DNA from: Morinoia aosen
Lineage: Eukaryota > Arthropoda > Malacostraca > Amphipoda > Talitridae
Direction: 5' to 3'
Length of the DNA stretch: 64,000 nucleotides
Assembly: GCA_030386875.1 (NCBI GenBank)
Contig: CM059575.1
Coordinates: 19,926,293-19,990,292 of the forward strand
Both the position numbers and the translations under genes were made by a program. Positions 1 to 64,000 of the stretch are shown one piece after another. The notes beneath the pieces are model-generated. The model was given only the letters and a program-made list of their open reading frames with translations. It made no database searches and was not told where the DNA came from. Within the stretch, counting starts at the first letter, position 1. Each line of letters begins with the position of its first letter.

Positions 1-119
1 TCTATATTAAAGTTCACATTAATACATTGCATCTTTTCAACTGGAGGCATTAGTTGATGATAACTCCGGTTAACTTGAGCGCAATATTTTGTAACCTCTC
101 GTGAGGTACCACACGGAAG

Positions 120-146
120 TTATAATCTGTTATAAACAGATTATAA
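120..146. repeat. Perfect 12-bp hairpin
   Basis: TTATAATCTGTT and its exact reverse complement AACAGATTATAA are separated by ATA. It is AT-rich and isolated, with no T-run immediately after it that would suggest a Pol III terminator. Function unknown. Confidence 0.7.
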
Positions 147-607
147 GTTTTTTAGTTTTTATAATCTGCATGCATTTCTTTAATTCTTCATTTTAAAAGC
201 TTTCAGTAGCAAAATTTTACTTCTAAATTTCACAAGTGACGATTCAGAAAAGGTAGTACTCCAACACGCGAGTTTGCAAGTGCTGAGTTTCCTTTATTTC
301 TTTATATGTGCTGCTGGTTTACTTATGGAATTATCGGACAAAACTTTAAATTTTCTCAAAGAAAATCACTTTTTCTTCCATTCAATACATGCTCTCTCTA
401 GAGTATTATTGCGTCTTTCATCCAGCTGATGTTGCTGATATTTGTATACTTAAACGCGCCAATATTCATTTAATCCGAGCGAATCTTGGGTGATGTGTAA
501 GCGGTCTTTTGCACCAAATACAACTGGACTTATACATAATGCTTCTAAAAATTGTTTGCACAATTTAAACAGTCATTTACAATTAATTTTCTAGTCTACT
601 AAGCAAG

Positions 608-690
608 ATGATTTTTGTGATAACAATTAAAATTCACTGTGACAAATGATTTTTGTGATAAGTAAAATTAAAATTCAATGTGGCAAATAA
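608..690. repeat. Two-copy tandem duplication, about 40 bp
   Basis: The segment starting ATGATTTTTGTGATAA at 608 is repeated at 646, followed in both copies by AATTAAAATTCA and TGTG. The copies differ by a few substitutions and a short insertion. Confidence 0.75.
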
Positions 691-2267
691 GTAAAATTTT
701 TGAACAAACTAAATGTTCCCACGGTTAGATTCCATGTTCGAACTACTGTAGTAATTTTCAGCGTTGTTATATTTCTAGATACGAGTCATCACTTCTTTGT
801 TTGTACTTCATACCAAGATGTCGAATGGGATTTCTACGCACACCACTTGACCCATACTCATGTTTTCACTGCATCTGAAATGCACTAATATTCCTAAACG
901 TTCAGTAAGACGAAATAACCTGCTTCCTTTCTTTAGGGCTCTAATGTACGTCTGCCATTACGCGCAGCTTTATTGACGATTCTGCCGCCTGTCCAAAAAA
1001 AACACTTTATTATATATGTCCAGAAATTTAACAGTATATACGAGAAAGTTATTTTTCTATGCAAGTGTAAACTGTATGTACATTTTTTGAAGCACCCTGA
1101 AATCTTCTTGGGTGCACTTTTAATGTGTGAATTACGGTATCATTTGTGACTCATGCCCAGATATGTACTGATACTGAAGGCCACCAGTCTACATTTGATC
1201 TAACCTTCGGAACATTTAGTTTAACAGAGAAGTATACTTATTCGTCAATCAGGGCTTAAACTTATAGTTTTACGACATTTTGCCTTGGTGGCTGGTAAAT
1301 AGTTTTAATTTAACAGTTCAAAGTGTTTATACATATACATTTTTTCAGCACTCTTTACAAGTTTTCCTCTACTGGAATGATAAAAATAAGCTTGTCAACG
1401 AAAGTGAGTGGCTGTTAGCTCTTTCAATCCATCCATTAAGTAACAATACACAATTGGTCGCTTTCTTGGTTTGTTTGTCCGTCTCCTGTCACGCTTTATA
1501 GGATTTACATTGCGGGAATATTGAAGTTAATATATGATAGGAAGAGACTATTAATTTGTTGCGCATTGGAATCAATCTGGATGTGCTTAATTATAACGAC
1601 CGTATCTGTGATACGCGTTTAACGGTATCCTCGAATCCTGTCATTTTTGACGGGCCGTGCACATTAGTTATTTGAACTATCTCCAGTATCCCAAAACCGC
1701 CGACCATTGTCTCATATAGTCTTACTTGAAAGTGTCAATGCAAATCCCTTGTGCAAACAAATCCCTTAAAAAATTTAACCTTAACTCTTTATGCTCAAAA
1801 AGACGTGGATTTTTCTTACCGATAAGTGTATGTTACCAGATAATTAAAAGGTGTGTTTCTTAAACAAAATATACAGTACGCATCTGTTTTCCTTCTTGCA
1901 TACACTTCAACTAATTCAGGCCAAGTAACTCAGGGCATATATGCAAATTGATTCCGGGATAAATGGCAACCAAATAAGAAGACAACAATCGAAGCAAAGG
2001 CTCAGATACAAAAAAAGGGTACAAAACAATGGCGAATAAAACTATTCTTGAAACCGAATTCGCTACTGTGAATGCCTCCCATAGTTGTGCCGAATGCCGT
2101 GTTCTCCGGTGGACCTACTTTTTACAGCCATCATTCAGCCATGCCCACGCGGCCGAGGTGGCAGTGTATGGCTCAATTATCGGGCTGGGTGTGACGGCGC
2201 CGGACCGCGGGCCCAAAATGGCTGGTCTGGAATTTGCGCCGCGCCGAGCATTGCACCTTTTATCGCT

Positions 2268-2290
2268 TCAATTGATGGCGCATCAATTGA
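2268..2290. repeat. Perfect 10-bp hairpin
   Basis: TCAATTGATG, spacer GCG, then CATCAATTGA. It lies at the end of the GC-richer patch noted in the 1-4272 entry. Confidence 0.7.
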
Positions 2291-4272
2291 GCTTGTAAGC
2301 TGTTGCTTCATTGCACGATGCACTGTACCTGTCTAGGGATAGTCAAATCATTACATTCTTTGAGAGTTTCGAGACGCTGCGGAAAGAAGGTTTTTGCTTC
2401 CGCGACTCGAACAGGTTGAATAACTTCTAGAATTCGGACTAAGCTACCTCTGAGCATTCTTTTTCCTTGTTTTTTTTCATTACGAAATTCTCATTTTCTT
2501 TATTTTCTAATTCACCGATATTTATTCTCGTTGAGTAACTTGAAATTGAAAACCCCGTTGAAATATAGAGCTGAACTTTTTTTTATCTCTCAGTATCTGC
2601 GATGTGAAAACAGTTGAACACTTTGATGCTTCACTGTGTAGTTATCGCATGGGCTCCACTAACTGCAGTACAGTTGGAACGTATTTCCGTCTTCTAATCT
2701 TAGGGAAATGTTTTATTAGGAGAGAAGTTAATCATCCTGCAGGAAAATAACTTGAGGGTTAATTAAGTTCTGAATCAAACAGCAATGACTTATTGAGGCA
2801 TAACGTGTGTCATACAATTTACCGCTTCTGAGGGAAGGTCAACCATAAAAATATGTATTCGGATGCAAAACTCCAAATTAGGAAAGTTTTTCAAGGTTAG
2901 AATTTATTCATAAGCACTCAGGGTCTAAGGATAACGATATCTTGCGATAATATTTGGGGGCGTATTTTAAATTGTTACCCGCTTAATCGCATTCAAAGAT
3001 GAAGTTTTTTCGCTATAATACATCAAAATATATTTGCCAGAAGTGGTGCGCGATAAAAAATTTTCAGATTAAAAACTTGGAAAGTGAAAAATTTAAATTA
3101 AAAATAACAACTTCCCGCTAGTTCTATCGCTATGCATGCTTGGCAATGCAACTAATGTGTCGTACATCTCAGGAGGCGTTGAAGTATGTCTCCACATCGC
3201 AACAACCCTGACTATGAGATCATCTCAGATTCAAATGACTATGATGTATTTATGCCCATATGGAATGATTTTGTCCCTCAATCATCAACAACGCCAGATT
3301 AGTACTGAGATTACCAATGATAAATTACTTATGAAGTAGGCGACGTTCCTTTATTCGCATGATAGAGGATGCAATTTATTGTTTGCATGCAACTGCGTCG
3401 AGTATGGCAGACATATTTATTTCATAGAAAAATATGTAATTTTAGCTGTGAAAGGACCTGGCGAGGACGCGTCATTTACTCGTCGAGACATTTCGTATTA
3501 TTTTCCTTTCATCTGCCGACACTTTCCCACTGGCGTTAACGAAGCTATCTACCAAGAAAACTGGTGTATACGCTGAAACCACAGGATGGCGACTCCTTAA
3601 AATCACTTGAATGATTCATAAAGAGAAAAATAGCTTTAGAAATTCTTTTTGAAGTTATTCCGTTTCGAAAACACCTGTTTTTAAAGTTATTCCTATCCCT
3701 CAAAACGTAGAAGTACAACAAGTACACTGAATCGTGCATGATCTAATAGATGGAAACTATTTATGAAAATAATTGTATTACCCCTGAAAATATTACCACC
3801 ATCATAATTATATATTCTTGTAGATCTAAAATATTTCCGGAATGATGCAGTGATTTCACTATTTTCATGGTGTGAAGAAAAACGATACATCGATCTACCT
3901 TGTGCAGCTTGCAGGATTTAAACAGTTCTTCAGCACTTTGTCAGCAACTTGAGGTAGCCACATCCATTCCCCTTGAATATTTTTTTAGGTCCGCAAGTGC
4001 GGGTGGGGCTGAGAGAGTTCAATGCACCTCCTTTTATGGCAGGACTCGTGTCTCGCCCAATGTTGCAGACGACGATGCGGTTGGTCAGTCGCTGGCACCC
4101 CTGCTGCGGTGAAGATTCCCAGCTTGTCTATGTCGCCTGCTCTAGGTGCGCCTGAACTATAATGGACTATTTAACAGTTTCCGTTCATGTAGTTTCCTAG
4201 TTTTGGTTTTAATGAATGTTTTTTCATTACTGTGATTAGAAAGATAACCCCCCGCGAGTCACTGGCAATGGG

Positions 4273-4280
4273 CTCCATCT
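4273..4280. repeat. hAT target-site duplication, left copy
   Basis: CTCCATCT. The identical 8-mer lies at 5555-5562, directly outside the other end of the element. Eight bases is the standard duplication length of hAT transposons. Confidence 0.9.
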
Positions 4281-5554
4281 CAGGGTTGCTAGATGGTCTA
4301 ACCTAAATTTCCCTGTTTTAGTCTCAAAATTTCCCTTTTTTGACTAAAAATTTCCCTGTTTTGTAGATTCTTTAAACATACATACGTACATACATAGAAT
4401 CATATTCCTTTTATAGAGTATACCTATTTCAGTGAATAGGTTTTTTATTTTTCCGTGCAAACATGTTGTAGCACTAATGAGTGGAATGATAGTCGAAAAT
4501 GGATCTTTAACAACATCTTTTTTAACAACCCTTGCCACCAATGCCAAATACTTTGTACTTCGTTTATATGTTTATTCAACCGTTATCAGAGAAAAATAAT
4601 GATTCTTCAAGAGCTCATAAATATTACCACTCACTTCGCCTCTTAAAACATTCTTCACAATTGCAATACACTTATCCTACCACATTTGAAGCCTTTCGCA
4701 GTCTCCGAATCAGGACAAGCTGCTTTCACAACTGGGACTAAATGTTCAACAATAGAATGCGGAAGATTATGCTCATATAAAAATGCAACAAGTCTAATTT
4801 CACCTTCTTCTACTTGTGTATTTTTTCTTAGTTTACTGCCGTTCTACGTATCCAAAGAACTTCTAGTTGTTTTTTCTAATTTCTACATTTTTTGTATTTG
4901 TCATTTCCGCATGGTTTTCAATCTCTGATCTGCCAGCTTTTCCATCTATTTACATCACCTAATTTACATTGAAAATATTCTGCTCCTTTTTAATTTCTAC
5001 TGAGCCACCCTTTGAATTTCATTTCAGTTTCCCACAACTCTAGGTACTTTTGAGTATGAATTAAACGTTAACGTCTTACTTTTGATTGAAGGGTTTCATT
5101 CCACTGCTTTACATATTACGTTAATTCACTTCAAAAATTTCAGTAATCCTGAAGCGCGTCTCTTCAATTTCCTCTCGCTACAATCATTACAATGACTAAT
5201 GCAACTGTGATGATTAGGATCTGTGACTCCGTGAAGCGTGAATCGCGTGAAGTTGAACTGGCGCTGAGCGGTTGCGATGCATCGGCGCCTCTGATTGCTC
5301 CTAGTCAGTGTGTACGCGTACAATACGTGTATCAAAGTTCGAACATGTCCGACAAGTGTTAAAAACTATAAATACTAAGTAGCTTAGCACAAAATGCTAA
5401 GTAGCTAATCACTTACATATAATTTTACATGAAAATGAAGCCGCATAGCAAAATTTCCCTGTTTTCATACGTTTTTTGAAGTTTTTTCCCTTTTTCCCTT
5501 TTGGACCCATAATTTCCCTAAAGCAGGGAAATTTCCCTGCATCTGGCAACCCTG
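4281..5554 (-). mobile_element. hAT-type DNA transposon, degraded
   Basis: The ends are inverted: CAGGGTTGCTAGATG on the left, and on the right the complement reads CAGGGTTGCCAGATG (14 of 15 match). Repeated AAATTTCCCTG motifs lie just inside both ends. Perfect 8-bp duplications flank it. At 1274 bp it is shorter than a typical autonomous hAT, so it is probably a deleted copy. Remnants of a transposase run on the minus strand inside. It was once able to move as a unit and is now inactive. Confidence 0.9.
4390..5060 (-). pseudogene. hAT transposase remnant
   Basis: On the minus strand, about 4803 to 4678 reads EIRLVAFLYEHNLPHSIVEH, then LVPVVKAACPDSETAKGFK. This matches the N-terminal part of BED-finger hAT transposases as I know the family. 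A frameshift near 4660 moves the next piece (AIVKNVLR) to another frame. A further piece reads FSLI, then a stop where hAT proteins have the catalytic ESTD-like motif, then RSTKYLALVARVV. Upstream, around 5050-4920, a broken FKGWL-like segment suggests the former BED finger. Several stops and frameshifts make it non-functional. Confidence 0.75.
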
Positions 5555-5562
5555 CTCCATCT

Positions 5563-5961
5563 CCTTAATTGGGGGCCCGCCGATTTCAGAGACATGCGCC
5601 TGACATGGTGATGACAGTAGTTAATTGCAGCACACGGTGTGCACACCAGGGCATCACTTGGAGAATTATTAAAATATTACCTGGTGATCAGTCACTACAA
5701 ACGTCAACTGGTGAGCGAGCTTGTTATTTTAGATTGTGTGAAAAATTTGTTAGTTTAAGCTTAGGTTTGTTATTACTTGAAAACTTTGTTAAATTTACTT
5801 ATACATCCAGGGTTAGGTCTAGATTGGGGTCAGAGAGAAGTGAAGTTAGAGTGCTAGTTGAAAATAAGATTCGGGATAAAAATGAAATTAGGTCAGTAAT
5901 AAGAGCTCAAATAAGCTGCAGTCATACATAGTGCTAAACCTTTTGTAGCATGATAATATGT
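5563..5961. other. No gene supported
   Basis: A 120-codon open stretch runs from 5569 to 5931 on the plus strand but opens without an ATG and shows no domain. It may be a chance ORF. Confidence 0.5.
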
Positions 5962-6049
5962 TACTGTTGAGTAGCATTGCTACTGTTGAGTTGCATTGCT
6001 ACTGTTGAGTAGCATTGCAACTGTTGAGTAGCAATGTTACTCAACAGTT
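5962..6049. repeat. 19-bp tandem repeat ending in a hairpin
   Basis: Four units of TACTGTTGAGTAGCATTGC-type sequence start at 5962, 5981, 6000 and 6019. The last unit pairs with a following inverted piece: AACTGTTGAGTA at 6019-6030 is the exact complement of 6038-6049. Confidence 0.85.
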
Positions 6050-6691
6050 GATTGTTTTTTATATGTTTGACTTATAATCATTTCAAGAGTCAGTTTATAT
6101 TTAGATGTATTTTATGTTTCTGATTAATAATCATTTCAAGTGTCATTTTATATTTGGGATAAGTAATTTATTTGTTTTCTCTACAGATTTGACAATCAAA
6201 ATTTTTCTCTGATGTTGGTGTGGTGCAAGACAATTTCAAGACAGTAAATAATCTATTTGAAGGGCAGATATCTCATGATATTGAGCTGGTTTTACTCTAG
6301 CTGAACTTGATGCTTAGCATAATTGTTTGTGAGCCACCCCCATGCCTGCTGTGAAAGACTTTCCTGCTCTGTTGGAGTCAGTGAAACTAGAGTAAGCAAG
6401 TAGTGTTTTATGTCAGAACTTTTAGCTTACAATTTTGGTTAATGTTAAGGAGATGCAACTAGCCAATTTTTTTAAATTCTGTTGCCTGTATCATGGTAAA
6501 TATATCAAAATAAGCAACTTGTCTTCTATGCACTTTTTGGGGCAAATGAGGATTTAAGATCATCCCCGTTTTTGACTTTTTTTGCCCGATTACTTTGAAA
6601 ATTAGCCAGTATATGTATACTGGGAAAGTAAACAGTCTGTGCTCCTGTCACTTTTTTGGTTTAGGCCTTAGTTTTTTCACGAAAAATTAGG
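6050..6691. repeat. Intergenic DNA with a segment shared with 9.4 and 9.8 kb
   Basis: About 6410-6560 is repeated in direct orientation near 9398-9510 (shared words include TTGTTGC, TCATGGTAA, TATACACTTTTTG with small changes). Part of it is repeated in inverted orientation near 9800-9900 (GGTTAATGTTAAGGAG on the complement). No gene is seen. TTTCTCTACAG at about 6176-6186 resembles a splice acceptor, but no convincing exon follows. Confidence 0.6.
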
Positions 6692-7045
6692 TTTTTGGTC
6701 AACTTCAATTTTTATGCCAAACCGTATCTCCTCTTTCAGTTTGCATGCTAGAACAAAACCAAAGACAGTTTTAGAATCCTTGAAGCATTTCTAACAAGAA
6801 AATGAAGCAAAATTTCAACATTTTGAAAAAAAAATTTTGTGATAAACAATTTTTATGATTTCATCGTGAAGAACATACTTTTGAGTTTAGAGTTATATAA
6901 AATTTTTTTTTTCAAATTTAAAAAAAGACTTCATTTTATTGTTAGAAATGTTCCGAGGATTCCAAAACTGTCTTTGGTTTTGTTCTAGCATCAAAACTTA
7001 ATGAGGAGACACGGTTTGAATGTTGAAAGTTATTTTTTTGGATAT
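6692..7045. repeat. Inverted repeat, arms about 120 bp
   Basis: The left arm (about 6692-6815) contains AAACCAAAGACAGTTTTAGA followed by ATCCTTGAAGCATTTCTAAC. The right arm (about 6920-7045) is its reverse complement with scattered differences. The flanking AAACCGTRTCTCCTC words also pair. The loop is AT-rich. It looks like a foldback or miniature inverted-repeat element; its exact ends and target duplication are not clear. Confidence 0.75.
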
Positions 7046-7140
7046 AAGACCAAAAAAATTTTTGGTTGAAGTGTAATATAATGGACAATATATTTAATTG
7101 AATACAGTATTAATTTTATTTCTATAATTTCCATACATAA

Positions 7141-7405
7141 CTGAATTTTTATGCTACAACAAATTCAAAGACAGTTTTGAAATCCTTGTAACATTCCTAA
7201 CAAACCAATTGATATGAATTTTCTATTTTCTTTTGATATTTGATTTTTTATCACTAATTAAATTATACCAATTTTTTTGTTTTGAAATGTGATAAAAAAA
7301 TGAATGCATAAATTGGAAAATGGGATCCATTTGTTTGTTAGATATGTTCCAAGGATTCTAAAACTGTCTTTGTTTTTTCCTAGCATAAAAACTCAAAAAA
7401 GCTCT
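7141..7405. repeat. Second inverted repeat of the same family
   Basis: The left arm (7141-7225) has TTTTTATGCTACAAC, CAAAGACAGTTTTGAAATCC and CTAACAAACCAATTG. The right arm (7310-7400) is the complement with differences. It shares its core motif with the hairpin at 6692-7045 and is more diverged. Confidence 0.7.
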
Positions 7406-7654
7406 TCAGGACAGTTTTTTTACCTGAATGCTGTTTTCATGTTTTTTTTTATATTCTCTATGCTTAATTTTATATTTACACTCTTAATTGTGAATTACAT
7501 ATATCCCTAGTGTTAAAAAAACATTTTTCATTTCTTGAAGAATGATAAATAATTTATTTGTGGACTGATTCTTCTGAAATAACCCATTGTATGTAGTTTT
7601 TAAAAAGAAACATATTATGTTTCATTCATTTTTTCGATTTAGGACTCAGTCTTT

Positions 7655-8361
7655 CTGAAAATGGGAAATTTGTTGGTCAATATTGTTGTCAACGAATTTC
7701 AAAATTTCGTAGGTATAGATGGGTAATATAGTCGATTATAAGACGTTTTAAATGAATGACATTCTGCCCGGCGATGCGTTATTTTCGAATTATTCAACTT
7801 TGAAGCTGGCTTGTGCGCGCCATGGAAGCACGCGGGGCTAGCGTAATTTAATTAATAACGGAAGCTAACCCCCATTACAAACGTAAAGAGGTTGGGTCGT
7901 GAGGGGTAGGCACAGTTCTTTTAGTGAAAATTATAAATAAAGGTTTCGAGTGACGTTTGTTTACATCGACGCCAAGGTGGCTGCCGCCATGGCGCCAACC
8001 GGCTGAAGATGGCGGCAGCCATCTTCGAGTCGATGTAAACAAACGTCACTAGAAAGCTTTATTTATAATTTTCACTAAAAGAACTGTTGCTACCCCTCAC
8101 GACCCAACCTCTTTACGTTTGTAATAGGGGTTAGTTTCCATTTTCATTGCTAAAACAATGACTGTTTTTGCGTTAAAAGGGCCATTCAGGAGCGCCATTC
8201 GGATAACTTCAAACTTGAATAACTCGAAAACTAAGCATTTCTGGGCACATTGTCATTCGTGTAAAACGTCTTAAAATCGACTATATTACCCATCTATACC
8301 TACGAAATTATGAAATTCGTTGACAACATTATATTCAATATTGACCAATTTGTTTTTCATG
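7655..8361. mobile_element. Foldback element with arms of about 335 bp
   Basis: The two halves (7655-7989 and 8008-8361) are reverse complements around a short centre at about 7990-8007. Well-paired tracts include GGTATAGATGGGTAATATAG, TTACAAACGTAAAGAGGTTG and GACGTTTGTTTACATCGA. Arm middles (about 7760-7860 against 8120-8250) have diverged. No ORF inside resembles a transposase, so it is non-autonomous. Transcribed, it would form a long double-stranded RNA. Confidence 0.85.
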
Positions 8362-10379
8362 TCATTTTATATATTTCAAATGAATACAAGTCATCGGAGT
8401 TTATATGCTACAACAAAACCAAAGACAGTTCTGGAATCCTTGAAACAGTAGTAACATATTAAAAGATTTTCCTTCATGTTTTTTCCCTTATGTTATTTTT
8501 CCTTTATGTTTTTTCCCTTTATGTTTTCCCTCTCAACTTGTAACATTACCTAACTTGTCATCTCTTTATTATTGTAAAGCATTCATCTACAAACTATACA
8601 TTTGTTGTGCGATCAACCATTTATATTTAAATAAAATGCTTATTAACTAACGAATGTTATGTTAAATTGTTGAATTGGAAATACAAAACTTATAATCTTC
8701 TTGTTCCTCATGCTTATGTGTACATATATATATACTTATGTTTATATATATATATTTTTTTTTTCATGCTTTCTTAAAATGACACTTTTGAACATTGGCT
8801 AAAACAAGCGATTCATATATTATTTCCTGGCATCAATAATAGCGAAGTTTTATGTCCTGTACATGTGAACTGTGAAAAGTGTTTTCACCCCACAATGAAA
8901 ATGCATCGTCCATGAAATTGTGTTATTTCTTATAATTATCATTACATGTTTTATCAAATGTAGATTAAGCAAGATTAGGAGTACATTGCCCTCAATCATT
9001 TCTTTTTGACTAGTGACATGGGTATTACAAGACTCATGTGTGTGTAGCATCTAAGTGTATTAACTTAAAGATATTTAAAAACCAATGATTGTAATATTGT
9101 ACAATCTCTATTGGAAACAAATTTTTTTTTCTTTTTTTTTCTTTCTTTCTTTTTATATGGAGTCAAAAATTCATTTTTTTTTGTCCACTTACATTCCTTC
9201 CCCTCCTGGGAGGGGAAAGGGGGGGATCTTGTGCCTGTAGTCCCCTAAAATTTTAGGGCACAATAGCCCACTTCCTAAGGATTCTTTTTCAACATAGATA
9301 CAAAAATGACCCATTGGGCCCAAAAGACCCTCCGATGTCCCCCTTAAAGTTATAGCGGTATTTTAATTTTTGTCTTTGATGACGAATGCGCTCGAATAAA
9401 CAGCTGCTAATCGATTTTCAAATTTTTGTTGCTTGAATCATGGTAATAACATCGAAATAAACTACTTTCATTCTATACACTTTTTGCGACAAATGACTAT
9501 TTACGAGTTAGAGCGGTAGGTTTTATTTTTTGCGCGATTGAGCTGTTAGAGTACATTTGAATACTTCGTAATTTATTATTAGCGCAACCTGCGGAGCTTG
9601 CGGAGCCTCAACCCACTTCTTGGAACTTTTAGTTGATAACACAATAAATGTTATCACGCAAAAATAATGAATTATTGCAGTATGTAAGTTTCGTCTTAGA
9701 TGGCGGGAAAGCGCTCGATCATTCGAACGCGTCAAAAGGGAGCGTCCATTGCAGTGTTGCCGTCCGACGCGCTCGATGAATTACTTCCCGCTTCAAACAC
9801 TAGAAGATATAGGCAACAAAATTCTGAAAATAGATTAGTTGCAACTCCTTAACATTAACCACAATTTGTATACATTTCCTTTTAGCTCTACTAATTAATG
9901 AATCTGAGTTAAATTGAGAAATGGTTAAAATTATTGTTTTGTAGAAATACTTCTTATTTCTTGGATATTAATTACCAGAATTGGAACGAACTAAATCCAG
10001 TAAACTACTGTTTTTCAGCCCACGTGTAAATAATAGCTATACCAGCAAAGCTTACATGGAAAATTAGTGCCCATGGTTTACAATGTGGTGAAACAGTTCT
10101 GTTAGTATGAGTGAGTTTGTATTGTTTCCATATAATTTTGGTAAAATACTTGAAGTTTAAAAAAATATTGTTCTGTTATTTCAAAATAAGTGATAAATTT
10201 TTAAGATTTTCCAGTTTTTGAATTTGTTGAAATAATGACTGATTTCTCTGTAAAATGGAATTTGATTACAGTGAATAAGGAGAAATAAGAATGAGGTTTA
10301 AATTGTTTTAAAACTGTTTTGGATTAGGTACAAAGATTTTAGTGATTATCTTCTCTATCAAAGTGACCCTACACATGCT
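8362..10379. other. Intergenic DNA with simple and shared repeats
   Basis: 8404-8450 is a single fifth copy of the CAAAGACAGTT motif. 8460-8530 holds repeats of TTTTCCCTTTATG type. 8720-8765 is TA-rich. 9110-9200 is T- and CT-rich. 9398-9440 and 9800-9840 are inverted relative to each other and flank a unique centre, and both relate to 6.45 kb. No gene supported. Confidence 0.6.
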
Positions 10380-12620
10380 GTTGCCCCTACACTGCTTGCC
10401 CCTGCACCTCTTGCTTGCCCCTGCACCTCTTGCTTGCCCCTGCACCTCTTGCTTGCCCCTGCACCTCTTGCTTGCCCCTACTCCTCCTGCTTGCCCCTAC
10501 TCCTCCTGCTTGCCCCTACACCTTCTCCTGCTTGCCCCTACACCTCCTCCTGCTTGCCCCTACACCTCCTCCTGCTTGCCCCTACACCTCCTCATGCTTG
10601 CCCCTACTCCTCCTCATGCTTGCCCCTACTCCTCCTGCTTGCCCCTACTCCTCCTGCTTGCCCCTACTCCTCCTGCTTGATCCTACTCCTTCTGTTTGCC
10701 CCTACACCTTCTCCTGCTTGCCCCTACACCTCCTCCTGCTTGCCCCTACACCTCCTCATGCTTACTCCTACTCCTTCTGTTTGCCCCTACACCTCCTCCT
10801 GCTTGCCCCTACACCTCCTGTTTGCCCCTACACCTCCTGTTTGCCCCTACACCTCCTGCTTGCCCCTACTCCTCCTGCTTGCCCCTACACCTCCTTTTGC
10901 TTGCCCCTACACCTTCTTTTGCTTGCCCCTACACCTCCTTTTGCTTGCCCCTACACCTCCTGTTTGCCCCTACACCTCCTGTTTGCCCCTACACCTCCTG
11001 CTTGCCCCTACTCCTCCTGCTTGCCCCTACACCTCCTCCTGCTTGCCCCTACACCTCCTTTTGCTTGCCCCTACACCTTCTTTTGCTTGCCCCTACACCT
11101 ATTTTTGCTTGCCCCTACACCTCCTGTTTGCCCCTACACCTCCTGTTTGCCCACTACACCTCCTGTTTGCCCACTACACCTCCTGTTTGCCCACTACACC
11201 TCCTGTTTGCCCACTACACCTCCTGTTTGCCCCTACTTCTGCTTGCACATACACCTCCTGCTTGCCCATACACCTCCTGCTTGCCCCTTCACCTCCTGCT
11301 TGCCCCTACTCCTCCTGCTTGCCCCTACACCTCCTGCTTGCCCCTACACATCCTCCTGCTTGCCCCTACGCCTCCTCCTGCTTGCCCCTACGCCTCCTGC
11401 TTGCCCCTACGCCTCCTCCTGCTTACCCCTACGCCTCCTCCTGCTTGCCCCTACACCTCCTGCTTGCCCCTACACCTCCTGCTTGCCCCTACACCTCCTG
11501 CTTGCCCCTACACCTCCTCCTGCTTGCCCCTACACCTCCTCCTGCTTGCCCCTACACCTCCTCCTGCTTGCCCCTACACCTCCTCCTGCTTGCCCCTACA
11601 CCTCCTCCTGCTTGCCCCTACACCTACTCCTGCTTGCCCCTACACCTCCTGCTTGCCCCTACACCTCCTGCTTGCCCCCATACCTCCTCCTGTTCGCCCT
11701 CACACTTCCTGTTTGCCCCTACACCTCCTACTGCTTGCCCCCATACCTCCTCCTGCGTGTCCCCACACCTCCTTCTTGCCCCTACACCTCTTGTTTGCCC
11801 CTACTCCTCCTGCTTGCCCCTACACCTCCTCCTGCTTGCCCCTACGCCTCCTCCTGCTTGCCCCTACACCTCCTCCTGCTTGCCCCTACACCTCCTCCTG
11901 CTTGCCCCTACACCTCCTCCTGCTTGCCCCTACACCTCCTGCTTGCCCCTACACCTCCTCCTGCTTGCCCCTACACCTCCTCCTGCTTGCCCCTACACCT
12001 CCTCCTGCTTGCCCCTACACCTCCTCCTGCTTGCCCCTACACCTCCTCCTGCTTGCCCCTACACCTCCTCCTGCTTGCCCCTACACCTCCTCCTGCTTGC
12101 CCCTACACCTCCTCCTGCTTGCCCCTACACCTCCTCCTGCTTGCCCCTACACCTCCTCCTGCTTGCCCCTACACCTCCTCCTGCTTGCCCCTACACCTCC
12201 TCCTGCTTGCCCCTACACCTCCTCCTGCTTGCCCCTACACCTCCTCCTGCTTGCCCCTACACCTCCTCCTGCTTGCCCCTACACCTCCTCCTGCTTGCCC
12301 CTACACCTCCTCCTGCTTGCCCCTACACCTCCTCCTGCTTGCCCCTACACCTCCTCCTGCTTGCCCCTACACCTCCTCCTGCTTGCCCCTACACCTCCTC
12401 CTGCTTGCCCCTACACCTCCTCCTGCTTGCCCCTACACCTCCTCCTGCTTGCCCCTACACCTCCTCCTGCTTGCCCCTACACCTCCTCCTGCTTGCCCCT
12501 ACACCTCCTCCTCCTTGCCCCTACACCTCCTCCTGCTTGCCCCTACACCTCCTCCTGCTTGCCCCTACACCTCCTCCTGCTTGCGCCTACACCTCCTGCT
12601 TGCCCCACACCTCTTCCTGC
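10380..12620 (+). repeat. Minisatellite, 19- and 22-bp units
   Basis: Units share CTTGCCCCTACACCTCC and end in TG or TCCTG, giving 19- or 22-bp lengths. The left part (to about 11840) mixes 19- and 22-bp units with many variants (CTCCTC, CTTTTG, CCACTACACC). From about 11845 to 12580 nearly identical 22-bp units follow. Because 22 and 19 are not multiples of 3 and no unit contains a stop in any frame, all three plus frames stay open for over 1000 codons. This is a by-product of the repeat and not evidence of a protein. Confidence 0.95.
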
Positions 12621-13766
12621 TTGCCCCACAGCTTACCTCACAGCTCGTCCTGCTTGCCCCACAGCTCGTCCTGCTTGCCCCACAGCTCGTCCTGCTTGCC
12701 CCACAGCTCGTCCTGCTTGCCCCACAGCTCGTCCTGCTTGCCCCACAGGTCGTCCTGCTTGCCCCACAGGTCGTCCTGCTTGCCCCACAGGTCGTCCTGC
12801 TTGCCCCACAGCTCGTCCTGCTTGCCCCACAGCTCGTCCTGCTTGCCCCACAGCTCGTCCTGCTTGCCCCACAGCTCGTCCTGCTTGCCCCACAGCTCGT
12901 CCTGCTTGCCCCACAGCTCGTCCTGCTTGCCCCACAGCTCGTCCTGCTTGCCCCACAGCTCGTCCTGCTTGCCCCACAGCTCGTCCTGCTTGCCCCACAG
13001 CTCGTCCTGCTTGCCCCACAGCTCGTCCTGCTTGCCCCACAGCTCGTCCTGCTTGCCCCACAGCTCGTCCTGCTTGCCCCACAGCTCGTCCTGCTTGCCC
13101 CACAGCTCGTCCTGCTTGCCCCACAGCTCGTCCTGCTTGCCCCACAGCTCGTCCTGCTTGCCCCACAGCTCGTCCTGCTTGCCCCACAGCTCGTCCTGCT
13201 TGCCCCACAGCTCGTCCTGCTTGCCCCACAGCTCGTCCTGCTTGCCCCACAGCTCGTCCTGCTTGCCCCACAGCTCGTCCTGCTTGCCCCACAGCTCGTC
13301 CTGCTTGCCCCACAGCTCGTCCTGCTTGCCCCACAGCTCGTCCTGCTTGCCCCACAGCTCGTCCTGCTTGCCCCACAGCTCGTCCTGCTTGCCCCACAGC
13401 TCGTCCTGCTTGCCCCACAGCTCGTCCTGCTTGCCCCACAGCTCGTCCTGCTTGCCCCACAGCTCGTCCTGCTTGCCCCACAGCTCGTCCTGCTTGCCCC
13501 ACAGCTCGTCCTGCTTGCCCCACAGCTCGTCCTGCTTCTCCACAGCTCGTCCTGCTTCTCCACAGCTCGTCCTGCTTGCCCCACAGCTCCTCCTGCTTGC
13601 CCCACAGCTCGTCCTGCTTCTCCACAGCTCCTCCTGCTTGCCCCACAGCTCCTCCTGCTTGCCCCACAGCTCCTTCTGCTTGCCCCACAGCTCCTCCTGC
13701 TTGCCCCACAGCTCCTCCTGCTTGCCCCACAGCTCCTCCTGCTTGCCCCACAGCTCCTCCTGCTTG
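12621..13766 (+). repeat. Minisatellite, 21-bp units
   Basis: Continues directly from the 22-bp array with units of CTTGCCCCACAGCTCG plus TCCTG. Variants CAGGTCG (three adjacent units near 12750-12790) and CAGCTCC (right edge from about 13590) mark the ends, and CTTCTCCACAG units occur near 13530-13620. Being a multiple of 3, it yields periodic peptides in each frame on both strands (for example LVLLAPQ on plus, GKQDELW on minus). I regard these as non-coding. Confidence 0.95.
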
Positions 13767-14045
13767 GTCCGAAGAAAAAGTCCTCTCACTTTAATATTTA
13801 TCGTAGACTCGACGACGTTTGTTAATCGAAGCACACTGGGGATTCAGTGTCGTAATTACATCTGAGCTTTTGTAGTTTAATCTCTCTGTTCTTCCGTATG
13901 GGAGGTCAGTGTTCTGTACGGTTGAATCTTGCTGTATCTCATGTACTTTTGTCTTCATTGAATTCTTCAGGACTTCATTTCTTGCGCTGCTCTCTTCTTT
14001 CTTCAACCAACACGCGCCTAGTATGACACATGCTAGGCTTACATC
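13767..14045. other. No gene supported
   Basis: Unique-looking sequence right of the minisatellite. A 111-codon minus-strand ORF (14126-13791) overlaps the start of the TTAA element at 14046 and shows no known domain. Confidence 0.5.
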
Positions 14046-14313
14046 CTGATTAAGACGTTGACTGCGTTCGGGAGATATGTGTACCACAAGGTAAATTGCT
14101 CGTTTACTTACCGGTATAAATAGCATTTCAAGTATTTAATTATCTTTTTATAAATAGATTATAGCGCAAGAGGTAAAATATTATCGTGCTGTTATGTTTC
14201 TCATTCATTCTTGAAAGGATGGTAATTTGTTCGAGCAGTGAAGTCGGTTTTTGTATTCTGCTACTTCCAACCGAACCAACTGTAGGAACTGCGCAAACGT
14301 AGTTAGTGTGTTA
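14046..14313 (+). mobile_element. TTAA-flanked miniature element, family M2, copy 1
   Basis: The left end reads TTAAGACGTTGACTGCG. The right end on the complement reads TTAACACACTAACTACG. It has ATGTGTACCACAAGGTAAAT, ACCGGTATAAAT, GAGCAGTGAAGTC and CTGCTACTTCCAACC in common with 19330-19590. TTAA at both ends suggests a piggyBac-type mechanism (inference). No transposase. Confidence 0.6.
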
Positions 14314-14426
14314 ATTGACACCTTGCTGGCGGTTTGCTTGCGAAAAAGCCTCCACAGGTCTTGCTTAAAGTCTTCCTACTGCAAAACGACCATAGCCCGT
14401 TTGAAAAGTTTCAACTATTTTTTAAA

Positions 14427-14545
14427 ATTAATGGTATCCATTGGACTCAGTGAATGTTTAGTATTTATAAAATTCCTATCAACTTTTGGCTTTAAATTTG
14501 AGTTGAATATTGAACTTCAGTTTAACTATCACGGCTGACGTGTTA
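14427..14545 (+). mobile_element. Family M1 element, 5'-truncated
   Basis: Matches the right half of M1 (TTAAATTTGAGTTGAATATTG, AACTTCAGTTTAAC) and ends GACGTGTTAA. The left half is missing. Confidence 0.7.
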
Positions 14546-14827
14546 AATCAATAAACTGCCTCTTGAATCATCAGAAAGTCGATCAGGTAACAACGTGTGT
14601 GTGAACTTGAATGGATGCCGGATAATAACAAGAGTTTTTTTGCAGGTCTTCACATGTGCACGAATTCTGAAGTACGCTCTAAAGTCCTTACGAAGGAGAT
14701 GCCTCCGAGTTGAAATAAGTCAAGTAAGTTGGTAATTGACAAGTTGTGAAATTAACCTATATGCAGTGTTCATAAAAGATGAAAAAGATCAATACGTAGT
14801 GCAATAGGAGAGCATTCACAATAACTT

Positions 14828-15054
14828 TATCACCTTGACCGCGGTATGGACCATGGGTAGTCACTCAGGGAGTTTTTACGGTGCTGCTGATCAGCCAGTA
14901 GTCACAAGCTCAAATTTTACAAATACTCAATTAAAATTGGATAAAGGCACGGTGGAGCTAATTTTCACTATTTTCAACAATGCTTACTACAATTGACTTT
15001 AATTTTGAGTTTAATATTTAGCTTCAGTTTTACCTGTTGCAGTCAAAGTGTTTA
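14828..15054 (+). mobile_element. Family M1 element
   Basis: Full-length copy. It includes the GTGCTGCTGATCAGCCAGTA block, AATTGACTTTAATTTTGAG and the right end GCAGTCAAAGTG. Its flanking TTAA sites have mutated, which suggests an old insertion. Confidence 0.75.
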
Positions 15055-15584
15055 GAATGAGTTGGATACCACTCAAAGCAAGCTTGTTTTCCTTAAAGCG
15101 CAAATTTCTGTAATTTTCCTAATACGATTTTTCGCGGGAATTTCCTTCGAATTATCGCAGGCGAAGTCAAATTACTGAGTAGCAAATTTTATGCGTTTTC
15201 TTTAATTTTTGAAAGAAATAATCTTGCGTCCAGATGCCGGAGTATGAAGATCATTCTCTGTGTTTATTTGTATTCGTAACTGTACGCAACAGAAAAATGT
15301 TGGTTGTAAATGTTACCAAAATGAACGTTTATTTCGATGGGTTACGAATAAATAACACTGTATTGGTAAGTTTAAAACGAAGAGCTTATGTTCTCTAGTA
15401 ATCGTACATAATTCATGCTATATTTCCAAGTGTGTATGTATGTACGTCTGTGTATGCTGTGTATGCTGTGTTTGTTAAATTTTCCCTACAACTTTTATCA
15501 TTTGGAAGGCTGAGTCTGTTGACACAAACGTTATAATTTATTTTGTTATTCGTTCATCAGGAGCTTATACATATTTCATGTTGG
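15055..15584. other. No gene supported
   Basis: AT-rich. A short GTATGTATGTACGTCTGTGT-type tract lies near 15430-15475. Nothing else seen. Confidence 0.55.
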
Positions 15585-15586
15585 TA

Positions 15587-16030
15587 CAGGGTATTCAATA
15601 ATTAGCGTGGCAAGTTTTTTGCCCAAAGATACTAAAGAAACAAGAATATACATCGAAGTGAATTCGTAAATCTTAGATATTTCCGCATTTTATGCGATAT
15701 GCTTCGATATGCTTCGACATTTGCTTCGATTACGCTTTGGAGGCACTTGGAAAACGATCTGCGCGATTAGAAACACCTGTTTGAAGGAATTTGACCCTTT
15801 GGAGGGGATTTTCGCTTTCAAAACATTCAAACGTTGTTGATGCGTTTCTGGCACCTTACTCTCCGAGATAAACCTGATACAATAATTGAGAGGCTTCAAA
15901 TCTGGCGCTGCAGGACATTACTCCTTTGCACTGCAGTGGGGAACATTGGATGCCGACCACTCCTGTGTTTTCTGAGCTCCTTGAGAGAATTACGAGTCTT
16001 GCTGAAACGACCGTGGGCGTTTTTTTAAAT
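15587..16030 (-). pseudogene. Tc1/mariner transposase remnant with one terminal repeat
   Basis: A TA dinucleotide at 15585-15586 is followed by CAGGGTATTCAATAATTAGC, the style of terminal repeat common in this superfamily. On the minus strand, starting near 16000, FQQD (then a broken ARPH-like stretch) is followed by QKTQEWSASNVPH, then PDLKPLNYCIRFISESKV. This is the expected order of the second and third catalytic aspartates of a DDE transposase. Frameshifts and a stop disable it. The other end is missing, lost upstream of about 16030. Confidence 0.7.
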
Positions 16031-16171
16031 TTATTTTTGACGAGAAAAATAGTGATTATCTTAAAAAGAAGTTTGTGTAGTTTTCTTGATTGAATTTGAT
16101 CCCTAGATCAATAAAATTCAAGACTTCATCGTGTTTCACTTCATGGATTGATTGAGAGTTAGTTGAAGCCT

Positions 16172-16529
16172 CCCCCTCAGGGGGATGCAACTTTTGTTTC
16201 TGTGGGAATTATGACTCCCATTGGGAAAATGCGTGAGGGCCCAAGCTGAGAGTCAGGGAAGCCTTCTTTTTGTTGAAATGAAATGTTTTTGTTCTGTTAA
16301 GAACCATGTTTTTCGGTTCACTGCTGTCTTGTTTTTTCAGCATCTATTACTTCCTTCTTCAACTTTTATCTTGTTTCATTAACTTCCTTCTCAACTTACT
16401 GTTTCTAGCCTCATCTGCATAGATTCCGCGTTCCCTTATCTCCATACTAAATGGTACCTTCCTCCTTACTCTCTTCGGAACGCTTGTTTTAAGCGGTTAG
16501 GGAAGCTTAAACTAACATCTAATCTAATC
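16172..16529 (+). mobile_element. S1 SINE-like retroposon, full length
   Basis: Begins CCCCCTCAGGGGGATGCAAC and ends with the family tail CTAACATCTAATCTAATC. Short subfamily (lacks the 24-base central insert). The first hairpin is damaged here. No clear target duplication. Confidence 0.85.
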
Positions 16530-16716
16530 AAGTTGTAATATAACCACATCACAAGTGTTCCCAAGATAAGAAGAGAGGTACCCTTTAGTAAAAAATTCTG
16601 GATCGAGGAAGCTATGCTCAATGTGTGTCCCCACACCTTGTGCTTTGAAACAAGCAAAACTGAAAGCAGTTGATAAGACACGGCAATATTTGAAAAAATA
16701 AAATTATAGGTTAACA

Positions 16717-16813
16717 ACTGTCCTATTTTTCAGCACTTGTTACTTTCTTCTTCAACATAAATTTCCTGTCTAGCTTACCTTTTCTCTGCGCAGGAGATCT
16801 AGCGTGGGAACGC
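16717..16813 (+). mobile_element. S1 retroposon, internal fragment
   Basis: Matches only the middle of S1 (CTGTCCTATTTTTCAGCACT through the CTGCGCAGG insert). Both ends are missing. Belongs to the long subfamily. Confidence 0.7.
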
Positions 16814-17042
16814 TCGTTTAGAATAATTTATGGAAAGATTTACGTAGCCTGTACAAAATCGTTCCTTACTCTGCTCCACCCTCTTTATATCGAAATAAAA
16901 AAAATTGTTGAGAGGGCTTAAGTGGTGAGATTTTGCTCTTATGGCGTTTAATGAGAGGTACTCATAAATTTCGTATATTATTCTGGTGTTTTTCGAGTAA
17001 CGGTATAAATATTCTAATACCAACTTCTACTGGAGGTAACAA

Positions 17043-17115
17043 GCCTTCATAGCTCAGGGGTTAGAGCGCTGGTCTAGTAAACCAGAGGCCGGGAGTTCGA
17101 TTCTCCCTGAAGGCA
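17043..17115 (+). tRNA. tRNA-Thr (AGT)
   Basis: A 73-nt cloverleaf. The acceptor GCCTTCA pairs with TGAAGGC, with discriminator A. The D arm is GCTC/GAGC. The anticodon stem CTGGT/ACCAG encloses loop CTAGTAA, giving anticodon AGT. The T arm is GGGAG-TTCGATT-CTCCC. It has no intron. A TTTTT run near 17143 could end Pol III transcription. It is identical to the copies at 29334-29406 and 58595-58667, and the A34 would be edited to inosine as in other eukaryotic Thr tRNAs. Confidence 0.97.
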
Positions 17116-17781
17116 GCGATCGATGTGAGTGTACCCACTCAGCTTTTTATGATTGTGTGACGTCCGCTTTTTTCCGCCATAGGTTTAAACCTCGAATGAC
17201 ATCGAGGTGTGAAAGGCGAGGTGGTGATAATGCCACTGTCTAAGGGAATCCATCTCTCTACTGGAATGTCTCTTCCAGCAGCGTGGAACATTCTTTCAGG
17301 TGCAACCCTCCACCTTGCGCAAGTGGCTGTGACGGGACAAGTTGAAGCGCAGTGTAAATCTATCTATATACCTAATGCAGGTCCTGGGCTAAAGTTTTCG
17401 TCCGCTGAATTCATGCGTTATTAAAGTATTATATCATTAGAGATTAGCATCATCATTCCTCATGTTACTAGTATGAAGGTTATAGCTGTTATATCAACAA
17501 CGTAGTTGTGTTTGAAATCATTCTAACATTTCATTCGTTTGGATTTTGGTTTCTTCGTTTGTATAGTTCTAGTCGCTCCCAAACTTATAGTCCAGCCCCT
17601 TGCGTTGTGTCATTTACTGCATTTTGGCTTCGTTTCGAACCTTGCTGTGAAGTACCAGCGGCCAGTGATGCCAGCGCTGAGCCACGGAGGTTGAATGGGA
17701 GGTGCAACCTCCTTGCGCTGAGCAGACGTTGCTGTAGCGTCCGGATGCTGCGACGCGCAGCTGGCTGGGTTCACGAATTTG
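17116..17781. other. No gene supported
   Basis: Mixed composition, with a GC-richer part at about 17640-17770 just left of the 38-bp array. ORFs here (71 and 93 codons) show no domain. Confidence 0.5.
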
Positions 17782-18235
17782 TTTGTTAGTGTTGAACCTT
17801 CATATCTGGTTCACATCTGTTTGTTAGTGTTGAACCTTAAATATCTGGTTCACATCTGTTTGTTAGTGTTGAACCTTCATATCTGGTTCACATCTGTTTG
17901 TTAGTGTTGAACCTTCATATCTGGTTCACATCTGTTTGTTAGCGTTGAACATTCATATCTGGTTCACATCAGTTTGTTAGTGTTGAACCTTCGTATCTGG
18001 TTCACATCTGTTTGTTAGTGTTGAACCTTCATATCTGGTTCACATCTGTTTGTTAGTGTTGAACCTTCATATCTGGTTCACATCAGTTTGTTAGTGTTGA
18101 ACCTTCAGATCTGGTTCATATCTGTTTGTTAGCGTTGAACGATCATATATGGGTCACATTTTTTTTATTGTTGAACCATCATGTTTACATCGCTTTGTTA
18201 GTGCTCACCACTGGTCCACATCTCTTTGCTAGATT
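17782..18235 (+). repeat. Minisatellite, 38-bp unit
   Basis: About 11-12 units containing TTTGTTAGTGTTGAACC and ATATCTGGTTCACATCTG. The spacing from 17782 to 17820 gives 38 bp. Units decay toward the right edge (18140-18235). Confidence 0.95.
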
Positions 18236-18555
18236 GTCTGCCAAAATTTTCCAACTAGGCATTTTTTGAACAAATTAAGCATAAAGTGCTTGGCAGTGGT
18301 CGGTTTTATCCTCGCATTTATTTAAAAAAAGTCAAAACTTGAGAAGTTTGGTCATAAAAATGGCGATATGGCGACTCGGTTTCGGACGATGATGCCCTGA
18401 CCCAGACCAATAGCTCAGTGTACGCCAACAATCTACTATGTCTAACTCGTCATGTGAAATTCAATGGGGGATTTCTGCTTAAAGTCCCCTTAGGAACACC
18501 ATTCAACTCCATTCCCATTGAACGGCCCTGAGGTGGTCAGGGCCTCAGGCCGTGA
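18236..18555. other. No gene supported
   Basis: Unique-looking sequence between the 38-bp array and an S1 copy. Confidence 0.5.
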
Positions 18556-18915
18556 CCCCTCAGGGGGATACAACTATTGTATCTATTGGAATTAGCGATC
18601 CCAGGGGGACAATGTTTGAGGGCCCGAGTTGAGAGGTAAGCCTGCTGCTTAGGTAAGTTTTTGTTGAAATAAAATATTTTTGTTATGATAAGGACCATTT
18701 TTTCGGTTCACTGCTGTCCTGTTTTTCAGCACCTACTACTTTCTTCTCAGACTTTGATCTTGTTTTATGAACTACTTTCTCAACTTGCTGTTTCTATGCC
18801 CTTTCTGCATAGATCCGCGTTCCCTTAACTCCATACTAAATGGTGACTTCCTCCTTTCTCTCTTTGGATCGCCTGTGCGAGAGGTTTAAACTAACTAATA
18901 ACCTAATCTAATCTA
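18556..18915 (+). mobile_element. S1 retroposon, full length
   Basis: Starts CCCCTCAGGGGGATACAACT with an intact first hairpin (GATACAACTATTGTATC) and ends TAACCTAATCTAATCT. Short subfamily. Confidence 0.9.
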
Positions 18916-18982
18916 TGTGCTTAAAGTTCGAGTTTTTCCACTTGTTCTCGTTTACTTCGCGTTGTATCTGTGGGTTTTTTTT

Positions 18983-19783
18983 CCCTCGGAGTGATTGAAC
19001 TATTATCTCTGTGGGAATTAGCGTTCCTAGGGAGAAGATGTGATGTCCCGAATAAGAGGATAGGAAGCTTTCTTTTTGTTGAAATAGAAACGCATTTTAT
19101 TTTGTTTTCTTTTCGGTTTTCCAACTTTTTCGATTCACTGCTCTCGTTCTTTTAAAACACTTGTTAGTTTCTTCTTCAACACGTTAAGTGCATTTGCGCA
19201 GTTACGGTCCGATTGGTTAGGCTGGAATTATCAATTGAAAAACAGTATTCACGGCTTGATAACATTGTATTCTTGCTAAGAAGCGCGAAGAATATAATTG
19301 CTTGGTAATATTTTAACATATTAACAATGTATTGGGACGAATGTGTACCACAAGGTAATTTGCTCTGTCACGTACCGGTATAAATGAGACGTATTTTGTC
19401 TGCATCGCGACCTTTTCGAAAAATTAACGTTATCATGCGAATTAAAATGTTGCATTGCAATTATATTTTTCGTATTTCTTAAAAAATATAGAAAAGTATT
19501 TGAGCAGTAAAGTCAATTTCTCAAGTCTGCTACTTACATCCAAACCACAGGAACCAAAACAACAGCAAAAACGTCAACGTGTTGACTTGTAAGCCATAAT
19601 CTAATTTAAATAAAGCTAGTGCAATAATTAAAATACAATTCGTCGATACTGGTACATAAATTAGCAATTTGCTTAGAGGTACACAGTATGTACCAACACA
19701 GTAAACATGTTAACTTCAATATGTTTGATAAACGTCTTTCTCCACTTGCTGTTTGTATGCGCAGGTGGTCTGGTGAGGGAACG
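18983..19783 (+). mobile_element. S1 retroposon split by an insertion
   Basis: The 5' part is at 18983-19184 (to CTTCTTCAAC) and the middle resumes at about 19719-19783 (TTTCTCCACTTGCTG, GCGCAGGTGGTC). Between them lies about 530 bp that includes an M2 element. The 3' part is lost where the next S1 copy begins at 19784. Long subfamily. Confidence 0.7.
19185..19718 (+). mobile_element. M2-containing insertion
   Basis: Interrupts an S1 copy. 19330-19590 matches M2 copy 1 (ATGTGTACCACAAGGTAATT, ACCGGTATAAAT, GAGCAGTAAAGTC, CTGCTACTTACATCC) and ends GTCAACGTGTTGA. The outer ends (CACGTTAAGTG on the left; complement CATGTTTACTG on the right, next to TTAA) match 8 of 11 and could be the terminal repeats of a larger TTAA element. 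Confidence 0.5.
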
Positions 19784-20483
19784 CCCCCTCAGGGGGATAC
19801 AACTATTGTATCTATGGGAATTAGCGCTCCCAGGGGGAGTATGTGAGGGCCCGAGCTAAAGGTTAGGTATGCTTTCTTTTTGTTAAAATAACACGCTCCC
19901 AGGGGAACCATGTGAGGGCCCGAGCTAAAGGTTAGGTAGGCTTCCTTTTTGTTGTAAGTAAATAGGTTTTTGTTTTGTTACGGATCTTTTTTTTTCGGTT
20001 CACTGCTGTCCTGTTTTTCAGCACCTACTACTTTTTTCTTCAACTTTTTTCTTGTTTCATGAACTTCTTTCCTAGCTTACTGTTTCTGTGCACCTTGTGC
20101 ATAGATTCCACGTTCCCTCAACTCCATACTAAATGGTGCCTTCCTTTTTCCTCTCTTGGAACATCTTTGTCGTGGTTAAGGGAGGCTAAAACTTTCTTAT
20201 ATAATAATAATAATAATGTTAAAATAACTTAGGTTTTTGTTTTGCTACGTACCAACTTTTTTCGGTTTACTGCTGTCCTGTTTTTTCAGCACCTACTACT
20301 TTCTTCTGCAAATTTGAACATGTTTCATGAACTTCTCTCTCATCTTACTGTTTCTATGCCCTTTCTGAATAGATTCCGCGTTTCCTCAAATCCATACTAA
20401 ATGGTGCCTTCTTCCTCCCTCACTTTGGATTGCCTTTGTTGCGGATAGGGAGGCTTTAACTAACTAAGAATCTAATCTAATCT
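19784..20483 (+). mobile_element. S1 retroposon interrupted by a nested S1
   Basis: The outer copy runs 19784-19892 and resumes at 20229-20483, ending TCTAATCTAATCT. A second S1 is inserted at its TGTTAAAATAAC sequence, which is duplicated at 19881-19892 and 20217-20228. Confidence 0.9.
19893..20216 (+). mobile_element. Nested S1 retroposon, 5'-truncated, (TAA)n tail
   Basis: Starts inside the family consensus at ACGCTCCCAGGGG and ends with a run of ATA/TAA repeats. A perfect 12-bp duplication flanks it. The A+T-only tail is shared with the copy at 23568 and marks a young subfamily. Confidence 0.92.
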
Positions 20484-20622
20484 GTGAGGGAACGTACTTT
20501 GTGTATAGATTCCCGGTTTCCTTTAACTCTATACCAAATGGTGCCTCCCTTGTTTCTCTTTTTGGAACGTTTTGTGGTTATGGAGGTTCTTCAAACTAAC
20601 TTATATTGAATCTAATCTCCGG
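20484..20622 (+). mobile_element. S1 retroposon, 3' fragment
   Basis: Starts within the central insert (GTGAGGGAACGTACTTTGTG) and ends ATTGAATCTAATCT. Abuts the preceding copy. Long subfamily. Confidence 0.75.
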
Positions 20623-20827
20623 GGTGTTCTTCAGTAAGTTGACACTTGGTTATCTCTGGCAGATGTGCAGGGATTCACAAGTAACATATTCAGTAAAAAA
20701 GGAAGCGGATTGTATGCTTCAAGGAGTTAGCGCTCCTCAATACCGCCCCATGTTGTCACACGATATTCAAACAGTTTTCTAGCTCTCAACAATGTTTAAA
20801 ATTACCAGGCCAAGTCTCTTGTTTCCA

Positions 20828-21184
20828 CCCCTCAGGGGGATACAATTATTGTATCTATGGGAACTAGCGCTCCCAGGGGGACAATGTGAGGGCCTGAGCT
20901 GAGAGTTAGGTAGGCCTTCTTTTTGTTGAAATAAAATGTTTTTGTTATGTTAAGGACCACCTTTTTTCGGTTCACTGCTGTCCTGTTTTTCAGCACCTAC
21001 TACTGTCTTCTTCAACTTTGGTCTTGTTTCATAATCTTCTTTCACAACTAACTGTTTCTATGCCTTTCTGCGTAGATTCCGCGTTTCCTTAACTCCATAC
21101 TAAATGGTGCCTTCCTCCTTCCTCTCTTTGGATCGCAATTGTTGCTAGGTAGGGAGGCTAAAACTAACGACTAAACTAATCTAA
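20828..21184 (+). mobile_element. S1 retroposon, full length, with duplication
   Basis: TCTCTTGTTTCCA at 20815-20827 and TCTCTTTTTTCCA at 21185-21197 match 12 of 13. The first hairpin reads GATACAATTATTGTATC and is intact. Short subfamily. Confidence 0.9.
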
Positions 21185-21393
21185 TCTCTTTTTTCCATCT
21201 TCGGGATCAGTATTGCAGTACACAGGCGTTAGACTTCTTACTCTAGTGTCTTTGCTTCTGTTCTTCCCAATTTGCGTCGCGTCTCGTCGTGTCGAGAAGC
21301 CTAAATGGCATCGGTTTGGTTTCTGCTGAAAGGAGAGGAGATGAAACCATTTGACTGTTGGCTATTGATCTTCATCTTCGAGTTCCACTGCAT

Positions 21394-21885
21394 CTGTGGT
21401 GCCCTGGAGCTGTGTGGTGCCCTGGAGCTGTGTGCCCTGGAGCTGTGTGGTGCCCTGGAGCTGTGTGCTGCCCTGGAGCTGTGTGCTGCCCTGGAGCTGT
21501 GTGCTGCTCTGGAGCTGTGTGCTGCCCTGGAGCTGTGTGGAGCTGTGTGGTGCCCTGGAGCTGTGTGCTGCCCTGGAGCTGTGTGCTGCCCTGGAGCTGT
21601 GTGCTGCCCTGGAGCTGTGTGCTGCCCTGGAGCTGTGTGGTGCCCTTTAGCTGTGTGGTGCCCTGGAGCTGTGTGGTGCCCTGGAGCTGTGTGGTGCCCT
21701 GGAGCTGTGTGGTGCCCTGGAGCTGTGTGGTGCCCTGGAGCTGTGTGGTGCCCTGGAGCTGTGTGGTGCCCTGGAGCTGTGTGCTGCCCTGGAGCTGTGT
21801 GCTGCCCTGGAGCTGTGTGCTGCCCTGGAGCTGTGTGCTGCCCTGGAGCTGTGTGCTGCCCTGGAGCTGTGTGGTGCCCTAGAGT
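21394..21885 (+). repeat. Minisatellite, 18-bp unit
   Basis: About 27 units of GTGTGGTGCCCTGGAGCT, alternating between TGG and TGC versions. One unit is 15 bp, and an extra 10-bp indel near 21535-21550 shifts the frame. The 234-codon ORF from 21305 therefore reads ALELCA in its first part and PGAVCC in the rest, which argues against coding. Confidence 0.93.
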
Positions 21886-22021
21886 TCTGTTGTGGTCGGA
21901 AGCTCTGTGGTGCTTTACAGCTCTGCTGTACTTCGTTTCGACCTCTGCATGGGCCGTGGTACCATGGCATAGACCCCCCAGAGATCGGTGTATTCCCGCT
22001 CGAGGATGACCGGACCAGCGC

Positions 22022-22056
22022 TATAAAGAGGGACGCGGGAACCGCAAGAGCCAGTG
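22022..22056 (+). promoter_or_regulatory. Possible TATA/initiator core promoter
   Basis: TATAAAG at 22022-22028 is followed by CCAGTG at 22051-22056. The A at 22053 lies 31 bases after the first T of the TATA box, the usual metazoan spacing. The region downstream is GC-rich, and CG|GTGAGC at 22097 would serve as a splice donor, giving a short non-coding first exon of about 44 bases. No ATG occurs in that exon. Without transcript evidence this may be chance. Confidence 0.3.
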
Positions 22057-22097
22057 CCGCTCCGGTCGTAGCGGTGTGTGGTGGCGGGTAGGAGCGG

Positions 22098-22511
22098 TGA
22101 GCCGTGCCCCCGCCCGGCGCCGAGCTGGTTGGGTACCGTATGGTCAGCTCCTGCCTCGTGTTCCATCTTTGTGTTCAAGAGATTTTTGTGCTGCTTGCTT
22201 GGTCCATACAAACCGTAGTTGAGCAAACCTGAGTCCATTTCTTCCTCTGCCTTTTGGTGAAGTTACGGCTGTTATTTTTAGGTGCAATTGGTCAATTTAG
22301 TTGGCGCTTATGTTTTTTCTTCGCGGTTGTGTTGAGCTTTGTTTCCGCGTTTTTAGTAAATTTTTCTGTCGTGTGGTAATTTAAAAATTCATACTAGTTC
22401 TTGAAGTTTTTTTCTGCTTAGTTTTAGCTGCTTGGGATCTTTTCCTGATAAGCCTCGCCACTAATACAACACATAAGTACACCCACTACACCCAACTAAA
22501 CCCACTTCTAA
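22098..22511. other. No gene supported
   Basis: GC-rich at first, then AT-rich. Might be intronic if the promoter at 22022 is real. Confidence 0.4.
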
Positions 22512-22848
22512 CTTTCGAAATAATGCACCTATCGATTTCAAATTACTCTCGAACGAAAGAATGTTTTAACACGTTAGTTGCGATGGGTTAAACTGAAGTT
22601 CAATATTCAACTTAAATTTAAAATCAAAAGATATAAGCAAATTTGTAAATATCAAACATTAACTGGGCCTGTTAAATACCATTAATTTAGAAAGGTTGTT
22701 AGAATTTTTCAAAACGACCCATCGATGGGTCGTTTCGCAGCAAGAAAAACCTAACTACGACCCACCGGTGGGTCGTACCGCAATGAATGTGTTAATCTGT
22801 CGTTCGAGAGTAATTTGTAGTCGATCGGTGCATTATTTCAAAAGTAAC
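22512..22848. mobile_element. Palindromic element with an M1 element in its centre
   Basis: The outer arms pair: AATAATGCACCTATCGATTT and CAAATTACTCTCGAACGAAA on the left (about 22518-22561); TTCGAGAGTAATTTGTAGTC and GATCGGTGCATTATTTC on the right (about 22802-22838). The intervening 22566-22795 is an M1 element bounded by TTAA. Confidence 0.7.
22566..22795 (-). mobile_element. Family M1 element with two perfect palindromes
   Basis: TTAA at both ends. It contains CGACCCATCGATGGGTCG (22715-22732) and CGACCCACCGGTGGGTCG (22758-22775), both fully self-complementary. Other M1 copies carry only one such site, CCACCGGTGG, near this end. Confidence 0.85.
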
Positions 22849-23367
22849 GAGTTGGTGTCTTGTGTTGCATTAGTGCAATGGAGGGGCTGATCTGCAAAAA
22901 AATACGCTGTTTGCTGAATGCTTTTTTTAGACGAAATCCGTTTCGATCATCATGCAATACTTGTTAATTGCTGCGTTATCATAATTTCTAGCTGAAGGTC
23001 ATACTAAACTTTAAATTTAGTTTTTATTAGTTTCTCAAGAATGACGTTTAACAATTCGGTTAGGGTCAAAGGTTGTTTTGTACGCAACTTTAAATTTGTT
23101 TTGCAATTTTCAAATGAAATTTGTATGAGGTTAATACCGTTTATAACTACAGAAACGTTCATAAATAACTCTGAATCACTCTTCTTCTTCTTCTTACAAA
23201 CTTCTGTTGAGGGCACACGACTCATGATTCCTCTGGAATAATTTTGTTCACAAAAGACGCTCGTGTCTCTAAGCCTCTGTCTTTTTGATGAAATCGAGTT
23301 ATTTTTCCCAGTATTAAATTCCGTTTTTGCGACCATGTTTTTATTATTTTTTGCGACCATGCGAAGC
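22849..23367. other. No gene supported
   Basis: AT-rich with a CTTCTTCTTCTT tract near 23180. A 137-codon minus-strand ORF (23417-23004) has no recognised domain and overlaps M1 sequence. Confidence 0.5.
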
Positions 23368-23911
23368 TGAACACGTTTCCTAAGAAGGGGCCCACCGGTG
23401 GTCATCGGGTTTTTCAAAAGGCTGCTGACCGACCTGCAGTCATGATATTAACTCGGCTTTTATAAATACTCAATGAAAGCTAAATGAAAGAACGATCCAG
23501 TTGATGTTTTCTATTATCAAAATTGCTGACTACAATTCAATTGAATAATGAACTTCAGGTCAACTCACCCCTCAGGGGGATACAACTATTGTATCTATGG
23601 GAATTGGCGCTCCCAGGAGGACTATGTGAGGGCCTGAGCTAAAGGTTAGGGAGGCTTCCTTTTTGTTTTAATAAAATAGATTTTTGTTTTGTTACGGACT
23701 ATCTTTTTTCGGTTCACTGCTGTCCTGTTTTTCAGCACCTACTACTTTCTTCTTCAACTTTTTTCTTGTTTCATGAACTTCTTTCCTAGCTTACTGTTTC
23801 TGTGCACCTCGTGCATAGATTCCGCGTTCCCTCAACTCCATACTAAATGGTGCCTTCCTCTTTCCTCTCTTGGAACATCTTTGTCGTGGTTAAGGGAGGC
23901 TAAAACTTTCT

Positions 23912-23964
<53 letters not shown>

Positions 23965-23996
23965 TCAGGTCAACTCATCGCAGAAAATGTATTGAA
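23368..23996 (+). mobile_element. Family M1 element interrupted by an S1 copy
   Basis: M1 sequence runs 23368-23567 and finishes at 23978-23996 (CGCAGAAAATGTATTGAA). The S1 at 23568-23963 sits inside it, so M1 is the older insertion. Confidence 0.85.
23568..23963 (+). mobile_element. S1 retroposon, full length, long (TAA)n tail
   Basis: TTCAGGTCAACTCA at 23554-23567 is repeated exactly at 23964-23977. The element starts CCCCTCAGGGGGATACAACT and ends in about 13 ATA/TAA units. This is the clearest retroposition event in the window. Confidence 0.95.
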
Positions 23997-24242
23997 CCAA
24001 CGACTAGCTTTCTGTTATGAGATATCAATCGCGCTCCCGGCGAGATGGGCTTTTTTTGGAAGAGCGATCCCTCATATTTTTGGCAGCTTCGTAAGTTTTC
24101 AGGCGTGACTGAGCAGACGGTGCTCCTCTTAAGAGCATGAAGGCTTCACAGAAGGCATCTCTGGCTACTCGCCTCTGATACAGACTCAAAATTTATTGTG
24201 AATTCTGCTTTGGGAATGAACTAGTTCTTATCATTCCTACCA

Positions 24243-24595
24243 TCCCTCTTAGGGGAGGGAACAACGATTTATTTACGGAAATAAGCGCTTCCAGGGGTAA
24301 TATGTGAGGTCCAGAGCTACAGGTTAAGTAGGTATTCATTTTGTTGTAATTAGAGAAACGATTTTTCGTTTTGTTACGGACCATCTTTTTTCGGTTCACT
24401 GCTGTCTTGCTTCTCAGCTCTTACTACTTTCTTCTCCAAAGTTTTATTTTTCATGAACTTCTTTTTTAACTTACGGTTTTTATGAACCTTGTGTGTAGAA
24501 TCCGCGTTCCCTTAACTCCATACTAAGTGGTGCCTCCCTCTTTCTTCCGTTCGGAACGTCTTTGTTGCGGTTAGAGAGTTTTAAACTAACATCTG
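24243..24595 (+). mobile_element. S1 retroposon with duplication
   Basis: TCATTCCTACCA at 24231-24242 and TCATTCCCACCA at 24596-24607 match 11 of 12. The 5' hairpin has decayed (GAACAACGATTTATTTACGG). Short subfamily. Confidence 0.88.
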
Positions 24596-24607
24596 TCATT
24601 CCCACCA

Positions 24608-25833
24608 CTTCCGTGAGAGGCCGGCGCACCGTGCCACCGACCTCTCCGAGGATATCTTGGTCTCTTGATTCCTACTTCAACCTTTGATTTCATCCCTGGG
24701 ACATTTATATGAATGTCGACTCTGTGATTGACTTCTGCATAGAATCATGTTAAAATCCTGTGATGGCCTTCGGAATTTGTAATTTGAATTTGAATTTATT
24801 GTTCAATAATTTTTTTAATATCCTAACGTTAAAAATCTCAGCAAATTCAGTGCTGATGATTGTGGAGGCCTGAATTTTACGACGAAACATAATGTTAGAT
24901 ATATGGGTATTCTTTTTGGTGTGGCCGACTTTATTCGATGAATTTTTGGGTATTTCATCATTAGTTGTACACGTCTTCGTTTTTGAATGACGAAAACAGG
25001 TCTTACCAATATTGGTATGCCGAAACGGGTTAAATTTTTGCCTGGCTGCCACTTGCGGGTTGCCGACTTGTAGGCTAGCGAAGCCTTCCGCTGCCTTGCA
25101 AGAGGTAGTCAGCCGCCTTAGATCGTAGAACCGAGTCCTGCTCTCTACGATACAATCGTCCGAGCTGCCAATCCTACTTATCGCTTCCTAGTCATCTGCT
25201 GAGAACATCCCACTCGAATATCATGGGAATCTCCTCAAGCGAGAATCTTATATGTGCTCTCCTAGACCACATGTCTATAGTGTGCGTGTCGGACTTTCGT
25301 CTGTACTTCTCGGCAGAATGGTCAACTTATCAGCACTGTCGTGTTTTTGATTGGGCGCAAAAAGATCGAACACCGGGAGGTTATTCTTCTTTTCTTAAGT
25401 TCGGCGATCGACTTAAACCCACACTCGAGACGTTGTTCCTGAATGCGTGCCTGAGCGACCAATACCTCTGATCTAATCATAAAGTTGCGCACTTTTTGTG
25501 CAACTTTTTCCTGAGGTACTATGAGTTCATTCTCTCTCTGGGTCCCAAAGCTATCCTAGTTTTTTGGCAATCTTACTTTCTACTTATTGGTGCTTGCATG
25601 TTGCAGATAATAAGCCTTCGTTGAAATTTCAGGACACGTGCAAACTTATTATGTGAGCTCAAATTTCCCCAGCCCTAACGTGGGAACGCTTTGTAAAGAT
25701 GGAATCCTCTTGCATTTTTTCAGCTGGGGTAAGAGCGATGTTTTGGGTACGCTATTCTAGTTAGTTAACGAGAAGAGGTGGTGGGATTTACTCTCGACAG
25801 CATTTAATTTTCCCTATTTATTTTTTTTAATAG
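24608..25833. other. No gene supported; possible LINE 3' end
   Basis: AATTTGTAATTTGAATTTGA at about 24774-24800 resembles the short-unit tails of some non-LTR retrotransposons. No reverse transcriptase motif is visible nearby. A 100-codon minus-strand ORF (25052-24750) is lysine-rich and not recognised. Confidence 0.4.
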
Positions 25834-25847
25834 CTTTCTTGGTTCGT

Positions 25848-26130
25848 CTTCCCTCAGGGAGATACAGCTATTATATTTATGGGAATTAGCGCCACCAGGG
25901 GGAATATAAGTGAGGCTCTGAGCTAAAGGTTACGTTGGCCTTTTTTGAAATAGAACGAGTTTTTTATTTTTGTTACGGACCCTCTTTTTCAGTTCACTGC
26001 TGTCTTGTTTTTAAGAACCCACTACTATATTCTTAAACTTATTTCCTGTTTTATGAACTTCTTTCTCAACTTTCTGTTTCTATGTACCTAGTGCACAATC
26101 TGTGAGACTTAAACTAACATCTAATCTTAC
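25848..26130 (+). mobile_element. S1 retroposon with internal deletion
   Basis: CTTTCTTGGTTCGT at 25834-25847 is repeated exactly at 26131-26144. About 75 bases of the 3' part are missing between TGCACAATC and TGTGAGACTTAAAC. Confidence 0.92.
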
Positions 26131-26144
26131 CTTTCTTGGTTCGT

Positions 26145-27587
26145 TTTTCGAAGTGCGAAATTAAGAGTGCGAAATCAAAGACAACACAGGTACTCTCATG
26201 TGCTTTATCATTCCAATTCGGCCACTGAATAAATTTTAATGCCCAGCGGCGTTAACATCTATCATGAAGCGTCGATCAAATCAGGCTGATTGTGAGTAAA
26301 AATTTCTTGATGTGATCATTGAAGAGAATCAAAATAAAGGTGGCTCAGGCAGGTATTCCAAACATTTTTTTGATCTATAGGAAGAAGTGACTCCGTATGG
26401 CATTCCTAGACGTTGACAAGTTGTGTAAAATTTCGCTTGAGAAATTGGAGATCGCTTTTATTTCTTGCACGAATTAAGTTCCCCATTTGTGTGCCACAGG
26501 TCTGTGTATCATTCTGAGTACATCTGTGTACTTCTCAGTGTATACATGTTTGTCTCTGGGTCCATCGGCATGTCTGTGTTTGTGCGTGTTTCTCTGTGTG
26601 TGTTTGTGAGTAGCAATTTATGGGTTTGTATTGGCGTAAACATTCAAGTCTGTAGAAACTCGAGCAAGATCCTACTGAAGCTTCTGGGTGCTATTGTATG
26701 TGCTTTAAAAAAAGCGTAGTTCTTTGTTGCAATAACCGTGAGAGTTTGAGGGTAGTTTGGTATGACAGTAGGTAATCATTCACTTAAATTTTTATAACGG
26801 TATTCTTTCACAGCTGCCTCTTCCTGTTACGTGTGAGCATGTTGAATGAACCTTTTATTGGAACACGGACCTCGTTAATTGTTCAAGTTCTATTTTGCAA
26901 ATCGCCGCGGCTGAAATACTCGCTCAGTAACTAAGAAATTGAACTTTTTGAGTCTCGACGTGCGTTCTGCTTGCCACAGTAGGCAACTTATTAATACCTC
27001 TGTTGTTGTCTATGTTCTTACGTATGGTTTTGATGCCCTCTAACGCTTCTCACACTGTTTGCTGCAGCACTAATAAAAAATTTATGCCGTTTCAGCTACT
27101 TTTCTGTGGACAAAATAACGAGCTCTTCATGTTATTACAGAGGCTGCCAGTACAACGTACTTTCTCCTGAAGCAAGTCAGAATTGGCATTGTCTCGCTAG
27201 CGACCTGAGAGAGGCGGGCGCGGAGCCTAATCTGCATGCTGCTTGGTAGGCCAACAAAGAAAAAATTTATCCTCCCTGGCCCAAATTGTAGAATGGTTCT
27301 ATATTGTAGGCCGTGGTGCCACGGGACACATATTTTTGCATGTTTCTTTACGACGCGAGTTTATCGACGTTGGCATCGCCTAAAATAAGCAGCCCATTAA
27401 ACGCACGAATGCTGGCGTGGGTGGCCGACCAAAAGCCGACCATGGAAGACCGCCCCTCGTTTCTTCGTCGACGTTAAGCTTCCCTTATCACCACTCAATT
27501 GTGTACCAAGTGTCGTCTATTGCTCCTGACCAATTTGCCTCCCTTCACCCGACGCATTTTTCACATCACATGTGATTCAGGAGGGAG
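26145..27587. other. No gene supported
   Basis: Includes a degenerate GT-rich tract at about 26495-26615. ORFs in this span are low-complexity. Nothing else is recognised. Confidence 0.5.
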
Positions 27588-27813
27588 TTAATGCGTAACT
27601 GCTGCGGGTTAGACTGAAGTTCAATATTCAACTCAAATTAGAGTTAATTTTAGAGATCAATTTTGAAAATAACGAACATTGAATAGGGTCGTTCCTCCAT
27701 TTAGTTTCCATGAAGTACGTATGAAAATTGAGTTTTTGACTGTTGGTCGGTCAGCAGCGTTATGAAAATCCCTTCAGTGACCACCGGTGGGTCATGTCGC
27801 AGTTAAAGTGTTA
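27588..27813 (-). mobile_element. Family M1 element
   Basis: Left TTAA at 27588. It carries AACTGAAGTTCAATATTCAA-like sequence (here GACTGAAG), the GACTGTTGGTCGGTCAGCAG block and GACCACCGGTGGGTC near the right end. Confidence 0.85.
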
Positions 27814-29333
27814 TGGTTTATATTCCTTTCAACCTATTAATCTGTCTAGTGTTAAGAGTTACTGTCCGACGAGGCTCTGGAGACCACTCTTGTATCACCA
27901 GAAGAGGCGGCCGCTCGTGCGTTATGACGGCGGTGATGCCACGATGGCCCTTTACGAAGGGCGTGCTGGCGTGAGGAGCGTGGGCTCTTCTCGGAAGAAT
28001 TGTCAGGGAGTCGTAAAGAAAGGACTAATTGTTACAAAAATGAAAACGTAATGGTATGCTACAGATTATGCAAACTTTAGATCCCTGGACAGCCGCGGTA
28101 CTACATGGGTAGAGGGCTTTGAGAAGTACGGACTTAACCGCTCAGTGAATGTCAATCATTCTTGATTTTGCAGCTGATGCTCGGCTGAAGAAGTAATGTT
28201 GTATTGTGAACTTCAGTATAAGATGATCCCGCGAGAGTAAGCCCTATTTTGTCATGACTAGAATACTGTAAAAATCAGTGGAAACAAACCAATATGCACC
28301 AAGAATCAACAGTGGAAAGAAAATTACACAGTGATGAGTTAGAATTTAATCACTTGATAAAATTGGTGATGATTGCGCGTATGAATTCATTCTTATCTGC
28401 TGTTAATCTGCTGTTAATTTGCTGTTAATTTGCCCATGCTGTTAATTTTGTTCCATCTTAAGTTTTTAAATTGTTTTACTGTATTTACTCTTCAATACGT
28501 CAGTGACTGCCATGTTTTTCTGCTATTTAGAGAGGTTTATTATTAACAGTAGGTTGACGCTTTAACTGGCCTTGAGACTGGGACTAATGTCGCATGCGAG
28601 AAATTTTCTCTCATTAATGAGCACTTTGGTGTCTATGCCTAGCATGGCGGTTGCGAAAAGATTATGTACGTTATGAAAAATTATTTCCGAGTGCTTAAGT
28701 GTTGTTTTATGTCTGGAGTTACTAATTAGAATTGGTTGCTGGAAATACAAGCGAAAAACATTAAAATGCGAAAATGATTTTAATTTCTGATTGTCAATGT
28801 TCGTTTATTTTAAATTCGCATGCATTGAGTGGATATCAAAGTAAAAGAGGCGATACACTAAAGAACTCTCTAATTCTTGCTGATGATTTTGTGGTAATTT
28901 ATGCTCTTCTACAAATATTCGTTTTGAAAATCACCGAAACACTAACCGCATCGTCCTATCTTGCTGGTCTGCGTACGGTGAAGTAAACTTTGGCACATTC
29001 CGTCAGAAACAATTCACTGCTGCTTTAAAGGTGCAGTGTTATGACAGCTGACTTTTCTTTCTTGTGTGAGTTAAGGACTTACTGATACAGATGTCCTACT
29101 CTCGAAAGCGCTGGCCATCACTGCTATTCCTAAACAAGTATTTGATCGCTTTGGTTAGTGTTGAGATTCTTTTGAAGACTTGGAGAGTGAAAGAGAAAGT
29201 TAACTGTTTTTATGCGATTATCATTACAGCGTTGAAAAAAAAAAATCGAGTCGTTTATTCGGTGGAATATCTAAGCTTCCGATAGTGCAGCTGATAATCA
29301 GAAAGAATTACAAAACGCAACGGTGCGCCACGC
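27814..29333. other. No gene supported
   Basis: A short tandem of CTGTTAATTTG-type units lies at 28396-28452. A 102-codon ORF (27743-28051) starts inside M1 and has no domain. Confidence 0.5.
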
Positions 29334-29406
29334 TGCCTTCAGGGAGAATCGAACTCCCGGCCTCTGGTTTACTAGACCAGCGCTCTAACCCCTGAGCTAT
29401 GAAGGC
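29334..29406 (-). tRNA. tRNA-Thr (AGT)
   Basis: Base-for-base identical to the tRNA at 17043-17115, on the opposite strand. An AAAA run at about 29312 gives the T-run expected for Pol III termination on the minus strand. Flanks differ from the other copies. Confidence 0.97.
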
Positions 29407-29999
29407 GAGATGTCGGTGAAGCTTTGCCACTACATTTTTAGTGTACTTTATTTCCACCGTAAGAAAGAGACAACGGGTATTTTCTCGAGATTGTATCGTG
29501 TGATGTACATAAAATGTGGGTTTTATGAAATTAAATATTGAATTTGAAAATCGTGAAGCACAGGGTTGTAGTAGCGATAAATTTTCGTTATGTGACTAAT
29601 TTTTCCAAAGTTTTTTTTTGAGCAGTTTTTTCCTTGTATTTATTAACGAAGTATCAGTTTAACTTTTTAAATTAATAACCATCGGTTAACCTCAGTACAT
29701 ATATTTGGTGACTTGAGACGTTATTGAAAATCAAAAAAGTTCTTCACCGTTATGAACAGCATTTTTTTCTGCATTTCCTAGTAGAAGTTTATTTTTTAGT
29801 ATCTCTGGGAAAGTTATGCATTTTTGACCGTCTTCAGTTTCATGTGAGTGTGAATACAACAATTGTATTGTTCGAATATCAAAGTGAGTCACGAGAAAGT
29901 GTCGGATACGGGAAGTGCTATCGTGTGCTGTGCGCTGTGATGCTGCAAACGCTATGTTCACATCTGCGTTTAATGTTTATTTTGCTGGTGAATAGATGA
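29407..29999. other. No gene supported
   Basis: AT-rich, with two overlapping ORFs (29724-29999 plus; 29961-29731 minus) that show no domain. Confidence 0.5.
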
Positions 30000-30898
30000 G
30001 CGTTTAATTCTGTCTTGCGCTTGACCAGATGTACGTTAAATTCTGTCTTGCGCTTGACCAGATGTACGTTTAATTCTGTCTTGCGCTTGACCAGATCTGC
30101 GTTTAATTCTGTCTTGCGCTTGACCAGATGTGCGTTTAATTCTGTCTTGCGCTCGACCAGATCTGCGTTTAATTCTGTCTTGCGCTTGACCAGATGTGCG
30201 TTTAATTCTGTCTTGCGCTTGACCAGATGTGCGTTTAATTCTGTCTTGCGCTTGACCAGATGTGCGTTTAATTCTGTCTTGCGCTTGACCAGATGTGCGT
30301 TTAATTCTGTCTTGCGCTTGACCAGATGTGCGTTTAATTCTGTCTTGCGCTTGACCAGATCTGCGTTTAATTCTGTCTTGCGCTTGATCAGATCTGCGTT
30401 TAATTCTGTCTTGCGCTTGACCAGATGTGCGTTTAATTCTGTCTTGCGCTCGACCAGATCTGCGTTTAATTCTGTCTTGCGCTTGACCAGATGTGCGTTT
30501 AATTCTGTCTTGCGCTTGACCAGATGTGCGTTTAATTCTGTCTTGCGCTCGACCAGATCTGCGTTTAATTCTGTCTTGCGCTTGACCAGATGTGCGTTTA
30601 ATTCTGTCTTGCGCTTGACCAGATGTGCGTTTAATTCTGTCTTGCGCTTGACCAGATGTGCGTTTAATTCTGTCTTGCGCTTGACCAGATGTGCGTTTAA
30701 TTCTGTCTTGCGCTTGACCAGATGTGCGTTTAATTCTGTCTTGCGCTTGACCAGATGTGCGTTTAATTCTGTCTTGCGCTTGACCAGATCTGCGTTTAAT
30801 TCTGTCTTGCGCTTGACCAGATCTGCGTTTAATTCTGTCTTGCGCTTGACCAGATGTGCGTTTAATTCTGTCTTGCGCTTGACCAGATGTGCGTTTAA
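30000..30898 (+). repeat. Minisatellite, 33-bp unit
   Basis: About 27 units of TTTAATTCTGTCTTGCGC plus TTGACCAGATGTGCG. The 33-bp length keeps one frame open for 312 codons (repeat FNSVLRLTRCA). The start is TTG, and the variable positions (CTT/CTC, GATGT/GATCT, ACC/ATC contexts) change Leu/Ser, Cys/Ser and Thr/Ile. I see no sign of selection on a protein. Confidence 0.94.
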
Positions 30899-30920
30899 AT
30901 CTAAGTTTTGTGTTCGAATT

Positions 30921-31290
30921 CCCTGCAGGGGAGTAAAGTTATTATACCTATGAGAATAAGTAGTCCCAGGGGGAATATCTGGGGTCCTGAGCTAAAAGTT
31001 AAGGATGCCTTCTTTTTGCTAAAATAGAATAGGTTTTTGTTTTTTACGGACAATTTTTTTATTCGCTGCTCTCATTTTATCAGCACTCACTATTTTATTC
31101 TTCAACTATTATTTTGTTTCCTGTTTCATAATCTTCTTTCTCAACTTTGTTTCTCTGCGCAGGGGACATTGTGTGGGAACAAACCATGCTTGCAGATTCT
31201 GCGGTACCCTAACTCCTTACTAAGTGGTGCCTTCATCCTTCCTCTCTTTGGAACGTCTTTGTAGCGGTTAGGGAGGATAAACTAATCTAT
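30921..31290 (+). mobile_element. S1 retroposon, long subfamily
   Basis: Starts CCCTGCAGGGGAG about 20 bases after the 33-bp array. It contains the central insert (GCGCAGGGGACATTGTGTGG) and ends GAGGATAAACTAATCTATTA-like sequence. No duplication seen. Confidence 0.83.
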
Positions 31291-31541
31291 TATGGAGGAT
31301 CGCTGTTATGTATGTAACCTATTCAATCTTATTGGCGTTTAAATCCAAAATTAACAACTTAGACATGTTCATTTCTACATGCCAAGTTTGAAATTCAAGA
31401 AATGAACAGCTAACTAAAGAAGCATCGTTTCCTATTCTCGCTGGCATTTTCTGCAACTCTAGCGTTCATTTTTATGTTGATCATTGCTGTCCATGTCGGC
31501 TGTTCAAAATCATTGAAGAAAGTTTGCGAATGAAATTCTTC

Positions 31542-31765
31542 TTAACACGTTGACTGCGACGTGCACCACCGGTAGTACACGGAGGTAATTTTCATTATGC
31601 TGCTGACCAGCCAGTAGTCGCAAACTCAATTTTCATAAATATATAATCAAAGCTAAATAAAGGCGCCATCCAGTTCATGTTTGGTATTTTCAAAATAGCT
31701 TACTACAATTGACATTTAATTTCAGTTTGGTGTCGCTGCCAAAGTGTTCGCTGCCAAAGTGTTAA
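31542..31765 (+). mobile_element. Family M1 element, TTAA at both ends
   Basis: Left end TTAACACGTTGACTGCGACG. The right terminal TTCGCTGCCAAAGTG is tandemly duplicated before the final TTAA. Confidence 0.88.
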
Positions 31766-32133
31766 ATATTCTATTTTTGCTTTCGTGTTGGTGTTTTTAA
31801 TAAAAAAGAAATTTTAGCCGTGCTAGGTGTCAGTGGTCCACCGGTGACTCATCCAAATCTCATTGTGTTGTTGTCTCTAATAAGCTGCAGCAACTGTTTC
31901 AGCAAACTGTTCGTACCCGAAATTAGGAGGAAATTTTTCCTGGTGATATAGACATAATCGTTTGTATGCCATTCATTTTGGTGTAGTTGGTACGGCCGTG
32001 TGAAAAGTGTCAGTCCGGAAAATGTCATGTAGTCCAATTCTATATTCAATCTTTCAAATTTCTATAGTCGCGTTTATAGTCATCCGACTGCGTTCGAGAG
32101 AACTATAAAACTGAATATTTGTTATTAATAATG
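31766..32133. other. No gene supported
   Basis: AT-rich spacer between M1 and S1 copies. It holds GTCCACCGGTGACTC near 31831, a possible M1 scrap. Confidence 0.45.
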
Positions 32134-32487
32134 TCTCCTTCAGGGAGAGACAGCTATTGCATATGTGAATTAGCTCTCTCAAGGGGAAAATGTGAGGTCC
32201 CGAGCTGAGAGTTAGGTAGGTTTTGTTGAAATAGAAAGTTTCTTATTTTGTTAAAGACAATCTTTGTTTTCGATTCTCTGCTGTCCAGTTATTCTGAACC
32301 TTTAACTTCAACTTTTATCTTGTTTCATATCCTTCCTTCTTTGGTTACTGTTTCTATGCGGGAGCCTACTTTGCCCATAGATTCTGCGTTCCTTTGATGT
32401 CATCCTAAATGGTGCTTTCATCCTTCCTCTCTTTGGAATGCCTTTGTTACGGTGAGAGAGGCTTGAACTAACATCTAGTCTAATCTG
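32134..32487 (+). mobile_element. S1 retroposon
   Basis: Starts CTCCTTCAGGGAGAGACAGC and ends CATCTAGTCTAATCT. It carries part of the central insert (GCGGGAGCCTACTTTGCCCA). The 5' hairpin is lost. Confidence 0.85.
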
Positions 32488-32621
32488 TTCACAATACAAG
32501 CATACGCACAAGTATGAGGTTCAGCAAAGACCGCAGTGAGGCAGTACTAAAAACTAGTGTTTTGGCCTGAACGTAAGGTTGCATTCTGGTGATCCTTGTC
32601 TATTTCGTGTAAATAGCATCT

Positions 32622-32850
32622 CTAACACTTTGACTGCGGCAGGTAAAACTGAAGGTTAATATTCAAGCCAAATTTAAAGTCAGTTGTAGTAAGCGATGTT
32701 TGAAATAACAAGCACTAACTGAGTAGAGCCTTCTTTTAGTTTTAATTAAGCATTCATGAAAATTGAGCTTGTGATTACTGGTTCGGTCAACAACATTATG
32801 AAAATCCCTTCCTCATCCACCAGTGGCTCACGTTGCAGTCAAAATGTTAT
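32622..32850 (-). mobile_element. Family M1 element
   Basis: Ends CTAACACTTTGACTGCGGC and GTTGCAGTCAAAATGTTAT, so both TTAA sites carry a substitution. The ACCGGTGG core is altered to CACCAGTGG. Confidence 0.83.
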
Positions 32851-33953
32851 CAGTAAAAAGAGATTTAAAAATAAATTTTTCGATATCTTTCTTCACAATT
32901 TTTAAATTCTGTATTACGAACCAACCCAACATTTCGCTCGACCAAGGTTATCCGTTTTTTTTAACTCGCCGGCTAAACCCAGCGCTGATTCGGTGCCCTT
33001 GTTTGAATGTGTCATTGCTAAAAGGGGCTTCGTTCATTTCCATTTCTCATCAATTTCGATTAGCCACGATAGCCTTTTGACGGCTCGGAAGCCACGCATA
33101 TGAACTTGGATCTTAATTCAAGGCTCCATAGCTGGAGCTGCTGGATCGCCTCCACAAATTGAACTCGTATCGGGCGTCCATCTGAACAGACGAGGCTGCA
33201 GGGTTGCTTCACCAGTACAGTTTCATTAGCGCACCGGTCTATTTTTCGGGCATATCGCGCCTCTCTGTCTTATTTGTCGTGCCTACAATGGCGACCTGAG
33301 GAGCACTCAATCCTGGGAGCGGCATCTTGCTTCGGTTTTAGGTTACCTCCGAGAACTTTTTCTCCGTACCACCTGGGTAATTTATGGGCTCATATCGATC
33401 TGTCTTTTTTCTCTCGTCTTGACCTCAGCGTACTGGGAAATGAGGGAACATGAGAATGAAGTAATGAGAAGGTTAATTTTATGATCTTTAACCCTGTTTG
33501 GTTTTTGCAAAAAGGACTTAAAAAGCCTATGAACATAGCATAATACTCAGGACGTTCTCTGGGAATCTTTCAAGTATTCTCGTCTCAGTGATTACGCGTT
33601 TAATTTTTCATTTACACCGACTCTGTGCTTCAAGTTTGCTTGTCTCAATGATCGATTTTACATTATCGGCTTGCGCGGCAACATGTAGTATGGCAATTAT
33701 TTGTTTTATTCCTCGCAATGTTTGTTGTCAAAAACTTGCTGTGCTCAATACATGCTCGTAAGTATTGCTTCCACATTTCGAAGTACCTGCGACCGCATAT
33801 TTCTACGCATGGAGTCCTGAGCCCTGAGGCAAAGGGAGGGATGTGTTTTGTACGTATAGAGTTTCCTCAGGTAGAGCTTCCTCAAGACGTGCGTGAAAGT
33901 ACATGGGTCGCAAGTTCAGATGGCTAACTCCGCTCTAGATAGTACGGATCATG
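32851..33953. other. No gene supported
   Basis: Moderately GC at 33080-33330. No domain is seen in short ORFs, including the 85-codon ORF at 32823. Confidence 0.5.
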
Positions 33954-35672
33954 TCGACTTCGAGCTTTGGAGACGATGAAGTCATGCTGTATTTCGGTGA
34001 ACTTGAATTCCAGCTTTGGATAAGATGAAGTCATGCTGTATTCCGGTGAATTTGAATTCCAGCTTTGGATAAGATGAAGTCATGCTGTATTCCGGTGAAT
34101 TTGAATTCCAGCTTTGGATTAAAGGAAGTCATGCTGTATTCCGGTGAATTTGAATTCCAGCTTTGGATTAAAGGAAGTCATGCTGTATTTCGGTGGATTT
34201 GAATTCCAGCTTTGGATTAAAGGAAGTCATGCTGTATTCCGGTGAATTTGAATTCCAGCTTTGGATTAAAGGAAGTCATGCTGTATTCCGGTGAATTTGA
34301 ATTCCAGCTTTGGATTAAAGGAAGTCATGCTGTATTCCGGTGAATTTGAGTTCCAGCTTTGGATAAGATGAAGTCATGCTGTATTCCGGTGAATTTGAAT
34401 TCCAGCTTTGGATTAAAGGAAGTCATGCTGTATTCCGGTGAATTTGAATTCCAGCTTTGGATTAAAGGAAGTCATGCTGTATTCCGGTGAATTTGAGTTC
34501 CTGCTTTGGATAAGATGAAGTCATGCTGTATTCCGGTGAATTTGAATTCCAGCTTTGGATTAAAGGAAGTCATGCTGTATTCCGGTGAATTTGAGTTCCA
34601 GCTTTGGATAAGATGAAGTCATGCTTTATTTCGGTGAATTTGAATTCCAGCTTTGGAGACGATGAAGTCATGCTGTATTCCGGTGGATTTGAATTCCAGC
34701 TTTGGATAAGAGGAAGTCATGCTGTATTCCGGTGGATTTGAATTCCAGCTTTGGATAAGAGGAAGTCATGCTGTATTCCGGTGGATTTGAATTCCAGCTT
34801 TGGATAAGAGGAAGTCATGCTGTATTCCGGTGGATTTGAATTCCAGCTTTGGATAAGAGGAAGTCATGCTGTATTCCGGTGGATTTGAATTCCAGCTTTG
34901 GATAAGAGGAAGTCATGCTGTATTCCGGTGGATTTGAATTCTAGCTTTGGATAAGAGGAAGTCATGCTGTATTCCGGTGGATATGAATTCCAGCTTTGGA
35001 TAAGAGGATGTCATGCTGTATTCCGGTGGATTTGAATTCCAGCTTTGGATAAGAGGAAGTCATGCTGTATTCCGGTGGATTTGAATTCCAGCTTTGGATA
35101 AGAGGAAGTCATGCTGTATTCCGGTGGATTTGAATTCCAGCTTTGGATAAGAGGAAGTCATGCTGTATTCCGGTGGATTTGAATTCCAGCTTTGGATAAG
35201 AGGAAGTCATGCTGTATTCCGGTGGATTTGAATTCCAGCTTTGGATAAGAGGAAGTCATGCTGTATTCCGGTTGAATTGAATTCCAGCTTTGGATAAGAG
35301 GAAGTCATGCTGTATTCCGGTGGATTTGAATTCCAGCTTTGGATAAGAGGAAGTCATGCTGTATTCCGGTGGATTTGAATTCCAGCTTTGGATAAGAGGA
35401 AGTCATGCTGTATTCCGGTGGATTTGAATTCCAGCTTTGGATAAGAGGAAGTCATGCTGTATTCCGGTGGATTTGAATTCCAGCTTTGGATAAGAGGAAG
35501 TCATGCTGTATTCCGGTTGAATTGAATTCCAGCTTTGGATAAGAGGAAGTCATGCTGTATTCCGGTGGATTTGAATTCCAGCTTTGGATAAGAGGAAGTC
35601 ATGCTGTATTCCGGTGGATTTGAATTCCAGCTTTGGATAAGAGGAAGTCATGCTGTATTCCGGTTGAATTGA
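33954..35672 (+). repeat. Minisatellite, 49-bp unit
   Basis: About 35 units containing GTCATGCTGTATTCCGGTG and GAATTCCAGCTTTGGAT. Variants occur in blocks: AAGATGAAG or TTAAAGGAAG with GGTGAATTTG on the left, AAGAGGAAG with GGTGGATTTG on the right. GGTTGAATTG marks units near 35270, 35515 and 35662, which are 245 and 147 bp apart (5 and 3 units). Stops occur in every frame. Confidence 0.95.
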
Positions 35673-36544
35673 ATATATTTCATGGAAATCGAGTTCAGTT
35701 TGGGCAAATTGAGATGAAATTAGCGTGAAACGGCTACATAAATGTTAATACACGATTCAGTTTTGTTCTCATCATGAAGGGTCTTTTTTGATATGTTGCA
35801 CCTGTTTTGTTCAAATAATGGAGGTGAGGATGTTGGTGTTAGAAAGCGAATTTCAAAGACGAAGTTATTCCTAAGTGTTGAGCACTGCACGATTATATTC
35901 GTTGTTGAATTCTTCCTCGCGTTCCATGCAGGTGTTAACGTATGTAATGTGTGTTATTCATGTGTGTATGTGTCTGGTGTTAGGTCTGTGGTTCATTTTG
36001 TTGATCGTTCAGTAAATTGTTGATTGGTTTTTGATGGAAAATTCATCCATAATTGTCAACCAATGACATTACTATGTTAAATGGGCCAAAATACGTTTGG
36101 ATTGAATGAAGCCTTACGCATTCTCTTTATATATAAGTATATGTTTATCAATACTTTGAGTAAATATGGTTTCATATTTTGTTCTAGTGTGAATTCCACT
36201 TCTACTAAATAAATATATCTTATTATTTACTTACGGTGTTAATTAAAATAATACTGGTAAAGGCATCCATGCAAAATATTTCATAATATCCTTGTAGTTA
36301 TTAAATTTAGCTATAGCATAAGTAAAATGACCCTGGCATAATTAACCTCCATTTACAGATGTAAGCTTTCTTCCTTTTATGAACACGAACGAAAGAAAAT
36401 TATTGGGCAGGCGAAACAAGCTCTTTATGCTCATTAAAGACAAAATTCGTGACCAGTCATCGACAGAAATGACTACGAAAAACTGTGCCTCCTCCTGAAA
36501 GTTATTTGTTTAAACATACTTCCAGTTTTTCATGGAGAAAGTTA
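35673..36544. other. No gene supported
   Basis: AT-rich sequence right of the 49-bp array, with nothing recognised. Confidence 0.5.
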
Positions 36545-36610
36545 GCATTGTTTAAATTGATCGAACAGGTGGTAGTCCGGACAAAAATCAGGTGGGGTGG
36601 AATGAGTTGT
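36545..36610 (-). pseudogene. Possible mariner transposase scrap
   Basis: The minus strand reads PPDFCPDYHLFDQFKQC and then a stop. It resembles the third-aspartate region of mariner transposases (consensus form PPYSPDLAPxDYHLF), with a shortened middle. Only about 20 residues support it and no terminal repeats were found. Confidence 0.3.
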
Positions 36611-38375
36611 CGGAATAATTCTAAAAAACGTGAACGTCTAGACGCCTAACCGGTACTCTCTGGAAGTCCCGGTCTGTGTCTCGCTAGAGGTTAGAGTTTA
36701 TTTTCCGTAGGGTATCTTGGCTACCCGTCGGGTTAGCCAATCACGTGAGAGCTCCGACTCCTACAGAGACTGACCAACCGCCTCGTCAGCTTGGTCAATT
36801 TTATTTGTGAATGCAGACGGTCCCCTGGCGACAGTGGTTGGATTTGTTGCAAAAAGTTCCTAAAAGGTGTGCTGCCAGCTAGCTAATGAATCCATCGAAG
36901 CATTATTATCTCGTTCTCGGTATTTTTGTGATTAAGCTACAAGATTGAACATAGTGATACTTCGTCTTTTATTACAGCTGTAAAAGGGCTTCGAAATGGG
37001 GCCTCAAATGGAATCAAAACTGGGCTAAATGGAATAAGACTTTAAAATGATAATTAGGAGTTCGACTTGTTCTATCCGTCGACCAGAGGGATTTATTATT
37101 TCTTATTTTACGAACTTACCACTATATATTTTTTATCAAATGAAATGGGAGTGTTTCACTAATTCTTCCGTGTAAGGATGTTTTACACCTGTAAAACAAC
37201 TTAAACATTTAAATGCTTGTCCATGACATACGTTGTCTTTGATAGTTACCTTGTACTTTTAAGTCTTCACACAGACTCTCGTTATTTTTGCGTGAGGTTT
37301 GTGGCTCGTGAAGTGCTCGAGACGCGGTCTCTGCAACAAACCTTCTACTTCCACGTAAACAATGTGCGCGCGGTGTCCTTAGTATTGACTTGGAATAATC
37401 GCGGCGCGGCACGGCCTGGGATGTTCTTATCAATTTAAGGTGACCACAAAACACGTTTGTTTCTATCTTGTGCTGCCTTAAGTGGCTGGTGCACTCGTGT
37501 CTCTAATTCCTTCTTAGGGAAGAATGTTGTGCGGTATTGATGAGCGGCTCAGAAACGCCTGACACTTTGTGTCTGCCCAGCTTCCCGTGCCGCCCCAAAG
37601 AGGTGTTCTCGTCGTGGTTGTCCTTCAGTGAGCCGTAGAGACTTTGCGCTCCCCGGGGATGTAACGAGGGTATGATGTGCTCAGCGATATGTCAGTAAAT
37701 TCTTTACTCCGGAATATTTGTTTGTAGCCTTCATCAAAGTAGTTTTTGAGGTATTTCTCAGTGGAATCCCCTGGCTGCTGTCGAACGAGTCAGCGACAGT
37801 TAATATTGTAGGATGCAGCTGTTATATAAGGTGGGCGTTATCTCTCTTTTTATATTCGATACCTCACAGACGGCGTTCGGTGCAATCAACCTCCTGCACG
37901 AACGTATAATCTGCCTACACTGTTCTTCAATTGTCCGTCTGTTTGAGATCCTACAAATTCATGCTTTAACATTTCAAGTTGATGCTGTGCTCAAACCTTT
38001 CAAGAAATGACAGAGCTACAGAAGTTTCAGCTGTTACTTGTAGCCGGAAGGTTGCTTGCTTTAGTGGTTATACTGGAATGAGTTACTGTAATTTTACCGC
38101 GCTTGAAAATCTTACATTGAGTCACGTTTGATGTTCAGGTTGTTGATTTGTGAAAAGATTTTATCGTTATCTTGAAACCGTCGCAAGTTCTTGCTTGTTA
38201 GTATTGTACCTAATTTTGGAAATAAATTGCCTTAATCGTGAGGTCTTCTACCATTCGCTTTGGGCTGTTGACTATGGTCCTGAGATAATTTACGTTCAAT
38301 TGAGTCCTGAGATTATTTTCTTTGCTCTGAAACATTTTTATAAAACGTATTTTCCCTCCTACCGCTGGAGTTAAA
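36611..38375. other. No gene supported
   Basis: A short hairpin (TTGGCTACCC, GTC, GGGTTAGCCAA) lies at about 36717-36740. TATATAAG at 37823 lacks an initiator at the right distance. ORFs at 37209-37909 have no domain. Confidence 0.5.
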
Positions 38376-38737
38376 CTCTCTCGGGGGTGGTGCACAATTA
38401 TTGTATCTATGGGAATTAGCACACCCAGGAGGAATATGTGAGCTCTCGAAATAAAAGTGAGGTAGGTTTTCCTTTCGTTAAAATAACATATTTTTGGGTT
38501 TGATACGGATCTTTTTTTTTTCGATTCTCTGTTGTCCTGTGTTTCAGCTCTTATTAATTTCTTCTTCAACTTCTATCTTGTTTCATTAAGTTATTTCTCA
38601 ACTTACTGTTTCTATGTACCTTGTGCATAGATCCTGCGTTTCCTCTAGTTCACACTAAATGATCCCTTCTGCATTTCTCTCTTTGGGACGCTTATGTGGC
38701 GGTTAGGGCGGCTCAAAATAACATCTAATTCAATCTG
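38376..38737 (+). mobile_element. S1 retroposon, full length
   Basis: Starts CTCTCTCGGGGGTGG and retains CTATGTACCTTGTGCATAG in the middle. It ends ACATCTAATTCAATCT. Short subfamily. Confidence 0.87.
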
Positions 38738-39649
38738 GCTTCCGTCAAATAGAGAAAAAGAAAGATCCAAAAATGAGCTTTTACGATCGACGTGCCTATA
38801 GGAGTTAGCGCCTCAGCGATCTAGTTAAAGAATCACTGATGGTGTCTGTCCTCGTGTCGCTTCACCTAATAAAGCATGGACTAGGGCTGAAAACTTCTAT
38901 GCCTTATGTGTGCAGTTCTAAAATGCAAGTAATTTAAAATTTCGGTTTGAAGTCACCGTATACGGACGCATAATTAGGGATTGAAACGTACTTTTTAGAG
39001 GCTGATAGCATTAATGACTATCTCCTAGTGGTTTTAAAGCACGCATGCATAGATATTGAGTTATTCAAGCTGACTCATAAAACCTAAGGTGTTCACTGGA
39101 CGCGTGTTGTTTTTGATGTTCGTAATATTCATCAGCGTTACGTTAATATTTCTTATGGGCGAATATGGAGTCATTGTTGATTAATAGACTTCGGGTCATG
39201 ACCATAAGCTTTAACAGGTGTCAGTTTGCAGTAAATTCTAAACAGCAGGAAACGGTAAACAAGTGTTACCACAAGCCCTCACGTTCTTGGTACGCCGCAC
39301 ATGTGCCCTGCGACGCCAAGCTTTGCTTATTCACGTCACTGCATCAGCGCGACACTCACCCTGTGTCTCTGCTAATGCTATGCTAAACACCTGCAGGGGC
39401 TGACGGCTACAGCAGGACAGCCCGCAACTTGCGTCCAGGCGCACTTCGTGTTGATGTGTTCAGTGTATGGGTTCTGGCAAAGTTATCATATTTAGCATTT
39501 ATGACTAAATTTGGTCGTAAGGAGCTCTTAGGATTTGGTAATTCTGCAGGGTTGCCGTCTACTGAGTGTTCGGGAGTTGATTTTGGTTGTAAAAGATTAA
39601 CTTTGATAATTTCTGTCAGAGAAGACCTCTTCGGCAACTCTGGTACGCG
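38738..39649. other. No gene supported
   Basis: Opposite-strand ORFs of 94 and 76 codons overlap at 39407-39713. Neither has a recognised domain. Confidence 0.5.
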
Positions 39650-39901
39650 TCAACACTTGGACTGCGACGTGAGCCATATTTGGTCACTGGAGGAGTTCCC
39701 ATTCTGCCACTGACCGGACCAGTAGCCACAAACTCAATTTTTGCAAATACTTAAAACTAAATGAACACACGATCCACTTAATGTTTTGTATTTTTGACAC
39801 CGCGTACTAGAATTGACTTTAAATTTAAATTGACTACAATTAACTTTAAATTTGAATTGATTAATGAACTTCATCTTTACCCGCCGCAGTCAAAGTGTTA
39901 A
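39650..39901 (+). mobile_element. Family M1 element
   Basis: Slightly longer than other copies because ATTGACTTTAAATTTAAATT is duplicated at about 39810-39860. Right end GCAGTCAAAGTGTTAA. Confidence 0.83.
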
Positions 39902-40654
39902 TTCTGTGGTCGGGTCTCGTCTCCATGTACTCGTTTGTTCCGTTGCTGGGCCTCTCTTTTTTTCTCACAAATCCTACTTTTCATGGCATTTATAGTAGAA
40001 TTTTTTGGCTGAATATTCCTGCCTGTGCTCTTGTTTTTCCTTTACTTCGATGCATTCTGTAAAGCATTAATTTTTTATAACGCAATGTGACCGCATTTTT
40101 TGGCCTTCTGTTAATTTGGTCTTGCGGCATGGTCGTGCAGAGCTAAAAACTCAGCTTTACCAGTATTATTTGCAACTGCAAGCGAGGATTTTCTTTTCAT
40201 TTGTGTCGTGCGAGTAACATTTGCGACGATCGCAAAAACGAATGTGTTCTGTAGTTCGATTTTCACTGTCCACACTTCACAACTTACGTGAGCCGCATGC
40301 GCTGGTGCATGGTGAAGCGTCGGCGTGGCAGGTCCCTGAAATTTTGTGAACCTGGGCTGTTGAATAGAGTCAGTGCTAAGTCCCTTGATGAAAACTACTG
40401 CTCCACGAAAATTTGTTGCATTTCGACGTACTAATCAAACGTGTATGTGTTGTACACAAAGTACACTGGGCGGCATCCTCGCTACAATGTGTTGATCGTG
40501 TCTCTCCTAGTCCTTTTGACTTTACCTGTCTTGTTTGGGATACTTTTGGGGTACCGAGTTACCTTTGCATGTTTATTTCTACTCAGACTGGATTATTAGT
40601 TGAAATATCTTTAATTGAAAGTTATCTCAATATCCGCCCCTTGCGGGAATTGGT
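39902..40654. other. No gene supported
   Basis: Unique-looking AT-rich spacer. A 98-codon ORF (40413-40709) runs into the next M1. Confidence 0.5.
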
Positions 40655-40887
40655 CCAACACTTCGATGGCGACATGGGCCACCGGTGGTCAATGAGGGAG
40701 TTTTCATAATGCTGCTGACCGACCACGGATCACAAGCTCAATTTTCATAAATACTACTGTAAATCAAAACTAAATGAAGACACGATTCAGTAAATGTTTG
40801 CTATTTTCAACATTGCTTACCGTAATTCACTTTAAATTTGAGTTGAATATTAAACTTCAGTTTTACCAGCCGTAGTCAAAGTGCTAA
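40655..40887 (+). mobile_element. Family M1 element
   Basis: Contains GGGCCACCGGTGGTCAATGA, CATAATGCTGCTGACCGACC and the right end GTAGTCAAAGTGCTAA. TTAA sites are mutated. Confidence 0.85.
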
Positions 40888-41170
40888 GACTGTTGTGGCC
40901 AAGTTTTATTACAGAAGAACATAGCCTGAACCACAGAAAACGATCACTCGATATCAGTGCAATGTGTAGGCTAAGGTGTTGGACCACGGTTTACCTGTGC
41001 ATGTTTTAATTTTACTCAGAACGGATTACTGGCTGGAGGATTTTTAGTTGAAAGTTTTCTCATTTTCTGCTAAAATTGCGCCTAATGGGTTCAATTAATA
41101 GAGATAGGAATCTGCGATACGTGTCATCCCTTTACACGCTCCATGATTGGGAACGATATTATGTTGCATG

Positions 41171-41522
41171 CCCCTCAGGGGGGTACGAGTATCGTACTTG
41201 GGAGTTTGCGCTCTCAAAGGAAATGTACGAATGAAGGCCCCGAGGTGAGAGCTAGGTAGACTACTTTTTAAAAAAAATTAGGGGTTTTATTTTCTAGAAG
41301 ACCATCTTTTTTTCCTGTCCACTACTGTCCTTTTTCGGGATCCATTACTTTCATCTTCAACTTTATATCATGTTTCATAACCTTTTTTCTTCAGCTTTTT
41401 CTTAGCTTACTGTATAGATTCTGTGTTCTCTTAACTCCGTACTAAATGATGCTTTCATCCTTCCTCTCTTTGAACATATTTGTTATGGCAAGGGAATCTG
41501 AAGCTAACTTTTCATCTAATCG
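41171..41522 (+). mobile_element. S1 retroposon with a compensated hairpin
   Basis: Starts CCCCTCAGGGGGGTACGAGT. The first hairpin reads GGTACGAGTATCGTACT; compared with GATACAACTATTGTATC, two A-T pairs have become G-C pairs. Middle and 3' parts are diverged and partly deleted. Confidence 0.8.
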
Positions 41523-42113
41523 CTTTAAATGTAAGCAACAAATATTAATCACGGGAGTGTTCGTTTCACCTCGGCTGCCAGAAAGTCAATTTGCTTGTCG
41601 CTCTCTGGAAAATAAGACTCCTACTTGGTCCGGATGTGCATGTGGAGTGTAAGTGGGTCGCTAAAAGCCTGAGGTTTTTATTTCATTGACGGCCGAGAGG
41701 TGCGAAGTGAATATGCCATGTGAGGTGTCCAGTTGCGTAGATGATGTCAGGTCGTACCCTGGAACAAGGTAAAAACGTTAGCAATCCTTCTATAGATCTT
41801 GCTAAAGAGTGGTTACACCAACACTCTCTCTGGTGTCAGGGAGAGCGTTATTTTCGTGTCTGGCATTTCAGTATATTCACTCCACACGCAAGAAATGAAA
41901 TCTAATGCAGTTCTAGCGCGGATGTTAGCACCTGCATGCTTACCTTGAAATACAGGCAGCCTGGGTGAAAGTGAAGATTCGTCTAGACGTGTGATTTCTT
42001 ATAAGAATGCTTCATTTCACTCGCTGGACTTGGCACCCGTTCTTGCCGCCCCGCTCCCCTTCTTAGCTCCCTCTGTTCTATTTCCTCTCGTAGAGATGGA
42101 GTACAACTCATGT
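41523..42113. other. No gene supported
   Basis: Spacer between an S1 copy and the 93-bp array. Nothing recognised. Confidence 0.5.
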
Positions 42114-42490
42114 TTTTGTGCCTACGGGGAGGGAGGAATATTTCAATTTTGTTTATATTTCTCAGTGATGACCTCAAAGAGAGAAACATAAATTTAAAAC
42201 ATTAAATACTCGTACTTATGGGGAGGGAGGAATATTTTAATTTTGCCTGCATTATTACCCATGCAGCGATGACTCAAAGAGAGAAACATAGTCTTAAAAC
42301 AATAAATAATGGTGCCTACGGGGAGGGAGGAATATTTTAATTTTGTCAACATTACCCGGCGAGACCTCAAAGAGAGAAACATAGATTCAAAACTATAAAC
42401 ACTCGTGCTTGGGGAGGGAGGAATATTTCAATTTTGTTTATATTACCCAGCGAGACCTCAAGGAGAAAAACGTAGATTTAAAACCATAAA
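42114..42490 (+). repeat. Tandem repeat, about 93-bp unit, four copies
   Basis: Each unit has GGGGAGGGAGGAATATTT, AATTTTG, then CTCAAAGAGAGAAACATA and TAAAAC. Copies differ by substitutions and small indels. Confidence 0.9.
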
Positions 42491-45400
42491 TACCCTTTAT
42501 CATTACCGCGGGAAGTAGAGAGCATACCGATAGCGAGAGCTTATCATGCCGTGAGCACGCCTTGCATGCGCAGTGCAACGAATTAATGGCTTGGTGGCAT
42601 CCGAGCCACTCGCCGCAGGATCAGCAATGCATCTTACAGGCTGGTGTGGCGAATATTTAATTGCCTACATTTAGAAACCCTCTCCCTTTGTTCTTATCTT
42701 TCCTTGTTTAGAAAAATCTTGTTTTTATTATTTAAGCAGACCTTATCGATCCGCATTTGCGTAGACGTTATCTTTCCTAATTTTGGTAGACCTTATCTTC
42801 TGTGCTCGAGGTCGTGTGCTCAGTTAATAATGAAGTCTGACGAGACCTGCAACCTACCTTCATAGGAGGAATATCTTCCCAGTCATGTTTCTGTCTCCTT
42901 CATTTTTTAATTTTAATTTGGTTCAGATTCTTTTGGTCACTGCCTAATCGAGCGACTAATAAATCGATTTCTTGAGTACAATTTTCGTACTCAACTATAG
43001 TTGAAATTTGTTTGCGATCGACTGTTCTTCGTAACTTTCTTATATTGAATGTTATTGAGTCTTCTCGGCAATTTTTTTTCAGTTCTATGCATCACATTTT
43101 TTTGCTACACTGTTTTTTGTTGGAAAATCCCCATTTGCATCAACTTGGAGCTAACGACGCTCTTACATCTCTCGGTTATTGACTGAGACTAACTTCGCTG
43201 ACACAAACCATGTAGTTAAGGTTTATCTCTACCTTCCTTACATTTTCGTCATGAAAAACATCACAAAATAATGTTTCCTAAAGCGCGTGGCACGTCGGTT
43301 GACTTATGCGGAGGTGCGGCACGGATGTCTCGAAAATGAAGCCGACTTGGCAGTGCCACCATCACTTGCACAGTCGCCATCGGACGCTGCGAGATTGGAC
43401 TCGCGATGCTATATATCATTCGGAACTGATTGAAACAGCCGCTTCGATTTTTCGGTTTTTCAACCTCTCGAAATTTTAGATTCAAGTCCACTTTGCTCAA
43501 GCTCAGTGTGATGAGGAATTTAACGTAATGCAATTTTTATTCGGGAGGACTTGGTGAAGACGCATTAATATCTCATCTTCTAATTAAAGTTTTTCCGCGT
43601 GTCCAAAAGATGTTAGAGCTTCGACTGTTTTGATTTTCTTCTTTCTAGTAGCATGACCTAAAAAATTCGTCTTCAAACCTCTCTTCTTCAATTAATATCT
43701 TTCTTGAATTATCTTGATAGGTTTTATTCCTCCACGATAAGGCTTAATGGTTGCATAAAGTATTCTTATTGCCTCATAACAACAGACCATCAACAGCTTG
43801 TTGTCTTGAATAGCGGCGGACGATTTTATAGTTTCCCCAAAAACGCGGTCGGCTGCGTGGCTTAAGGCTTTACTTTGGTCTGCAGTGCGATATTTCTAGC
43901 GCTTTTCTTGAACGCCTGTCAGATATGCCTATAAGCCAACACTTCTTATGGCCTTTTGGATGGAGAACAGTTAGGAATAGGTGCACGGCCCTCTCCTTTT
44001 TGCAGTATTATTTTCTTACTCTTCATCCTGCCAAGTTTAGGTGCAGCGATCGCCTGCCTGCATGGGAGCGGCTGAATGACAGCGGTACTCTCAAACCAGC
44101 AAGCACTCGTAAAAAAAATCGTTGCAAGCTAGAGGACTTATTAAAGAATCTTGAGCAGTTCATGCAGGTCCTAGGTACTTGACTGGGGGAGAGAGCTGGG
44201 TGATCAGATAGATATACACTCACTTACTCCTCCAGCAAGAGGCTAGCTAATCCTCCTGAGCCGGTTCTTCCTTTACCTTTCATCTTAACGATGCAGGGAG
44301 AGATAGAAGAAGGTCTTATATGGGGTGATGCACACCTCGGTTGCGTTTCGCAGATTTGTTGTTATTGATAACTTTCGACATAAACTGCGATAGCAGCCAG
44401 CCGGTGTTACTACCGAAACTCTGCATGTTATAGGGATAAAGTTCTAACTCATCTTGAATTTAATCCGCCTCTGACTGCTTTGCATTGTGAAATAAATCAC
44501 TGATACGAATCATGCTTGGCTAGCCGGAGGAGGGTGCAAAAAGCCGGTAAAGGTTTCGTCGACCTCCTGCGAAGTTTTCTTGTTCTCGATGTATTCGTTT
44601 TTTACTCTCATGAACTATTACTCATTCTCATTCTAGCCCGGCCAATGAGCTCCAGAGAAAATATTTGTTACTTAATAGTAAAGTTGCCGACGAATGTATC
44701 TCAAAATTATAATTAAAAAAGCGAAAGAGATGGGAAACCAGTATCGTCTCTCTCTCTCGGCGTTGTCTCGTGTGTGGTCTGCTCGCTTGAAAACGTTCTA
44801 ACTTTGATATTACAAAATTAAGCCCTTCTTTAACTCGCATTCCTTGAATTTTAGTTGGAAAAATTCTGTTCTGTTTTTTTTTCAATACTTATCGAAGAGG
44901 TTCAAGTAGAGTTGATTATATTTCATTACGCATTCCTATGAATTCAAAAATAAATCTTCTATATTCAAAGTTTTCAGTTTCAATACACGCACTTTTATGG
45001 GATAACTGCTAGGTATTTTGATATCGGTGAACTGTCATGTACGCATACTTGCCATGAAATGTACTTGCATTTCTAAAGAAATGCCTGGCTCTATTTCACT
45101 GTAGATGTGTATCGTTCGAATAATGCACGCTCCCACTCTGTTCTCGTATCTATGAACTTTTTCTACATATGGAATTCTGTTCGTTTATCTTACAATATGG
45201 AAAGTTATTGAAATTAAGAATTTATTAAGTTTGAAAATATTGATTTATGCGGTTATAGCAAGGTTCGTTATGGATGTTCCCCTTGATCTGGACATGGAAA
45301 ATAAAATCTACTGAACATTGTCGACATCGAAAGTTAATTTGAAGTCAGTAAAATTATTTTGGCATGACTTATTCACTTGTCTTGGTCTGTAGGAGTCTGT

Positions 45401-46009
45401 AGTATCAATTTTGAAGCTTCACTCCTCATCAATAAACGTCACGTTGTAAGTTTCGATGTTACGATTCCTACTTTATTGAAATTTTAAGGCTGATCTATAA
45501 AGCAGAGATAAAAGTACGTGCACATGGTTTAGAGCGCACGTCAAGCAACGCTACTCAAGACATATAGACATGAAAGCGTTTAAGTGTTCCTCATTGAACC
45601 GGTTCCGCTGGCCCTGACGAACCGGCAATGTTGCACTCGTCGTCCTCAACTTGCTGGGGTCACTGTCGGGCTCTTCTTTGTGTTTTAATGTACTCAGCAT
45701 GACAATATGCTGGTGCAAATCGCATCCTGATCTTTTGAATACAAATTGTGAGTCTTATAAATGTCTTTATCTGTGTGGAGAACGAGATAATTATAGTTCG
45801 TTGGCTTAATTTACTGTGGTAAGCTTGACTCGTTTCACTAGATTTTTCGAAGAAATGACAAAAAAGCAATCTAACTCAAAATGTTTAATTTATTGTAAAA
45901 GTATTTGTGCTAGGCAAGTACTAAAATATTTCAATTTAATAATGTACTGATCAAAATTTTGTTTGACGGGTTTACTTGCGAATACGAGAGCAAGTTATTT
46001 AACTTTATT
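42491..46009. other. No gene supported
   Basis: The longest span without a recognised element. Short ORFs only (up to 90 codons). The minus-strand ORF at 43533-43261 has TATATAG nearby, but its ATG would lie only a few bases from the implied start site, so no gene is called. No S1 or M1 copy is seen. Confidence 0.5.
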
Positions 46010-46126
46010 GCTAGTAATTGTGGTGCAGCTAGTCATTTTATCACCCCTGCTAGTAATTGTGGTGCAGCTAGTCATTCTATCACCCCTGCTAGTAATTGTG
46101 GTGCAGCTAGTCATTCTATCGCCCCC
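46010..46126 (+). repeat. 39-bp tandem triplication
   Basis: Units start at 46010, 46049 and 46088 with GCTAGTAATTGTGGTGCAGC followed by TAGTCATT and ATCACCCCT. The third runs directly into the S1 copy at 46122. Confidence 0.9.
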
Positions 46127-46413
46127 TCAGAGAGAAACAACTATTGTATCTATGGGGATTAGGACCTAGGAGGGGAAAATGTGAGGTCCCGAGCTGAGAG
46201 TTAGGAAAGCCTTTTTTTGTTGAAATGTTTTTTTGTTATGGTAAGGCACCTTGTTTTCACTACTGTTCTGTTTTTCAGCGCCTACTACTTTCTTCTTCAA
46301 CTTTAATCTTGTTTCATAAATTTATTTTTCAAATTAATGTTTCTATACATCTTGTGCATAGACTCCGCTTTCCCTCAAGTCCATATTAAATGGTGCCTTC
46401 CTCCATCCAGTTA
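46122..46413 (+). mobile_element. S1 retroposon, 3'-truncated
   Basis: Starts CCCCTCAGAGAGAAACAACT and stops matching after TGGTGCCTTCCTCCATCC. The family's last 60 bases are absent. Confidence 0.83.
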
Positions 46414-46888
46414 TTCTGTCGCTTTCCACAATTTTTTTTATAATTTTTGTACCATAATCAGGCCAAAGGCCAAAAATATATTTTTCCCCACGTATATACA
46501 AAATGCATACATTTTATGAACACAAAAAGGTTGCGGGGAACTTTTTATGCTGTTTAATGTAATGAAGTCACATGTAGTCCAAAATTGGGGTAGCGAAATA
46601 AGCAGAATCGTCACCCATTGAAAAGAATGAGTGCACAAGGACAAAAAGTTCTCGTACAAGCTGCTAACTAAAGATAATGAAGACTAAGTCCTAGACAACC
46701 GAATGTAAATTAGTTGTGTAGAAAAAAGTCAATTGGGTCAGCTCTGCCGACAACGAGCATCAAACCACTGTAGGTATTGATTCGAACTGAACGGGGAGTG
46801 AAAAGTTCTGATAAGCCTTATTGAGGATCTTACCAAATGCTTACTGGAATAGTCGTAAATGAAAAAGCTAATCGTTTTGGAAAAATTG
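46414..46888. other. No gene supported
   Basis: AT-rich. Holds no element that matches others in the window. Confidence 0.45.
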
Positions 46889-46905
46889 TGTAGTCAGATA
46901 AAATG

Positions 46906-46942
46906 TAGCGGTTGGGGAGGCTTAAACTAACCTACAATCTGA
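46906..46942 (+). mobile_element. Extremely 5'-truncated S1 insertion, 37 bp
   Basis: Only the last part of S1 (TAGCGGTTGGGGAGGCTTAA, then ACTAACCTACAATCT) is present. It is flanked by TGTAGTCAGATAAAATG (46889-46905) and TGTAGTCAGATATAATG (46943-46959), which match 16 of 17. This is how abortive target-primed reverse transcription would look. Confidence 0.85.
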
Positions 46943-46959
46943 TGTAGTCAGATATAATG

Positions 46960-47812
46960 AAAAATTAACTTTCTCTTTGTGCTTGGATTTATTCGAATCC
47001 CACACACATGCTCGCTCTAGTTACAGAGACGGTTGAGAGGGAGGAAGTCGGTGCATTGCAGACCATGCATCTGACTGCAACCCTTTACCGCTATCTGAGA
47101 CTGCATCTCTTCCTCTCAGCGCCATCCATCAGTCTAGATAACGCAAATCTCCGTCTCGTGGTACGAGAAGCTGCTCGACTTGAGTGTGCCTTGTCGGCGA
47201 TGATGGAGTATGATAGCCGCATTTGTTGGACAATTTCCCTGCGTTCGTATTCCTCTCTAAAACGGAAGGCTTATTTTACTGAGATGAATTATTGAGAGGC
47301 GTGCGCTCTCAGACAAGGATTCGTTCACTTAGAGTGTGTCCGTCTCTTCATCGTACATCAGTCACACAGTTGATGCTCAAATAGATGGGCTTGTGTTGAG
47401 CTATTAAAATATTTTTTTGAGCTCAGATCAATGTACCAGTGGCCTGAGAAATGCCCACGTTCTTTAAAGAAACCTAATACCCAAATTTTGAATAAGAATA
47501 CCCAATTTGCGACTTATAAAAATGTGCATGAATGCTTCGTATGATGACGAATTTTTGCTTTCGTCATGCCTCCTCTTCTGTTTTGTTAAATAGTGTAGAT
47601 TCGTTTTGTCTATCCCATAATTTTAGTTAACGAAGAGAAATCTTGATCAACGAATAACGTATTTTCTTGCATGATACATTACAGATTGGTTTTGCAACGG
47701 AAGGCATTTCATCGACAGTGACGAAATGCTCACGATAGTTGTGTAGCGTTACCGACTCAAAAGACACAAGTGCGTGCAATTTATACGTGCTGCTAAACTA
47801 GATCTGAAAACG
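46960..47812 (+). other. Possible 5' flank of the exon at 47813
   Basis: A 95-codon ORF (47008-47295) has no domain. TATAAAAA near 47514 is a weak TATA candidate without a clear initiator. If 47813 is a start codon, the immediate upstream bases would be 5' UTR. Confidence 0.3.
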
Positions 47813-48111
47813 ATGCTACTACCGTACCAGTTGCGTGGTCACCTGCTGCTGGCGCTGGCCGGTGCGCTGGTGGTGTGTCTGGCCGACGACAGCACCCAAG
47901 TGGCACACACCCCTGGAGACCGCCAGCCGCACGACGTGCCTTACCCGCGGCAGCGCAGCAACGGGCTGCGGGCCAACGCCGTGCGTGGCAACGCATCCCA
48001 TCTCGCCCGGCGCCGTGGCGGCGCAAACTCGCAGAACCTGAACCCGCATCTTGGACACCGGCGGCCTCGCAGGATGAGCACCAGGCATCTTCTCGCTTCC
48101 CACCGGTCTGG
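47813..48111 (+). CDS. First coding exon of a secreted protein, unrecognised
   Basis: ATG at 47813 (context GAAAACGATG) opens 99 codons. Residues 1-24 form a textbook signal peptide: a short polar start, a hydrophobic core (LLLALAGALVVCLA), then ADD as a likely cleavage site. The rest is Arg- and Asn-rich, has no cysteine, carries one N-glycosylation motif (NAS, 60-62), and has basic clusters RRR (66-68) and RRPRR (83-87) like prohormone processing sites. The exon is far more GC-rich than its surroundings. G|GTGAGT at 48112 is a consensus donor and leaves phase 2, with the next residue glycine. Later exons were not located. Could be a neuropeptide-like or cuticular secreted protein; I cannot name it. 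Confidence 0.5.
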
Positions 48112-48120
48112 GTGAGTACC
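48112..48120 (+). other. Splice donor of the secreted-protein exon
   Basis: GTGAGTACC directly follows CTGG. Reading through gives a stop within the next codon, which fits an intron start. Confidence 0.5.
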
Positions 48121-49336
48121 ATTTGATGGCATGCGAACGTAGGCACCGTGAAAATTGTCTCAAGGTAGGTACTCGAAATGAATTTTAATGCCTCGTGGTC
48201 GTGAATATGTTTTGCTTGTGTTCCAAACGTTTTACAATGGTTCATGAATGTGTCTGGGTAAGTGCCATATGGAGCACGTGTTTTTCTTGATGTGCGAGAG
48301 AAAAATGTCTTCAACAACTTTAGGTGACACTGGGGAGGAAATATCGGAGGCCTTCCTGGACCAACATTTTTCATGTTTGAGTATATTGTTTTGTCTGCTT
48401 GGCGAGATCGCTTCATTAATCACTAAATAACCTGAATTTTTCATCTAAAAACATAGATCAGTTAATATCTCCACAGATTTCTATAGACACTTTTTTATCG
48501 GTGACTGAACGCATGGCGGCTATATTTGACGTGTGAGGCGCTTGGTCATCACGGCGCGTTCAACTTGTCTTCACGCTTTATTTTGTACGCTCAAAGACAT
48601 TAACGGGAACTATAATGGCGTCTCCAAGTGGAGGCATGCCTTAACTTCTTGTCAATAGAGCTCTGCCCCGCGTTGTGTCCCTCATGAAAGATGGTGATTT
48701 TCTTCTCTTTCACTATCTTTCTTTTTTTTCTTCGACATGAAATCGATTAGGTCGGTATATGCGATCTATTCCCCTCACAAGATTATTTTTCTGCGCCGAC
48801 CATACATGCATTTTATTTCACAACAAGTTAACTTTATTCTTCAGATACGCTCTCTAAGAATCCGTTGTGATTGTAAGGCAATTTGAGCCAAGCGGTGTTT
48901 AGAGAACCTGTTCGGTAATGCTGATATTAAAAGCTTAAAGTTACGGTCGTGGATTTACAGTACAAGTTTTCAACTACTACTATTCAGTCGCTTACGACTG
49001 TTCAGTCTGTTGTCTAAGATTAATTCCCGACGTCAGTTATAACTTTTCTAAATGCATGCTCGATGCGCGAGTCTGTATAAATATCTACGTGGAAATATAA
49101 CTCAGAAGCTAATTCATACTATCGGCCAGTAGATACCGGGTTTGTTACGTGCCTGCTGCTGCTGTCCTGTAAAATGACATTCTTTTAACGCCAATGTAAT
49201 CGTCAGAACGGCAGCGGTTATTTAATTCTTATGGCGCACTCCGTCTAAAGCAATCTTCATTGCTTTGCTCTGCCGTGCTTTCCGGGGTTGGTTCGCATTG
49301 ACTCCAGCAATGCAGTGCTGCCGTATCATTCTTTCT
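48121..49336. other. Probable intron or intergenic DNA
   Basis: AT-rich, with no convincing acceptor plus coding exon. Would be intronic if the exon ending at 48111 continues to the right. Confidence 0.35.
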
Positions 49337-49547
49337 TTAACGCACTAACTGCGGCGGGTTGAACTGAAGTTTCAACTCAAATTAAAGTTAATTTTAGAGA
49401 TCAATTTTGAAAAGAACGAGCATTAAATAGATCGATGTTTTTATTAAGGATTTATGAAAGTTGAGTTTACGACTGTTGGTCGGTCTACAGCATTATGAAA
49501 ATCCCCTCTGTGATCGCCTGTGAGTCACGTCGCAGTCAAAGTGTTAA
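49337..49547 (-). mobile_element. Family M1 element, TTAA at both ends
   Basis: Left end TTAACGCACTAACTGCGGCG, right end GTCGCAGTCAAAGTGTTAA. The central CACCGGTGG site is degraded to CGCCTGTGA. Confidence 0.85.
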
Positions 49548-50721
49548 ATGATCTCGCACAGGCCATCACCTACCTTATTTGTTATTGTCTTATTTTGTCA
49601 CTTACTTGTACGTCGAGATTGTGCTTCTTAAGTTTATACCTACATTTTGATTGAATTTCTACTCGATTTTAAGGTCCTTTTCGCGAAGGGATGGTTGATT
49701 GATATTGTTGTGAATTTTGTATTCCATCGAACTAAAGCGTGGGTGTGAGTTTTGGCAGAATTAACCGAGAATTCTGGTGTCATTTCATGCCACGGGGAAC
49801 TGTAAAATCCCGTTCTATTTTGTTTTGAGCGATCGGGTTCTAAAGTAAGTGGAACCTTACGTTGTTTTTTTAATCATCTTTTCACATGAGGATATTTTCA
49901 CTGTGTAGAAGCTGGGTTTGTTTTCGAGGATGACTCGCCTTGTTAGCTTTGGGCTTCCCGCTTCAGTGTGTTCAAGTAATATGAGGCGAAAGGTAAACAA
50001 ACCGTATTGGGGTAAACAACAGGATTTTAATAAAAAGATGCGGTGGCACGGAGCTCGCTAGTGCATTTCGCTCGTTTCTAAGACCAGTACACGCGCGAGA
50101 AAGCGGTGTGAGGAGAGCAAGCAGTGCAAAAACAGCCAAGTACTTGTGCCCATCACGTGTCTCGAGACTTGTTGCGTGCCTCGAGACATAAATTGTCGTC
50201 AATAACATAGCTGGCTTGCTACTTACGTAAAATATGCCTCTGTGTTATGCACACAGTGAACACCACAGCTTCTCTTTGAGTCTCCTCGTTTAAGTCGGTA
50301 AAACACGCATCGTGATACTCTGCAGTTCACGTATTTAAAGTATTATGTTTCGAAACGACCGAACGGAACTAATTAAATAACCCCCAATACTCGTATGAGG
50401 ACAGTGTGTTGTCAAAACGGTAGGAAGCACACGTCATGGTCGGTCAAAATTATTTTATGTTAAAAAAATTGGATTACAAAACATTTTTAACTGATTGGTT
50501 TTGCGTCTTTGATGAACTTATAATTATCTCTAATTTCGAGGTCCAAACAGTTTTCTAAGTCGCGTATATCCCTGAAGGAAAATTCTTGTTGTTATCTGTA
50601 GAGTTTTTCCCGTTTTCTTTAGCTATATTTGCTGGGTTTCTTGCTAATAGTCGTCCTCAACCTTGAGGCTTCGCCTGGTCACAAATAAAATATTCTCACT
50701 TGGTACTCGGGACACAGGAGG
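49548..50721. other. No gene supported
   Basis: AT-rich. A 78-codon minus-strand ORF (50208-49972) has no domain. Confidence 0.5.
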
Positions 50722-50948
50722 TTAACACGTTTTTTATGATGAGTTAAACTAAAGGTCAACATTCAATTCAAATTTGAAATCAATTGTAGTTATAAATTTT
50801 GAAAATACCAAACATTAACTGGATTGTGCCTCTTTTTAGCTTTCATTAAGTATTTAGAAAAATTGGACTTCTGACTACTGGTCGGTCAGCTGTATTATGT
50901 AAATCCCCTCAGTGACCCCCGGTGGGTTCTTTCGCAGGAAACGTGTTA
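50722..50948 (-). mobile_element. Family M1 element, TTAA at both ends
   Basis: Left end TTAACACGTTTTTTATGATG, right end TTCGCAGGAAACGTGTTAA. Ends differ from the CACTTTGACTGCGG type, so this is the second end-type of the family. Confidence 0.85.
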
Positions 50949-51041
50949 AGCTGATTGAGAACCATGCCTCATGATACTCCGACTAGCCCCCTCTGGGAGC
51001 ATAGGACAGGCAATAGGCTTAGGCTAGCTGCGTTTGTGCAT

Positions 51042-51380
51042 CATTAGGGTAGCCAGTACTCATAGGGTAGGTTTTTTTTCACAGAATTTTCTTGACGGGA
51101 CCCCCTAAAAAGGTGAGGTCGATAGAAAAAATGATACTGGTAAAGTTTCAGACCATTTGAACATCGCTAATTCGTGCCCCAACGGCCTCAAAGTTCTGAA
51201 AAATCGCGAAAAATGCCATTTTTCAGGACTTTGAGGCGGTTGGGGCACGGGTTAACGATGTTCAAATGGTCTGAAACTTTACCAGTATGATTTTTTCTAT
51301 CAACCTCACCTTTTTAGGGGGTCCCGTCAAGAAAATTCTGTGAAAAAAAATCAACCCTATTAGTACTGGCCACCCTAATG
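51042..51380. mobile_element. Near-perfect palindromic miniature element
   Basis: Arms of about 160 bp (51042-51203 and about 51219-51380) pair with few mismatches. Outer ends are CATTAGGGTAGCCAGTACT and the complement CATTAGGGTGGCCAGTACT. Inner tracts include TTCTTGACGGGACCCCCTAA and GTAAAGTTTCAGACCATTTG. The two arms are so similar that the insertion looks young or is kept alike by gene conversion. Confidence 0.9.
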
Positions 51381-51404
51381 TATCATATGCTGTTGGGACT
51401 GGCG

Positions 51405-51707
51405 CCCCTCAGGGGAGACACTGTTAGGGTACTTCAGTTGCAGGTAGGCCTCCGGGACTTCTGTCTTTCGTGCACACTTTTTTTCTTTCCGTTTTGGTGC
51501 CTTCTTCGTTATCGCTTCTTTTTCATTTCTTCCTCTCCTTTCTTAACTTGCTCTCTCTATGTGCAAGGTATCCTGTTTGAGGACACACCTTGTCCATAGA
51601 ATCCCCGGTCTCTACAGTTTATTCTAAATGGTCCATTTTCTTCATTCTCTCGAGATCCCCTTTTTTGTTGCTAGCGAGTCTTAAACTAACTAATGTAATA
51701 ATAATAC
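51405..51707 (+). mobile_element. S1 retroposon, divergent, long subfamily
   Basis: Starts CCCCTCAGGGGAGACACTGT, lacks much of the 5' third, and holds the central insert (GTGCAAGGTATCCTGTTTGA). It ends ACTAACTAATGTAATAATAA. Begins 24 bases after the palindromic element. Confidence 0.75.
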
Positions 51708-52027
51708 TTTGATTGGCTTATGAGAGGAGTCAATTCGGTTGAATAGCATTTTATCTTTTCGAAGCCTTGAACGAATTTAAAAAACTTGAAGTGTCAGAGT
51801 ATTAGTACGACTTTAAAATTTGTACATGGATGTGAGAGCTGTTGCAGCTGGCGTAGAGACGCGGGCCTGTTGCCTCCTCCATCTTTTCCTTCAAGTTTTG
51901 TTGGCTCTCTGCCCCTGAGGCGAGTGAAATTCTATGCGCGTGATATCATTTGGATCATTGCTGGGCCTAATTATCCAATTTTTACGTTTAACTCGTTCTT
52001 ACCATCGAAATATTATTTAGTATTTTC

Positions 52028-52388
52028 CCTCAAAGGGATACAACTATTGTATCTATGGGAATTAGCGCTCCCAGTGGGAAAATGTGAGGGCCTGAGCTCA
52101 GAGTTAAGTAGGCTTTCTTTTTGTTGAAATAAAAGTTTTTTTGCTATGTTACGGACCACCTATTTTCGGTTCACTACTGTCCTGTTTTTGAGAACCTCTG
52201 ACTTTCTTTTTCAACCTTCATCTTATTTTATGAACTTTTTTCTCAACTTACTGTTTCTATGCCCCTTCTGCATAGATCCCTCATTCTCTTATCTCCATAC
52301 TAAATGGTGCCTTCTTCCTTCCTCTTTTCGAGACACTCTATTTTTGTAGCGGTTAGGGAGGCTTAAACTAACTTATAATCTAATCTTG
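52028..52388 (+). mobile_element. S1 retroposon, full length, perfect duplication
   Basis: TTTAGTATTTTC occurs at 52016-52027 and again at 52389-52400. The hairpin GATACAACTATTGTATC is intact. Short subfamily. Confidence 0.93.
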
Positions 52389-52400
52389 TTTAGTATTTTC

Positions 52401-53076
52401 ACTAAAACATCTTTGTACGCTTACTGCAAAATGGCTTTTCTAGGCCCAAATATCCTCATCTCGCTCGTTCTTTTCATGGTAACCGACAGTCCCGAGTTAT
52501 TTCAAAAGTGCGTTAACTGATGCAGAATCGACTGAGTATTGAAACTTCTGCCTATTTTCGTAGAAGTTGTTCTTAATTAATTTATGCGAGGTTTTATGAC
52601 TGGTGTATAGTGTGAGCGTATCGCATTTCTGGGACTGGGATTTTCATAAATGAATGAGCGGTTGATGGCTCCGTGGAATTAATGAGTTAGTAGCTCTGAC
52701 GGTTGAGGCGGTTAGCTAACATCAGAACGACGCTAACTAAATAAGATCCGACGGATCATAGAATATCACTTCCTCGTTATAAAAATATCACTTGTTTCAT
52801 TGTTGGCAACTGAGTTGTAAGTGTTGTGCAGAGGCGTTCTCGAATAATAAAAACACATTTCAGTGGCAAGGAATCTGTGTGTGCTGTTTGAAAGCGGTTT
52901 CGAATCGGGGAAAAAACATCTTTTAATATTAACGAATTACTCGAGGAAAAAATATCACTCATTTCGGGATAAATGGTTTCTGAGGTCCGAGAAAATAAAT
53001 ATTAAATTGAAAAGAACGAAATTTAGGGTTGCCAATTTCATACAAACTTGTGAAGCGTCAAATGATTCTTTAATCC
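52401..53076. other. No gene supported
   Basis: AT-rich. The ORF at 52863-53126 lacks an ATG and any domain. Confidence 0.5.
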
Positions 53077-53303
53077 TTGACACGTTTCCTCTCATGTGTT
53101 TCATCGAAGTTCAATATTCAAATTAAATTTAAACTCAACTGTAGTAAACATTTTTTAAAATAAAAGACATTAAGTGGATAGTACCTTTATTTAGCTTTCG
53201 TAAAGCTAAAGATTGAGTTAGTGACTGCATGTCGGTAATGCAGCAGCATTATGAGAATCCTCTTAGTGACAACCGGTGGGTCCCTTCGCAGGAAACGTGT
53301 TAA
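53077..53303 (-). mobile_element. Family M1 element
   Basis: Left end TTGACACGTTTCCTCTCATG, right end TTCGCAGGAAACGTGTTAA. Second end-type. GACAACCGGTGGGTC is the altered palindrome. Confidence 0.83.
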
Positions 53304-54424
53304 TTGATATCTGTATTATTACGGCGTGGTTTTAAAACAATGAACGAAGCCTCAAAATAAGCAGGAGAAGGCTTCGCGACGGACAGCAATTTTGGAGCCG
53401 CTGTGTTACTTCTCTTTAGAGAAGTGACCTAATTGATATTATATTTTTGTTTTGTGTACAGGTAGTGTTTAACTTACTCTGTGCTGCCTGGACTTTTTTC
53501 AATGAATAGAGTAATGATAATTTGAAACCCGAATGAGAGTCTAGTTTTCGCAAATTGAATAATGTTGATGATTAATAAATAAAATCACGTTTCCTAAACT
53601 TTTTGTGAACCTGATTGATCAATTCCTCGGTATTCTTTCGAGTGTTAGGCAGCTCACTCAATAGGCATAATATTGATTACAAATGTTCCAAAGTACAAAG
53701 ATCCTAGCGCTACAATGAAGAACACTAACGAAAAATCTCTGCCGTACTTTCAGTATTTCCTTGCCCATGCATATTTCACTTACTGCCAATAGAATTTCGT
53801 TTTCGTGAACGTTTGCCGTCTTGTTCAGCAACAGCAACACTTTGCAGTGTGAGAGGTGCTGCGATCAAGGTCGTATTTCAACCATTGGGATTTTACGACA
53901 GCCATCATTGAAGTAGGTGTAACGAGTAGTAAAATAACAAGTAATTATAAAATGAAAGGCAATGAGCATGCAATAGTTAAAACTACTATTAGAGGTGTTA
54001 AGTAATTATAAGAGAAGTCTAAGCAAATCACTGTGGGTTTTCACACGTCATCTCTGTGGATTCTTAATTTTAGGATTCCCTGCGCGTGAAGCTTCGTGCG
54101 AAGTTACTTGACTGATAGTTAGAGTAAACACATGTTGACTTGAGTCGTGCTTTTGTTGGTTCAGTCCTCGGCTTAGCGCCGTGTGCGTGTTTGGACAGGT
54201 CCGCTATTTGCAACCGAAGATCGCATTTTGCGCTCCGACGCCACCGCGAAGTGGTTCTGTTGCCAAGCTCCTGTAATGTCTCGCTGGACACCAGGGCTGC
54301 CGAACTCCCCCTTTTCTCACCTATTTCTTTTCCGACTAGCATTGACGACCACTGACAGAAGAAACTGAGGGCTTGTGTTCGAGTTTCATGTGTAAATATA
54401 AATGCTTTATACGGCATAATCACT
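53304..54424. other. No gene supported
   Basis: A 125-codon minus-strand ORF (54447-54070) and overlapping plus ORFs have no recognised domain. Confidence 0.5.
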
Positions 54425-54779
54425 TCCCTTAAAGGGAATACAACCATTGTATCTATGAGAATTAACGCTCCTAGGGGGAAAATGTGAGGCTCCGAGCAGA
54501 GAGTTGGGTAGGCTTCTATTTTGTTTTGTTAAGGACTTATTTTTGGGTCATTGCTATTCTGTTTTTCAGCATCTCTGACTTTTTTATTCACCTTTTATCT
54601 TGTTTCCTAACCTTCCTTCTCAACTTGCTGTTTCTATGTGTACGGGATCTTGTGTGGGATCACATATTGTGCATAGATTCCGCGTTCCCTCTACTTCATG
54701 GTGAATGGTCCTTTCATCCTTCCTGCCTTTGAACATCTTTGCTATGGTAAGGGAGGCTAAAACTAACTTAAATTCAATC
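54425..54779 (+). mobile_element. S1 retroposon, long subfamily
   Basis: Starts TCCCTTAAAGGGAATACAAC and holds the central insert (GTACGGGATCTTGTGTGGGA). Ends ACTAACTTAAATTCAATC. The hairpin is nearly intact (ATACAACCATTGTAT). Confidence 0.87.
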
Positions 54780-55599
54780 ATTATTTGTCATCATCGAGGT
54801 GCCTTTGTCATTCAGTTTTTTCGAGAAACTATTTATCCAAATATTGAAGGTTCAAGTTAAAAGTTAAAGTTGAATGCTCGTGTTGAACATTTGAGTTCTA
54901 AGTTGCTGGTTAAAGTTGAAGAGTTGAGGGGTGTGACTGAGTTGAAGGTTCAACGCCTGAAGAGGCGAACTGAGTGTCTCTCACTCGAAGTAATGAGCTT
55001 GTGAAGTCACGTTCTGCAGCTCTTGAGTGAGGCGAGACGCGGAGGCTGCAAACTGTGCCGAGTGAGGCGTGACCGCGCGTTCCGCTCCGAGTAACAGACA
55101 AGTTCGCCAATTGGGAGAATTCTCTTGAAAATTGCGCCGTGCATTCAAAGTTTGGGCTTGTCTATAACTGTTTTGTCCCACTGTTTCTATCCATCATCTT
55201 GATTTAAACCTAAACCTAAGAAGCTATTGCGGTGAGAGCGTCAGTTGTGAGTGACACCAGATCATTGAAATTAAGGCTACTAAACCCATAAAAGTTTGAT
55301 TATTTTGTGCGTGTATCGTTCTTTCCAACCCCATCTGACACTGGCATCAGATTGTCATCCACATCCAAATGAGGAACTGCCACTCGGCAGTGCACTTGGA
55401 AAAACGAATTAGGGTACGACTTCGGCGAGAAGTACAATATGTTGAGGCTGCCTTTTGGAAGAGCACCGTTCGGTCGTTCCGGACTGCACAAGGTGAGCAC
55501 GATCTCACCACAACCAAACTTCCAGATGTGATGCGTGAATATATCTATTTATCGTAAGTTTTATTTGAATCAAATATGTTCATAGAATTTATTTATGTA
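54780..55599. other. No gene supported
   Basis: 54840-54955 has loosely repeated GTTGAAG/GTTCAAG words. AAG|GTGAGC at 55491 is a strong-looking donor, but the upstream frame gives no recognised protein. Confidence 0.45.
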
Positions 55600-56840
55600 C
55601 AGTATACGTTCGTTGACTTTTGGTCTCTAGAATACGTGTTCGTGGACTTGTTTATGTACTATATACGTCCGGGAATTTTCAGTGTAGAATATGTCTTTGT
55701 GGACTTTTGAACTGTTGAATTTACGTACGTGGACTTATGGTCTGTTGACACTGTTCAGGGATTTTGGTGTGTAGAATATATGTTCGTGGATTTTGGTCTG
55801 TAAAATATGTGTTCGTGGACTTTTGGTCTGTAGAATATGTCGTGGATTTTGGTCTGTAGAATATGTATTCGTGGACTTTTGGTCTGTAGAACATGTCGTG
55901 GATTTTGGTCTGTAGAATATGTATTCGTGGACTTTTGGTCTGTAGAATATGTGTTCGTGGACTTTTGGTCTGTAGAACATGTCATGGGTTTTGGTCTGTA
56001 GAATATGTATTCGTGGACTTTTGGTCTGTAGAATATGTGTTCGTGGACTTTTGGTCTGTAGAATATGTGTTCGTGGACTTTTGGTCTGTAGAATATGTGT
56101 TCGTGGACTTTTGGTCTGTAGAATGTGTGTTCGTGGACTTTTGGTCTGTAGAATATGTGTTCGTGGACTTTTGGTCTGTAGAATATGTATTCGTGGACTT
56201 TTGGTCTGTAGAATATGTGTTCGTGGACTTTTGGTCTGTAGAATATGTGTTCGTGGACTTTTGGTCTGTAGAATGTGTGTTCGTGGACTTTTGGTCTGTA
56301 GAATGTGTGTTCGTGGACTTTTGGTCTGTAGAATATGTCGTGGATTCTGGTCTGTAGAATATGTGTTCGTGGACTTTTGGTCTGTAGAATGTGTTCGTGG
56401 ACTTTTGGTCTGTAGAACATGTCATGGATTTTGGTCTGTAGAATATGTATTCGTGGACTTTTGGTCTGTAGAATATGTGTTCGTGGACTTTTGGTCTGTA
56501 GAATATGTGTTCGTGGACTTTTGGTCTGTAGAATATGTCGTGGATTTTGGTCTGTAGAATATGTGTTCGTGGACTTTTGGTCTGTAGAATATGTCGTGGA
56601 TTTTGGTCTGTAGAATATGTGTTCGTGGACTTTTGGTCTGTAGAATATGTCGTGGATTTTGGTCTGTAGAATATGTGTTCGTGGACTTTTGGTCTGTAGA
56701 ATGTGTTCGTGGTCTTTTAGTCTGTAGAATGTGTGCGTGGACTTTTGGTCTGTATAATATGTTTTGTGGACTCTTGGTCTGAATAATATGTGTTTGGGGA
56801 CTTTTGGTCTGTAGAATATGTGTTCGTGGACTTTTTCAAC
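55600..56840 (+). repeat. Minisatellite, 30-bp unit with 26-bp variants
   Basis: Roughly 37 units of GTAGAATATGTGTTCGTGG plus ACTTTTGGTCT. Shorter ones (GTAGAATATGTCGTGGATTT) are interspersed. Units before about 55790 and after 56690 are degenerate and the middle is homogeneous. Periodic ORFs appear on both strands, and the 26-bp units break their frame. Confidence 0.94.
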
Positions 56841-57513
56841 TGTAATTAGATGAAGCTATGAAATTTGTTATGCCTAGACCATCTATTGTGTGACCAATTT
56901 AGTTGTGTGGAATATGTACGCGGCTTCCAATAAACTGTTCAGACATTCAACCATAGTTCTTAAGAAGATTTGTTGAACATTATTGTATGCCGTCGTCGTT
57001 TGTTTCCAGGGACGGAAATGATGTTTACATTGATGTCTTCAATAATCATCCTTTAAAACTAATGGTGAGGTGAGCTGCAGCGCAATCGTGTTGAAGTTGA
57101 GCGTCATTTGAGACTTCGCTCTCAGAGATAGATATTCAGTGAAGTCCTGCAACCAAAGTATACGTTCATAATTTCGGACCTGCAAACGCAGCTCATGGGT
57201 TCTATTGAAACGAATTTATAAATTGAACTCGGATAAGCTCTGAATAGCTTCTGTAATTGACGATCGCAGCACTTTGATGAAACTACAAAGTAATTTTTTT
57301 CAATATACAAACGTTTGGATACCGACATAATTTAGCTATGAGTCTTGTTCTTTTAAACGTTAAAATTTTCGGTACTATGTACTCTATTTCCATTTGAATT
57401 TGTCGTAGGTTTGGCGAGTTAACAAACTGTCGAAGAGCAACATTCAACCTGTAATTGTCTCCAGCGTTGAGAAGTATAAAGATTTTTGTGTATCGAATTA
57501 TTGTTTTTGAAAA
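56841..57513. other. No gene supported
   Basis: AT-rich spacer between the 30-bp array and the tRNA region. Nothing recognised. Confidence 0.5.
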
Positions 57514-57594
57514 CGCACCCGGGCCTGGATAGGCTTGAACTAACATCCTTCCGGATTACAGCCAAACGCGTAAACCGATTGCGCCACGAAGATG
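57514..57594 (-). pseudogene. Decayed tRNA, Asn family
   Basis: Aligns with the tRNA-Asn genes (GTGGCGCAATCGGTTTACGC, GGCTGTAATCC, GTTCAAGCC) with many substitutions. The acceptor and anticodon stems no longer pair well, and the loop would read GTA. Clearly a dead copy. Confidence 0.8.
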
Positions 57595-57821
57595 GAAATT
57601 TGTCAGAAAATATCTTCATTGATAATTAACTCAAATTAAACTAATTTATCGTGGATGAAAAAGAAAAACATCGACACCTGAAGTAATTAGTAATTTTCTT
57701 ATAATTTTGTTCAGGAATTAAACGGGAGCAGAACTGTTGCAACTGCGTATGTTTGAATTAATAAGAAATAAGGGAATTACATCGAAGTATCCGCTGCGGT
57801 AACTTATGACATTAAAAAGTA

Positions 57822-57838
57822 CGCCCCCGGGTGGGCTC

Positions 57839-57878
<40 letters not shown>

Positions 57879-57895
57879 AATTGCGCCACGGAGGC
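57822..57895 (-). tRNA. tRNA-Asn (GTT)
   Basis: A 74-nt cloverleaf. The acceptor GCCTCCG pairs with CGGGGGC (one G-U), discriminator G. D arm GCGC/GCGC. Anticodon stem TTCGG/CCGAA encloses CTGTTAA, anticodon GTT. T arm GGTGG-TTCGAGC-CCACC. AAAAA at about 57814 is a Pol III terminator on the minus strand. Confidence 0.97.
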
Positions 57896-58594
57896 AGTAA
57901 TTCTTACCTTATGCTCTAGTATAATATTTAGTATACTTAAAATATTACTTTCGGTGGTCACGTATTACTTACTATTTCACCTTCGTGTTTTTTATACTAT
58001 TTCCGCCTTTTAATAGCGTTATTCAAAATCAGACTCCGAACTTTACTTCGAAGCTAGAAACCGTCCATGAGATATTAGGCATTGCTTATGGATGAATAAA
58101 AGTGTATGAGTTTCCCTGAAGCTTTTCTGCTCAGTATACTCTATTTAAATTCAGCTTGGAAGTTAAGCCTCTTTGATAAATTTTTCAACTCACGAGTGAG
58201 GAAAGGCCGGTATGCCATGCATTTCGGTTTGTGTTGGATGACTTGAGATACAGCAGACTTGTGCATGGGGTTTGTGTCCAAGATCTTCGCTGTCGTTCCC
58301 CAAGTCTCGCTTGTAACTTGTCCCGCGTTTTTTATTTTGGACGAAAACTGCACTACGAAAGTTATCTATATCTATACTTCAAGCGTTGAGTTGGAACCTG
58401 CACTGGGAAGGAAGCGTTCTGGAATGTGCAGCTTGATTCTTTGCCCTATATCTCTCGGACACGACTTGATTAGTTCTTTGCAAGGATATTGAGAAGTAAC
58501 ACCTGCGAATGAATATGTGCATAATTATTCGCCGGTGTTTGAACATATGTGAACGAATGATATTGCTGCTTCTAAAAGGAATACCACGTTCGTA
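57896..58594. other. No gene supported
   Basis: Spacer between tRNA-Asn and tRNA-Thr genes. Overlapping ORFs of 70 and 77 codons have no domain. Confidence 0.5.
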
Positions 58595-58667
58595 TGCCTT
58601 CAGGGAGAATCGAACTCCCGGCCTCTGGTTTACTAGACCAGCGCTCTAACCCCTGAGCTATGAAGGC
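58595..58667 (-). tRNA. tRNA-Thr (AGT)
   Basis: Third identical copy of the sequence at 17043-17115. AAAA at about 58574 is a downstream terminator. Confidence 0.97.
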
Positions 58668-59209
58668 TTATGCTAGTATAGGCATGGTGATGTTTCGAAT
58701 TATTACAATCAGGCGCAGAAGAACGATAACATAACAACACAGCTCTGTTTCTTGAACTACTCATGATGAACCCTCTTGATCGTGGTGGTTACACGTATCC
58801 GGATACGTACTTCAACTGAAATTTTACATTGCGGTAATGCGGCATTCACGGTGAATACTCCGGAATTCATATTTCATTGTAATGAACACAATATGCCATC
58901 GAATTTGAAGACCAATCTCTAATAAGCGAAGTATACTCGCAGCGGCCGTCAAAAATAACTCACGTGAAGTCACCATGTAGGAAAATTATTAGGAAACAAT
59001 CTCCGATTGATTCGTTGTGATGATGTTCTCGAAATGTGAGCAGTGAGACTAATGAACCCCCGACAGTGATTGGGTGGTGCACTTCATGAGCACAGAGACA
59101 AGAGTATCTGTGCGTGTTTGTTATTAACTTTCAATTCTTTCTTCAAATCCAGTTAAATAAGTATTCTAATTACATTAAATTCTAAGGAAATGTAACGTTA
59201 ATTTACGTA
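58668..59209. other. No gene supported
   Basis: Spacer between tRNA genes. Nothing recognised. Confidence 0.5.
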
Positions 59210-59226
59210 GCCTCCGTGGAGCAATT

Positions 59227-59266
<40 letters not shown>

Positions 59267-59283
59267 GAGCCCACCCGGGGGCG
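59210..59283 (+). tRNA. tRNA-Asn (GTT), D-stem variant
   Basis: Differs from the 57822 copy by one base: GTGGAGCAA for GTGGCGCAA. This puts an A-G mismatch into the four-pair D stem. The rest is intact and a TTTT terminator follows at about 59290. It may be weakly functional. Confidence 0.85.
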
Positions 59284-59744
59284 ATTAACTTTTATATGCG
59301 TTGACGTTCGTACATTGGACCTGAAGAGGTCTCCCGCTTACGTTAGAGTAGTCAGGTATCAGTCTTGTCTACCGATTTTTTTGCACAATCGAATGGCACC
59401 ACTGTCCTTGTAAACTATTCACGAAAATTTTCTATTCATTGAACAAACCTTTGTATTGCAACGCACACGCCTCCATGTAATTGACGGCATTCTAAAATGG
59501 GCAGTAAAAGATCTAAATAGCTTTATCCTCCGCTTCCTTGAATAATAAGAATTGTGCAAAGATTTGTTTGTGATCTGTGATGCAGGCTTCACTATCGCCG
59601 AAATTGTATTTCAATTATGGGGACCGAACACATGTACCTATTCAGTAATCATTTTTCAATGCAATCGAAACCAAACGAACTCCACCAGCGAGCAAAAAAT
59701 ATTTACAGTTAAATTTCAGAACTGATAATAACAGTCGGTTTTTC
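59284..59744. other. No gene supported
   Basis: Spacer between two tRNA genes. Nothing recognised. Confidence 0.5.
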
Positions 59745-59818
59745 GCCTCCGTGGCGCAATTGGTTAGCGCGTTCGGCTGGTAACCGAAAGGTTGGTGGTT
59801 CGAGCCCACCCGGGGGCG
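59745..59818 (+). tRNA. tRNA with Asn body and GGT (Thr) anticodon
   Basis: Every base outside the anticodon matches the intact tRNA-Asn genes. The loop reads CTGGTAA instead of CTGTTAA, so the middle anticodon base (59780) is G. All stems pair. A GGT anticodon reads Thr codons ACC/ACT. Eukaryotes normally use AGT for these and lack tRNA-Thr(GGT). Its identity set (discriminator G, acceptor stem) remains Asn-like, so what it is charged with cannot be read from the sequence. The downstream run is only GAAATGTTTTC (TTTT at about 59822). Confidence 0.9.
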
Positions 59819-59864
59819 AAATGTTTTCACGATCCCCTAGGTACGTGGATTCCAAATTTCTTTC

Positions 59865-60216
59865 TCCTCAGGGAGTACTACCAATGTTTCTCTGGAATAT
59901 ATGGATCACAGGTGAAAATATGAGCTCCAGAGCTAAGTGTTAGGTTGGGTTTCCTTTTGCTTATACAAGATATGATTTTTGTTCCGTTATGTACCATTTT
60001 TTTCAGTTCACAGCTCTCCTCTTTTTCAGCAACTACTACTTTCTTCTTCAAATTTAATCTTTTCTCATAAACTTCCTTCTCAACTTACTGTTTAATGCAC
60101 TGTGTGCATAGATTCTGCGTTCCCTCAAGTCTGTAGTAAATGGAGCTTTCTTTCTTGCTCTCTTTGGAACGCCGATGTTGCGTTTAGGGAGGCTCAAGCT
60201 GACTTATCTAACCTAA
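59865..60216 (+). mobile_element. S1 retroposon, diverged 5' end
   Basis: Starts CTCCTCAGGGAGTACTACCA. The 5' hairpins are lost, but CAACTACTACTTTCTTCTTC and GTGTGCATAGATTCTGCG are kept. It ends TTATCTAACCTAACAAA. Confidence 0.83.
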
Positions 60217-60499
60217 CAAACCCACTCTTTTATTAATAGTTACTATACTTTACAGTGGGGGACTTGAGTGTCAAAATAACCAATGATGGTGACAAGATCA
60301 TTTAAGGGCTTTTATTTCTATTTGAATAATTTTAGTAGCTCTACAAAAATGATTGATTCCGCAGTTACACCTAATTGATTTTATCACCTTATATGAGCAC
60401 TATAGCTGTTGTCACGCACCGCTAGCTGCGTTATGAAGTAATTCCTGGCTAATATCGTTTCGTGAATGGAGAAGTGAAGACTTTCAATTTATATTTGAG
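60217..60499. other. No gene supported
   Basis: Short AT-rich spacer. Confidence 0.5.
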
Positions 60500-60899
60500 T
60501 AGCGAGCTTTCGGACATGCTTTAAACTCAAGTGTCGACCGTAGGATTGAGATCCAACGAATAGGGAGGCAGTATTTTTTTTGACCCAATTCGTGGTACGA
60601 GTATATTGTTTGTGCACTTGACTTGGGTGATTTTCGTGTGTTGAGCAGATGTTACTGTAGGTCCACAGTGTACCTCTAGCATATTGAATGCAGAATTGAA
60701 CATTGGCAAATTAATTTCTAAGAAAATCATCATGAAAGGACTAAGGACTGGTGTAGCGGTAAAATAGCCACCCAAACCATAGCAGAAGCTGCATAGAAGT
60801 GATGAAGTTTTTTTCATGTAGAGCAGAAATTTTCTTGGAAAGTTGCATTTGCTACGTCGGTTGTGATGCATTTGATCTGTGTATAATTCAGAAATTTCA
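60500..60899 (-). pseudogene. Tc1/mariner transposase remnant
   Basis: A minus-strand frame from 60919 to 60527 stays open by chance. It contains CYGLGGYFTATPVLSPFMMI-like sequence, then TSAQHTKITQVKCTNNILV, and ends ILPPYSLDLNPTVDT. The last part matches the SPDLNP segment that holds the third catalytic aspartate in Tc1-like transposases, and TSAQHTKIT fits the decayed NARPHTA segment. No terminal repeats found. Confidence 0.6.
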
Positions 60900-61245
60900 C
60901 TCCTTGGGGGAGCTAGCACTCCCTGGAGGTAAATGCGTGGTCCTGAAATGAGAGGTCAGCCATCTTTCTACTGATATTATATGTTTTTGCTTTTTTAAGG
61001 ACCGTCTTTTTTCGGTTCACTGCTGCCCAGTTTTGAAGCCTCTCTAACTTTTGTCTTTGACTTTTAACTTGTTTCCTTACCTTTCTTCTCAACTTACTGT
61101 TTCTATGCGCAGGGAATCCTGTGCAGAAACATACCTTGTGCATAGATTCTCCGTCCCCTTAACCCTATACTAATTGGTGCCTTCATCTTTCCTTTCCTGG
61201 AACATCTTTGTTGTGGTAATGGAGGCTAGAAACTAACTTAATTAA
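60900..61245 (+). mobile_element. S1 retroposon, 5' internal deletion, long subfamily
   Basis: Starts CTCCTTGGGGGAGCTAGCAC, so the first hairpin is absent. It contains the central insert (GCGCAGGGAATCCTGTGCAG) and ends ACTAACTTAATTAAC. Abuts the Tc1/mariner remnant. Confidence 0.85.
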
Positions 61246-62000
61246 CATCAATCATTCGACGATGCCTTTTTCTCAATCAGAATAAACTAAGCCTGCATAT
61301 TGTGAGGGGAAGGCCGAGGTTTTGACGAATGGAGGGGGTGCGTTGTGTAGAGAGATGTCAGCTCTATAACGACTAAATTTGTTGGCTCCTGAATGGAATA
61401 TTATGCGCGTATCCGTCGCAGTGGTCATGCCGTGTAGACGCTTTGTTTTTGCCAATGCTATCCCATCATATAGTGAAGAATTCATCTTTGCTTCTGCGGA
61501 TCATCACGCCCGTTATTATAGTAAATAAGCGCTCTCCTTAACAGAGTCTGGACTCCTGCAAACGGCATTGTAAGTTAAGTTTAAATGATCTTTCCATATA
61601 CGCCCATAGAGAAATAGAGGTACTGAGTAGCTGGGCGGGGAAGTTAGGCATCAGAATGGCACGAGTTACACTTTCATAACCTTGTGGCTAGACGGGATCA
61701 CGAAGTGCTAGATAAGTGTTGATCGATTTTGGTGCGCCGATTTTGCGGACGTGCATAGCGTTTGCTTGGAGTTACTAGGAGTCGTGACCGCACAATTGAA
61801 GGAGTTTTGATTTCTCCATTTACTGTTTTCTTTTGAAGGATCTGCTTTTTAAATCATTGAGCTACATATTGTTTGCTCCCCGCACTAAATTTAACCTTCA
61901 GTGAAGATTACGGAGTGGATTTTTGGAAATTTCAAGTTTGAATACGTTTTAGTTTAACTACCGCAATATTTGTGAGTTACTCGGACATTCGAAAATGCTT
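61246..62000. other. No gene supported
   Basis: No element recognised. A 70-codon minus ORF at 61485-61273 lacks a domain. Confidence 0.5.
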
Positions 62001-62074
62001 CGCCCCCGGGTGGGCTTGAACCACTAACCTTTCGGTTAACAGCAGAACGCGCTAACCAATTGCGCCACGGAGGC
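62001..62074 (-). pseudogene. tRNA-Asn (GTT), probably inactive
   Basis: Full length but with TTCTG in the anticodon stem (T-C mismatch) and AGTGG in the T stem (A-C mismatch). The anticodon is still GTT. An AAAA run at about 61992 lies downstream. It may be a recent pseudogene. Confidence 0.8.
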
Positions 62075-62128
62075 TCTTTCATAATTGTAGTGTTCAAACT
62101 TGATATTTAATATACATAGAGAATTGGG

Positions 62129-62143
62129 TTGCGCCATGGAGGC
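62129..62143 (-). pseudogene. tRNA-Asn 5' fragment
   Basis: GGTTGCGCCATGGAGGC matches the first 17 or so bases of the neighbouring tRNA (complement GCCTCCATGGCGCAAC) with one change. Likely a local partial duplication. Confidence 0.5.
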
Positions 62144-62956
62144 GTTCATTTGTTGTCAATTTTTCCCCGGAAATTAACAAGGAAAAAAATACTATTTCAC
62201 GCATATGAGCATATATTAGGTATTGAGTTGATTCTCATTAAAGTATTGTGTGGGTTGCTCGTTGATCATACCGCCGAACAAGATTTGAGTATCTATCAAC
62301 CTACATTTGAAACATATTCAAGCGTTCACAAAACAAGACGATAATGAGCAGAATACTATAGTGGTGAACATCAGCAAGACAGAACCTTCGAAGTAGTTAA
62401 CGTGTGCATCAGATATTCGGGGAGTTGAATAATGTGTTTGTAAGTGGAAGTGTATGTTGTAAATTAAATATATAAAGCAAGAAACAAACTTTTCAATGCG
62501 CTTTTGTAAAGGCTATTCTTACCATTTCCAGTGAAAGAGATGCCGCTACAAAACTAGATTTTTTTGCCTGTGTGACTTAACTTGAGAGCGTCTAAAATCA
62601 GCATCTCGAGCTTGAACTCATCAGAAGCAAACCTGGAGGTAAAAGAATAGTATTTGAATCTCAGCACAACGCTGTAAGCTCCCGAGTGTTCAGAGACCAG
62701 AGTGCGGTAACAAGCGGCGTGTAGTGAGGTGTCCTGCAACGAATATTCTACCACGCGCTCAGGCAGGTAGCATGTGATGGTGAGCTGTTGCAGCTTATTT
62801 GCCTTGCGAGAGGTTGGTGGGGTGAGGGGGATGGTAGGCTGATCCATCCTCGTTGGTTGGGTGACCCTCCTTAATTACCCTTTCCTTAGTTACCTCTCCA
62901 AAAAAATAGGCTGCATTATATCGCTTTTGAATATGACGCACATAAAAAATATGGTG
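62144..62956. other. No gene supported
   Basis: A 97-codon minus ORF (62847-62554) shows no recognised domain. Nothing else seen. Confidence 0.5.
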
Positions 62957-63220
62957 CTCTCGTCACCGTGACCGAGTGGTAAGCGCGCGCCCTTCTCGGG
63001 AAGGTGTCGGTCGTTCGTATCCTGGCCGTGCCGTCCGGTGATTCTCCCCGTTGGGAAAAGAAAGAACTCGGCCACAATTCCCCACTCAAACCAGGTGATG
63101 GAAATGGGTACCGGCTTGACAGAGGGTAACCGACATTGCGTCCTGGTGTTGTGAAGTATTTGAAAAACCGATGTACAAGATATGTATCAGGCTTGATTGG
63201 AATAAAAAATCCTTTTCTTC
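62957..63220 (+). mobile_element. tRNA-derived SINE (S2)
   Basis: The head has TGACCGAGTGGT (62969-62980), fitting an A box, and GTTCGTATCC (63013-63022), fitting a B box. The spacing suits a Ser- or Leu-type tRNA. An unrelated body follows (CCGGTGATTCTCCCCGTTGG, AACCAGGTGATGGAAATGGG) and the 3' end is GGAATAAAAAATCC. Only one copy is in this window. Unrelated in sequence to S1. Confidence 0.7.
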
Positions 63221-63712
63221 CTTTTCTTACATTTAACTTTCATTAAATGCAAATCGTCCCTGGCCGCGAATCAACGCTGTTGTCATTACGGAAAACCATC
63301 ACTGATAAACTAGTGTCCTACGGACGTGGCGTGCGGTAAAGAGTCGAGACATAACTTCGTTGTTACTTTGCAGCATTTCCTGATGGTTTTCCCTATGGTT
63401 CACTAAATGCTCATTCATGATTAAGTTGCACACAAATCCAGTGCGCTCTAAGATGACGCCACTCGTTTCCAGAGAGATGTTATGGTTACCTGAGGTCACA
63501 CGGGTTCATTCCGTTGCTTTGTATTGACGCCAGTCCCTCGTGAACCAAAATGTGCAGCTAAGTATCACAATTTTGTATGTACCGTAGTTAATGTATGTAC
63601 CGTAGTTAATATGTGACTAATCCAACGCTACCGTAGATACGATTCTTTTTTTCATCAATTAATGCAATTTACAAACAGTGAATTCTAACGAAGATTTTTG
63701 GAATGATTATGA
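63221..63712. other. No gene supported
   Basis: ATGTATGTACCGTAGTTA is tandemly duplicated at about 63570-63610. Nothing else recognised. Confidence 0.5.
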
Positions 63713-63729
63713 GCCTCCGTGGCGCAATT

Positions 63730-63769
<40 letters not shown>

Positions 63770-63786
63770 GAGCCCACCCGGGGGCG
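63713..63786 (+). tRNA. tRNA-Asn (GTT)
   Basis: Identical to the copy at 57822-57895, on the other strand. All stems pair. A TTTT terminator follows at about 63792. Confidence 0.97.
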
Positions 63787-63846
63787 ATACTGTTTTGTAC
63801 ATATTCAACATTTTTTCTTATTTCGTTGGCTATAGCTCTCTCTCAA

Positions 63847-64000
63847 TCCCCTCAGGGCGATACAACTATCTCATCTATGGAAATTAGCACTCTCAGGGGG
63901 AAAACGTGTCAGAACCCGAGGTGAGAGTTAGGTATGCCTTATTTTTGTTGAAAGAAGTGTTCTTTTTTCGTTTCACTGCTGTGCTATTTTTCAGCACCGA
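63847..64000 (+). mobile_element. S1 retroposon, cut by window end
   Basis: Starts CCCCTCAGGGCGATACAACT and runs to the window edge inside TATTTTTCAGCACCGA. The hairpin's right arm is changed (CTCATC). Confidence 0.88.

Follow-up and report, generated by a model that had tools for sequence, protein, structure and literature searches.

The window analysed here, a stretch of 64,000 nucleotides of the amphipod Morinoia aosen (contig CM059575.1, positions 19,926,293 to 19,990,292), contains many copies of a repeat family that we call S1. With an nhmmer profile made from the window copies, 26 S1 pieces at E ≤ 0.1 were found across 16173–63998 (Table 1), and the same profile had no match in the reversed (not complemented) window. 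Manual merging of parts separated by later insertions reduced the 26 pieces to about 22 insertions, which is close to the 23 copies or fragments counted in the preliminary description. The common start and tail reported there were also borne out: CCCCTCAGGGGGATACAACT is exact at 18556, 19785, and 23568 and has one mismatch at 63848, and the tail is (TAATC)n or (TAA)n. Three plus-strand copies form a three-level nest, in which an old S1 is split by 19785–20483, itself split by 19894–20216; when the parts are joined, 18983–19180 is probably from the same old insertion as 19712–19783 and 20484–20610. Also, the pieces 16541–16711 (minus) and 16709–16811 (plus) may be one inverted S1 insertion. None of 39 open reading frames (ORFs) from the window had a Pfam match above a curated cut-off, and a possible first coding exon at 47813–48112 matched nothing in Pfam or PDB.

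Table 1. S1 pieces and a possible exon in the window (TSD, target-site duplication).
Feature	Position	Strand	Duplication	Basis
S1, near full length	16173..16531	+		nhmmer E 5.7e-99
Diverged S1 fragment, sole minus-strand piece	16541..16711	-		nhmmer E 1.9e-14
Diverged S1 fragment adjoining the minus piece	16709..16811	+		nhmmer E 1.2e-9
S1, full length, exact start 20-mer	18556..18910	+		start match, nhmmer
Old S1, 5' part	18983..19180	+		nhmmer E 1.2e-25
Old S1 hosting nest, middle part	19712..19783	+		nhmmer, TSD test
Second S1 of nest, 5' part	19785..19893	+	GTGAGGGAACG, 19773-19783/20484-20494	nhmmer, TSD test
Innermost S1 of nest, 5' truncated	19894..20216	+	19881-19892/20217-20228, 12/12	nhmmer, TSD test
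Second S1 of nest, 3' part	20217..20483	+		nhmmer, TSD test
Old S1 hosting nest, 3' part	20484..20610	+		nhmmer, TSD test
S1, full length	20828..21183	+	20815-20827/21185-21197, 12/13	nhmmer, TSD test
S1, full length, (TAA)n tail	23568..23963	+	23554-23567/23964-23977, 14/14	nhmmer, TSD test
S1	24244..24595	+	24231-24242/24596-24607, 11/12	nhmmer, TSD test
S1 with internal deletion	25850..26130	+	25834-25847/26131-26144, 14/14	nhmmer, TSD test
S1, old type with extra 24 bp	30921..31290	+		nhmmer
S1, old type	32137..32487	+		nhmmer
S1	38386..38737	+		nhmmer
S1, diverged	41171..41522	+		nhmmer
S1 without 3' end	46123..46409	+	46109-46122/46409-46422, 12/14	nhmmer, TSD test
S1, tail only	46906..46942	+	46889-46905/46943-46959, 16/17	nhmmer, TSD test
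Possible first coding exon: ATG, hydrophobic start, donor-like GTGAGT at end	47813..48112	+ (same as S1)		
Diverged S1 branch, near full length, absent from preliminary description	51405..51706	+		nhmmer
S1	52028..52388	+	52016-52027/52389-52400, 12/12	nhmmer, TSD by eye
S1, old type	54426..54779	+		nhmmer
S1	59866..60219	+		nhmmer
S1, old type, 5' end short	60892..61243	+		nhmmer
S1, 5' part, ends with window	63848..64000	+		start match, nhmmer

S1 is a real family, namely a retroposon of the LINE-machinery type. The element is short and non-coding with a length of 350–390 bp (models of 354–384 positions), which is within the size range of SINEs (under about 700 bp). Its 5' end is defined, given that 46 of the 74 S1 hits in the window and 27 other stretches begin at model positions 1–8; the left TSD copy abuts CCCCTC in the copies with a clear duplication, and the flanks in the window are mutually unrelated between copies. 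The exact S1 22-mer CTCCATACTAAATGGTGCCTTC had no match in the public collections viral_contigs and genome_contigs. All seven duplications previously reported stand where they had been placed, although that at 52016/52389 was read by eye and the TSD test gave a longer, imperfect match around the site, and two further ones were found at 19773/20484 (11/11) and 46109/46409 (12/14). For 11 of the 21 window copies tried, several of them with intact ends, no duplication above chance was detected. Among 54 S1 copies with a 3' end, a clear TSD (score ≥ 9) was seen in 18, one of which sits in tail repeats, as compared with 1.57% of mismatched flank pairs; the median length was 13 bp and the range among clear cases 9–17 bp. 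TSDs of variable length and simple-repeat tails are those of SINEs and support the LINE-driven insertion proposed earlier. We thus infer that S1 is a non-autonomous retroposon copied by LINE-type machinery via target-primed reverse transcription.

The preliminary description had envisaged that S1 might instead turn out to be the 3' end of a longer LINE or a deletion product of a DNA transposon with terminal repeats. Among the 74 hits in 28 stretches, a tiny fraction of the genome, no longer LINE copies sharing the S1 end were found. Tail-only S1 pieces had no common non-S1 upstream sequence except for nested S1 copies and the diverged S1 branch. A LINE partner was not found either: no S1-like end was seen by eye downstream of the reverse transcriptase (RT)-like ORFs in L006, L012, and L023. 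The best candidate for a LINE carrying the S1 end was L015: if one disregards a foldback insertion flanked by an 8-bp duplication, an RT ORF there reads on in frame into the 3' part of S1, up to a TAG. The DNA upstream of S1 in L015 has, however, at least 40 genomic matches of 98% or more (40 of 1,369 candidates scored), and in two of these copies, L046 and L047, the reading frame carries on without any S1 match; L015 hence holds a later, 5'-truncated S1 insertion. As to a DNA transposon, the S1 consensus has no terminal inverted repeats, its start CCCCTCAGGGG and end TAATCTAATCT being not complementary, and the simple-repeat tails and the variable TSDs, mostly near 12–14 bp, also differ from the fixed-length TSDs that accompany terminal inverted repeats in DNA transposons and MITEs.

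The absence of a tRNA, 5S, or 7SL head also held: Rfam gave no match to S1 at the gathering score and nothing better than E 2.5 on two copies, and no A box was found at the S1 head. S1 therefore lacks the Pol III-RNA-derived head with a Pol III promoter that is typical of SINEs. A B-box match had been described as only weak; it is indeed not at the head, but the word concerned, CGGTTCACTGC, scores 10/11 on a looser consensus. An A-box-like word (10/12) lies 67 bases upstream of CGGTTCACTGC, at about +76 of S1, and the B-like word is at +143, so that S1 could be a SINE of the tRNA type with a promoter that has shifted inward. We consider this very unlikely, because Rfam found no tRNA match, transcription by Pol III from near +60 would leave out the conserved S1 5' end, T-runs occur between and after the boxes, and the A word is scored as highly elsewhere in S1 (10/12 at 320). 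Indeed, the consensus has T-runs of 5, 6, 4, 8, 5, and 4, which should stop Pol III, and S1 is probably transcribed by Pol II, with transcription beginning either at the S1 5' end itself or in the host gene and reading through. An HDV-like ribozyme at the 5' end, as in elements of the R2/L1Tc type, was not found, since no Rfam ribozyme matches S1. The consensus can form two 5' hairpins, of which the covariation is at or near that of controls and not clearly above it, and three weak pairs were obtained with RNAalifold; for the S1 5' end, a conserved RNA structure is accordingly not claimed.

Every clear S1 copy in the window is on the plus strand, as are 21 of the about 22 insertions, and a MITE control in the same window stood at 9 plus and 11 minus over 20 copies with adjacent agreement in 6/14. 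Genome-wide (2 billion bases), the exact S1 start 20-mer is balanced between the strands (6,643/6,723). On C1, among the 100 matches listed, adjacent S1 pairs agree in strand in 26/26 cases below 20 kb, 14/19 at 20–50 kb, 17/22 at 50–100 kb, 12/18 at 100–300 kb, and 6/14 beyond, and 25 strand runs were counted among these matches against 50 expected, with none of 20,000 shuffles as low. At least 30 consecutive minus S1 sites lie at 13.04–14.58 Mb of C1. In 20 stretches of C20, adjacent S1 hits agree in 23/25, mixed orientation being present in L015 and L026. L008, a mirror of L007, was dropped from all counts except the C1 part of this stretch-based comparison. This strand rule, which is missing from the preliminary description, is the more surprising part of S1, and within the open-access library and topics searched, no article on such a strict rule for a SINE-like family was seen.

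The orientation of S1 was also compared with that of host genes. In nine stretches with a readable gene strand, 23 of 24 S1 hits are sense to the gene; by stretch, eight are unanimously sense, one (L040) is split, and none is antisense, in a sample of genes that is small and in which hits per stretch are non-independent and sometimes belong to a single insertion. The gene-first stretches (L030, L038, L040, and L043) contributed 9/10 sense hits, their strand being inferred from same-family flanking exons, where zinc-finger arrays may hold several genes; S1 was absent from 10 of the 14 gene-first stretches. The S1-first stretches contributed 14/14 sense hits, with the host genes GST (L005), PAXBP1 (L018, a weak call at E 0.0056), CLC (L019), ABC (L025), and DUF3456 (L027). 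A host gene was thus named in 5 of the 18 S1-bearing S1-first stretches (L001–L007 and 11 on C20); L006, L007, L014, and L015 have transposon ORFs only, and the remaining ones gave no usable match, with a DUF4806 match in L004 that was below threshold (E 0.034) excluded from the gene count. L015, where S1 orientation is mixed, was left out of the ORF ranking, and its ORF 6870–7826 had no Pfam match; the ORFs of L022, L014:2390–2560, and window:5622–5843 stood outside the gene tests. On the S1 sense strand, T exceeds A in 14/20 units and G also exceeds C, and on the gene sense strand of ion-channel introns, T exceeds A but C exceeds G; the excess of T over A holds in 9 of the 12 gene stretches measured. 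The base skew aligned to S1 is only partly as expected.

The near-complete strand agreement of S1 with its host genes in the places checked suggests either insertion directed by gene transcription or removal of copies in the wrong orientation. In the latter case, S1 would insert both ways, and antisense copies within genes would be lost through a harmful signal such as a cryptic splice donor; orientation bias of transposable elements in genes through selection is well known, and the S1 consensus indeed has a perfect GTAAGT in antisense and none in sense. Nonetheless, AATAAA is present on the sense strand and absent from the antisense strand, which should select against sense copies, and the known biases are milder than that of S1. 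The bias is furthermore near complete even for copies with the exact start 20-mer (the pairs below 20 kb among the matches listed), which does not itself prove youth of S1. We hence regard selection as a rather unlikely cause; orientation bias of human L1 in genes is treated in PMC10030826 (drawn on in extract).

It is still less likely that a nick favouring one template strand at replication forks makes S1 orientation a readout of fork direction. Coherence over large tracts such as the minus tract on C1, and the S1-aligned excess of T and G, unlike channel introns, would fit this idea, as would the bacterial precedents Tn7 and IS200/IS605 and the binding of LINE-1 ORF2p to PCNA (PMC5371812, in extract); gene strand nevertheless predicts S1 strand in eight of nine stretches with one split, which co-orientation of genes and forks could mimic. 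The tracts might also have arisen through old duplication, segmental or tandem, of DNA that carries S1, and one segment of C1 does occur as a mirror-image pair, L007 and L008. In the window, however, this is contradicted by the unrelated flanks and differing TSDs. In addition, the nearest S1 relative is the neighbour in only 4/49 cases (null mean 7.7), in a check that some close groups, e.g., C1 2.050–2.063 Mb, lie outside. On this ground, tandem duplication and local hopping were rejected for the sampled copies, and duplication as the source of the tracts appears extremely improbable.

We prefer insertion coupled to transcription over selection and replication direction: S1 would be copied by a LINE, probably transcribed by Pol II with no known Pol III head, and inserted sense to its host gene, a reading in which our belief and doubt are evenly balanced. 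In new copies, the S1 sense strand would match that of the host gene, and the first nick, which primes cDNA synthesis, would fall on the strand that transcribed genes use as template. Such sense-on-sense insertion would keep S1 orientation coherent across tens to hundreds of kb, with reversals from one region to the next. Insertion itself is seen nowhere in these data, and selection could have sorted most S1 insertions. More tentatively, and with somewhat more doubt than belief, S1 might be strand-locked, namely with machinery that reads the direction of transcription and nicks the template strand only; thousands of copies would then preserve the direction of germline transcription as a fossil record, and a promoter would be dispensable, since the host transcript would always carry a sense copy along.

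Short Pol II derivatives of non-LTR elements that are non-autonomous and have no Pol III head are known in trypanosomatids (RIME of ingi, and SIDER), of which the host genes stand in one-way arrays. S1 may resemble these elements but sits in intron-bearing animal genes. For LINE-driven elements, strand choice is generally considered almost random at insertion, and later biases mild and usually antisense in genes; human values can be found in PMC10030826 (in extract). The insect SINEs PxSE1-5 and HaSE3 (PMC8010984, in extract) are likewise short and non-coding, with simple-repeat tails, TSDs, and thousands of copies, and LINE-dependent mobility is assumed for them as for S1; their heads, however, are of the tRNA or 5S type and contain Pol III boxes, whereas S1 has no recognisable head and internal T-runs, and the word "orientation" is absent from the extracted text of that article on these elements. 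R2 SIDEs (PMC3414825, in extract) are likewise short elements of the non-LTR class that are non-autonomous and rely on transcription of the host, but R2 inserts specifically into 28S genes and carries a 5' ribozyme. In Tn7 (TnsE) and IS200/IS605, insertion orientation follows a directional host process as in S1, while these are bacterial DNA transposons that follow replication and S1 is a retroposon that goes with genes in our sample (PMC5371812, in extract).

A family that lies almost always in sense would be a natural experiment on the encounter of target-primed insertion with transcription. If the bias arises at insertion, S1 copies would serve as markers of the strands transcribed in the germline, in a genome for which expression data are lacking; if it arises by selection, that selection would be unusually strict. 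S1 would further illustrate how the spread of a short retroposon may do without a Pol III promoter.

In the window, a search for S1, a short retroposon family, with a profile derived from copies there hit 26 pieces. The preliminary description had counted 23 complete or partial copies of this repeat of 350 bp, which has a constant start and ends in a tail of TAATCT or TAA; the seven duplications reported there were all present (7/7). S1 was not found in the first 16 kb by this search, and the reversed window gave no matches. The pieces were merged by us into about 22 insertions, 21 of which are in + orientation (one-sided binomial, 5e-6). The control was a MITE family from the same set of sequences; of its 20 copies, 9 are in + and 11 in - orientation, and adjacent copies agree in 6/14 cases. 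The window is G000:C20:19926293-19990292 of a 1.99-Gb assembly (29 contigs). Throughout this assembly the start 20-mer of S1 has 13,366 occurrences, of which 6,643 are forward and 6,723 reverse; written backward, the same 20-mer has none. Among the first 100 places listed on contig C1, which cover its 0-14.6 Mb, adjacent S1 share a strand in all 26 pairs less than 20 kb apart and in 6/14 pairs at least 300 kb apart, and the orientations form 25 runs versus 50 expected (0/20,000 shuffles were that low). Around the window on contig C20, S1 was present in 11/20 ten-kb stretches; adjacent matches agree in 23/25 cases, and orientation was unanimous in six of the eight stretches with at least two matches (L015 and L026 were mixed). 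These counts exaggerate independence because adjacent matches are sometimes parts of one insertion. S1 is + in the region of 19.75-20.08 Mb, whereas 20.45-20.80 Mb has mainly - copies. The nearest-relative distances of 49 copies speak against common descent of neighbours as the cause of this coherence, since 4 of these copies have their nearest relative within 60 kb, fewer than by chance (shuffled mean, 7.7). At a given place, S1 of different subfamilies point the same way.

The strand of S1 was compared with that of the host gene by two routes. Starting from genes, places with ion-channel exons and zinc-finger linkers gave 14 stretches of 5 kb, four of which contained S1 (10 matches, 9 sense). 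Starting from S1, Pfam and PDB were searched with ORFs from the stretches that contain it; a host gene was named in five stretches, and the matches were sense in 14/14. One of these genes, in L005, has a delta-class GST exon, which suggests an insect or other arthropod. The DUF3456 gene of L027 (-) has two exons flanking two full-length S1, both -. With both routes pooled, a modest sample of gene stretches on which the sense rule rests, S1 was sense in 23/24 matches; eight stretches were unanimously sense, one was split and none was antisense (8/8, ~0.004 one-sided). The gene call in L018 is a weak match (E 0.0056), and leaving it out gives 21/22 matches and seven stretches.

The S1 consensus has 354 positions and is T-rich (T 38.8%, A 20.8%), and an older type is longer by ~24 extra bases ahead of CCTTGTGCATAG. 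Its 5' start, CCCCTCAGGGGGATACAACTATTGTATC, holds two perfect hairpins in the consensus, for which covariation across copies was not clearly above controls; the 3' tail is (TAATC)n or (TAA)n. In the window and 27 genome stretches, 46/74 matches (a set leaving out L008) begin at model positions 1-8. A clear target-site duplication (TSD; median 13 bp), usually adjoining CCCCTC at the left and the tail at the right, was found in 18/54 copies with a 3' end, and 1.57% of mismatched flank pairs reached this level. Such ends and duplications are the expected trace of target-primed reverse transcription. Also, a diverged branch seems to have its head and tail in common with S1 and a different middle; coordinates of this and other features are collected in the table.

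Most likely, LINE-type machinery would copy S1, and transcription would set its strand at insertion, the first nick being made on the template strand. The main rival is that antisense copies are removed by selection, for which GTAAGT on the S1 antisense strand would speak, whereas AATAAA on the sense strand pulls in the opposite way. Orientation set by the direction of replication comes third. The base skew of masked DNA around S1 supports a directional process: on the S1 sense strand, T exceeds A in 14/20 units (random flips, 0.009) and G exceeds C in 14/20 (0.019), the latter not being explained by undetected S1 because S1 itself has more C than G. On the gene sense strand of ion-channel introns, T exceeds A in 7/8 stretches and C exceeds G on average, and in zinc-finger stretches T exceeds A in 2/4; the skew thus does not single out one such process. 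As a LINE partner, the best candidate was an RT element running into an S1 3' fragment in L015, which failed on further reading; two other copies of it, in L046 and L047, continue in frame without S1. Over 450 bp, at least 40 copies of this element match at 98% identity.

Features of the window and of other stretches (L) and contigs (C) of the same assembly (G000)
Feature	Location	Remarks
Diverged S1 branch	window 51405-51706; L019:823-979; L022:3418-3567; L026:7849-7998	
Foldback palindrome	window 51041-51395	near-perfect; immediately upstream of diverged S1 at 51405
MITE family	window 14373-53311 (e.g., 27596-27814, 40656-40886)	~230 bp; both orientations; ends like TTAACACTTTGACTGCG
Foldback element	L015:4865-6457	8-bp duplication (AAAAAGAG); within high-copy RT element
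Possible exon	window 47813-48112 (+)	strand agrees with S1; homologue not found
Eight tRNA genes	window 17043-63786	Thr AGT, Asn GTT, Asn-like Thr GGT
Two of the tRNA genes	window 59745-59818, 63713-63786	S1 starts ~50-60 bp downstream
Six further tRNA genes	L022:62-2608	at 20.08 Mb
Long minisatellite	window 10392-13766	unit near 21-22 bp
Long minisatellite	window 33959-35674	unit near 49 bp
Long minisatellite	window 55604-56835	unit near 30-56 bp
Mirror-image segment	L007 / L008 (C1 1392650 / 1431889)	~40 kb apart; either inverted duplication or assembly duplicate
30-bp repeat array	C20 end (L041)	TTAGG inside; not plain telomere repeat
Large zinc-finger cluster	G000:C13:48993922-49037117	dense one-strand run of linker matches

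No Rfam family matches S1 at the gathering score, which upholds the earlier claim that a tRNA, 5S or 7SL head is absent, and permissive Rfam scans of two copies gave nothing better than E 2.5. Loose A-box and B-box words in the consensus, at +76 and +143, are too far inside S1 to set a start at +1, and there are six T-runs, each of four to eight T, a length that normally terminates Pol III transcripts. Judging from these T-runs and misplaced words, transcription by Pol II appears likelier than that by Pol III. While SINE-like in size, tail and TSDs, S1 fails on the Pol III head and is hence not classed as a SINE; its interest lies in the sense rule.
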